A DNA stretch of 33,019 bases from Candidatus Brocadia sp. (GTDB lineage Bacteria; Planctomycetota; Brocadiia; Brocadiales; Brocadiaceae): contig WYAU01000052.1 of NCBI GenBank assembly GCA_011525665.1, positions 1 through 33,019 of the forward strand, written 5' to 3'. This document shows positions 1-33,019 of this stretch, piece by piece. The translations under genes were made by a program, and so were the position numbers. The notes below the pieces were generated by a model. That model was not told the DNA's origin, made no database searches, and saw only the letters and a program-made list of their open reading frames with translations. How positions within the stretch are numbered: position 1 is the first letter of the stretch; the number at the start of each line of letters is the position of its first letter.

Positions 1-47
1 ATAATTCTTATATTATTCAGTGTATACATAAATCGTCATACAAAAAT

Positions 48-82
48 AGCCACAACCCATTGTTTCATCATAGGTTGTGGCT
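48..82 (-). terminator. Rho-independent terminator of the beta-helix gene
   Basis: A perfect 10-bp stem (AGCCACAACC with GGTTGTGGCT) closes a 15-base loop. Read on the minus strand it is followed by ATTTTTG, the expected U-tract. It lies about 37 bases after the stop of the beta-helix gene. Confidence 0.75.
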
Positions 83-118
83 TACCGCCCCGCCTTTATA
101 TCAACTTCTGTAATAAAC

Positions 119-1297
119 TCACGCTAGCGGTGAGGTTCCATCTGCTCCTAATCCTACAAAATTACCGGACACATCGTTCCCGGTTACTCCACTGCCTTCA
201 AGGCGAATACCATATTGGGTATTGCCGGAGATGACATTCCGCGCTTCGGGTGTTGTACCGCCTATGGTATTGTTTGTAGCATTGACAGAAATGCGCACAC
301 CATCCAGATTTCCCAGTGAAATCGTACCCTGTGCATTGGTACCTATAAAGTTTCCCAGTACCACGTTACCTTCCGAAGCAACACTCGCCCCGGAAATGGA
401 GATACCAACGCCGTTGCCCGAAATAATATTGCGTGCCTCTGCAACTGATCCTCCAATGGTATTATTGCTGCCGCTATAAACTTGTATACCCGCAATATGA
501 TTAGGCAAGCAGGCGGTGCCGTCTCTGTTTGTACCAATAAAATTGCCCTGGATTTTATTTTCAGAACCTCCATTGATAAAGATACCGTTTCCTAAATTAC
601 CAGAAATGACATTTCCTGCTCCGGGAACTGTTCCTCCGATCGTGTTGTTTGATGCATAATTATTAAGGTGCACCGCACGCCAATTACCCGCAACGGTACT
701 GGCTGATCCACCATTACCCAAGGCTACAGCACCCGTTATATCCGTGCCAATAAAGTTACCTTGTATCTCGTTACCCGTTGCACCGGCACCATCAAGACTG
801 ATTCCTGAAAGATCATTGCCGGAAATAAGATTGCGTGCAGCCGACGTTGCGCCGCCGATCCTATTGTTAGATACATTACTGATTACCAGTCCACCACGGC
901 CATTGCCCAAATCCAGCATACCTGTAGAATCAGTGCCAAGAAAGCAGCTCTCGACCATATTTCCGCCGTTGGTTTTTAACACAATTCCATCGCGATTAAA
1001 GCGGTTTATTATCAATCCTCGTATGGTACTCGTTCCAGCAGTAATAACAAGTCCATCCACATTAAGTCCTGCCATGGTGCCATCCAATTCTACAATCGGC
1101 CTATCTATAAAGCCTGGTTGGGTCGTGCCGTCAAGAATCACAGGGCTTGTAATCGCAGGCAGGGCTATTGCTGGTGTGATCGTAGGGGGACCCGCACCAG
1201 AAATATTAAAATCAATATTATCAAGTCCTGGAAGTGCATTCGCATCAAGGATGGCCTGTCGAAGCGAACCAAATCCACTGTCATTGGTGTTTGTCAC
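119..1297 (-). CDS. Secreted right-handed beta-helix repeat protein, damaged at both ends
   Basis: The 392-residue product is built of repeated units with NVISGN / NLISGN, NTIGGT and GNFIGT words spaced about 45-50 residues apart, the pattern of right-handed parallel beta-helix (pectate-lyase-like) surface proteins. The N-terminus has the TNTNDSGFGSLRQAI word typical of CSLREA/choice-of-anchor proteins, which are exported. The GTG start at 1297 is only the first usable codon. The same frame runs upstream without a start to about 1369 and encodes a hydrophobic stretch (NLLFFSCFIF, then SRAGHTA) that looks like the core and cleavage region of a signal peptide. A start ATG exists at 1410 in another frame. 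The C-terminus stops inside a repeat (GADGTSPLA), where homologues usually run on. No enzyme activity can be assigned. The gene may be a pseudogene or carry a sequencing frameshift. Confidence 0.7.
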   Translation of the reverse strand: MTNTNDSGFGSLRQAILDANALPGLDNIDFNISGAGPPTITPAIALPAITSPVILDGTTQPGFIDRPIVELDGTMAGLNVDGLVITAGTSTIRGLIINRFNRDGIVLKTNGGNMVESCFLGTDSTGMLDLGNGRGGLVISNVSNNRIGGATSAARNLISGNDLSGISLDGAGATGNEIQGNFIGTDITGAVALGNGGSASTVAGNWRAVHLNNYASNNTIGGTVPGAGNVISGNLGNGIFINGGSENKIQGNFIGTNRDGTACLPNHIAGIQVYSGSNNTIGGSVAEARNIISGNGVGISISGASVASEGNVVLGNFIGTNAQGTISLGNLDGVRISVNATNNTIGGTTPEARNVISGNTQYGIRLEGSGVTGNDVSGNFVGLGADGTSPLA

Positions 1298-1428
1298 CGT
1301 GAAAGTAGCTGTATGTCCTGCGCGTGAAAAAATAAAGCACGAGAAAAATAATAAATTTGTGCTGCTGTTTTAATTGTTACTGAAAAATTAACATCTCGAC
1401 TTAGTAACATCAGCTTTAAAATAATTCA

Positions 1429-1457
1429 TTGACAGACCTTGTTTTTTAAGTTACAAT
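1429..1457 (+). promoter_or_regulatory. Sigma-70 type promoter of the riboswitch transcript
   Basis: TTGACA (1429-1434) and TACAAT (1452-1457) are separated by 17 bases, close to the ideal housekeeping promoter. The predicted transcription start, near 1464, lies just upstream of the riboswitch aptamer at 1474. Confidence 0.7.
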
Positions 1458-1470
1458 TTTAAAAATTTAT

Positions 1471-1598
1471 TCGTCTTATCGAGAGTGGCAGAGGGACTGG
1501 CCCTGTGAAGCCACAGCAACCGGTCTTGTCCAGTGAATTACCCGGACAGGATGCTGGTGCTAATTCCTGTCTCGTGTTTTGGGAAAAGATAAGATAGG
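1471..1598 (+). ncRNA. SAM-I (S-box) riboswitch aptamer
   Basis: The stretch carries the S-box signature: P1 strand TCTTATC (1474-1480), then GAGAGTGGCAGAGGGACTGG (1481-1500), the conserved GCAACC (1516-1521), GGTGCTAATTCC (1556-1567) and the closing P1 strand GATAAGA (1588-1594). These are the hallmarks of the aptamer that binds S-adenosylmethionine. The P1 3' strand plus TAGG (1589-1598) is complementary to CCTATCTTAT (1617-1626) in the following terminator. This gives a classic switch: with SAM bound, P1 forms and the terminator ends transcription; without SAM, the anti-terminator forms and the downstream genes are read. Confidence 0.93.
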
Positions 1599-1603
1599 TG
1601 CAT

Positions 1604-1648
1604 AAAAAAGCCTCTTCCTATCTTATTCGCATAGAAAGAGGCTTTTTT
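1604..1648 (+). terminator. Riboswitch-controlled intrinsic terminator
   Basis: AAAAAAGCCTCTT (1604-1616) pairs with AAGAGGCTTTTTT (1636-1648), leaving a run of U at the 3' side. Its 5' half overlaps the anti-terminator target at 1617-1626, so it should form only when SAM is bound. Confidence 0.9.
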
Positions 1649-1790
1649 ATTTGATGGAGAGTTCGGACACAGATCACCACAGACTTCGTCGTGAGTTCGG
1701 TCGAACGATTATCAGATTTTAAAGGTTTAAAAAGTTAAATCTTTATTATCTCTGTACATCTGCGGAAATCTGCGTCCTAATCAAATGAAC
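1649..1790. other. Leader between riboswitch terminator and first gene
   Basis: No gene is visible here. The stretch has words of the kind CACAGATCACCACAGACTT and ATCTGCGGAAATCTGCG, which resemble short non-coding dispersed repeats of other genomes. Only one copy lies in this window, so this is a weak impression. Confidence 0.3.
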
Positions 1791-1801
1791 GGAGGCAATA
1801 G

Positions 1802-3046
1802 ATGGGATTTGTAAAAGGTCTGAAATGCCGGGAGTGTGGAAAACCCTATCCAAAAGAGCCACTGCACGTCTGCAGCTTTTGTTTTGGCCCGCTGGAGGTC
1901 GATTATGATTATGACGGAATCAAGAAGGTTTTAACGAGAAAACTGATCGAATCCCGCGGCAAAACGATGTGGCGTTATCAGGAACTGCTCCCGGTTGACG
2001 GTGAACCAACGGTAGGTGCACAGGTCGGCTTCACGCCCCTTGTCAGGGCAAACAACCTTGCCAGGGTACTTGGGGTAAAAGATCTGTACGTGAAAAACGA
2101 CTCCGTGAATTATCCTACGTTCTCCTTCAAGGATAGGGTCGTTTCAACGGCGCTGACAAAGGCGAAGGAATTCGGGTATAAAACGGTTGGATGCGCCACG
2201 ACAGGAAATCTGGGAAATGCAGTAGCTGCCCAGGCCGTACAGGCAGGTCTGGAAAGTTATATCATCATGCCTGCCGATCTTGAACAGGGTAAGATTGTTG
2301 GCACGCTGATTTACGGTACAAATGTAATAAAAGTCAGGGGAAACTATGACAATGTAAACAAGCTCTGTTCTGAGATAGCCGACAAATATGGCTGGGCAAT
2401 TGTGAATGTGAATCTGAGACCATACTATGGAGAGGGGTCAAAGACCTATGGGTATGAGATCATGGAACAACTGGGATGGAAGGCCCCCAAACATATCGTC
2501 GTTCCCATGGCTGGGGGGTCTTTAATTACAAAGATAGAAAAGGCCATTAAAGAATTCGTAACACTGGGGCTCATTGATAAAGCGGATACCAAACTCCACG
2601 GTGCCCAGGCAAGTGGCAGCTCGCCGATAACTACAGCCGTTAAGCAGGAAACCGATGTGATAAAACCCGTAAAGCCCAAGACCATTGCGCAGTCAATAGC
2701 AATCGGTAATCCGGCCGACGGTTATTATTCTGTGAAGTCTATCAATGTATCCGGAGGATGGGCAGAGGACGTGACCGACGATGAACTCGTTGAAGGCATT
2801 AAATTGCTAGCCAGGACGGAAGGTATTTTTACGGAAACTGCCGGCGGTGTAACTGTAGCGGTTACAAAAAAACTCATTGAACAGGGCAAAATCCCGCGTG
2901 ACGAGTCCATTGTAATCAGCGTGACGGGGAATGGGCTTAAGACCCAGGAGGCTGTCCTGGATAAATTGGAAGTTCCGAAAATCATCAACCCTTCTCTCTC
3001 TGAATTTGATGCTATTATGGAAGAGAAGACGGCAGCGGTACATTAA
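1802..3046 (+). CDS. thrC: Threonine-synthase-like PLP enzyme, possibly a homocysteine synthase
   Basis: The 414-residue protein is a fold-type II PLP enzyme of the threonine synthase family. It has an N-terminal zinc ribbon (Cys 9, 12, 24, 27) and the PLP-lysine motif SFKDR (Lys 110), then glycine-rich phosphate-binding stretches (TTGNLGNAVA and MAGGSL). Family members release phosphate from O-phosphohomoserine and add water to give threonine. The start at 1802 is supported by GGAGG at 1791-1795. The gene lies behind a SAM-I riboswitch, which normally governs methionine, SAM or homocysteine genes, and is followed by a small MoaD/ThiS-like protein. By analogy with CysM/CysO and with HcyS/MetY, the enzyme could take sulfur from that carrier and make homocysteine from an activated homoserine. 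The sequence alone does not separate this from plain threonine synthase. Confidence 0.88.
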   Translation: MGFVKGLKCRECGKPYPKEPLHVCSFCFGPLEVDYDYDGIKKVLTRKLIESRGKTMWRYQELLPVDGEPTVGAQVGFTPLVRANNLARVLGVKDLYVKNDSVNYPTFSFKDRVVSTALTKAKEFGYKTVGCATTGNLGNAVAAQAVQAGLESYIIMPADLEQGKIVGTLIYGTNVIKVRGNYDNVNKLCSEIADKYGWAIVNVNLRPYYGEGSKTYGYEIMEQLGWKAPKHIVVPMAGGSLITKIEKAIKEFVTLGLIDKADTKLHGAQASGSSPITTAVKQETDVIKPVKPKTIAQSIAIGNPADGYYSVKSINVSGGWAEDVTDDELVEGIKLLARTEGIFTETAGGVTVAVTKKLIEQGKIPRDESIVISVTGNGLKTQEAVLDKLEVPKIINPSLSEFDAIMEEKTAAVH

Positions 3047-3116
3047 ACTTCATAAGCCCCGGTAAGGTATGGTTACCGGACATTAAAAAATGGTGAAAAA
3101 ACCTTTGTGATTGTTT

Positions 3117-3144
3117 GTAGTGGCAATTCATGAATTGCCACTAC
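3117..3144. repeat. 28-bp perfect palindrome, dispersed-repeat type
   Basis: GTAGTGGCAATTCA is followed directly by its exact reverse complement TGAATTGCCACTAC. It sits between thrC and the MoaD-like gene. It resembles the short palindromic repeats scattered between genes in many genomes. There is no U-tract, so it is unlikely to be a strong terminator, but a hairpin here could shape the level of the downstream gene. Confidence 0.7.
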
Positions 3145-3262
3145 AGCGCATGATAACTATAGGATTGATTATTGCTGGAATTTTTCTAAAAACTAAACTG
3201 TTACAAATTTTCTTGTTACGTAAAATCTGTGGCTACTTTTATAACGTGAAGGGGGTATAAAT

Positions 3263-3541
3263 ATGTCAGTAATGGTACGCATTCCAACACCTCTGAGAAC
3301 CCTTACGAAGGGCGCCGACGAAGTGAAGGCAGAAGGAAAGAATATTAAAGATATTGTCGATAATCTGGAAGCAAATTATAAAGGAATCAAGGAACGGATT
3401 TGTGACAATGATGGTCAAATCAGACGGTTTATCAATTTTTATCTCAACGACGAGGATATCCGTTTTATGGGTAACCTCAATACACCGGTAAAAGACGGTG
3501 ACTATATCTCCATAGTACCCGCTATTGCCGGAGGCAAGTAG
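3263..3541 (+). CDS. MoaD/ThiS-family sulfur carrier protein with Gly-Gly-Lys end
   Basis: The 92-residue protein has the ubiquitin-like pattern of MoaD/ThiS proteins: an early beta hairpin (VRIPTPLRTLT), a helix (NIKDIVDNLEANYKG), then FYLNDEDIR and DGDYISIVPAIAGG near the end. The terminal Gly-Gly is normally adenylated and converted to a thiocarboxylate that donates sulfur. Here it is followed by one more residue, Lys 92, so a protease or peptidase would have to remove the lysine first, as reported for HcyS- and QbsE-type carriers. A ribosome site (GAAGGGGG) precedes the ATG. The gene is 216 bases after the thrC-like gene and probably read from the same SAM-controlled promoter. That favours a role in methionine or cysteine sulfur transfer over molybdopterin or thiamine synthesis. 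Confidence 0.82.
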   Translation: MSVMVRIPTPLRTLTKGADEVKAEGKNIKDIVDNLEANYKGIKERICDNDGQIRRFINFYLNDEDIRFMGNLNTPVKDGDYISIVPAIAGGK

Positions 3542-3657
3542 TGATATACTATTTTGTAGAAGGAGACAAACCCTTAGGATTTAATCAGAAGAGAAGGATC
3601 CGAGTTTCTTTTGGTCCAGTTGTGAAAGACACCACGATATCGGAAACATTTTGCTGA

Positions 3658-3685
3658 CTCCCCCAATTCCCCGGAACTGGGGGAG
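3658..3685. repeat. Hairpin after the sulfur carrier gene
   Basis: CTCCCCCAATTCC pairs with GGAACTGGGGGAG around a two-base loop, with a single A:C mismatch. No U-tract follows on either strand, so the hairpin is recorded as an inverted repeat, perhaps marking the end of the thrC-carrier transcript. The remaining bases of 3542-3778 hold no convincing gene. Confidence 0.5.
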
Positions 3686-3778
3686 CATGGGAACAGGGGA
3701 AGGGAAAAGGGCATCAATGCAGGAAATCATTCGTACCTTTATGACTTCACTTCGTAGAATTATCGTTAGTGACCGAGG

Positions 3779-5170
3779 TTAACGAACCTTTATCCTCGCG
3801 TAACCCTGGTGATCACCATATTTATCTGACCAGACAATACCCACCTCCCAGATGTCTCCTTTTTGCATAATTTTCAGTAAGGCACCAAGTTCTTCAATAT
3901 TGTTGATCCGATATTGGCCGACATACACAAGCACGTGACCTGCAACAATCCCAACGCTGGCAGCAGGACTGTTTTTTTGCACCCCGGAAACTAACACCCC
4001 ACTCTTTAACCACCACAAATTTAACTGCTTTGCAAGTTCCGGGGTCAAATCCTGGACAAACAGTCCTAATTTTTCCAGGGCAAGTTTTTCAACAGAAGGA
4101 AGCGGGGCCTTTTCAAGAGTAACGTTCACCTTGAATTCACGTCCGCCACGATTTAAAGTTATATATAATTTATCTCCTGCATTTTTTTTCAGTATATATT
4201 TTTCAAAATCAAGAATGTCCTGAATTTCTTTAACGTCTATTTTGGTAATATAGTCTCCATTTTTGATTTGCGCCTTGTCGGCAGGGCTGCCGGGTTCAAC
4301 AGATGAAACCATGATACCTTTCGAGACATCATTTTGTTCTTCAACCTGTACTCCAAACCATATCTTATTGAGCTCACGAAAATTAAAGAGTTTGACGAGG
4401 GTTTGTCTTACCTTATCGACCGGGATTGCAAACCCAATCCCCTGAGCCTGATTAACAATTGCGGCATTGATACCGATAAGTTCTCCATCTATATTAATGA
4501 GAGGACCTCCGCTGTTCCCCGGATTGATCAGCGCATCGGTCTGGATAAGGCCATCATATTTAATTTCACCATATTCACTGCTGAACGTCATGGTACGGTT
4601 CTTTGCACTCAGTACACCCGTGGTAACAGAGTTTTCCAGGCCAAAGGGATTGCCCAGCGCTATTACCGTTTCTCCGATCATAAGATCCCTGGATGTACCC
4701 ATTTTGACATAGGGAAGGGGCGTGGAAGAATTTATTTTTAAGACGGCGATGTCGCTGATCGGGTCAGAACTGATCATGGTTGCCTCAAAGTCTCTGCCAT
4801 CAGATAGCCTGACCTTGATTTTTGATGCGCGGCTTACGACATGTTCATTGGTGACAATGTAGCCGTCTTCATCAATGATAACTCCGGAACCCAATGGCCT
4901 TTCGACCATTTGTTTTTGTCCCTGACCAAAAAAATCGTTAAAAAATTGATCAAACAGCTCGCTTCTTGATCCAAAAAACGGGTCAACATGTCGTTGCGTA
5001 ATAAGCCTCTCTGTGCTGATATTTGCAACGGCGGGACCCACCTTCTCAACTGCAAGGACTATAGGCGTTCTGCGATTAGAAACTGTTTCGCGGGCCGGGA
5101 CCTTATTGTATGCCACGGGAATGCAAACAAAAGTTGCAAAAATTGGCAAGGCGATAAGTAATTTTTTCAA
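3779..5170 (-). CDS. Periplasmic DegP/HtrA-type serine protease with two PDZ domains
   Basis: The product is 463 residues. An N-terminal signal peptide or anchor (MKKLLIALPIFATFVCIPVA) is followed by a trypsin-like protease domain. The triad is visible: His 110 in VTNEHVV, Asp 140 in SDIAVLKI, Ser 220 in NPGNSGGP. Two PDZ domains follow: one beginning near residue 270 (FGVQVEEQN, then GSPADKAQIKNGDYI), and a shorter one near 360-450 (GVLVSGVQKNSPAASVGI). The family degrades or refolds damaged envelope proteins. The layout and length match DegP/DegQ/MucD proteins. The gene stands alone, with about 280 bases upstream before the end of the DUF4340 gene. Confidence 0.93.
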   Translation of the reverse strand: MKKLLIALPIFATFVCIPVAYNKVPARETVSNRRTPIVLAVEKVGPAVANISTERLITQRHVDPFFGSRSELFDQFFNDFFGQGQKQMVERPLGSGVIIDEDGYIVTNEHVVSRASKIKVRLSDGRDFEATMISSDPISDIAVLKINSSTPLPYVKMGTSRDLMIGETVIALGNPFGLENSVTTGVLSAKNRTMTFSSEYGEIKYDGLIQTDALINPGNSGGPLINIDGELIGINAAIVNQAQGIGFAIPVDKVRQTLVKLFNFRELNKIWFGVQVEEQNDVSKGIMVSSVEPGSPADKAQIKNGDYITKIDVKEIQDILDFEKYILKKNAGDKLYITLNRGGREFKVNVTLEKAPLPSVEKLALEKLGLFVQDLTPELAKQLNLWWLKSGVLVSGVQKNSPAASVGIVAGHVLVYVGQYRINNIEELGALLKIMQKGDIWEVGIVWSDKYGDHQGYARIKVR

Positions 5171-5334
5171 GGTCGTTTACTCAAAATACACGTTTACTTT
5201 ATGGATTTTAACCATCACCCGATTAAACGAGACTGCCTTTGGGAGCGACTTCGAAACTCCCCTACGCGGACTTATAACCTATTTCAAAAGCAACTTATTA
5301 AGATGCATACTATGTTACTTAAAATATTTCAACA

Positions 5335-5406
5335 AAAATATCCAAACCGACGATTAGAATGCAAGGTTATCCACCTTTACACTGACATTCCTTGTTTGGA
5401 TATTTT
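5335..5406 (-). repeat. Long-loop inverted repeat, possible terminator of the DUF4340 gene
   Basis: AAAATATCCAAAC (5335-5347) and GTTTGGATATTTT (5394-5406) are perfect complements separated by 46 bases, between the DUF4340 stop and the protease start. On the minus strand the second arm runs into a T-rich stretch, so it could end the upstream operon. The long loop makes this uncertain. Confidence 0.4.
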
Positions 5407-5453
5407 GTTTTAGTTTTTCCGGACTTTGATTGTTATACTACCACACGGTCATT

Positions 5454-7886
5454 TTAATGAAAACCTCCGTGAGGGGAACTGCCCATCGGTTTTCCCTGCG
5501 GTTTGATGCCGACCGGCACTTCCCCGACGGCTGCCTTTGCCGCGTCCTCGACCTCTTTTGTCAAAGACTCAATAAGGCTCTTCGTGAAATCCTCTTCGTT
5601 TTTCATCAGGTTGGCAATCACTTCACTACCAACGACATAAATATAATCCGAATCCTTATTTTTGGCGTAATAGCTGTTAGCGTCCTTCTTCTTGCCGATG
5701 TAAAGTACAGCAGCACCGCTTTCCAAACTTACGGTAATGGTAAGCAGAGGTTTATCTAAAGAAAATTGCGTCAGGTTGGTTGCTTTGTATTGTTCAATGT
5801 AATTGGCTTTTAACTCGTCAAGGTTACGGACAAAGTAATCCACCTCTCTTCCCTGCACCTCTTTTTGTTCGTTATTTTTCAATTTCCATACGTTGTTTGT
5901 TTTTTTCAAGAAGACTCCGTTATTGACATAGTTAAGAGCGAGTTCTTTTACTTCTGTCCTGTCAAAATTAAGTATTTTGGTTGGCACGAGTTCAGCGTCA
6001 AAATTTTTTATCTTTGGCCAGGAAAGCTCAAAGACAAGATCACTGTCACTAAACATACAATAGGAACTTACCTTATCGCCTTCCGTAATTTTTTTGCCGA
6101 CGAGCAAAGTCCTTGTTTCGAATGTTCTTTCCATGGCCTCTTTTTGTTTCTGGCCAGAACCGGACTTCTCCTCTGATTCATCCTGCGATTGTTCCGGGAT
6201 CTTCTCATACGTTACAGAAACTTTAATCCGCGGGTCATTCAACCCAAAGACGTTAAGATCTTCAGGGGCTTTTGTAATATAGCAATCCGCTTTTAAAAAG
6301 GACAAGTCCCAGATAATCTGGTTTACCGCATTCGTATCGGCTACCGTTTGCATAGGCTTAGAGAGCTCCCACAGGAATTGTCCTTCCGCATCTTTCTTGT
6401 TTGATATTTCACAACTAAAAGTGCGGTCCGGTTTTTCAATAACAATCTTTTTGGCAAGGTCCCGGTTAAAGTCGCATACCAACCTGTCTCTGAAGCTCAG
6501 GAGCGGGTTTTCTATCTTATCATAAAATTCTGCCGTAGGAACGGTATAAACAGGATCTTCTCCGACACGTTTCACATAACATTTTGTGCCATCCGGCAAT
6601 TTGTCGCCTACGTAAAATTTAGCCAACTCCTTATTCTCTTCCTTGGTAACCGAAATCTCAAAGACGGGATCTTTCAGGCCATATACAGATAAATCCTCCG
6701 GTTTATCAGAAATAAAATCTTCTATTTCCAGGGATTTGATCTTTTCGATAAAATTTTTAACCGTATCCTGATCGGCATAGATATCAACCGGTTTGGTAAG
6801 CTTCCAGTCCAGGTCCAGTGATTTTTCAATAGCGATGAGATCGGTTGGCATCTTGATTTCCAGTTTATTTATGCCATAAGTCCCAATAGAGTCGAATCTG
6901 ACCACCTTCCTGTCCCTAAGGTCATTGGGTTTTTTACTCAGGTCAACAAGGATGTTGTCTTTGAGGAAAAATATCGTAGGCTCATCGGTGCGCTTGGCGT
7001 AGACCTTATTATCCAGGGAATGGCCAAAGAGCACAGACTGAGCGGTATCTTTTTCGCCAATGGTAACGGTAAAGCGGGGGGAATCAAGGCCATATTTCAC
7101 CAACTCACCTGATTCCTCCGTAATAAAATCTGTCCTGTCAATTTGCAGGTTTTTGAATTTACCGAGAATATCCTTTATTTTTTCCAGGTCTGCCAGATCA
7201 TTAACAGGTTCAGCGAGACGCCAGAAATTCCCTTTCCGATTACACACAATGTTGTATTCGTTCGTTTTGATCTGCACAGTATCCACAGCTTCCTTATCAA
7301 AGGAAAACACCCATTTACTCCTCAAATCCAGCACATTTTTGCTGACTTTATCAAGGAGGCTCCCCGGTACGACAACGACTTCATCGCTTGTATCAAGCTT
7401 GATGTATACATTGTCACCCGCGGCAAGCTTTTGTCCAATAAATACCGTGTATTTATCTCTTGGCCCGGTTACCAGTATTTTACCGGGTTTCGGCGGAATG
7501 TCAGTATACATGGTTATCGACGTCTTCGGGTCGTCAAGGCCATAATCCTGAAGGTCAAAAGGCTTATCCCCTTCTTTCTGAAAAGACCCCACCTTGTACA
7601 TAAACTCAAACTCGGAGAGGATGCTATTTACTTCGGAATTATCTGAACGGAGTTTGAGAGGTTCAACGATATGCCAGTAATTATCTCCCGATTTTTCCAA
7701 AACGACCTTGCCGCTTTCATTGATCAATTCAATCTTTTTGATGATTGATGCCTTGAAATCCGGGAGCACCTTTTTCTGCAGCCTTTCCCATTCCTCATGA
7801 GGCAATTGCTTCCTTTCGTAAATGAATACGTACGAAATGCCAATGGCTGCTACAATTAAAAGGATGATGGTTGTTTTCAGTTTCAT
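5454..7886 (-). CDS. Membrane-anchored protein with repeated DUF4340 domains
   Basis: The 810-residue protein has one N-terminal membrane segment (TTIILLIVAAIGISYVFIY) and the rest should lie outside the membrane. About five repeats of a DUF4340-type unit follow. Each has a hydrophobic strand such as VDTVQIKT or INKLEIKM, a W-x-L/I-x-x-P word (YWHIVEPLKL, FWRLAEPVND, DWKLTKPVDI) and a DFI or DRTDFI-YGLDxPxF word. The C-terminus is rich in Pro and Gly (PQGKPMGSSPHGG). DUF4340 proteins often sit next to Gld-type ABC genes, as here. Their biochemical role is unknown. The gene starts 142 bases after the gldG-like stop and belongs to the same minus-strand block. Confidence 0.85.
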   Translation of the reverse strand: MKLKTTIILLIVAAIGISYVFIYERKQLPHEEWERLQKKVLPDFKASIIKKIELINESGKVVLEKSGDNYWHIVEPLKLRSDNSEVNSILSEFEFMYKVGSFQKEGDKPFDLQDYGLDDPKTSITMYTDIPPKPGKILVTGPRDKYTVFIGQKLAAGDNVYIKLDTSDEVVVVPGSLLDKVSKNVLDLRSKWVFSFDKEAVDTVQIKTNEYNIVCNRKGNFWRLAEPVNDLADLEKIKDILGKFKNLQIDRTDFITEESGELVKYGLDSPRFTVTIGEKDTAQSVLFGHSLDNKVYAKRTDEPTIFFLKDNILVDLSKKPNDLRDRKVVRFDSIGTYGINKLEIKMPTDLIAIEKSLDLDWKLTKPVDIYADQDTVKNFIEKIKSLEIEDFISDKPEDLSVYGLKDPVFEISVTKEENKELAKFYVGDKLPDGTKCYVKRVGEDPVYTVPTAEFYDKIENPLLSFRDRLVCDFNRDLAKKIVIEKPDRTFSCEISNKKDAEGQFLWELSKPMQTVADTNAVNQIIWDLSFLKADCYITKAPEDLNVFGLNDPRIKVSVTYEKIPEQSQDESEEKSGSGQKQKEAMERTFETRTLLVGKKITEGDKVSSYCMFSDSDLVFELSWPKIKNFDAELVPTKILNFDRTEVKELALNYVNNGVFLKKTNNVWKLKNNEQKEVQGREVDYFVRNLDELKANYIEQYKATNLTQFSLDKPLLTITVSLESGAAVLYIGKKKDANSYYAKNKDSDYIYVVGSEVIANLMKNEEDFTKSLIESLTKEVEDAAKAAVGEVPVGIKPQGKPMGSSPHGGFH

Positions 7887-8028
7887 AGCTTAACTCTTTC
7901 CTCCAGCATAAAATGATAGAACAACGACAAATCTTTTCCGAAGCAAAGCCTCAGACCGAAAAAAATTTTGAAACTGCAGATTACCGAAACAAAATTCTCA
8001 TTTACCGATACAATGCACCGCGTTAAAT

Positions 8029-9738
8029 TTATCGGCGTCTTTTCCACCAAACGATACTGCCGACAACAATCGGCACTACCGGGATTCCCGCAATCGATAG
8101 CCAAAAGATAACTTTCATCTGGACAGGGCTAATCGTTGCCTTGCGGAAATCGGGTGGCTTTGCAGAGATACCAAGCTGCGTCTCCTTTTTCGCCAGCCAG
8201 TTGATTGAATTACGGAACAGGTCTGTATTTCCCGGGTTTTCTATATATTCATTCGTGGCAAAATTCACATCGCCAAAGACGACCAATCGCGCACCCTGGG
8301 GTTTGGCCGAAGGATCATTGGCCATAGAAGGATGCGATTGGGTAACGGCTTTGGGTAATTCCTTTACCTGAGATGCCACCGCCAGAGACACAGGACCCTG
8401 AACATCGGTGTCTATATTATACTCAGGTTTTTTTTGCCGTAAATTTGCAACATCGGTCTCCCCCCATGACCCTTCAGGCGCGCGCATGAGCACGGTTGCC
8501 TGATAAGGCATTTGGTCATTGGGAGGCGACGCATCAACGGGACATGCACCAAAAATGATCGTGTTATAATTCTTCAGATCGTTAGTAATCGCATGATCTT
8601 CCGCATATTCGTCCTTACCCACATAGATTTCCGCAACGGTCTGTATACCAAAAAGAGGCATATTGACCTTGTTGTAAACAACGACATCATCTCGGACTGC
8701 AATTCCGTATTCAGGCAAAAGCGTCTTAAATCCGGTGGGTGCATTCGGATTAAGGGCCGGTTCCAGCATAAGTAAAAGCTTGCCTCTGTTTTCAAGATAG
8801 TTGCGAATTATATTTAATTCTTCCGTCAGATACGCCTTGGTTGGTCCTGCAATCACGAGCACGTCGCAATCATCCGGAATTTTCTTGGCAGTCAAGATAT
8901 CCAGGGGTGCAATACGACAGTTGTCTCGTTTCAGCGCGTTGGCAATTCCGGAAACCCCTCCGCGATCGAAATCCTCAAACTGCCGCTCGCCGTGTCCCGT
9001 AACGAAGTAAATTGCCGACTGTTTCTCCTGTGTAACATTGAGAATCGCTTCCGTAAATGCCTCTTCGCCCTTAAATTTAAAGGGGTATTGCCTTTCTATC
9101 ACTTCACTTTGCTGTACGTGCTTGCTATGGTCACCGCATTCAAATACCACCGTATTCAGTTGAAGATCGCTAATATTAAGGCGTTTTGCCAGCTCTTCAA
9201 CCTTGGTACGGTTTCTTAACGGATCAACACTTTCCACCTTGATTTTATCAGAATGATAGGCATATTCTTTCAGGATATCCAGGATTTGTTCATAAAACAT
9301 CTCTCCCGGATTGAAGAGGGTGGTAACGACAACGGGTTTGTCAAGATTCTTGAGTATGTTTTTTGTTTTCGGTGAAAGGGAATACTTGCCGGTAAGCGTG
9401 AGGTCAAAACGTTCATAATGCCGGTTATTGAGAAATCCTACAACCGCAAAAATACATGCCGCGAAAATGGACATTATGGCAACATTGGTACCGACGAGCG
9501 CCTTCCTCTTGGATGCCTCAGTTGAAAACCATTTTTTCCGGATGGCCATAACGGTGCTGAATCCGATAATAACACCGCCGCCTGCACCGATCGGAACAAG
9601 GGAAGAAAACCCCCATGAATCGAAAATCCTTGATATACCGAATCCTGCCACAACAGCAATGATTCCGGCCAGGACAATGTATCCACTAAACTGCTCAAAC
9701 CAATCATTCTTTTTTGTATTCACAGTGATCATCTCCAT
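8029..9738 (-). CDS. GldG-like ABC-transport auxiliary protein
   Basis: The 569-residue protein has two or three N-terminal membrane segments (GYIVLAGIIAVVAGFGI, VIIGFSTVMAI, VAIMSIFAACIFAVVGFL), a large soluble domain and one C-terminal membrane segment (IFWLSIAGIPVVPIVVGSIVWW) followed by KRRR. The soluble part has GldG/ABC_transp_aux features: SLSPKTKNILKNLDKPVVVTT near the start, YFVTGHGERQF, DVLVIAGPTKAYLTEEL and KLLLMLEP. In gliding bacteroidetes GldA/F/G form an ABC complex. Elsewhere such modules have uncertain cargo. Its start overlaps the permease stop by 10 bases, showing translational coupling. Confidence 0.87.
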   Translation of the reverse strand: MEMITVNTKKNDWFEQFSGYIVLAGIIAVVAGFGISRIFDSWGFSSLVPIGAGGGVIIGFSTVMAIRKKWFSTEASKRKALVGTNVAIMSIFAACIFAVVGFLNNRHYERFDLTLTGKYSLSPKTKNILKNLDKPVVVTTLFNPGEMFYEQILDILKEYAYHSDKIKVESVDPLRNRTKVEELAKRLNISDLQLNTVVFECGDHSKHVQQSEVIERQYPFKFKGEEAFTEAILNVTQEKQSAIYFVTGHGERQFEDFDRGGVSGIANALKRDNCRIAPLDILTAKKIPDDCDVLVIAGPTKAYLTEELNIIRNYLENRGKLLLMLEPALNPNAPTGFKTLLPEYGIAVRDDVVVYNKVNMPLFGIQTVAEIYVGKDEYAEDHAITNDLKNYNTIIFGACPVDASPPNDQMPYQATVLMRAPEGSWGETDVANLRQKKPEYNIDTDVQGPVSLAVASQVKELPKAVTQSHPSMANDPSAKPQGARLVVFGDVNFATNEYIENPGNTDLFRNSINWLAKKETQLGISAKPPDFRKATISPVQMKVIFWLSIAGIPVVPIVVGSIVWWKRRR

Positions 9739-10439
9739 CTCCTGCTCTCAACAATGCGTACAACGATAAATATGAGTAATGCAGTAAAGCTAACATAGTA
9801 AATTACATCTCTTGTATCCACGATCCCTTTTGTAAACGTATCCCAGTGATCGTAGGTACCGATATACTTCAGGGCATTGTAAAACCACCCTTCATTTCCG
9901 GAGCTTGCCAGACCAATTACCAGCAGGATAAGAAGAGCTACAATCCCTATGACGGCCGCTACAATCTGATTTTTTGTAACGGCAGACACCAGCAGTCCAA
10001 TGGAAATAAAGAGCCCGCCCATCAGAATTAGCCCGATGTAACTGGCAATAATCGCTCCATAATCGGGGCTGCCCACCCATGCTAAGAATATGATATATAA
10101 AGCGGTTGGCGCAATCATGATATTGTAAAGCGCCCAGGCTGACAAAAATTTTCCGAATACCACTTCGAAATCCGTAACGGGAGCCGTCATAAGGGGCTCA
10201 ATGGTGCCGGTTTTGTTTTCTTCGGCCAGTAATCGCATCGTAATAACCGGAGTCAGGATAGAAAGAATAAATTGTGTGTAGGCAAGACTGTATCGCAACG
10301 TTGATTCCTGGGTAATACCGAGCATGATCGAAAAAAAATAGCCTGAAAAAACGGTAAATACAGCAATAATAACGTATGCAACCGGTGATAGGAAATATGC
10401 ATTAATTTCCCGTTGAAAGATGGTACCTATGCTTGTCAT
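9729..10439 (-). CDS. GldF-like ABC-2 permease
   Basis: The 236-residue protein has six predicted membrane spans and the ABC-2 permease features of the GldF/NosY type: an N-terminal FQREINAYFLSPVAYVI, then PVITMRLLAEENKTGTIEPLMTAPV split by a loop, and VVFGKFLSAWALYN. It is the membrane channel partner of the ATPase directly upstream: the ATPase stop (10440-10442) and this ATG (10437-10439) abut without spacing. Confidence 0.88.
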   Translation of the reverse strand: MTSIGTIFQREINAYFLSPVAYVIIAVFTVFSGYFFSIMLGITQESTLRYSLAYTQFILSILTPVITMRLLAEENKTGTIEPLMTAPVTDFEVVFGKFLSAWALYNIMIAPTALYIIFLAWVGSPDYGAIIASYIGLILMGGLFISIGLLVSAVTKNQIVAAVIGIVALLILLVIGLASSGNEGWFYNALKYIGTYDHWDTFTKGIVDTRDVIYYVSFTALLIFIVVRIVESRRWR

Positions 10440-11384
10440 TTATATGGTTACCTCCTGTTCCTGCATCGTGATCTGATGGAATATTTCTTCCAGCGTTATC
10501 GAGGCTTGTTTCATCTCCCGGATAATTCCGTTATTTTTTACAATGTTCGCAAAGACGTCTTCGCGAATATCCATACCTCTTTCTGCCTCTATGGTAAAAT
10601 TATTCAATTCACCCCTGTCGTGCCACACAACTTTTTTAACGCCTTTGATAGCAGACAGGGAATTCTTGATTTTCTCGCCATTACCGCGCACTTCTATCAT
10701 AATATTGTTTCCGCTTCTCAACTGGGTTGCCAAATTGGACGGCGTATCCATAGCGACTATTTTACCTTTATTGATAATAATAACACGGCCACAGATCATT
10801 TCGACTTCAGGAAGGATATGGGTAGAGAGCAATATGGTGTGTTTTTCTCCTAACTCCTTTATGAGTTGTCTGACCTGTCGGATTTGGTTGGGATCGAGCC
10901 CAATTGTCGGTTCATCAAGAATAAGGATCTTCGGGTCATGGACAAGGGTGTCTGCCAGACCAACCCTCTGGCGGTAACCCTTGGAGAGGGTACCAATGAT
11001 CTGATTCTGGACATCGGTAATCCTGCACTTCTCCAGACATTCATCGATTTTCGTTTTACGCTCACGATAGGGTAACTTCTTCAGCTTTGCGCGGAACGAA
11101 AGATACTCTTTCACTCTCATTTCAGGGTACAGAGGCACGTTTTCCGGTAAATACCCTATTTGCTTGCGCACATTAATCGAATCACGGAAGACATCGTACC
11201 CTGCAACCGTTGCTGTACCGGAAGTTGCCGGCATGTAGCATGTCAGAATACGCATGGTAGTGGTTTTACCCGCCCCGTTCGGCCCTAGCAGCCCTAAAAT
11301 TTCACCCTGATTGACTTCAAATGAGATATCGTCTACCGCATAAACATCCGCATACCGCTTTGCCAAATGGTCAACTTTAATCAT
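10440..11384 (-). CDS. GldA-like ABC transporter ATP-binding protein
   Basis: The 314-residue protein is a full ABC ATPase. It has Walker A GPNGAGKTT (about residues 34-42), a Q-loop region IGYLPENVPLY, signature LSKGYRQRVG, Walker B ILILDEPTIGLDP and the H-loop LLSTHILPEVE. A C-terminal extension of about 90 residues ends in LEEIFHQIT, as in the CcmA/GldA/NatA group that drives ABC-2 permeases. It powers the permease and GldG-like protein encoded just downstream. A ribosome site (AAAAGGGGAG) precedes the start. Confidence 0.92.
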   Translation of the reverse strand: MIKVDHLAKRYADVYAVDDISFEVNQGEILGLLGPNGAGKTTTMRILTCYMPATSGTATVAGYDVFRDSINVRKQIGYLPENVPLYPEMRVKEYLSFRAKLKKLPYRERKTKIDECLEKCRITDVQNQIIGTLSKGYRQRVGLADTLVHDPKILILDEPTIGLDPNQIRQVRQLIKELGEKHTILLSTHILPEVEMICGRVIIINKGKIVAMDTPSNLATQLRSGNNIMIEVRGNGEKIKNSLSAIKGVKKVVWHDRGELNNFTIEAERGMDIREDVFANIVKNNGIIREMKQASITLEEIFHQITMQEQEVTI

Positions 11385-11711
11385 AATGTGTGAAACTCCC
11401 CTTTTATATTTATCATTTAAAAACTTCTCTTCTTAGCGAGTTTTTCATCTCCCCTCCGCTACGTCATGGCATTCAGAAACAGGAGTTGTATCGCCGCCAT
11501 GATTCTCATCTCCGTACAACGAAACCATTTTGCCATTTTCTTGTTTTGCTTCTGAAATTAAAGAAAGAAAAAAACGACGGTTTGATGCACGATTTCTGGC
11601 AGGAGGATGGGAATTGCAGCCAATCTTAATACAGGTGAATTACAGAAACATATCCCCTTGCATAGGCAAAAACGACGATACGCCCATCCCTACAATCTGC
11701 AACTCAGCACT
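11385..11711. other. Spacer between rpoZ and the ABC operon
   Basis: The 327 bases hold no convincing gene. On the minus strand an 11-codon ORF (MKNSLRREVFK) with an upstream GGAGGGGAG ends about 28 bases before the ATPase start. It could be a leader peptide, but nothing else supports it. No clear terminator or promoter was found. Confidence 0.3.
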
Positions 11712-11975
11712 TTACAATCTTTCAGACTTTTCGAATACATTTTCACTGTTAGCGGAGTCTGAAATACCCGGGCGCTGCTGCGAACCACCCTCGTTTAACC
11801 GGACCTTTCCCTGTATCAGTTCAAAAAAAGCAATCCGCACCGGATCGTCGGTATCTGTCTCAACCAAAACAGACGCCTTTTTTATAATTTGCCGTGCCCT
11901 GCTTATGATCAACGCAGTAAGCCGCAATGAGCCACCAACTTGCCGTGCAAGTTCGTCAATATTTTTATAATTCAT
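11712..11975 (-). CDS. rpoZ: RNA polymerase omega subunit
   Basis: The 87-residue protein has the RpoZ/RPB6 pattern: LARQVGGSLRLTALIISRAR near the start, then DDPVRIAFFELIQGKVRL, which match the conserved helices that clamp the beta-prime subunit. Omega helps assembly and stability of RNA polymerase and, in some bacteria, binds ppGpp. The length is normal for the family. The C-terminal tail (GGSQQRPGISDSA) is low in structure. The gene is divergent from cysK and upstream of the ABC operon on the same strand. Confidence 0.8.
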   Translation of the reverse strand: MNYKNIDELARQVGGSLRLTALIISRARQIIKKASVLVETDTDDPVRIAFFELIQGKVRLNEGGSQQRPGISDSANSENVFEKSERL

Positions 11976-12300
11976 GGTAACACCTGTGAGAGGAAATATG
12001 TTCCCAAAATTTTATAAATTTACCCGAAATTTCTCGCCGGATACACGGCCTTGCCTTAAAACTATATCGTTGTTTCTCCCCGCTCCATTAAAAAGCGGCC
12101 GGACTAAGAATTCCCTGCGGAAAATTTCAAACAAGTATGAAGTAAAACTATGTATTCTATAGATAAATTCTTTTTTGTCAAGGGAAATCAAACCCTAAAA
12201 ATTCCTTGAGAAATAACTTCTTACTGTGATACTATAATAAGTCTGCATTTTTACTAATAAAAATACTTGCTTTATATCGGCACTTAATTAAGGGGAAAAT
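11976..12300. promoter_or_regulatory. Divergent rpoZ-cysK intergenic region with a candidate -10 box
   Basis: The AT-rich region separates rpoZ (minus) from cysK (plus). A perfect TATAAT (12233-12238) lies 63 bases before the cysK start. The best upstream box, TTGAGA (12206-12211), is 21 bases away, too far for a standard promoter, so the promoter is tentative. AAGGGG at 12290-12295 is the cysK ribosome site. No riboswitch was recognised. Confidence 0.4.
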
Positions 12301-13230
12301 ATGGCAAGGATATATGAAGACATCACAAAGACAATTGGAAATACACCACTCGTCAAACTGAACAACGTCACCAAAGGATTGCAGGCCACCGTTGTTGCCA
12401 AGCTGGAATCTTTTAACCCCATGGCCAGCGTCAAGGACCGCATCGGAATCGCAATGATTGAGGCGGCAGAAAAAGAAGGGTTAATTAACGAAAATACAAT
12501 TATCATAGAACCCACTTCAGGTAATACAGGCATTGCGCTGGCCTTCGTGGCAGCTGCACGAGGCTACAAATTAGTTTTAACAATGCCGGATACCATGAGC
12601 ATAGAGCGAAGGGACCTTCTGAAGGCATTTGGTGCGGAGATCGTGTTAACGCCAGGGTCGGAAGGAATGAGGGGAGCCGTTAACAAAGCAGAAGAATTGT
12701 CAAAGAACACCCCCAACTCTTTTATGCCACAGCAATTCAAGAATCCGGCCAATCCGGAAATACACCGGAAGACAACGGCCGAAGAGATCTGGAATGATAC
12801 GGATGGCAGGATTGATATCTTTGTCGGTGGTGTGGGCACGGGGGGTACGATCACCGGCGTAGGCGAGATTATCAAAAAGCGCAAACCATCATTGAAGGTG
12901 ATTGCCATAGAACCAACCGATTCACCGGTACTTTCCGGAGGAAAACCAGGCCCCCACAAGATCCAGGGAATCGGCGCAGGATTTATTCCGGATATCCTCA
13001 ACATGGAGATAATCGATGAAATTATTACGGTAAAAAACGAGCAGGCTTTTGCCGTGGCCAGACAACTGGCACGTCAAGAAGGGGTTTTGGCAGGCATCTC
13101 TTCCGGGGCTGCCGCCTATGCTGCATTACTGGTGGCTGCAAGACCTGAAAACAAAGGAAAGCTGATTGTGGTTGTGCTTCCCGATACGGGAGAACGATAT
13201 TTATCTACCGTATTATTTAAGGAATTTTAA
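12301..13230 (+). CDS. cysK: Cysteine synthase A (O-acetylserine sulfhydrylase)
   Basis: The 309-residue PLP enzyme shows the CysK motifs: [10 protein letters not shown] at the start, the PLP lysine in [11 protein letters not shown] (Lys 45), the substrate loop [10 protein letters not shown], the phosphate-binding [12 protein letters not shown] and the C-terminal [12 protein letters not shown]. It makes cysteine from O-acetylserine and sulfide. The following gene encodes the enzyme that makes O-acetylserine, and the two overlap by one base (TAATG), so they should be translated in a coupled way and may form the cysteine synthase complex. A ribosome site precedes the ATG. Confidence 0.96.
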
Positions 13231-13967
13231 TGTTTGAACGCATAAAAGAGGATATCGAAGTCGCTTTTCACAGCGATCCCGCAGCACGGAGTAAACTGGA
13301 AGTCCTTTTATGCTATCCCGGTATCCATGCATTATGGCTGCACCGGATATCCCATTATCTGTGGGGAAAAGGATGGATTGTACTGTCCCGTTTCATTTCC
13401 CACATAAATCGTTTTTTGACGGGGGTTGAAATACATCCTGCAGCGAAAATAGGACGCGGCGTTTTCATTGACCACGGCATGGGTGTTGTCATTGGGGAAA
13501 CCGCTGTCGTTGGGGACGGTTGTCTCATCTATAAAGGGGCTGTGCTCGGCGGCACAACCAGCGAAAAGACCAAGAGACATCCGAATCTGGGCAAAAAGGT
13601 TGTCGTAGGTTCAAACGCCTGCATCCTGGGCAACATAACTATCGGTGATTGTGCGCGGATCGGTTCCGGTTCTGTCGTAACGAAAGATGTGCCTCCGCAT
13701 GCAACGGTAGTCGGTGTACCCGGAAGGATTATAAAACTACGAAAAAAAGACGAACAGGAAGTGATGCTGGACCATGGGCAATTGCCCGACCTGGTTGCCG
13801 AGGCTATTATGGTAGTATTAAAAGAAAATTGCAAGCTTAAACAGCGGATAATAAAGCTCGAGAATACGCTAAACCTTTCAAATGAAGAACACTGTAAGGT
13901 TTCTGAAACGGAATCAGAAGTACTGACCGTATTCATGAAAAATTATAAAGACGGGGACGGGATTTAG
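13230..13967 (+). CDS. cysE: Serine O-acetyltransferase
   Basis: The 245-residue protein has a short N-terminal helical part ([20 protein letters not shown]) and then a left-handed beta-helix of hexapeptide repeats: [48 protein letters not shown]. The DHG and HPNLGKKV words match the active-site region of CysE. It acetylates serine with acetyl-CoA, the first step to cysteine. The C-terminus after VPGRIIK adds about 70 residues of helix that are longer than in short EpsC/NifP-type enzymes. Its end lacks a clear Ile terminus of the kind that inserts into CysK. Confidence 0.95.
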
Positions 13968-14021
13968 AGGCTTGTAAATGCCAGGAACGATTTCCGGTAA
14001 AATGCGGGGGGTGTTTTTATA

Positions 14022-14795
14022 ATTAAAAAAAACGGCGGGGCATTTATTGGTACCAGTGGTTTTGCTTATGAGCACTGGGGAAATGGGGTATTTTACCCCG
14101 AAGGATTATCAAAGGGCAAACGGCTGGAATACTATGCGCAATTTCTAGATAGCGTGGAGTTGAATGTCTCCTTTTATCGATTACCCTCAGAAAAGACCTT
14201 GAAAGCCTGGCACAGAAGAACGCCGGATAATTTTTCATTTGCCGTAAAAGGAAGCCGGTTTATTACCCATGTCAAACAACTTCACGAAGTGGAAGCGCCG
14301 GTAAAGTTGTTTCTCGGCAGGATAAAATTTCTCGAAGAGAAATTAGCGACAGTGCTGTGGCAGCTACCGCCCCTGTTTAACGTTCGCTCCGACAGGTTGT
14401 CTGATTTTGTGTTGCTCTTAAACAGGCTAGGGACAATTTCACATGCCTTCGAGTTTCGGAACAAGAGCTGGCTTTGTGACGATGTGTATCATATATTAAA
14501 AGACAATAATATGGCAATATGCATTGCCGATTGGCCTGAATTTGCCGGGGACGTTCCTGTGGTGGCTGATTTTGTATATCTCCGGCGCCACAAGGCAGGG
14601 CAACACCTTTACGGCGGCTGCTATTCAGATGCCGCATTGCGCGCTGATGCGAAAAAGATAAAACTCTGGTTAAAAGGAGGAAAAAATGTATTCGTGTACT
14701 TCAACAACGATCAGGCTGGTTATGCAGTGAAAAATGCCCTTACCCTTTCAAAGATGATACAAGGAACAAGGGGCGCGTCTACTTCAAAAAAGTAA
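14022..14795 (+). CDS. DUF72 family protein with a non-standard start
   Basis: The reading frame carries the whole DUF72 pattern: AFIGTSGFAYEHWG and GVFYPEG at the N-terminus, LDSVELNVSFYRLPS, FSFAVKGSRFITH, FEFRNKSW and VFVYFNND at the end. DUF72 proteins have a TIM-barrel-like fold and no proven reaction. The first normal start codon (GTG, 14154) would cut off the conserved 44-residue N-terminus. Upstream the frame is open from 14001 and has only ATA (14019) or ATT (14022) as possible starts, behind a G-rich stretch at 14006-14011. Two ATGs (13978, 14002) lie in another frame and would join this one if the six-G run at 14006-14011 had one more G. An ATT start or a homopolymer error are both possible. 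Confidence 0.82.
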   Translation: MKKNGGAFIGTSGFAYEHWGNGVFYPEGLSKGKRLEYYAQFLDSVELNVSFYRLPSEKTLKAWHRRTPDNFSFAVKGSRFITHVKQLHEVEAPVKLFLGRIKFLEEKLATVLWQLPPLFNVRSDRLSDFVLLLNRLGTISHAFEFRNKSWLCDDVYHILKDNNMAICIADWPEFAGDVPVVADFVYLRRHKAGQHLYGGCYSDAALRADAKKIKLWLKGGKNVFVYFNNDQAGYAVKNALTLSKMIQGTRGASTSKK

Positions 14796-14826
14796 ATTTA
14801 TTATTTGATAAAGGAGGAAAAAAACA

Positions 14827-15624
14827 GTGGATTGGGGAATGAAAAATCGTTTATCTCAACTCATTAAATCGAATGGCCGTTGTATGTTTCTCCCTATAGA
14901 TCACGGATATTTCCAGGGACCTACCTCAAAACTGGAAAGGCCGGGAGAAACGATTAAACCGATTATCGACTACGCGGATGCACTCTTTTGCACCCGCGGG
15001 GTATTGCGTGCATGCATTAATCACGAAAACAGCAAGCCGATTATCCTCAGGGTATCGGGCGGCAGCAGCATGGTGGGTAAGGATCTTGCCAATGAAGTAT
15101 TAACCACTTCGATCGAAGAGGCTATCCGTCTGAACGCGTCCGGTGTCGGCATCTCGGTCTTTATCGGCAGCGATTACGAAAAGGAAACACTATTAAATCT
15201 GGCAAAACTGGTTGACGAGGCAGAGAGATATGGCATTCCTGTCATGGCAGTTACCGCTGTAGGCAGGGAGCTGGAAAAGCGGGACGCGCGGTATCTTGCC
15301 CTCTGTTGCCGTATTGCAGCAGAATTGGGCGCCCGCGTCGTAAAGACGTACTGGTGCGAGAATTTTGACAAGGTGACCAACGGTTGTCCCGTACCGGTCG
15401 TTATGGCCGGCGGACCAAAAACAAACTCGGACCTCGAGGTGTTTGAGTTTGTTCACGATGGGATGCAAAAGGGGGCCATCGGGGTAAATTTAGGGAGAAA
15501 TATCTGGCAGAATGAACATCCGGTAGCCATGATCAGGGCATTGCGTGCCATCATCCATGAAAATGCCACGGCAAATCAAGCCAATGATCTGTTTCATACC
15601 CTAAAGAACGAAAAGAAAAAATAG
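14827..15624 (+). CDS. LsrF / class I fructose-bisphosphate aldolase family protein
   Basis: The 265-residue protein opens with MDWGMKNRLSQL and IDHGYFQGPTS and has ARVVKTYWCENF with a candidate Schiff-base lysine, then VPVVMAGGPK and GVNLGRNIWQ, the phosphate-binding end. These are features of the DeoC/LacD-like aldolase group that includes LsrF (a thiolase for phosphorylated AI-2) and archaeal-type fructose-bisphosphate aldolases. The exact substrate cannot be read from the sequence. The GTG start at 14827 is favoured over the ATG four codons later, because AAGGAGG at 14811-14817 has good spacing to it and the MDWGMK word is conserved. Confidence 0.85.
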   Translation: MDWGMKNRLSQLIKSNGRCMFLPIDHGYFQGPTSKLERPGETIKPIIDYADALFCTRGVLRACINHENSKPIILRVSGGSSMVGKDLANEVLTTSIEEAIRLNASGVGISVFIGSDYEKETLLNLAKLVDEAERYGIPVMAVTAVGRELEKRDARYLALCCRIAAELGARVVKTYWCENFDKVTNGCPVPVVMAGGPKTNSDLEVFEFVHDGMQKGAIGVNLGRNIWQNEHPVAMIRALRAIIHENATANQANDLFHTLKNEKKK

Positions 15625-15665
15625 TTTTAAATATTATTTGATAATTTTATCAAATGGAAAACCTC

Positions 15666-15700
15666 CCCCTCAATCCCTTCCTTGCGAAGGGATTGAGGGG
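15666..15700. repeat. 15-bp perfect hairpin, dispersed-repeat type
   Basis: CCCCTCAATCCCTTC and GAAGGGATTGAGGGG flank a five-base loop, 42 bases after the aldolase stop. No U-tract follows, but the stem is strong enough to act as an mRNA end or stability element. The rest of the 282-base gap to the next start holds no visible gene. Confidence 0.65.
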
Positions 15701-15906
15701 TGGTTATAAGACCGACAAAGATTCCGTGGTATAATAATGTAGTTGTAAGATTATAATAGCCTATTGCAGATGACGCAAGAAAGACGAAGAAAAAAGTTGA
15801 AAATCTCAACCTCTCCGCTTCCCAATTTTTCAACTCCCACAGTAGTAATTACCGCGCCCTCTGCTGCAAACAAACTTTGCGGAGAATTGAATGGGGAAAA
15901 AATGGT

Positions 15907-16941
15907 ATGCGCGTAGCAATGTATTATAACAACCGCGATGTGAGAATCGAAGAGATGCAAACCCCGCAAGCCGGGCCGGGCGAGTTGCTGGTAAAGGTAC
16001 GGGCAAGCGGCATCTGTGGCAGCGACGTCATGGAATGGTATCGCATTAAAAGGGCGCCGCTGGTGTTGGGGCATGAGATTGCTGGGGAAATTGTTGCTGT
16101 CGGCGAAGGAGTGAAGCGTTTCAAGGTGGGCGAACGGGTAACGGTTGCCCATCATGTCCCGTGCAACACCTGCCACTATTGCCTGAACGGCCATTATTCT
16201 GTATGTGAGACCTTACGTACCACGAACTTTTATCCGGGCGGCTTTTCTGAATACATCCGCATCCCTCAGATCAACGTTGATCGTGGCACCTTTATCCTGC
16301 CCGATGAGGTTTCTTTTGAAGAGGGGACATTTGCCGAGCCTTTGGCCTGCACCCTTCTCGGACAAAGGAAGGCAAATCTACGCCGGGGTCAGAGTATACT
16401 CGTCATCGGCAGTGGTATCTCCGGATTACTCCACATCCAATTGGCATGTGCACTGGGGGCAGGCCGTATATTTGCCGTAGATATCACGGAATATCGCTTG
16501 AAAATGGCCAAACACTGCGGAGCGGATGTAACCATTCACGCCAAAGAGGACGTGCCCGCCTGGTTGCGCAAGGCGAACGACGGACGGCTTGCAGACCTTG
16601 TTATCGTATGTACGGGCGCCCCTTCAGCTATTCAGCAGGCATTTAACTCCGTGGACCGGGGTGGAACGATCCTCTTTTTTGCCCCGACAGAGCCCAATGT
16701 ATCAACCCCCATGAACCTATGGGACCTCTGGCGCAATTGCAATTCAATCATCATGTCATATGCCGGCCCCCCCGATGACACCGCAGCGTCCATCGAATTG
16801 ATCCGTTCAGGCAGGGTAAAAGTACGCGATTTGATCACCCATCGGTTACCCCTTGCAGAAACAGCTCTGGGCTTCAAACTCGTTGCCGAGGCCAAGGATT
16901 CCATCAAGGTCATCATTGAACCCCACACGTCCGGTGGATAA
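15907..16941 (+). CDS. Zinc-dependent medium-chain alcohol/polyol dehydrogenase
   Basis: The protein of about 344 residues is a medium-chain dehydrogenase: catalytic zinc ligands in GICGSD and GHEIAGEIVAVGEGV, the structural zinc cluster CNTCHYCLNGHYSVC, and the Rossmann NAD(P) motif VIGSGISGLLHIQ followed by FAVDITEYRL with Asp, which favours NAD. Threonine, sorbitol and glucose dehydrogenases belong to this group, and the substrate is unknown. The ATG at 15907 (MRVAMYY) fits the usual start of the family better than the TTG at 15877, and GGGG at 15892-15895 could serve as ribosome site. It ends 62 bases before mutM. Confidence 0.88.
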   Translation: MRVAMYYNNRDVRIEEMQTPQAGPGELLVKVRASGICGSDVMEWYRIKRAPLVLGHEIAGEIVAVGEGVKRFKVGERVTVAHHVPCNTCHYCLNGHYSVCETLRTTNFYPGGFSEYIRIPQINVDRGTFILPDEVSFEEGTFAEPLACTLLGQRKANLRRGQSILVIGSGISGLLHIQLACALGAGRIFAVDITEYRLKMAKHCGADVTIHAKEDVPAWLRKANDGRLADLVIVCTGAPSAIQQAFNSVDRGGTILFFAPTEPNVSTPMNLWDLWRNCNSIIMSYAGPPDDTAASIELIRSGRVKVRDLITHRLPLAETALGFKLVAEAKDSIKVIIEPHTSGG

Positions 16942-17003
16942 TAACAGGATGGGCGGCAACCGGAGAGACGGATTGAGTGGTGCCTAAGCGGGAGAAGTTG
17001 TGA

Positions 17004-17816
17004 ATGCCCGAATTACCCGAAGTTGAAACAATCAAGAATGAACTTGAGCCACACGTTGTCGGGCGGAGAGTTACCGGCGTCAGCCTGCCCTGGAAGGGGA
17101 TCGTGCGGGAGCCTTCGGTCAATCAGTTCCGCGCCCGCCTTATCGGGCAAAGAATCACTGGCCTGGCCCGCAGAGGCAAGTACCTCAGCTTCAGCCTGGA
17201 CAGTGGCGAAAGCCTGATCATTCACCTCAAGATGAGCGGCTCACTCCTGCTCAAGAGGAACTCGACGGATGACCGATTCGTGCGGGCTGTCATCAGCCTG
17301 GATGACGGCCTGGAGCTTTACTTCCGTGACCCGCGCAAGTTTGGCCGGATGTGGCTGGTGGACGACACCAGGACAGTCGTGGGCAAGCTGGGCCCGGAGC
17401 CACTTGAGACCGGCTTTACTGTGAAACTCCTGGCCGGGTTGCTGCGCGGTCGTGCTGCGCCGATAAAGGCGCTGCTTTGTGACCAGGACCTGATTGCCGG
17501 TATTGGCAACATGTATGCCGACGAGGCCCTGTTCGCCGCCGGGATTCACCCGCTGCGGCCAGGCGGTAGCCTGTCTGCGGACGAGGTAAAAAGGCTGCAT
17601 AACGCCATCAGGCAGGTGCTGCGGCAGGCTATCGGTAAGAAGGGGGCGAGCATCATCAACTACTACCGGCCGGATAGCGAGCTTGGTACGGCCCATTTCC
17701 ATTTCAGGGTGGCCCACCGGCGCGGCGAGGTGTGTTACAACTGTGGCACGCCCATACAGCGCATTACGGTGCGTAACCGCGGCACTTACTTTTGCCCCAG
17801 GTGCCAGCGCCAGTAG
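17004..17816 (+). CDS. mutM: Formamidopyrimidine-DNA glycosylase
   Basis: The 270-residue protein is a complete Fpg/MutM: catalytic N-terminal MPELPEVETIKN (Pro 2 and Glu 3 after Met removal), the HLKMSGSL strand with the beta-elimination lysine, the helix-two-turn-helix word IAGIGNMYADEALF and a C-terminal zinc finger with CYNCG and CPRC. It removes 8-oxoguanine and other oxidised purines and nicks the strand. The gene is GC-rich (63% and 68% in two 60-base lines I counted, against 43% in one line of the aldolase gene), which suggests transfer from a GC-rich organism. Intact motifs suggest it works. Confidence 0.96.
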   Translation: MPELPEVETIKNELEPHVVGRRVTGVSLPWKGIVREPSVNQFRARLIGQRITGLARRGKYLSFSLDSGESLIIHLKMSGSLLLKRNSTDDRFVRAVISLDDGLELYFRDPRKFGRMWLVDDTRTVVGKLGPEPLETGFTVKLLAGLLRGRAAPIKALLCDQDLIAGIGNMYADEALFAAGIHPLRPGGSLSADEVKRLHNAIRQVLRQAIGKKGASIINYYRPDSELGTAHFHFRVAHRRGEVCYNCGTPIQRITVRNRGTYFCPRCQRQ

Positions 17817-17862
17817 CCGGCAGGTACCCGGCATGCAAGGCATAACATACATAGTGAGGCTG

Positions 17863-17946
17863 TCACCACTTCTGCTGCTGTTTTTTCTGCCTGTATGAAT
17901 CGTCAAGCTCAAATTGAGCAGGTTTTAAAAAGCGGATTTTCATCAT
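17863..17946 (-). pseudogene. ParE/RelE-type toxin N-terminal fragment
   Basis: On the minus strand, after a double ATG (17946/17943), the codons read MKIRFLKPAQFELDDS, the usual opening of ParE/RelE-family toxins. The similarity then stops, and a low-complexity tail (RQKKQQQKW) ends at a TGA. Only the first 17 or so codons look real. It lies right behind a 35-base match to the AAA ATPase gene (17945-17979). Confidence 0.4.
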
Positions 17947-17974
17947 TGTCGTAATATTTTTTGAAATAAGCTTG

Positions 17975-18299
17975 TTACAAAAACATTTTTCTCAAAGTCG
18001 TCTTTAGATTTACTATTTCTATGGGTTCTAGTGTCCCCAATTGTTTAATAACGTACCTTTTTTCTATAGTTGCCAGTTTAGCAGGTCTTATATACGATTC
18101 TCCGAGGAGACCGCTTTTTTTTCCATTAAAGGATTTTGTAGTCTGTTTCTGTGGTATATTCCTGAGTAGTTATCCTTGCAACAAGTACATCTTGATCGCC
18201 AGAATCATAAAGGACTATTGCAGGTCTTTTTGAGACATCCTGCAAATCAGTATGAGGAAATCCAACAAGAATAATATTCCCAAAGTTATAACTTGTCAT
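17975..18299 (-). pseudogene. PemK/MazF-type toxin, broken by a stop and a frame change
   Basis: The ATG at 18299 overlaps the end of the antitoxin-like gene by 14 bases, the usual layout of such pairs. The frame encodes FGNIILVGFPHTDLQ and SKRPAIVLYDSG, then VARITTQEY and TETDYKIL, the first half of a PemK/MazF-like toxin (an mRNA-cleaving ribonuclease in the family). It stops at TAA (18126-18128). The next codon is the conserved Trp, and after a run of eight A (18115-18122 as T on the plus strand) the remaining toxin continues in the +1 frame: SGLLGESYIRPAKLATI, KQLGTLEPIEI and a stop at 17975-17977. Together the two pieces span about 108 codons, the normal length. The toxin is most likely dead, unless the A-run is a sequencing error or slips in life. 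Confidence 0.75.
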
Positions 18300-18489
18300 A
18301 CATAGAATCTTTCTCTGAATAACCTTTCAGAAACTGTGACATGGCAAAGTTATTCCAATCCGTTTCCTCGTCTTCAAGTAAAAGCATAACTCTTACCTTT
18401 GAGTCTGGCTTCAGCTTTTCCTTTAGATTTTCAGGGATAGATAAGTACCCATCTGGCAAAACGTCTGCATAGTATTCATACGCTTTCAT
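18286..18489 (-). CDS. Antitoxin-like partner of a PemK/MazF-type toxin
   Basis: The 67-residue protein begins MKAYEYYADVLPDGYLSIPE, a swapped-hairpin (AbrB/MazE-like) pattern, continues KVRVMLLLEDEE and ends in an acidic helix (QFLKGYSEKDSMYDKL) of the kind that wraps around a toxin. GGAGG precedes the ATG. The ORF overlaps the start of the damaged toxin, and the intact antitoxin with a broken toxin is the order of loss expected for a decaying pair. The family assignment rests on pattern and context, not on a strong motif. Confidence 0.7.
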   Translation of the reverse strand: MKAYEYYADVLPDGYLSIPENLKEKLKPDSKVRVMLLLEDEETDWNNFAMSQFLKGYSEKDSMYDKL

Positions 18490-18524
18490 TGTTTGCCTCC
18501 GTAATCTTTTTTAGAGTTTTAATT

Positions 18525-18689
18525 TTACATTGTCCAACTAAGCATCTTTAACTTCCACTCCCATACCTCAGCAATCATCCGCTCAATGCGCCTTCCCGCC
18601 TCTTGCCGTAAGAGCCTCACACTTTCTAGTGTAGCCGTCTCTTTGTCGAGTTTGGCAGCGATTTTTTCTAAAAGAGTCGCTGATCCTAT
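18525..18689 (-). pseudogene. hsdS-like 3' end fragment (scar 1)
   Basis: An open frame without start encodes TLLEKIAAKLDKETATLESV, then RLLRQEAGRRIERMIAEVWEW, a helical C-terminal end of the type I restriction specificity subunit kind. The assignment to hsdS is by analogy with the scars at 19,605 and 28,004. It follows 4 bases after the hsdM fragment. Bases 18596-18614 hold the 19-base word CCGCCTCTTGCCGTAAGAG that recurs at 21199, 23141 and 31848. Confidence 0.55.
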
Positions 18690-18693
18690 TTAT

Positions 18694-18747
18694 CTACCGA
18701 AGTACATTACAAAACGACCAGACTTTTGAGACTAATGCATCAGTCAT
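18694..18747 (-). pseudogene. hsdM N-terminal fragment (17 codons)
   Basis: One base after the DUF1016 stop, an ATG opens the codons MTDALVSKVWSFCNVLR, the well-known start of type I restriction N6-methylase HsdM, and then hits TAG. Behind it comes an hsdS-like 3' end. The body of hsdM and most of hsdS are therefore deleted, leaving a scar that shows the original order DUF1016, hsdM, hsdS. Confidence 0.7.
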
Positions 18748-18748
18748 A

Positions 18749-19516
18749 TTATTTTTCCTTCCCTGCGGCAGATTCACCCAACAGATAATATTCCTGCAAT
18801 TTTTTCCGCAAAATCTTTTTCGGTATGAGTTTTGTTTTATATTCAGCAACCAGCGCAGGAGAAAGATTGCGACTAAGCGCGTACTCCACTACTTCATCAT
18901 CCTTTGACTTGCACATAATAATACCCACGCTGGGATTTTCATCCGGCTTTTTCACATCCCTGTCCAAGGCTTCAAGGTAAAAATTTAGCTTACCCAGATA
19001 ATCGGGTTTAAAGTCGTCTATTTTCAGTTCAACTATTACCAAACACTTAAGCCCCCGGTGGAAGAAAAGCAGATCAATAAAATAATCGTTTTTACCAACC
19101 CGGATCCGGTATTCCTGACCAATAAAGGTAAAGTCCGTGCCGAACTCAAGAATGAAATGCTTTAAATTGGTAACAATACCACGTTGTAAATCTTTTTCAC
19201 TGTGGGTTTCGGGAAGGTTTAAGAAATCCAGAACATAGATGTCTTTAAATACCTCAATTGCGTCGGGACGGATTTGTGTCGCCGCTGGTGACACTTTCTT
19301 TTTGGAAATCATCACCCGTTCGTAATAACCGCTGTCAATCTGACGTTCGAGTTCACGTGAACTGTATTTCTCTTTGATGGAAAGCATCAGATAAAATTCG
19401 CGTTCTTCTTTTGACTTGGTTTTAGAAAGAATCAATAAATGGTTGGTCCAGCTTATTTGTGTCAGCACTGCTGACACAAATTTCTTCTGCCGATATATTT
19501 CGTAAAACTGCCGCAT
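18749..19516 (-). CDS. DUF1016/YhcG PDDEXK nuclease family protein, 5'-truncated
   Basis: The 255-residue product carries the middle and C-terminal parts of the family: ISWTNHLLILSKTKS, ELERQIDSGYYERV, and the nuclease core GTDFTFIGQEYRIRV, YFIDLLFFHRGLKCLVIVEL with Asp and Glu-x-Lys of the PD-(D/E)XK site, then NPSVGIIMCKSKDD. Family similarity continues upstream in frame to about 19591 (VDSLANYIQINHSEFKGF), where it meets an hsdS-like end, so about 65 N-terminal residues are missing, including the YWDIG motif. The ATG at 19516 is the first start. Family members often lie inside type I restriction loci; their role is not settled, though nuclease activity in defence or recombination is suspected. 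Confidence 0.8.
   Translation of the reverse strand: MRQFYEIYRQKKFVSAVLTQISWTNHLLILSKTKSKEEREFYLMLSIKEKYSSRELERQIDSGYYERVMISKKKVSPAATQIRPDAIEVFKDIYVLDFLNLPETHSEKDLQRGIVTNLKHFILEFGTDFTFIGQEYRIRVGKNDYFIDLLFFHRGLKCLVIVELKIDDFKPDYLGKLNFYLEALDRDVKKPDENPSVGIIMCKSKDDEVVEYALSRNLSPALVAEYKTKLIPKKILRKKLQEYYLLGESAAGKEK
19455..19481. repeat. DUF1016 linker palindrome A
   Basis: Perfect 13-bp arms ATTTGTGTCAGCA / TGCTGACACAAAT lie around a single base. On the minus strand it encodes FVSAVLTQ immediately before ISWTNH. The centre is the first base of a codon. Confidence 0.9.
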
Positions 19517-19604
19517 CCTGAAAAGTCCCCGGCGGGTAAATCCTTTAAATTCAGAATGATTGATCTGAATATAATTTGCCAGACTATCAACACTGCTGAG
19601 AGTT

Positions 19605-19815
19605 TTATGTCCGCCCGTTCGGCTTGTTATTTAAAGACTCTTTCTCGGCTTTAATTTTTCGAGGAGCGCTTCGGCTGAATTCTCACCGGATATTAAATCC
19701 TTGTGATCCTTGCGCCACTGTTCAGTCAGCTTGCCTTAAAAGCCCTACACCTTCCAATGCCTGCTTTTTTATCAAGTTTGGCAACGATTTTTTTGTAAAA
19801 GAGTCGTTGACCCTA
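19605..19815 (-). pseudogene. hsdS-like C-terminal fragment with repeat (scar 2)
   Basis: On the minus strand the codons read KLTEQWRKDHKDLISGENS, then AEALL, then (after a one-base deletion in an A-run) KIKAEKESLNNKPNGRT and TAA at 19605-19607, a typical HsdS C-terminus. Upstream, LLRQ and the LDK-type helix are present but frameshifted. Bases 19661-19745 are identical over 85 bases to 28043-28127. It leads directly into the truncated DUF1016 gene. Confidence 0.65.
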
Positions 19816-19999
19816 TTCCCCTAAACTAAATAAGTCAACTGCCTGTAACCTTGTGTTTTTACTGAGACGTAAGATGCAAAATGTTCAAAAATGATCTATA
19901 AACCACTATGCCAGTTCCCTGCCCTACCCTGCCCTTTAGATCGCAGAAACGACCATTTCGGATTGGACGATTTCTTGTTTTTTTGGCGGCAAAATCTCT
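19816..19999. repeat. Repeat-rich spacer, partner of 28204-28435
   Basis: Bases 19821-19900 closely match 28204-28280 (CTAAACTAAATAAGTCAACT and onward). Bases 19960-19994 are a shortened copy (middle removed) of the element GGATTGGACGA to TTGGCGGCAAA that is complete at 28361-28432 and 30516-30587. No gene is visible. Confidence 0.65.
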
Positions 20000-20503
20000 T
20001 TATTTATCTACTTTGTAATCTGCTTCCCCTTCTTCAATTCCTTTTCTGGCTTTTTCAAAAGCCCATTTAGGAATTTGAGGAGATTCTATATTTAATTTAT
20101 TCCTTCTGTCGTTAAGCTTCTTCAATTCTTCAATAACTTTACCATCGTCTAAGCTATTTACCTCAATATCATAAAATATCCTTGTATCATTACGCAAAGA
20201 GGTATACTTGTTCCCTGCTTTATGATGAACAGAGGCTCTTTCATTCGGATTAACAAAAGTAATTACTGCAGTCAAACCAGCTACGATAATAGAAAGTACC
20301 CCAGCAACTATAGTGTGATAATCGAAGTGCGAAAGCGCAGAAGCTCCAGCAATTGCTGAAAGTAGCGCAGAGATTCCGCCAAGCCACAAATGCACATTTC
20401 CCCAGCATTGACCGGCATAAAAATGTCCCTTTGCCGAATAAAGGCAGTCTTCTTCAATCCTTTTAGCTTCGGTTATTGTTTTTTCTTTATTTGTCATAGT
20501 CAT
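20000..20503 (-). CDS. SLATT-domain two-helix membrane protein (putative CBASS-type effector)
   Basis: The 167-residue protein has an N-terminal helix (KEKTITEAKRIEEDCLYSAK), two membrane segments (about residues 36-57 and 64-84) joined by a short loop, FVNPNERASVHHKAGNKYTS directly after the second, and a C-terminal charged helix. This is the layout of SLATT proteins, membrane effectors linked to nucleotide-signalling enzymes, thought to damage the cell membrane when a second messenger arrives. The gene immediately upstream (11 bases away) is a CD-NTase, which supports the assignment. Because that enzyme is truncated, the effector may no longer be triggered. Confidence 0.75.
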   Translation of the reverse strand: MTMTNKEKTITEAKRIEEDCLYSAKGHFYAGQCWGNVHLWLGGISALLSAIAGASALSHFDYHTIVAGVLSIIVAGLTAVITFVNPNERASVHHKAGNKYTSLRNDTRIFYDIEVNSLDDGKVIEELKKLNDRRNKLNIESPQIPKWAFEKARKGIEEGEADYKVDK

Positions 20504-20514
20504 AATATTTAGGT

Positions 20515-21219
20515 TTACCCATATGCAGGAAAGTAATCACCAAATATTTTTTTCCACTCATCAACTGCATTTTCAATGTAGCCCCTCCCTGCATAATCTT
20601 CGGCCTTGATTGCTCTATTATAGGCGGTTTCAAATTTACTTACAGCGTCCACAACCGTCGAACAATTTCTAAGCCCATTTATTTGCCCGCCATATGCTAC
20701 AGGGTCTTGCACTTTATATTTTATCGCCTCACGTCCTTTGTCAAAGAAAAACCTCATTCCACTTGGATAATCAGAAATAGTTATATTTTTGAAAATCTTA
20801 ATCGCTAATAGTTCCAAATAGAAAGAAATAAAAGCATAATTTATATTTTTATTCCAACCTTTTATCATTTTTACTATTGGCACCAAATCGCTATTATGAT
20901 TTATATTTTCACTACTCATGACATCAACATGAACTTTTGGATTTGTTGAAATCCAAGTTTTTTCCACTGAATTTGGTATTAAATAGCCGCCACCTTGACG
21001 ATTAAAAGCTGGTACAACATCAACAATAAAATCTGTAAACGTTACACTAACAGCCTGTCCGTTTCTGCTGATTTTTGGCGTTGTCGTATAGGTTTTTAGC
21101 AAAACCCTTTTTACTTTATCAAGTAGATTTGCTTGTCCGTCTACCTCATAATATTTCGGGTCCAATACAATAAAAATATCAATATCTGCTTCTGAAATCC
21201 GCCTCTTGCCGTAAGAGCA
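20515..21219 (-). pseudogene. CD-NTase (SMODS/cGAS-like nucleotidyltransferase), 5'-truncated
   Basis: The frame holds most of a CD-NTase: the metal-binding strand SEADIDIFIVLD, then LLDKVKRVLLKTY, the third acidic strand FIVDVVPAFNRQGGGYLIP and the C-terminal helical half (MIKGWNKNINYAF, then LELLAIKIF). Such enzymes make cyclic oligonucleotides that trigger effectors. The N-terminal helix and most of the GSY(A/G)xxT nucleotide-binding motif are gone. The open frame begins in hsdS-like DNA that happens to encode CSYGKRR directly before ISEAD. No ATG is available before the catalytic strand; the first alternative start is TTG at 21165. Activity is unlikely unless that fused end substitutes. 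Confidence 0.8.
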
Positions 21220-21300
21220 TCATCCCTTCTGATGTAGCCATCTCTTTATCAAATTTGGCAACGATTTTTGTAAAAGAGCCGCTGAACCTGTTATTCACTT
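21199..21300 (-). pseudogene. hsdS-like fragment fused to the CD-NTase (scar 3)
   Basis: Minus-strand codons read FTKIVAKFDKEMATSEGM, then MLLRQEAD, the same helical hsdS-like end as scar 1, and pass without a gap into the CD-NTase. The shared 19-base word is at 21199-21217. The lesion joins two genes at TCTTACGGCAAGAGG, which can be read as LLRQE in one frame and SYGKR in the other. Confidence 0.6.
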
Positions 21301-21352
21301 GTCCATCTCAGGCAATTCAGTATTATGTCCCCGGAATTTCCCTAGTCTATCC

Positions 21353-21823
21353 TTATTCAATAATTCCGCAAACTCTTTTGCCTTGAATTTTATTTATCAG
21401 TTTTTCAAGCATCCCGCCTTTGCTGACATAACCTATGGCGATTTCATCTGCCAGTTCAATCATAAATTGGTTTCTCTTTTCGGCTGTCTCAGAGGTAACG
21501 CGGTTTATGGATTTATCAAAAGGAGTAATTAACAATAATCTGTCTGCGTCAATAGCCGTTTTAATTTCCGGTTCGATTTTCTCTTTCATTCCCCGCGCCA
21601 ATGCTATGATTACCGGCTGTGTTCCTGAAAGCAGGTAATGGAATACGTCTTTTTCAATTTTTGAATGAAATCCACTAATTACGCATTTCCCTTTGTCCCG
21701 CTGTTCGATTGCCCAATCATAGCACTTCAATACTGCGGATGCCGGTATATTACGGCTGCAAAGAAAGGCCGTTTTGGGAAGATTTAATATATTTTTATTG
21801 CCTACAGACTCGACGATTTCCAC
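21353..21823 (-). CDS. DprA/SLOG-like nucleotide-binding protein
   Basis: The 156-residue protein shows the Rossmann-like SLOG pattern of DprA relatives: VISGFHSKIEKDVFHYLL, VIIALARGM, RLLLITPFD, SETAEKRNQFMIELAD and IAIGYVSKGGMLEKLI. DprA proteins bind single-stranded DNA; standalone SLOG proteins are suspected sensors or nucleotide-processing enzymes in defence loci. This one is shorter than DprA and lacks extra domains. Its start overlaps the end of the DUF1016 gene by 22 bases, so the two are probably read together. The C-terminus (QGKRVCGIIE) may have been altered by the junction that follows. Confidence 0.68.
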   Translation of the reverse strand: MEIVESVGNKNILNLPKTAFLCSRNIPASAVLKCYDWAIEQRDKGKCVISGFHSKIEKDVFHYLLSGTQPVIIALARGMKEKIEPEIKTAIDADRLLLITPFDKSINRVTSETAEKRNQFMIELADEIAIGYVSKGGMLEKLINKIQGKRVCGIIE

Positions 21824-22606
21824 TTGTCCCTCTTTTTGTGCTTTTTCCCCATCGTTTCTTTTCCAAGTTCTTTTTCAATCTCTTCCACCGTGGGCAGAAC
21901 TGATTTTAGTTTTTTCGGCAGGGCGCGGGTAAGCTCATAATCTGAAACGCCGATGGGTTTCTGTATGTCACGCATTGCATATTCTGCCAAAATACGATCC
22001 TTGGTCTGGCAAAGTATAAGGCCGATTGTTGGATTATCCGTTTCATGTTTTACTTTGTCATCAACCACCGAACAGTAGAAATTCATCTTCCCTGTGTATT
22101 CAGGCTTAAAGTCGCCTTTCTTTAAATCAATCACAAGAAAACATCGGAGTTTCAGATGATAGAAAAGCAGATCAATATAAAAATCTTTGTTACTGACCTC
22201 AATATGGTACTGCCGGCCAACAAAAGCAAAACCCGCGCCCAATTCAATCAGGAATTTTTCAAGATGCTGAATCAGACTTACCTCCAATTCCCGTTCATGA
22301 AATGGTTCTTCCAAGGTAAGAAAATCAAACACATATGGGTCTTTTAACATTTGAACAGCCATGTCAGATTGGGGAGTCGGAAGTCTCAAATGAAAATTGG
22401 TGACTGAAGTCCCTTGTCATTTGTGCAGCTTGTTCTTTATCATAAGATCCATTACATCACGGCTCCAGCCATTTTCAAGGGCTTGCCACATATACCAAAA
22501 GCGAGTCTGCATATCTTTGACCTTTTCCATCAGCAGAATATTGTGTCCCCATGGTATTTTTGCGATGAGATTGTGTAAAATTATCAGGACAGCACCATCG
22601 TTTGTT

Positions 22607-22627
22607 TTTGCCACAGATTGTGGCAAA
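22607..22627. repeat. DUF1016 linker palindrome B1
   Basis: Perfect 9-bp arms TTTGCCACA / TGTGGCAAA lie around GAT. On the minus strand it encodes LPQSVAK and is centred on the first base of a codon. Confidence 0.85.
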
Positions 22628-22671
22628 TTCTTAGCTTTTCCCTTTGGAATGGTGGAATCCATCGGAGTAAT

Positions 22672-22706
22672 ATTCAATTTTGCCACAACCTGTGGCAAAA
22701 TTGAAT
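22672..22706. repeat. DUF1016 linker palindrome B2
   Basis: Perfect 16-bp arms ATTCAATTTTGCCACA / TGTGGCAAAATTGAAT lie around ACC. It encodes SILPQVVAKLN on the minus strand, again centred on the first base of a codon. It shares its inner core with B1. Confidence 0.92.
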
Positions 22707-22985
22707 TCCGCCCGGAATATTCGCGGTAAAAGGCAATCATACGCCCTATGTTTCGCTCAGAAAAGCCTTTCACTTCTGGTAATTCATTGCGTAAATATTT
22801 TGCTAATCGGGGAATGACGGCGCTTCCCCAACCTTCTCTATGCTGGCGTTCATCAATTATCCGTCCAATATCCCAATACATCAAAATCATTTCGGCATTG
22901 GCTGACAGGACTGCTTTAGTTTGTGCCTGACGAATGCGGATTTTTATCGCAGAAAGCAGGTCTGCATAACGCATTAATTCAGCGC

Positions 22986-23097
22986 TCATGTATTATCCTC
23001 CTCACTGTCCAGTTCCTTACCCATACGATACTTGATGTCGTAGTTGATGATGAAGTCAAGCTCTTCGTGGGTGAAACCGTAATTTCTGTTAAGTCCC
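22986..23097 (-). pseudogene. C-terminal fragment of an Eco57I-type DNA methylase
   Basis: Upstream of the split DUF1016 gene the codons read NRNYGFTHEELDFIINYDI, then KYRMGKE and a short acidic tail ending in TGA, overlapping the DUF1016 ATG by ATGA. YGFTxEELDFIINYDIKYRMG is a common end of Eco57I-like restriction-modification methylases. The rest of the methylase has been lost and the AAA ATPase gene lies there instead. Confidence 0.65.
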
Positions 23098-23128
23098 CCC
23101 TTAACAATTGGGGACCAAGGGTGTCCGC

Positions 23129-25549
23129 TTAATACGCTTTCCGCCTCTTGCCGCAAGAACACTTTACTGTATTTTCAATATTGTCGTAATATTTTTTGGA
23201 AATAAGATTGTTACACTGATCACATCTGAAAAGGCCTTCCAACTCCAAAACGTCACCGTAAAACATTTTCAGGTCATCAATACTTTCAGTGAATGTACTA
23301 TCATGGGAAGTTCGGTTGCCGAGAAACATGGAAGCATTAAGCCTATCAAATACAGGTTGATCTTTTAATTCACATTTTCTGTCTTTAAGTTTGCCCTTTA
23401 ATTCCGACAGCAATTCATTAGACATTCTATTTTCATTATGCTCATTGAAAAGAAACTTTACCTTAACTTCAAGGTTAAAGCAGACATCCTTTAAAAGCCG
23501 TTCAAGGTATTTGCGTATCATGTTCCCTAATTCTGAGGAATCTGAACTTTTAAGCTTCGTTTCAATTCTTTCTTTTAAATCAATTAAAGGCTCTTCAATA
23601 CTTGCCCCGCCCTCATGTTCCCATCTCATTTTTTTAATTAGCCAGTTTTTACCTTTAACCATGTTTGAGACAATCTCAAACCAATCCTTTTCATGGGTAA
23701 AAAGAAATATCTGATAATCATTGAATTTTTCCACCAAAAGTCTTGCAAAGAGAGCGCGATGATTTGTATCAAAGCTGGATATTACATCATCAAGGACAAT
23801 AAACTTATTGAACTTATTAAAAGCCTTTACAGACGCTAAGAACAAGCATATCCCAAGACAATTCAAATGAGATTCGCTCAGATACTTGTGCGGTGGCGAT
23901 TCCGATTTCCCATGAAATTTGAATTGGAGCGTTATTCCCAAAAACTCATCATCTGCGCCCAAAGGAATAAGCTCTATCTCGCTGACATTTTCAGAAGTAT
24001 TCATAAACAAATAAAGGTCGTTCATGTATCTGGATATAGACTCCAAGAATGCACAAAGACCTTCTCGTTGTTTTTTTACGAAATCGTTATAAATAAGTTC
24101 CATAGATTGTTGTTGCTGAGTAAGAACCTCTGAAGCCTTTTTCATGGATTTGATTTCATCATAGAATTGCCTGACGGAAAATACCTTGCTATAGACTGTA
24201 AAGGTCTGATCTTCTTTTTTTCCGGTAATTATCTTTGACTTTTTATCTATAAAGGAAGAATTCAAATCTTGCAAAAAGGTCGCATCCAAATCGATAAAAT
24301 CTTCAGGCTTACTGACTTGTTCAATTTCGGAAATATCAGTTTTTTGAAGTTTCTCTAAAGCAGTTGAGATTATTTCCTTAAGCCGTTCAACTTTTTTTCG
24401 TAAATCAGCATTTTCATCCAGGAGCATGCTCTTCTCTTTTAACGCATTGTTTATTTCAGTTATAGCTCCTTGAACAAATCTTTGAGTTGTATCTTTTTCA
24501 TCTATTGCGGCTTCCTTTTCTTTTTTAACAATAGTCAATTCTTCAAGTCTCTTTCTTAACTCATCAATTAATTCTTCTCTGCTTTTATCTTGCAGGCAAA
24601 GAGGGCATCTATCCTCCTCGTATAATCTCTTTTCAAGAATTGAAAACCCTTGTGACAATAGTGGCTCAAGACCTATTTTTTTAAGCTTATCTTGATCGTT
24701 GGCAATCTGCTGATACTTTTTATAGAAAGACTTATAAGAGGAGCAAATATTGTCAAAAGAAGCCTTGAAATTGCTTAAATTTTCAATAATTTTTTCATAT
24801 GAAAGCTGTTGCTCGACAGCCTCTTTATCTTCCGGTTTCTTTAGCAGTTCCAGCACATTATTTATGCCTGCATCGTCTTTAATCTCAACAGACAGATTCA
24901 GCGGAGCAACTAATTCTTTGATGGCATTCAAATATTGGTTATCGTCAAAAATGCTTTGCCCTATCTGCTCCATTACTGAACGCTGCTTTATGCTTATATG
25001 ATTGTTATAATCCTTTATTTTCTGCTCTTTCTTTAACTCACCGACAGCTTTTTTAAAGATACCTTTTACTTTTGATACCTCAGAAAAACCTATTATTTGT
25101 GAAATTTCTTCAAGTTTCTCCGCCTTAGTAGATAAAATAAACCTCAATAAATCCTTATATCTAAGGATAAGATTTTCTTTTAACGATGTGCTTAGATAAT
25201 CTTTGAAATCCTGCGAAGCATTTGAATGCTCGATGGTAAGTTTTGATTTTTTGAGAAATAACCTTTTCGTTGAATCATATTTTGAATTCGAGTATTTCAG
25301 ATCAAAGTAAGCATCTTGGTTATCCGATAAAAAAGTATTTCTCAGGGCAGTAATACCCTTTATATCAATTTCTTCTGATGTAAGATGTTTTACCTTGTCG
25401 TAATAAAACCATTCAAAGGCATCTGCGATGGAGCTTTTTCCACTGCCGTTATCACCATAAATGAGAACTGACTTGCCTGGACTCAAATCAAGATTAACAA
25501 TTTTTCTAATTCCTCTAATACCGCATATTTCAAGGTTTTTGACTTTCAT
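23129..25549 (-). CDS. Zinc-hook AAA/SMC-type ATPase, likely defence protein
   Basis: The 806-residue protein is a RecF/Rad50-like ATPase. It has Walker A YGDNGSGKSS (about 31-40), coiled coil on both sides of a CPLC zinc-hook (about 315), signature YLSESHLNCLGICLFLA (about 556), Walker B KFIVLDDVISSFD (about 582) and an H-loop LFTHEKDW. A C-terminal helical domain with GNRTSHDS (about 744-751) resembles the Arg-x-x-His part of HEPN-like domains, but loosely. A zinc ribbon follows (CDQCNN, then CSCGK). The last residues KRRKAY are encoded by hsdS-like DNA (word at 23141-23159), so the natural end is replaced. It is the last gene of a four-gene cassette and its ATG overlaps the preceding stop (ATGA). 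RloC and PrrC relatives are similar in outline, but identity is not established. Confidence 0.8.
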   Translation of the reverse strand: MKVKNLEICGIRGIRKIVNLDLSPGKSVLIYGDNGSGKSSIADAFEWFYYDKVKHLTSEEIDIKGITALRNTFLSDNQDAYFDLKYSNSKYDSTKRLFLKKSKLTIEHSNASQDFKDYLSTSLKENLILRYKDLLRFILSTKAEKLEEISQIIGFSEVSKVKGIFKKAVGELKKEQKIKDYNNHISIKQRSVMEQIGQSIFDDNQYLNAIKELVAPLNLSVEIKDDAGINNVLELLKKPEDKEAVEQQLSYEKIIENLSNFKASFDNICSSYKSFYKKYQQIANDQDKLKKIGLEPLLSQGFSILEKRLYEEDRCPLCLQDKSREELIDELRKRLEELTIVKKEKEAAIDEKDTTQRFVQGAITEINNALKEKSMLLDENADLRKKVERLKEIISTALEKLQKTDISEIEQVSKPEDFIDLDATFLQDLNSSFIDKKSKIITGKKEDQTFTVYSKVFSVRQFYDEIKSMKKASEVLTQQQQSMELIYNDFVKKQREGLCAFLESISRYMNDLYLFMNTSENVSEIELIPLGADDEFLGITLQFKFHGKSESPPHKYLSESHLNCLGICLFLASVKAFNKFNKFIVLDDVISSFDTNHRALFARLLVEKFNDYQIFLFTHEKDWFEIVSNMVKGKNWLIKKMRWEHEGGASIEEPLIDLKERIETKLKSSDSSELGNMIRKYLERLLKDVCFNLEVKVKFLFNEHNENRMSNELLSELKGKLKDRKCELKDQPVFDRLNASMFLGNRTSHDSTFTESIDDLKMFYGDVLELEGLFRCDQCNNLISKKYYDNIENTVKCSCGKRRKAY

Positions 25550-25722
25550 TTTTTATCCCTTATGCGGCTCAACTCATTTGACAAATTTGTATTAGTCAAC
25601 TTGCCGTCTTTATATAATTTCAGAACTGACTCGGCAACATCTTTATCCACTCCGTCAATATTCGTTATTTGAGAAAAGAACTCATCAAGTATTTCCTGTC
25701 CACTCTTGATTTGTTCAGTCAT
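25546..25722 (-). CDS. Small 58-residue protein between GIY-YIG and AAA genes
   Basis: An uninterrupted small gene reads MTEQIKSGQEILDEFFSQI, then DGVDKDVAESVLKLYKDGKL and SNELSRIRDKK. GGAGC lies upstream. Its start is three bases after the GIY-YIG stop, and its stop overlaps the AAA ATG (ATGA), so it is certain to be coupled to them. The sequence is helical and charged, with no known domain. It could be a subunit or a regulator of the ATPase. Confidence 0.75.
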   Translation of the reverse strand: MTEQIKSGQEILDEFFSQITNIDGVDKDVAESVLKLYKDGKLTNTNLSNELSRIRDKK

Positions 25723-25725
25723 GTT

Positions 25726-26187
25726 CTATGCTCCTTTTTCAAAGTACTTCCAGTTTATTTCAAGGGTTACCGGTACGTCGTGCTTTTTAATCTCAAATCC
25801 ACTCTTGTTATTGCAGATAGGATAAACGCCGTACTTATCCAAAAAATCAAGGATAAAATAACTTTCTAAGTCTTCTATACGGTGCTTCCATATCTGTTTT
25901 AACATCTCAAAATTCAGATAGGTAAAAAAAAGCCCTTGTGTATTCTTGTAATTAACAATACCTTCGTTTCCAGATATGCCCTCAAAGTGGTCTGAAAGCC
26001 TCTTACCTATACTGTTAGTCTTTTTCTCACTCATGCCTATATAAATCAGCCGCGATTTTTTGAAAGGATATGGAATTTCTATCTCTTTTAAAAAGATAAA
26101 ATAAAGCCCGCATATCCCCATTAGTGGCTTGATATTCCGCAATTCAAAATCCTGCGGCTTGTCAAAGTTGATTTTGAAAATTTGCAT
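25726..26187 (-). CDS. GIY-YIG family nuclease domain protein
   Basis: The 153-residue protein shows the GIY-YIG layout: GICGLYFIF (about 24-32) for the GIY word, RLIYIGMSE (about 46-54) for YIG, an Arg in GKRLSDHF (about 61-68), a Glu in EDLESYFILDFL (about 106) and PICNNKSGFE after it. These are the metal and catalytic positions of the fold, which cuts DNA in UvrC, homing and some restriction enzymes. It begins one base after the stop of the upstream gene and ends three bases before a 58-codon gene, so it works with them as an operon. Confidence 0.8.
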   Translation of the reverse strand: MQIFKINFDKPQDFELRNIKPLMGICGLYFIFLKEIEIPYPFKKSRLIYIGMSEKKTNSIGKRLSDHFEGISGNEGIVNYKNTQGLFFTYLNFEMLKQIWKHRIEDLESYFILDFLDKYGVYPICNNKSGFEIKKHDVPVTLEINWKYFEKGA

Positions 26188-26188
26188 T

Positions 26189-26734
26189 TTATCGGACTCT
26201 TCGTATTGAATGATGACAACCAGCTTGTGCTGGAATAGAAAAAGCAGATTTATTAATCACCGGCCAATATTTGGCTCTATGCCCATCATATATGATTTTT
26301 GTATCTACAATTTGCCCCTCATGACTACTACAGTCGCCAGGCTCCCATTTTGCATCTTTGACTCTGTATACCTGACATTTTTCAATTCCCTTTGTAAGTA
26401 ATTTCTTTGACAATCCACGCACATACCATGTATTAAATTCAGAAAAAGCTAACTGTTCTGATGCCTGTTGATAATTTATAATCCTTTCTTTTGTTACACC
26501 GTTTCGCGTATATACTTCCTTTTCCTTCCAATAATCTTGGCGTCTTAAAGATGTTTCAAGTGACTCAGCATCTCCTGATATAATTGCTTTTTTCATTAGT
26601 TCCGGAAATATTTTCTTACCAATGTCTGATAGTCGGGGACTGATGTAAGGATTTATTGAGCTTTGCTCAATATCAAATTCTTGCAACATAAATTTTCTGG
26701 TCTCATCATCTAATTCTTCAAAATCAGATTTCAT
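26189..26734 (-). CDS. Unknown 181-residue protein, first gene of the nuclease-ATPase cassette
   Basis: I do not recognise this protein. It starts MKSDFEELDDETRKFMLQEF and has a helical N-terminal half, then NTWYVRGLSKKLL, CQVYRVKDAKWEPGDCSSHE and a C-terminal part with HRAKYWPVI and SIPAQAGCHHSIRRVR. Several Cys and His are present (CSSH, GCHH). AAGGAGAA precedes the ATG. The gene is one base upstream of the GIY-YIG gene, so it belongs to the cassette, and could be its recognition or regulatory part. Confidence 0.7.
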   Translation of the reverse strand: MKSDFEELDDETRKFMLQEFDIEQSSINPYISPRLSDIGKKIFPELMKKAIISGDAESLETSLRRQDYWKEKEVYTRNGVTKERIINYQQASEQLAFSEFNTWYVRGLSKKLLTKGIEKCQVYRVKDAKWEPGDCSSHEGQIVDTKIIYDGHRAKYWPVINKSAFSIPAQAGCHHSIRRVR

Positions 26735-26775
26735 GTTAAGATTCTCCTTCTTTAAATTTATTTTCTTACAAACTC

Positions 26776-26883
26776 TTAAGGAGTCATGAGTTCACAGAAC
26801 TCCCCGACCTTTTTCACTTTTACTTTTTCTTTAAGCCAGTGCGCATAAGTTTCGACAAATTGATCGCAATCCAAGACACTCAT
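26776..26883 (-). pseudogene. DUF1828-type fragment of 35 codons
   Basis: Codons read MSVLDCDQFVETYAHWLKEK, then VGEFCELMTP and TAA. This resembles the beginning of DUF1828 proteins (small proteins of unknown role), cut after CELMTP. The DNA from 26837 onward recurs at 28915, where the same opening codons are fused to other genes. Confidence 0.5.
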
Positions 26884-26972
26884 ATGAATAACCCTCTTTT
26901 TATACAGGCATATCTTGTACATTGGAGTATCTTACAAAAATTTGGGTCTTCTAAGTTTTGTCGGGTAAATTT

Positions 26973-28007
26973 TCATGATTCCAGCTTTAATTCCTGCAGT
27001 ATCGGCAGTTTCAGGTCTTGGACATCAGGAAGCTTTCCTTTGAACGCCTTGGGCAGTCTCTTTGTGAGGTAATATTCGGCCACCCCTATTGGTTTTTTGA
27101 CACTGCGCAATGCATATTCAACTACTATGTTATCTTTATCCGCGCATAAAATAATGCCTACGGATGAATTCTCATCTTTCATCTTCACCTGTTCATCCAA
27201 AAGATGCAGATAAAAATCCATCTTCCCCGCGTATTCGGGTTCAAACCCGCCGGTTTTAAGCTCAAGCGCCACAAGACATTTAAGTTTTCGGTTGTAAAAC
27301 AAGAGATCAATAAAATATTCATTATTACCCAATGTCAGGCGGTACTGATTGCCGATAAACGAAAATCCAAACCCAAGTTCTAATATGAATTGCTTTATTT
27401 TCTCCACAAGCCTCTTTTCCAGTTCTCGTTCCAAAACCGGTTTTGTGATGCCGAGAAAACCCAAGCAGTAAGCGCTCTTTATGGTTTCGTCCGCCTGCTC
27501 GGCAAGATGCACGGGCAGGGTTTTCGGAAAATTGTGTATTTTATGTTTCAGGCTAAGTGGGTAAGCACCGGCTTTTATCTGGTTGAGAAGCACATTCCTT
27601 GACCAACCAAAATCACGAGACGATCTGATATAATATTCCCGTTCTTTATCATCGGTCAATTTCTCCATAATCAATAAATTATGTCCCCAGGGTATTTCTG
27701 CAACAAGCTGTTGCAGAAATGGCTTATCTTTATATTCCTCGTAAAATCTGCGCATATTCCAGAGGTTTCTTCCTGAAAAACCAAATGATTCCGGAAATGC
27801 CTCTCTCAAATCACGGGCAAGAGCTTCAACAATATTGTCGCCCCACGTATATTTTTTCTGCCTCTCTACAATTGCTTTGCCGATATCCCAGTATAATTTT
27901 ATCAGCTTTTTATTAACCGACCGAACGGTCTGTATCCGCGCCGTAGCGATACGCGTTTTAATCTCGTTCAAGAAATTGAGATACTCTTTGCTTATAACCT
28001 TTTTCAT
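26973..28007 (-). CDS. DUF1016/YhcG PDDEXK nuclease family protein, full length
   Basis: The 344-residue protein is an intact family member. The N-terminal helical domain has LIKLYWDIGKAIVERQ, SGRNLWNMRRFYEEY and IPWGHNLLIMEKL. The C-terminal nuclease domain has FSFIGNQYRLTL, YFIDLLFYNRKLKCLVALELK with the Asp and Glu-x-Lys pair, and NSSVGIILCADKD. Its ATG overlaps the stop of an hsdS-like fragment (ATGA), as expected inside a type I restriction operon. The linker holds palindrome C. The C-terminal LPDVQDLKLPILQELKLES is extra. Of the five copies this one is the most normal. Confidence 0.9.
   Translation of the reverse strand: MKKVISKEYLNFLNEIKTRIATARIQTVRSVNKKLIKLYWDIGKAIVERQKKYTWGDNIVEALARDLREAFPESFGFSGRNLWNMRRFYEEYKDKPFLQQLVAEIPWGHNLLIMEKLTDDKEREYYIRSSRDFGWSRNVLLNQIKAGAYPLSLKHKIHNFPKTLPVHLAEQADETIKSAYCLGFLGITKPVLERELEKRLVEKIKQFILELGFGFSFIGNQYRLTLGNNEYFIDLLFYNRKLKCLVALELKTGGFEPEYAGKMDFYLHLLDEQVKMKDENSSVGIILCADKDNIVVEYALRSVKKPIGVAEYYLTKRLPKAFKGKLPDVQDLKLPILQELKLES
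27694..27720. repeat. DUF1016 linker palindrome C
   Basis: Perfect 12-bp arms ATTTCTGCAACA / TGTTGCAGAAAT lie around AGC. On the minus strand it encodes FLQQLVAE directly before IPWGHN; the centre is the first base of a codon. Confidence 0.92.
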
Positions 28008-28205
28008 TCTAATTTTCCAATCTTTCCGGCTTTAATCTTTTTGAGGAGCGCTTCGGCTGAATTCTCACCGGATATTAAATCCTTGTGATCCTTGCGCCAC
28101 TGTTCAGTCAGCTTGCCTTAAAAGCCCCATGACTTTCAATGCTTCGATTTCTTTATCAAGTCTGGCAATGATTTTTTATAAAAGAATCGCTGTCCCTATT
28201 TGCCT
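28004..28205 (-). pseudogene. hsdS-like C-terminal fragment (scar 4), duplicate of scar 2
   Basis: Codons read KLTEQWRKDHKDLISGENS, then AEALLKKIKAGKIGKLE and TGA overlapping the DUF1016 start. Upstream, ILL-stop-KIIARLDKEIEALKV and LLRQ have a nonsense codon and a frame change. Bases 28043-28127 are identical to 19661-19745. Both copies share the same internal deletion between LLRQA and LTEQ, so they stem from one event followed by duplication. Confidence 0.65.
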
Positions 28206-28446
28206 AAACTAAATAAGTCAACTGCCTGTAACCTTGTGCTTTCTTGAGACGTAAGATGCAAAATGTTCAAAAAGGGATATAAACAGGTCTGCCAAACCTA
28301 AACCACTACGCCAGTTCACCGCTCTAACCTGCTCCTTATGCCCACAAAAGCGCCCCTTTCGGATTGGACGACTTCTATTTTTTCGTCCCGCTTTTTGAAG
28401 GACTCATAGTTTCACGCTGTTTGGCGGCAAATCCCTTTTAATTTTA
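28206..28446. repeat. Repeat-rich spacer
   Basis: Bases 28204-28280 match 19821-19900. Bases 28361-28432 are a full copy of an element also found at 30516-30587 and, shortened, at 19960-19994. I see no gene in it. Confidence 0.6.
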
Positions 28447-28618
28447 TCAATATCCGTCTTTAACATCCAATTCAATAATTTCCCACCCGCCAATTTTACT
28501 TTTAATAGCATTAAACCGATCTTGGTGAAGAGCAAAACATAATAAATGCGTGGGGGCGTGACATAGCTACATAAGCAATTTTTGCCGTCTCCTTTTCGGT
28601 TTTATTTGAAAATGTATT
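28447..28618 (-). pseudogene. Superfamily I (UvrD-like) helicase C-terminal fragment
   Basis: On the minus strand the codons read NKTEKETAKIAYVAMSRPH, then, after a frame change, FALHQDRFNAIKSKIGGWEI and a stop. TAKIAYVAMSRP is the motif VI region of UvrD-type helicases. Only about 55 codons remain, in two frames, between repeats. Confidence 0.5.
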
Positions 28619-28658
28619 GCCCTACCCGCAAAAGCACTTTGACAACCTATCTGATTCA
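28602..28658. repeat. 57-base repeat, copy 1
   Basis: This segment (TTATTTGAAAATGTATTGCC onward to TATCTGATTCA) agrees with 30605-30661 at 55 of 57 positions. Here it lies between the helicase and DUF1016 remnants; the other copy lies after the 30,687 DUF1016 gene. Confidence 0.85.
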
Positions 28659-28815
28659 CGCCTTGTTTCTTTCTTAAAATATCGAATATAGAAATCCCGT
28701 GCTGACTCATTATCAACCCGCATCAGCAACCGGTAAATGCGTCCAACTCCATTGGCTACGCAGTGCGTCGCCAATTGGAAATGTCAGGTAAAACTGCCTC
28801 ATATTTTTTACATTG
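28622..28815 (-). pseudogene. DUF1016 remnant with internal deletion
   Basis: Minus-strand codons read RQFYLTFPIGDALRSQWSWTH, then, after one extra T near 28735, RLLMRVDNESARDFYIRYFKKE and a stop at 28622. The first part matches the middle of the family. YIRYFKKE matches a place about 150 residues later in the 30,687 gene (YIRYFEKE). Both sites share GATTTCTATATTCG or a close form, so the middle was probably lost by recombination between them. Confidence 0.65.
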
Positions 28816-28961
28816 GACACTTTCACATTTTTTAATCTTAAATAAATTATCCCGTAAAAGGAAACTCCTTCATTAATCGCTAATGTACCAAAATCTACAT
28901 CATGGGTAATAAGCCAGTGCGCATAAGTTTCGACAAGTTGATAGCAATCCAAAACACTCAT
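28713..28961 (-). CDS. Chimeric 82-residue ORF made of three gene pieces
   Basis: The ORF joins MSVLDCYQLVETYAHWL (opening of the DUF1828-type fragment also seen at 26,883), ITHDVDFGTLAINEG with FYGIIYLRLKN (a DUF5615/PIN-like toxin piece), and MRQFYLTFPIGDALRS with WSWTH (DUF1016). It is uninterrupted and could be translated, but each part is incomplete, so it is probably a by-product of rearrangement. Confidence 0.45.
   Translation of the reverse strand: MSVLDCYQLVETYAHWLITHDVDFGTLAINEGVSFYGIIYLRLKNVKVSNVKNMRQFYLTFPIGDALRSQWSWTHLPVADAG
28751..28775. repeat. DUF1016 linker palindrome D
   Basis: Arms ATTGGCTACGCA / TGCGTCGCCAAT lie around one base with a single mismatch. On the minus strand it encodes IGDALRSQ directly before WSWTH; the centre is the first base of a codon, as in the other copies. 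Confidence 0.82.
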
Positions 28962-29215
28962 ATGAATAATCTTCTTTGTATATTGGAAAACTCTTGCACA
29001 TTACAGTATCTCAAAAATTTTTCATGACGTTATAAAGATTGTTATTTGAATTTGCTAATTCATCAGGTGCCGGTATTGCCCACCTACTTGCAAAACCCTC
29101 GACATAGATATGAAGATGTGGGCATGAATCTCGATCCCATTATAAGGTACAAGAAAATCAAGAGGAACGCCCGCGACTACAAGATTCGGATGACTTTAAT
29201 TGGCGATAGGTGGTG
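28962..29215 (-). other. Spacer with a possible gene scrap
   Basis: No complete gene is visible. On the minus strand two frames together read VPYNGIEIHAHIF and PHLHIYVEGFASRWAIPAPDE, which look like one small protein broken by a frameshift. I cannot name its family with confidence. Bases 28915-28980 repeat 26837-26905. Confidence 0.3.
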
Positions 29216-29554
29216 TTAGAAATTGTTCAGATATGCTTTGATTCTTTCACAGTTTTCATTTTCCTTGTCGCCCTTATAATATATCTCGATAAAAACAATC
29301 CTCAAATCATTACAATGGAAAGCATAAATAATCCGCAGAGAAGAACCCTTTAGATAGCGGCAAAACAAACGCGCCTTTACGACAGTGCAACGGTCATTTT
29401 TTGTTACAATACTAAAATGTTTACTGTTTCCCAAAGGCTCAACAGTGATTACGTGTTTAAACTCCTCCAGGTCATCCGGCAATGATTTGTATTTTTTACT
29501 CATCCGCTTAAATTCTTTGGCAAATTCCGGCAGTTCATTAAAGTTCATCGTCAT
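29216..29554 (-). CDS. RelE-like toxin of a toxin-antitoxin pair
   Basis: The 112-residue protein has the RelE/HigB pattern: FAKEFKRMSKKYKSLPDDLEEF helices (FxKxFKKLxKKYxSL), then VKARLFCRYLKG, SLRIIYAFHCNDLRIVFIEIYYKGD and a final helix ERIKAYL. Such toxins cut mRNA at the ribosome. It overlaps the upstream antitoxin gene by 17 bases, so its production depends on antitoxin translation. The catalytic residues of RelE toxins are variable and I cannot confirm activity. Confidence 0.75.
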   Translation of the reverse strand: MTMNFNELPEFAKEFKRMSKKYKSLPDDLEEFKHVITVEPLGNSKHFSIVTKNDRCTVVKARLFCRYLKGSSLRIIYAFHCNDLRIVFIEIYYKGDKENENCERIKAYLNNF

Positions 29555-30332
29555 AGTTTCTTACTGAATAACGTTCGTCCCGATAGAACACGCTTTCATA
29601 AGAAATTGGCTGACCTTCCTTTGCCGCTTTCCACGGCATATCCTCGTGAGAGTAATTTTCTATTTCTTTAGCATTTTTATCAGAAAGACGAGCCAGAACT
29701 TCCTCTATATGACCAATTTCTCGTGCCGAAAGGGCATTAAGATCGGCTCGCTTAACCGGCAGATATTTTTTTTGCAAATGGTTAAAATATTTGCTTTTTA
29801 CCGCTTCAATCTCGCCGTTTCTCTGCATATCTTTTAAAATCGTCCCCAACTCAACCGATGTCGGTCCGTGATGATTTTTAATGTAAGTCGCCCCCATTAA
29901 GTTTTCTTCATACTTTTCATAATAATCAAAATCGATAAAATAAAGAAGTTTATGAAGTACGGTTTCGCCTACATTTGGCTTGCTGCCGACTTTTTCCAGA
30001 ATATAAAGCAACACCTGCTTGAATTTATCAAGATTCTTTCGCGTTACGCGGATTTGAAGACCGGCATCTGCTTTTTTATCTACACCCGCTTTTTCTAAAA
30101 TAACCTCATGTCTTGGCTCTTTGCCGGTTAAAAAATCGTCAAAAGAAATGCCAAAAATATCTGCAAGTATTTTTGCAGCGGAAATAGTTAAATCCTTCCC
30201 GCCCTGCTCGATTTGGATATAGGTAGGACGGGATACGCCAATCTTTGATGCCAGATACTCCTGCGTCAGATTGTGCTTTTTGCGCATGTGTTGGATGAAT
30301 TTTGGAAGTTTGGAAACATGATAGTTAGCCAT
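29538..30332 (-). CDS. Antitoxin with XRE HTH and Panacea (DUF4065) domains
   Basis: The 264-residue protein begins with an XRE-type helix-turn-helix (IQHMRKKHNLTQEYLASKI, then GVSRPTYIQIEQGGKDLTIS), followed by a Panacea/DUF4065-like domain: LYFIDFDYYEKYEENLMGAT, IKNHHGPTSVELGTILKDM, LSAREIGHIEEVLARLSD and WKAAKEGQPISYESVFYRDE. Panacea domains act as the neutralising part of many different toxin-antitoxin pairs, and here the DNA-binding part would give self-repression. The gene directly precedes and overlaps a RelE-like toxin. Starts at the ATG with no better upstream alternative. Confidence 0.85.
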   Translation of the reverse strand: MANYHVSKLPKFIQHMRKKHNLTQEYLASKIGVSRPTYIQIEQGGKDLTISAAKILADIFGISFDDFLTGKEPRHEVILEKAGVDKKADAGLQIRVTRKNLDKFKQVLLYILEKVGSKPNVGETVLHKLLYFIDFDYYEKYEENLMGATYIKNHHGPTSVELGTILKDMQRNGEIEAVKSKYFNHLQKKYLPVKRADLNALSAREIGHIEEVLARLSDKNAKEIENYSHEDMPWKAAKEGQPISYESVFYRDERYSVRNYDDEL

Positions 30333-30686
30333 ATATATCTCCCAAAAATAGACTTTGATTCTTTACGGTATCACAATATTATTTCTTACGTTATTATGTT
30401 AATCTATGTAAATATATTTATCAATTAAAATGTAAATAATATTGACAATCGTAAAAATAGCCAAGCAGCAGGCAAGGATTCAGCCCTCCCTTCCGCCCGC
30501 AGAAGCGACCCTTTAGGATTGGACGATTTCTATTTTTCCGTTCCGCTTTTGGAAGGACTCATGGTTTTAAGCTGTTTGGCGGCAAATTCGTTTTGAATCC
30601 GGTATTATTTGAAAATGTATTGCCTTGCCCGCAAAAGCACTTTGACAACCTATCTGATTCATGCTTTTTTTATTTTTTACAACGCT
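30333..30686. repeat. Spacer with two repeats
   Basis: The AT-rich part next to the antitoxin (30340-30460) probably holds its promoter; no clear boxes were picked. Bases 30516-30587 and 30605-30661 are second copies of the repeats at 28361-28432 and 28602-28658. There is no gene. Confidence 0.6.
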
Positions 30687-31793
30687 TCAGGTTTTTCCCT
30701 TTTGATGTTTTTTGATTTCCCTCTCTAGTGCCAGTTTTTCTCTTTGCAATTCCTCTATCAGCTCTTTTTCAGTAGGCAAATAGAGTTTGTATTTCGAGGC
30801 AAAGACGTTCTTGCTGTTTTCAAGGAGCGTATAACGCGCCATAGCCTCATTTTTCTCGGCGCAGAGAATCAATCCGATTGTAGGGTTGTCTTCTGCATGC
30901 TTTATTTCTTTCTCAAAATATCGAATATAGAAATCCATCTGACCGATATCCTGATGGGTTAGCTTGCCGACTTTCAGATCAATAAGCACGAAGCATTTCA
31001 GAATAAAGTTGTAGAAGACAAGGTCGATATAAAAGTGATCGCCATCTATAGTTATCCGTTTCTGTCGGGACACAAATGAGAATCCCTTTCCAAGTTCCAA
31101 AAGGAAATCTTGCAGTTTGTCTATCAGACCTTGTTCCAACTCCTTTTCAAGATAATCTCTGTTCTCCTTCAGCCCAAGAAATTCAAGAACATAAGGGTCT
31201 TTTATAACATCGTGGGGTGTCGCTGACGGTTCAATCTTCTGTATTTCAGTCCTTACCCGTCTTTTGTTTTTGCTTGCTAGGATGCGCTCGTAGTAGAAGG
31301 AGTTTATTTGCCGCTCCAACTGGCGTGTGCTCCAGTTTCCGGCGATGCACTCGTCAAGATAGAATTTACGGACAGCAGGCCGCTCTACTTTTAAAAGCAA
31401 CCGGTAGTGGGTCCAAGAGAGTTCCGGTCGGATTACGGGTAATTCGTCACGCAGTGCGTGATGAATCTTATCAGGTAAAAATTGTGAACGCTCTGCGTTC
31501 AGAATCTCGAATGACAGGTAAAACAACCGCATATATCGCAAATTCGTTTCAGTAAAACCTTTTCCAAAATCCCTGGTTAAACGTATTGATAGTTCCTTTA
31601 AAAGATACTCACCATATCCAGCCTTTGCTTTGCCCCGCTGTTCTTCCTCAACAATAAGTTTGCCGATGTTCCAATACGCCTGAACCATAGCAACATTGAC
31701 GGCAGAGTAAGCCGTCTTTCTGGCATCTTCAAGAATCTGCCTAATGTTTCGATAAGCAGTATCTATTGGCTTGGAAATTATGTTTTTATCCAT
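30687..31793 (-). CDS. DUF1016/YhcG PDDEXK nuclease family protein, full length
   Basis: From the ATG at 31793 (MDKNIISKPIDTAYRNIRQ) the product has about 368 residues. It contains VQAYWNIGKLIVEEEQ, RDFGKGFTETNLRYMRLFY, LSWTHYRLLLKVERP, ERQINSFYYERIL and the nuclease core FSFVSRQKRITI, FYIDLVFYNFILKCFVLIDLK, NPTIGLILCAEKNE. The start is chosen because the codons before it belong to an hsdS-like end (stop 31795-31797), one base away. The linker holds two palindromes (E1, E2). This DUF1016 is of a different subtype from the 26,973 gene, with LSWTHY in place of IPWGHN. Confidence 0.88.
   Translation of the reverse strand: MDKNIISKPIDTAYRNIRQILEDARKTAYSAVNVAMVQAYWNIGKLIVEEEQRGKAKAGYGEYLLKELSIRLTRDFGKGFTETNLRYMRLFYLSFEILNAERSQFLPDKIHHALRDELPVIRPELSWTHYRLLLKVERPAVRKFYLDECIAGNWSTRQLERQINSFYYERILASKNKRRVRTEIQKIEPSATPHDVIKDPYVLEFLGLKENRDYLEKELEQGLIDKLQDFLLELGKGFSFVSRQKRITIDGDHFYIDLVFYNFILKCFVLIDLKVGKLTHQDIGQMDFYIRYFEKEIKHAEDNPTIGLILCAEKNEAMARYTLLENSKNVFASKYKLYLPTEKELIEELQREKLALEREIKKHQKGKT
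31442..31466. repeat. DUF1016 linker palindrome E1
   Basis: Arms ATTCGTCACGCA / TGCGTGATGAAT lie around one base; the only mismatch is a G:T pair. It encodes IHHALRDE on the minus strand, seven residues before LSWTHY; the centre is the first base of a codon. Confidence 0.85.
31481..31505. repeat. DUF1016 linker palindrome E2
   Basis: Arms ATTGTGAACGC / GCGTTCAGAAT lie around TCT with one mismatch. It encodes ILNAERSQ on the minus strand and is in the same codon phase as E1, 14 bases away. Confidence 0.82.
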
Positions 31794-31794
31794 T

Positions 31795-31868
31795 TTAACC
31801 GTTTCCCTCTCCCCACACCTCGGCAATAATTCTTTCAATACAACTTTCCGCCTTTTGGTGCAAGAGGT
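31795..31868 (-). pseudogene. hsdS-like 3' end (scar 5)
   Basis: Codons read VHLLHQKAESCIERIIAEV, then WGEGNG and TAA, one base before the DUF1016 start. It matches scar 1 (RLLRQEAGRRIERMIAEVW). The shared 19-base word appears as a diverged copy at 31848-31866. It begins just after the stop of the unknown 357-residue gene. Confidence 0.6.
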
Positions 31869-31874
31869 GCACGC

Positions 31875-32948
31875 TTATTTGACTTTTTTGTAATAATCTT
31901 TCCAACTGTCATAGTTTAGCAAATCAGGTATTTTGTCTATACTACGAGGTAGTTCTTTCATCAATTTCAATGCCATGCCTTCTTTTAATGCCCGCATTTT
32001 AGCCATCCATATACAATGACCATGCTTAATACTCTTTAAAGACCCATCTTCCTTTTCGTTCCAAGTCGCGATTATTTCTTCTTCGGTCATATCATTTTTT
32101 GATGTATAGAATCCCATCAAATCCCTATAATCGTTAGTTTTCACAGAATAATCTAAAAAGTATTTATAATCGTTTGCAGAAAAAGACCGCTTAATGATTT
32201 CACCACCTTGCTCATCAATAAATAAACCCACTGGTGCGTTAAATCCAAACTTTCTCTGAATATCAACGGGATGCAACAACATCGGAAAATTCACATAGTA
32301 TAGCCACAAAACAGGTTCCAGTATCATTGAAATTTGATGGAAAAAGAAGGCCCTTTCGAGTGTTTGTTCTGGTAAAAAAGAGCCAGAATGTTTTGGTGAA
32401 TGAACTGGTTGATATGGGTGTGCTGAAGATTCAGATAATCCCTTAAGATGGATATCCAATCGCTTTTTTATAGGTTTGCAAAAGTTATCCGGCGGCATTG
32501 ACTGGTTCAATAGGGTGTTCCAGCTCGGGTTAAAGCAATTTTTAAAGTAGTTTTCTAACAATCCATAATCTTGAGACTCCTTAAGCTTCCTATAGAAATA
32601 CGTCTGTAAGATATTAAACTCTAAGAAGAGTCGTAGAAGCAAATCAATAGAAGCCGTCGTGAAGCCGTTTAAGCCACACATAATAGTTTCTATGAGAAGA
32701 TACTTGCTTTCATAATAGAAATACCATTGATGAAACAAGCTTTTTTCGTCCTGTAATTTATAAAGTGGGGCATCAAAAACATCTTGAACGGTATAAAATG
32801 CCGACAGTTTCCATTTGAAATCAAGCCAACCAGCTTTAAAAGCTTTTTCGCCTTCTAAAATATTTAATGTTTCAATGGAGATGTTTGTAAAACGGGTAGT
32901 GTAAAATATATTGTGTAAATTATAAGCGGAGGTAGAAAAAAAGCGCAT
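31875..32948 (-). CDS. Unknown 357-residue protein
   Basis: I do not recognise this protein. It begins MRFFSTSAYNLHNIFYTTRF and has no signal peptide. Aromatic-rich helical stretches (FHQWYFYYESKYLLIETIM, then FTTASIDLLLRLFLEFNIL) are followed by PVLWLYYVNFPMLLHPVDI, an FNAPVGLFIDEQGGEII loop and a C-terminal helical part ending in SWKDYYKKVK. The length is complete and codons are clean. It is placed right before an hsdS-like scar and a DUF1016 gene, so it is a likely cargo of the same accessory locus. Confidence 0.7.
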   Translation of the reverse strand: MRFFSTSAYNLHNIFYTTRFTNISIETLNILEGEKAFKAGWLDFKWKLSAFYTVQDVFDAPLYKLQDEKSLFHQWYFYYESKYLLIETIMCGLNGFTTASIDLLLRLFLEFNILQTYFYRKLKESQDYGLLENYFKNCFNPSWNTLLNQSMPPDNFCKPIKKRLDIHLKGLSESSAHPYQPVHSPKHSGSFLPEQTLERAFFFHQISMILEPVLWLYYVNFPMLLHPVDIQRKFGFNAPVGLFIDEQGGEIIKRSFSANDYKYFLDYSVKTNDYRDLMGFYTSKNDMTEEEIIATWNEKEDGSLKSIKHGHCIWMAKMRALKEGMALKLMKELPRSIDKIPDLLNYDSWKDYYKKVK

Positions 32949-33012
32949 TCCCCACTATACTTGGAGTTGAAAGAGTAAATAACAAAAAAAACCAAGAAAG
33001 GAGGAATACGCT

Positions 33013-33019
33013 ATGTTAG
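33013..33019 (+). CDS. Start of a gene cut by the window edge
   Basis: ATG at 33013 is preceded by AAAGGAGG (32996-33003) at good spacing, a strong ribosome site on the plus strand. Only two full codons are visible, so nothing can be said about the product. It is divergent from the 357-residue gene. Confidence 0.55.

Follow-up and report, generated by a model that had tools for sequence, protein, structure and literature searches.

DUF1016 genes and palindromes in the window

The window analysed here, the whole 33,019-nt stretch of contig WYAU01000052.1 from position 1 to 33,019 (Candidatus Brocadia sp., GCA_011525665.1), contains five copies of the DUF1016/YhcG gene, and a sixth copy of the same genome is found on another contig. 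In the two intact copies both DUF1016/YhcG domains (PF17761 and PF06250) score above the cut-off (Table 1). A preliminary description of this DNA had reported seven palindromes in these copies, each centred on the first base of a codon. We find inverted repeats in all seven intervals, with 26/27, 18/21, 32/35, 24/27, 22/25, 22/25 and 20/25 self-complementary positions in coordinate order, and ORF arithmetic in the minus-strand frame places a codon first base at each centre (19468, 22617, 22689, 27707, 28763, 31454 and 31493). A second, weaker site in copy 1 had been overlooked; its mismatches are at a level where decoys occur too, and similar in-gene matches are seen at three other loci (L041, L251, L218). 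Across the 3.63-Mb genome, CTGCAACANNNTGTTGCAG is matched exactly only by the palindrome of copy 3.

Table 1. DUF1016 copies, palindromes and predicted DNA-reading segments in the window
Feature	Position	Strand	Details	Basis
DUF1016 copy 1	18749..19516	-	Without N-terminal end of domain; open frame extends to 19630	ORF and Pfam
Second, weaker site in copy 1	19273..19297	-	Degenerate, same specificity, AAAGTGTCACCAGCGGCGACACAAA, between N and C domains	3 mismatches (L004)
Palindrome in copy 1	19455..19481	-	Half-site GTGTCAGCA, 13-bp arms	Inverted repeat
DUF1016 copy 2	21802..22989	-	Frame break: N domain 22417-22989, nuclease domain 21802-22389	ORFs and Pfam
Palindrome in copy 2, second unit	22607..22627	-	TTTGCCACA...	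Inverted repeat
Palindrome in copy 2, first unit	22672..22706	-	16-bp arms, core TTGCCACA same as second unit	Inverted repeat
DUF1016 copy 3	26973..28007	-	Intact, structure modelled	ORF and Pfam
Second helix-turn-helix of copy 3	27573..27650	-	Residues 120-145, covaries less strongly with bases 2-3 of the half-site	Model and covariation
Palindrome in copy 3	27694..27720	-	Half-site CTGCAACAG	Inverted repeat
First helix-turn-helix of copy 3	27732..27836	-	Residues 58-92, predicted to read bases 5, 7 and 9 of the half-site	Model and covariation
DUF1016 remnant	28713..28961	-	Begins with DUF5615-like piece	ORF and Pfam
Palindrome kept in remnant	28751..28775	-		Inverted repeat
DUF1016 copy 5	30687..31838	-	Intact	ORF and Pfam
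Palindrome in copy 5, second unit	31442..31466	-	CATCACGCA	Inverted repeat
Palindrome in copy 5, first unit	31481..31505	-	TGAACGC core	Inverted repeat

In the five own-genome ORFs tested, the linkers scored 9–16 against means of 4.3–5.4 in codon shuffles (p 0.005–0.025; p ≤ 0.01 in three of the five), and none of 33 control windows scored 9 or more, so the palindromes of the window are not a product of chance.

Palindromes across the DUF1016 family

Peptide-preserving codon shuffles were applied to 158 DUF1016 genes (5 ORFs of this genome, 70 from a phylum sample and 83 from genome_contigs), and an excess at p ≤ 0.01 was found in 118, with 49/70 and 66/83 in the two sets from outside the genome. 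Likewise, 118 of the 158 linkers score at least 9, as against 15 of 1567 control windows from the same genes. This confirms the palindrome observation, which extends far beyond the window. The palindrome centre is the first base of a codon in 235 of 240 genes, and 220 of 224 linker palindromes have the same codon phase. Some details of the preliminary description did not carry over to the family: a palindrome is present in each of the five copies of the window, but 75 of 272 linkers family-wide lack one scoring at least 9, and the claim that most begin with ATT and end with AAT applies to just 78 of 199 distinct 25-mers. The encoded peptides have, as described, no fixed sequence, yet many are built from a few codon vocabularies. 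We count 53 distinct 7-base half-sites among 189 genes, which is cleaner than an alternative count of 135 strings that treats unpaired positions as letters. In 30 genes with tandem palindromes in one linker, the units agree at core positions 2 (35/35), 3 (41/42) and 4 (38/41), in contrast to 0.54, 0.37 and 0.37 between genes. Two observations count against a protein that binds its own palindrome: where a gene has several sites, these often differ at position 7 (23/41 agree), and palindromes scoring 8 or more are absent from 29 genes whose catalytic residues are intact.

As perfect inverted repeats would be able to fold in the transcript, the palindromes could form an mRNA hairpin that controls DUF1016 translation or transcript decay. 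The mismatches, however, are not biased towards RNA-tolerated pairs (G-T 21, A-C 29 and other 75 of 1845 pair cells), and on this lack of G-U enrichment we reject a structured RNA; a hairpin would furthermore predict neither covariation between amino acids and bases nor sites past the stop codon, and we find it scarcely credible. Template switching, in which quasi-palindrome correction matches the arms without selection, is in keeping with the compensatory double changes that are frequent among close relatives. In Pseudomonas, 313/377 comparisons, which are non-independent, gave 272 pair changes that were compensatory, 296 that were one-sided and 9 in which both bases had changed without pairing. 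Template switching may assist the upkeep of the palindromes, but as the whole explanation it is most improbable, leaving both the clustering in the linker (controls 15/1567) and the residue-base code described below unexplained.

Domain architecture and predicted fold

The N-terminal domain was modelled with a pLDDT of 92.6, and the first 11 structural matches listed for it are all ParB, Noc or Spo0J (Z 9.9–7.5), the next having Z 4.2. Counting against this, Foldseek alone gave no match at E ≤ 0.001 for the N domain (best, ParB, E 0.86). A sequence search of the PDB yielded a single, unconvincing hit (E 0.56). On the model, a ParB/Noc-type DNA-binding domain fold is strongly supported. The N-terminal CTPase domain of ParB was not found in the two intact proteins of the window, for which Pfam (E ≤ 0.001) gives only DUF1016_N and YhcG_C. 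The nuclease domain retains the catalytic D..(D/E)xK residues of PD-(D/E)XK enzymes in 251 of 252 covered genes, and its fold resembles EndoMS/NucS (Z 11.3). The family also matches PADLOC model PDC-S02 (best E 2.2e-146), where PDC presumably stands for phage defence candidate.

Covariation of half-site and recognition helix

Columns 73, 74, 77, 78 and 81 form one helix face and vary together with the half-site. Column 74 is strongest (Mantel-Haenszel z 35.5, odds ratio 29), followed by 73, 81, 78 and 77; z serves here as a ranking and not as a probability, because the 6430 pairs are non-independent. The resulting code pairs Arg74 with G7, Lys77 with G9, Trp77 with C9, Asn/Gln/Tyr78 with A5, Arg78 with C5 and Asp78 with G5, and such pairings, for example Arg74 with G, are chemically sensible. 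Copy 1 of the window has R74 with G at position 7, R78 with C at position 5 and F77 with G at position 9. The association remains when only the four-fold degenerate third bases of 92 representatives at 70% identity are considered: G in 41/43 with Arg74 and 3/38 with other residues (p=9e-17), T in 52/54 with Tyr/Asn/Gln78 and 4/34 otherwise (p=7e-17), and G in 20/23 with Arg78 and 4/65 otherwise (p=5e-13). On a tree built with columns 56–149 left out, residue and base changed on the same branch 22 times against 4.2 expected, 10 against 0.5 and 14 against 1.2. In 26 genes from viral contigs, less than 70% identical to the earlier set and outside the derivation of the code (4 more were skipped for score or phase), 53 of 56 bases were predicted correctly (18/21, 15/15 and 20/20); the three errors, all at position 7, count against the code. 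Position 9 was predicted correctly in 18/23 of a viral set from which only duplicates of at least 90% were removed.

If the linker peptide packed on the first helix, with palindromic codons as an accident, the peptide would also covary with the helix; such covariation is in any case built in, because the peptide is encoded by the palindrome. Against such a constraint, the palindrome is lost in peptide-preserving shuffles, the four-fold degenerate bases keep the signal, tandem copies at other linker positions have a common core, and a non-coding site 3′ of yhcG shows a compensated pair difference among E. coli strains. The shuffles and four-fold sites lead us to reject a peptide-only constraint, and the protein-level reading in general is almost certainly wrong.

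For a second reader (columns 102, 105, 131 and 132) z is 4.4–5.9. Phylogeny may explain part of this signal, because it is matched by distant columns of the nuclease domain (310 and 249, with z 5.0 and 4.5) and by column 51 (4.5), except for 105 and, slightly, 131 and 102. Co-inheritance within 200 bp raises the correlation among close relatives, which also counts against the code, and residue 74 of K-12 YhcG is Lys, which is more often paired with C, yet G is found at 3/4 sites within or just 3′ of the gene. The alleles L243 and L241 differ by 1.4% outside columns 70–135 and by 26% inside them, as in a cassette swap. Among the ten closest pairs that differ in best half-site, three (L173 against L161, L176 and L178) are not switches, because different units of one tandem array were compared; the other seven comprise one from Pseudomonas and six from E. 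coli, all six involving L174 or L175, alleles that had been chosen for their difference.

Discussion

Many bacterial DUF1016/YhcG genes appear to hold a mirror-symmetric site recognised by their own DNA-reading helices. Comparison across the family strongly supports maintenance of the palindrome at the DNA level, a residue-base code of the first helix and a ParB/Noc-like fold, and the palindrome is most likely the DNA-binding site of the N-terminal domain of the protein that it helps to encode. We hold it to be highly probable that DUF1016/YhcG is a sequence-specific DNA-binding nuclease with a predicted binding site within its own gene. The N-terminal domain would be a ParB/Noc-like helix-turn-helix domain whose first recognition helix recognises positions 5, 7 and 9 of the half-site, counted from the centre, and the inner bases 2–4 would be read, less surely, by the W-x-H segment and the second helix-turn-helix. 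By symmetry a dimer would bind the full palindrome, and it would presumably do so in the cell. The site would be encoded in the linker, flanked by codons of both readers, and because it lies between them, site and reader would be inherited, exchanged and changed together, so that one gene would hold both lock and key. The binding-site suggestion of the preliminary description is strongly supported by covariation that reaches synonymous positions, while its hairpin and mobile-element suggestions are disfavoured.

In Bacillus subtilis, one parS site lies inside spo0J. In lambdoid phage immunity cassettes, repressor and operator diversify jointly and are exchanged as one unit, as reader and site are in DUF1016, but their operators are intergenic whereas the DUF1016 site is within the coding sequence of its reader. 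ParB-parS and Noc-NBS resemble DUF1016 in helix-turn-helix fold and palindromic site; the available part of the account by Jalal et al. (2020; PMC7383237) describes a recognition helix and further helices touching DNA, with R173 contacting guanine 1 and specificity set by residues 173, 179, 184 and 201. DUF1016 differs in having a nuclease domain instead of the CTPase domain, and in the diversity of its half-sites, since each of those families conserves its specificity for parS or NBS according to the same part (PMC7383237). For YhcG/COG4804 itself, the section on this family in PMC1189080 (which we take to be Kosinski et al., 2005) predicts a PD-(D/E)XK nuclease domain preceded by an unknown helical domain of about 200 aa, and reports no binding site. 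In the part of the literature searched, we found no description of a binding site that lies within coding sequence and is held in frame by the codons of its readers on either side.

The bound protein may occupy its own gene and so limit expression of a potentially toxic PD-(D/E)XK nuclease, and avoidance of cross-talk among alleles that meet on mobile DNA may drive half-site diversification. By analogy, this would liken DUF1016 to the repressor-operator immunity cassettes of lambdoid phages; we put it forward tentatively, at somewhat less than an even chance. A classical promoter operator is rejected, as upstream sites are not in excess (one exact hit among 234 genes). Alternatively, the palindrome could be a putative nuclease target, the protein cutting or nicking DNA that bears its own palindrome, for instance incoming DNA with the same allele, for kin exclusion, or its own gene, for local gene conversion. 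The retained catalytic residues, the EndoMS/NucS-like fold and the PADLOC match are consistent with this, as are the scarcity of sites away from DUF1016 loci, the presence of the gene on plasmids (458 records) and viral contigs (51 loci), and an E. coli B allele that ends abruptly where its third palindrome ends. The swapped patches moreover centre on the site, which would follow from gene conversion started at the gene itself. Such a protein would, however, also cut a resident gene whose site is intact, unless that gene were protected, and we regard cutting as possible but doubtful. In homing endonuclease genes the site is interrupted or absent in the gene's own allele; here the predicted binding site is intact in the gene.

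More broadly, DUF1016 genes could constitute a domain-wide self-recognising lock-and-key class, in which the nuclease identifies DNA carrying its own allele, site and both readers make up a unit of some 200 bp that is exchanged as a cassette and diversified by mobile-element conflict, the nuclease polices incoming kin DNA or starts gene conversion at its own locus, and sites have spread in some lineages; as a whole this is speculative and rather unlikely. DUF1016 was found in 49 of 199 genomes of the phylum sample; among 5426 E. coli genomes, 4417 have yhcG, whole or partial. As regards orthogonality of paralogues within one genome, 0 of 51 pairs have a core in common, where only 0.48 were expected. 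A family without known function so far would acquire a testable biochemical function and a predicted ParB/Noc-like DNA-binding domain; every palindrome-bearing member would have a predicted binding site readable from its own gene, and the many natural site-reader pairs would be material from which to learn how helix-turn-helix proteins select their DNA.

Rickettsia palindromic elements (PMC4316617) and PARCELs (PMC2996958) are described, in the available parts of these reports, as related repeats in different genes, translated in frame. DUF1016 shares palindromic DNA translated in frame within a gene, and repeated insertion of such selfish elements, or of REPs, at one permissive linker would be in line with the 1–3 palindromes scoring at least 9 in 197 of 272 linkers, with the length change that the linker tolerates, and with presence or absence of palindromes among E. 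coli strains (K-12 yhcG has three; O157:H7 Rafaela_II is 78 bp shorter). Similarly built palindromes are also dispersed in Pseudomonas, and genome G145 has two long-armed CAGAC-type palindromes (L338) at which no DUF1016 ORF was found, which counts against self-binding. Unlike Rickettsia palindromic elements and PARCELs, the DUF1016 sites tested sit within a single gene family, whose protein they match; related repeats in unrelated genes were not found, own-type sites lying mostly at DUF1016 loci (L338 being the exception) and exact ones being rare elsewhere. Independent insertions would not fix the codon phase, nor would they explain arms that vary and match residues of the host protein, with covariation at synonymous positions, and we judge this origin very unlikely. 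Dispersed repeats in at least 20 copies occur in 48/155 Pseudomonas genomes with DUF1016 and in 18/143 without (p=1.5e-4, phylogeny uncontrolled), five genomes without DUF1016 having 94–354 copies. In 400 kb of one Pseudomonas genome, 38 palindromes score at least 10, and one is of DUF1016 type, within the DUF1016 gene of that genome. The dispersed Pseudomonas arrays have a common core, ACGC-N3-GCGT, with variable arms.

Palindromes within the DUF1016 genes of the window

The window had been described in a preliminary description as carrying seven palindromes in five copies of DUF1016 (YhcG), a predicted PD-(D/E)XK nuclease family named PDC-S02 in PADLOC, each palindrome lying in the linker at or before W-(S/T/G)-H. 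All seven are present in the places and forms described, and arithmetic on the window ORFs places every centre on the first base of a codon, as claimed. The palindrome-bearing copies are also there, and Pfam confirmed the DUF1016_N and YhcG_C identity of the window genes, but one of the five "copies" is interrupted by a frame break that splits the gene, and another is a remnant (see table). A sixth copy is found on another contig of the same 3.63-Mb genome. The degraded direct repeats flanking the window copies suggest repeated block duplication.

Table. Features of the window and of loci used for comparison
Feature	Sequence	Position	Remark
DUF1016 copy 2	Window	21802-22989 (-)	Frame break separates N domain from nuclease domain
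DUF1016 copy 3	Window	26973-28007 (-)	Intact gene
Fusion ORF	Window	28713-28961 (-)	DUF5615-like piece and DUF1016 remnant, palindrome still present
Degraded direct repeats, families D1-D8	Window	18596-30936	48-122 nt, around DUF1016 copies
yhcG-type palindrome	E. coli K-12 (L161)	633-657	Just past gltD
yhcG-type palindrome	E. coli K-12 (L161)	8971-8995	Just past yhcG
Third yhcG palindrome	E. coli B C2566 (L179)	1382-1406	yhcG ends abruptly at its end
Third yhcG palindrome	E. coli 13KWH46 (L294)	3382-3406	yhcG ends abruptly at its end
Two long-armed CAGAC-type palindromes	Genome G145 (L338)	1485-1660	
Palindrome array	Pseudomonas (L310)	1470-1565	Core ACGC-N3-GCGT
Palindrome array	Pseudomonas (L311)	1470-1575	Core ACGC-N3-GCGT

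Palindrome excess across the family

The check proposed at the outset, a comparison with codon shuffles that keep the peptide, gave a clear excess of palindromes. Genes were drawn from the own genome, from a phylum sample of 199 genomes (DUF1016 match in 49, further regions added) and from 80 loci on genome contigs, the best among at least 569 candidates; by their record titles these 80 come from many phyla, with a Methanosaeta archaeon among them. The resulting 167 ORFs yielded 158 with a mapped linker, each shuffled 200 times with peptide and codon usage preserved. The best linker palindrome scored 10.2 on average against 4.8 in the shuffles, with p<=0.01 in 118/158 genes (own genome 3/5, phylum sample 49/70, genome contigs 66/83), and 98 of the 158 beat all 200 shuffles. 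A score of at least 9 was reached by 118/158 linkers versus 15/1567 windows taken from other parts of these genes.

With the genus and E. coli sets added, 240 of 272 linkers hold a palindrome scoring at least 8, and in 235 of the 240 the first base of a codon forms the centre of the best palindrome. At a score of at least 9, 175 of the 272 linkers have a single palindrome, 17 have two and five have three, leaving 75 without any. The half-sites are diverse: counting only fully paired positions 2-8 from the centre, 189 genes carry 53 different sequences.

A residue-base code between helix and palindrome

To find protein alignment columns that differ when the half-site differs, gene pairs were stratified by their identity outside the region and compared in a Mantel-Haenszel test. 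Column 74 came foremost (z 35.5, OR 29), followed by 73, 81, 78 and 77; as the 6430 pairs were drawn from 233 genes, these z values serve to rank the columns and should not be read as probabilities. The five columns form one face of the helix G-F-S-x-R-N-L-x-x-M-R, immediately before the linker. Background-corrected mutual information ties column 74 to position 7 (z 10.4), 77 to 9 (z 9.3) and 78 to 5 (z 8.7). Weaker ties join column 105 to position 4 (z 5.9) and columns 131, 102 and 132 to positions 2-3 (z 4.4-5.2), and since a few distant columns (310, 249 and 51, z 4.5-5.0) tie about as strongly, the second reader is less secure.

The residue-base partners are those expected of DNA reading: Arg and Lys with G, Asn and Gln with A, and Arg or Asp paired to the opposite strand. 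The association persists at third bases of four-fold degenerate codons: in 92 representatives at 70% identity, Arg74 goes with G (41/43 vs 3/38, p=9e-17), Tyr, Asn or Gln78 with T (52/54 vs 4/34, p=7e-17) and Arg78 with G (20/23 vs 4/65, p=5e-13). On a tree made without columns 56-149, changes of residue and base shared a branch 22, 10 and 14 times, where 4.2, 0.5 and 1.2 were expected. Tandem palindromes at different places of one linker share their inner core (30 genes, some related).

The rules were then applied to viral contigs, where 51 DUF1016 loci gave 39 testable genes, 29 of them with p<=0.01. Among genes less than 70% identical to the earlier set and to each other, and where the residue has a rule (26 used, four skipped for score or phase), predictions at four-fold sites held in 18/21 cases at position 7, 15/15 at position 5 and 20/20 at position 2; position 9, taken without the identity cut, gave 18/23. 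The five own-genome genes, members of the earlier set, agree at positions 5 and 7, and four do so at position 9, the fifth (L003) having Arg77, a residue without a clear rule. These comparisons support that the palindrome is kept as DNA and that it fits the recognition helix of the very protein whose gene surrounds it; we infer binding by a dimer in vivo.

Structure models

A model of copy 3 (58 sequences, pLDDT 83.8) has helices at residues 58-70, 79-92, 120-133 and 137-145, with the palindrome peptide at about 96-102. Modelled alone (pLDDT 92.6), the N domain has ParB/Noc/Spo0J DNA-binding domains as its top 11 structural matches (Z 9.9-7.5; next row Z 4.2), with 96 residues of 7bnk_A superposing at 2.1 A, whereas the best that Foldseek alone returned was E 0.86. 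For the C domain the match is EndoMS/NucS (Z 11.3). In the covered part of PMC7383237, ParB/Noc specificity is set by four residues, with R173 contacting a guanine. The likeness of the DUF1016 N domain to ParB/Noc is one of predicted fold.

Exchange among close relatives

In a genus sample around a Pseudomonas locus (298 genomes, DUF1016_N match in 155), a palindrome scoring at least 8 occurs in 95/109 analysed genes, nearly all of them from this sample. Same-length relatives at least 80% identical and with a palindrome in both (313/377 comparisons, pairs not independent) showed 272 compensated, 296 one-sided and nine both-changed-unpaired pair changes. In one pair, L243 and L241, a patch around the linker has diverged by 26% and the remainder by 1.4%, palindrome and helix residues being swapped together in the patch. 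Six E. coli pairs, each with L174 or L175 (two further yhcG alleles), follow this pattern with 20-25% inside, and three pairs with an identical half-site and less than 3% divergence outside differ by 1.7% inside.

The yhcG gene of E. coli K-12 has three palindromes, and that of O157:H7 Rafaela_II, 78 bp shorter, retains the first only. The L174 and L175 strains have another first palindrome, and between these two the second palindrome varies by one compensated pair and by changes near the centre. The core recurs in two non-coding palindromes, 15 bp past the yhcG stop and 15 bp past the gltD stop. Strains differ in the one past yhcG by a single compensated pair (CTGCAGACA/TGTCTGCAG vs CTCCAGACA/TGTCTGGAG) and in its central bases, which amounts to maintenance at the DNA level beyond coding sequence. 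The two sites bracket gltF-yhcADEFG in K-12, and no palindrome scoring at least 10 was found past gltD in two strains with yhcG directly after it (L179, L294). In these two, E. coli B C2566 and 13KWH46, the ORF following the truncated yhcG is annotated as a transposase.

Sites elsewhere and possible function

In 819 kb around 234 genes, searched with decoys, the exact own half-site occurs 241 times in linkers and once elsewhere, upstream of L119. Two-mismatch hits within genes outside the linker number five against 0.3 for decoys, some being second sites between domains, and upstream and downstream such hits stay at decoy level. The copy-3 pattern is unique in its genome save for one two-mismatch hit, and ten Pseudomonas genomes hold the exact site once each, three of them with a repeat two bases off. 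Across nine genomes with CAGAC-type genes, 14/23 matches fall within a DUF1016 gene or directly past its end, and nine fall elsewhere, against 12 control matches. Genome G145 is exceptional: it has no control match and four matches elsewhere, of which two are long-armed palindromes, and no DUF1016 ORF was detected around them in the 1.95-kb stretch L338. At another locus (L065) a palindrome with 21-bp arms lies 34 bp past the stop. This distribution of sites disfavours both a global regulator and a promoter operator.

Our committed guess, at a confidence just under even, is that binding would serve self-limitation of the nuclease, with diversity driven by allele-specific cross-talk. The main rival, to which we give a real chance though one clearly below even, makes the palindrome a target of the nuclease itself, acting through kin exclusion or local gene conversion. 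Catalytic residues are retained in 251/252 covered genes; selection therefore acts on the nuclease under either use. No intragenic binding site for DUF1016/YhcG is described in the covered parts of PMC4316617, PMC1189080, PMC7383237, PMC7022226, PMC7967276 and PMC2996958, nor was one found in the portion covered of the literature on DUF1016, YhcG (including since 2012) and in-frame palindromic elements, a scope mostly outside subscription journals.

Pseudomonas genomes also contain palindrome arrays with the core ACGC-N3-GCGT and varied arms, one arm type being present in 0-406 copies per genome; the arrays resemble the sites of ALR-type DUF1016 genes.

Follow-up and report, generated by a model that had tools for sequence, protein, structure and literature searches.

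The conserved unit of the cassette analysed here consists of three genes, encoding a predicted GIY-YIG nuclease, a 58-aa protein and an ABC ATPase with a CPxC zinc hook, and the fourth gene is a swappable extra. The three genes were found together in 14 loci (that of the window, i.e. the whole stretch of 33,019 nucleotides that was analysed, and 13 others) belonging to five phyla. They probably constitute an unnamed anti-invader system of a Lamassu/Rad50-like kind, in which the ATPase and the small protein would sense DNA and license cleavage by the GIY-YIG nuclease; we infer its role in defence.

Locus layout

The four open reading frames described in the initial annotation, with their lengths and their spacing of 1, 3 and -4 bases, were all recovered on the minus strand (Table 1). 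These reading frames go beyond chance, as judged from the adjacent homologues of the 58-, 153- and 806-aa proteins in 13 other loci and from the dN/dS ratios. The cassette genes are under purifying selection. Values of dN/dS between relatives are about 0.12-0.16 (ATPase), 0.03-0.05 (GIY-YIG gene), 0.13 (181-aa gene) and, in informative pairs, 0.14-0.17 (58-aa gene).

Table 1. Features of the cassette (positions in the window)
Feature	Position	Strand	Remark
806-aa coiled-coil ABC ATPase	23129..25549	-	CPLC zinc hook, C-terminal zinc ribbon
58-aa partner protein	25546..25722	-	4-bp overlap with the ATPase start
153-aa GIY-YIG nuclease (predicted)	25726..26187	-	motif residues invariant in 14 loci
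181-aa accessory protein, variable fourth slot	26189..26734	-	relatives: phrog_30545 and plasmid-borne proteins
Rewritten ATPase tail, directly after the last zinc ligand	23129..23150	-	RRKAY versus roughly LKYNWKK in relatives

Conservation of the three-gene core

The ATPase, the 58-aa gene and the GIY-YIG gene had been proposed to form one unit, and all three are present in each of the 14 GIY loci. It was also checked whether homologues of the ATPase never stand beside the other two genes, and the opposite was seen in these same loci (14/14). Nine close relatives of the ATPase were found on genome contigs, and the complete ones (8/8) have the GIY-YIG and small genes directly upstream; the ninth sequence is truncated at residue 281. 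In two loci (L011, on a plasmid, and L022) the GIY-YIG gene is divergently oriented and still adjoins the small gene and the ATPase gene, which indicates that the linkage outlasts rearrangement. The five GIY-positive genomes of the Nitrospirota phylum sample (295 genomes) are exactly those with the five best matches to the ATPase C-terminus. The GIY-linked ATPases form one clade (support 100/100), and the pairwise distances of the three proteins are correlated (r 0.94-0.97). In all 91 pairs compared, the GIY-YIG protein shows higher conservation than the ATPase.

The initial annotation presented the cassette as a four-gene unit, from which the neighbourhood comparison removes the 181-aa gene. 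This gene sits in a variable slot and is not a core component: among 59 close genomes only G106, from the same genus, shares it with the window, and it is missing from the other loci, so that a four-gene core was rejected. Elsewhere the slot upstream of the GIY-YIG gene is occupied by WYL-like, KTSC, Shedu-like or other genes. Relatives of the 181-aa protein, besides phrog_30545, are encoded among defence genes on unrelated plasmids.

The dyad formed by the small protein and the ATPase is often found without the GIY-YIG gene, as in loci of BREX-5 and of type III restriction, and would then need other partners or act alone.

The ATPase

The motifs of the 806-aa ATPase comprise a Walker A (G32-S39), a signature LSESHLNCLG (about residues 557-566) and a Walker B LDD (586-588). 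The CPLC zinc hook noted earlier (C315-C318) holds across an alignment of 13 sequences, in which C315, P316 and C318 are invariant, and a CPxC hook is present in 28/28 ATPases checked. Likewise, D587-D588 are invariant in a 13-sequence alignment, and LDD is found in 27 of 28 related ATPases. By fold comparison, which hardly reaches past residue 657, the head is Rad50/SMC-like (Z 15.9 to Rad50 over 318 residues, rmsd 4.6), and the LmuAB-DNA structure 9ux7 is among the fold matches (E 2.5e-6). The best named profile is PADLOC LmuB (E 2.8e-25, residues 1-632), with PADLOC PbeC as a further match, at the N-terminus (E 5.7e-8). Similarity to AAA_13 is weak, and the PDC-S06 profile gives an E-value of 1.7e-10 on the window ATPase, as against 5.6e-176 for a true member beside locus L031.

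The C-terminal part contains a helical domain (R679, E683, N745-xxx-H749) followed by a CxxC...CxC zinc ribbon (C776, C779, C797, C799); the latter and the GNRTSHDS motif are conserved features of the family. This region had been read as loosely HEPN-like, a reading that the alignment does not sustain: N745xxxH749 is conserved, whereas the place of the catalytic R in RxxxxH is mostly taken by G, A, I or another residue, so that the domain is at most a non-catalytic, DUF4145-like one. DUF4145 was matched in 2 of 19 family members (E 0.026), and sequence search yielded no solved relative of the domain.

The end of the ribbon had also been described as replaced by hsdS-like DNA. The end does differ from that of relatives (CSCGKRRKAY versus roughly CSCGK-L-K-Y-N-W-K-K), and its hsdS-like character was unconfirmed: the only matches of the joined DNA are 71 bp at another place in the genome, where no gene is identifiable, and 36 bp at another place in the window. 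The four ribbon cysteines are retained despite the altered tail, by which this copy of the ATPase may be impaired.

The nuclease and the small protein

The 153-aa protein is a lone GIY-YIG domain in which all active-site residues (G27, Y29, Y49-I50-G51, R63, E108 and N126) are invariant in the 14 loci. Since its Pfam GIY-YIG score (18.0) is below the curated cut-off (22.4) and its AlphaFold model (pLDDT 38) is too poor for a fold search, the call rests on these motifs, on a strand-strand-helix-strand-helix order that fits GIY-YIG, and on the NCBI label of the Aliiroseovarius homologue. On these sequence grounds the protein is predicted to be a GIY-YIG nuclease with intact catalytic motifs. No LmuA or ABC-3C domain was matched in it by profile searches.

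The small gene overlaps the ATPase gene in all 14 loci (by 4-32 bp), stays with it where the GIY-YIG gene is divergent, and also accompanies ATPases without GIY-YIG. A toxin-antitoxin arrangement was considered, in which the nuclease would be the toxin, the 58-aa protein the antitoxin and the ATPase a mere modulator; the small size of the protein and the adjacency of its gene to the nuclease gene agree with it, but as the small gene tracks the ATPase rather than the GIY-YIG gene, the pair was rejected as a toxin-antitoxin and we regard this reading as highly improbable. A search against PDB profiles returned chance-level matches only for the small protein (E 0.08 and worse). Three of 13 members matched GMT-wHTH, at E 0.0016 for the best of them; the window protein scored under the Pfam cut-off. 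The protein occupies the LmuC/middle-component position between nuclease and ATPase, and profile searches (including PADLOC) gave no match to the MC, ABC-3C effector-docking or DndE/PbeD families.

Distribution and genomic context

The system is patchy (3/199, 5/295 and 1/345 genomes). The GC content of the cassette is 34-35%, versus 45.5% in bases 1-17900 of the window, and one copy is plasmid-borne, next to a transposition module. Kiwa, Shedu, SIR2, OLD and PDC-S06 genes are found near the cassettes of relatives. These features together fit a mobile defence module. As first reported, the cassette of the window itself lies among defence genes; those identified here are for YhcG/DUF1016 nucleases, a CBASS-like 2TM effector and a Panacea-type antitoxin. 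Viral origin or carriage was rejected: viral contigs searched with the GIY-YIG, 181-aa and ATPase proteins gave no match, such single-protein scans reaching close relatives only, and phage records yielded nothing for the ATPase.

GIY-YIG nucleases such as UvrC function in repair. This, and the Rad50-like fold of the ATPase, would suit a housekeeping DNA-repair complex of the SbcCD/Rad50 type with the GIY-YIG nuclease in place of Mre11. We consider such a complex very unlikely: within genus and phylum the cassette is rare and sporadic, its GC content is low, a plasmid copy adjoins a transposition module, its surroundings are defence neighbourhoods and its fourth gene varies. The window unit contains no gene for a calcineurin-like (Mre11-type) nuclease, its conserved partner being GIY-YIG.

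No PADLOC-DB 2.0.0, Pfam or NCBIfam model names the set, in keeping with the initial annotation, which gave no named system for this combination. No named system joining a GIY-YIG nuclease and a zinc-hook ATPase was found in the literature reached (limited, with subscription papers outside it, and thus weak evidence).

Proposed mechanism and significance

In the anti-invader system that we favour, the ATPase would dimerise via its zinc hook into a Rad50/Lamassu-like DNA-sensing clamp, with the 58-aa protein, translationally coupled to it, as a stoichiometric small subunit. On meeting foreign or abnormal DNA (e.g. free ends or replication intermediates), this complex would undergo an ATP-driven rearrangement by which the GIY-YIG nuclease would be activated or recruited and the DNA cut. 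The upstream slot (181-aa gene here; WYL-like, KTSC and others elsewhere) may hold an exchangeable accessory or regulator. Complex formation and DNA as both trigger and substrate are presumed, as is the target of cutting, which may be the invader only or lead to cell death.

More broadly, and with slightly less than even confidence, the dyad of small protein and zinc-hook ATPase could be an unnamed general sensor module used in many defence chassis, one clade of which has become a self-contained three-gene system with a dedicated GIY-YIG nuclease and an exchangeable fourth slot. Such chassis would be BREX-5, type III restriction loci that include a DrmD-like helicase, and perhaps caspase/TIR-type sets.

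With the three-gene core, the class of Rad50/Lamassu-like immune ATPases would gain a GIY-YIG type of nuclease and a constant mini-subunit, in lineages (anammox planctomycetes and Nitrospirota) of which few defences have been studied. Comparing the dyad with its counterparts in BREX-5 and type III restriction loci could help to show what these coiled-coil ATPases sense and how they activate their various effectors, and the core is small enough for direct testing.

Comparison with known systems

The closest likeness is to Lamassu (LmuA-LmuC-LmuB, DdmABC), with which the cassette shares a zinc-hook coiled-coil ABC ATPase, a small middle gene, a nuclease effector and the order effector, small gene, ATPase. 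Strict membership in Lamassu/ABC-3C, with the ATPase as LmuB, the 58-aa protein as LmuC/MC, the GIY-YIG protein as LmuA and abortive infection as outcome, would agree with LmuB being the best named match of the ATPase, with the diversity of Lamassu effectors and with the zinc hooks of many LmuB (PMC10586767). It is nonetheless unlikely. The Walker B glutamate is generally replaced by glutamine in LmuB (PMC10586767), whereas the ATPase has LDD with an invariant D588; it is also longer (about 800 aa versus about 650 aa) and carries an additional C-terminal part, made up of a helical domain and a zinc ribbon. Moreover, neither the 58-aa nor the GIY-YIG protein matches an MC, LmuA or ABC-3C effector-docking family, and the nuclease gene is divergent in two loci.

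The CxC-ABC ATPase-DndE dyads, PbeABCD and DndDE likewise combine a coiled-coil ABC ATPase and an obligate small partner, and URI (GIY-YIG) nucleases have been reported in ABC-ATPase-DndE neighbourhoods, sometimes on the opposite strand (PMC10853773). A dyad of this type (PbeC/PbeD-like), in which the small protein would bind DNA as DndE does and the URI nuclease would be the effector, would fit the PbeC match. It has little probability, however: the hook is CPxC and not CxC, DndE consists of two RHH domains, for which 58 aa would seem too short, and no phosphorothioate, cytosine-methylase or other DNA-modification genes adjoin the cassette in the window.

The anti-invader system proposed here resembles Mre11-Rad50/SbcCD in head fold and zinc hook, and differs by its GIY-YIG rather than calcineurin-like partner, short coiled coil, extra C-terminal domain and sporadic distribution. 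SNIPE (PD-lambda-1) also employs a GIY-YIG domain in phage defence, but is a single membrane protein with DUF4041 and without an ATPase (PMC13190303). RloC/PrrC and PDC-S06 (AAA_13) share with the cassette an ABC ATPase, of weak AAA_13 similarity in the window, whereas the GIY-YIG nuclease of the cassette is encoded by a separate gene.

Conservation of the cassette

The four open reading frames were recovered on the - strand at 23129-26734, separated by 1, 3 and -4 bases. The initial annotation had treated them as one unit, which held for the GIY-YIG nuclease (153 aa, hereafter GIY), the small protein (58 aa) and the zinc-hook ATPase (806 aa), found together in 14 of 14 loci, and failed for the 181-aa gene, which lies in a variable slot. 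The conserved unit is three genes: GIY, small gene and ATPase.

In a scan using one genome per species, the ATPase matched nine loci. Homologues of GIY (66-92% identity) and of the 58-aa protein (44-93%) were located directly upstream in all eight loci with a complete ATPase; in the ninth, the ATPase begins only at residue 281 and neither gene accompanies it. Additional homologues were found on an Aliiroseovarius plasmid, in one genome of the window's order, in one of its genus, and in two further genomes of the Nitrospirota sample (295 genomes). Neighbourhood searches bore out the proposed co-occurrence: small gene and ATPase are present in every GIY locus (14/14), the small gene overlapping the ATPase start by 4-32 bp in each, and GIY is in opposite orientation in two loci, where the same neighbours are kept. 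Pairwise distances of the three proteins are correlated across the 14 loci (r 0.94-0.97), and all 91 pairs show better conservation of GIY than of the ATPase. In a tree of 28 ATPases, those linked to GIY form one clade (100/100 support). The GIY-positive members of the Nitrospirota sample, five genomes, are also its five best matches to the C-terminal part of the ATPase; GIY is missing from six weaker ATPase matches. All genes are under purifying selection, with dN/dS of 0.03-0.17 wherever pairs were informative; for the 58-aa gene, the most closely related pair differs too little to judge.

Protein features

The GIY residues G27, Y29, YIG (49-51), R63, E108 and N126 are kept in 14/14 loci; Pfam scores were below cut-off and the structure model was poor. 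A Bacteroidales 400-aa protein (L032, 2011-3213) has a diverged GIY-YIG-like C-terminus and is unlinked to the ATPase family.

The ATPase carries Walker A, a CPxC hook, the signature LSESHLN and Walker B LDD, and its model (mean pLDDT 70) matched Rad50 best (Z 15.9, 318 residues, rmsd 4.6). In its C-terminus R679, E683, N745 and H749 are conserved, with a CxxC...CxC ribbon. The HEPN-like character first ascribed to this region was not upheld, as the HEPN arginine is absent and likeness to DUF4145 is weak (2/19 members, E 0.026), while the altered end of the window ATPase was confirmed, divergence starting right after the last zinc ligand.

The slot upstream of GIY

The 181-aa protein is common only to the window and another genome of its genus (76% identity). 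Plasmids of Hymenobacter and Rhodococcus encode relatives of it close to DUF2235, ThiF, ABC-3C or AbiEii genes, and a single Erwinia jumbo phage also carries a relative. Elsewhere the slot holds a WYL-like protein of ~100 aa (L002, L004, L006, L030, L031; Pfam WYL matches weak); a KTSC-domain protein fills it in L003 and L007, and a Shedu-type nuclease in L010. Between L003 and L021, the small gene and the head of the ATPase are 93-96% identical in DNA, against only 85% for GIY, and the fourth genes differ; the window and L002 give the same pattern (97/91% versus 84% in GIY), identity climbing from 77% to 95% along GIY. These data fit a swapping of the slot by recombination inside the conserved GIY gene.

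Directly upstream of the cassette, L021 has a Kiwa-type KwaAB pair (5802-7287, PADLOC-tested) and L002 has ORFs similar to it (725-2237). In L031, a PDC-S06 (RloC/PrrC-like) ATPase (8956-11217, E 5.6e-176) precedes the WYL-like gene and cassette.

Genomic context and possible function

The genome carrying the window is 3.63 Mb, and Candidatus Brocadia assemblies are its close relatives, so the host is very probably an anammox planctomycete. The CBASS-like cyclase seems to be without its N-terminal part, the expected place of the catalytic site, since only profile positions 77-285 were matched.

Other defence genes in the window
Feature	Position	Remarks
CBASS-like pair	20000-21165	2TM/SLATT effector and cyclase
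YhcG/DUF1016 nucleases	18749-31838	several copies or fragments: 18749-19516; 26973-28007; 28713-28961; 30687-31838
YhcG/DUF1016	21802-22989	split in two ORFs
DprA/PsyrA-like fragment	21353-21823	profile 123-255 of 398

The unit is patchily distributed, partly on plasmids, low in GC and set among defence genes, which suggests an anti-invader function. The small protein and ATPase may form a stoichiometric complex, given their conserved gene overlap; the Rad50/LmuB-like body suggests that the ATPase would sense DNA, and the strictly conserved GIY active site that cleavage could be the output.

Small-protein/ATPase dyads without GIY were found on many plasmids, and one lies between pglX and pglZ in an archaeal (Halorhabdus) BREX-5 locus (L013, 4805-7469). 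In Nitrospirota loci L057, L058 and L059, a related zinc-hook ATPase is flanked by a DrmD-like SNF2 helicase on one side and type III Mod/Res genes on the other; in L057 and L059 its partner is a 68-80-aa ORF. One Planctomycetota contig (L060) carries such a helicase and ATPase together with a PD-Lambda-5_A-like protein, a Dam-type methylase and a partial Mod. In L056 (4129-8124), a family ATPase adjoins a caspase-like gene and a putative TIR-like gene (TIR without profile match).

Comparison with known systems

LmuB of Lamassu was the best named match to the ATPase (E 2.8e-25), and the genes follow a Lamassu-like order. The Walker-B glutamine and the LmuA docking domain are nevertheless absent, and no known middle-component family was matched. 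CxC-ABC/DndE dyads, which can adjoin URI nucleases, are a conceptual parallel (PMC10853773), but their hook is CxC, whereas that of the cassette is CPxC, and their partner protein has two RHH domains. The cassette was therefore filed as a new form of coiled-coil-ABC-ATPase defence outside any named family, although a named description may exist in literature beyond that searched.
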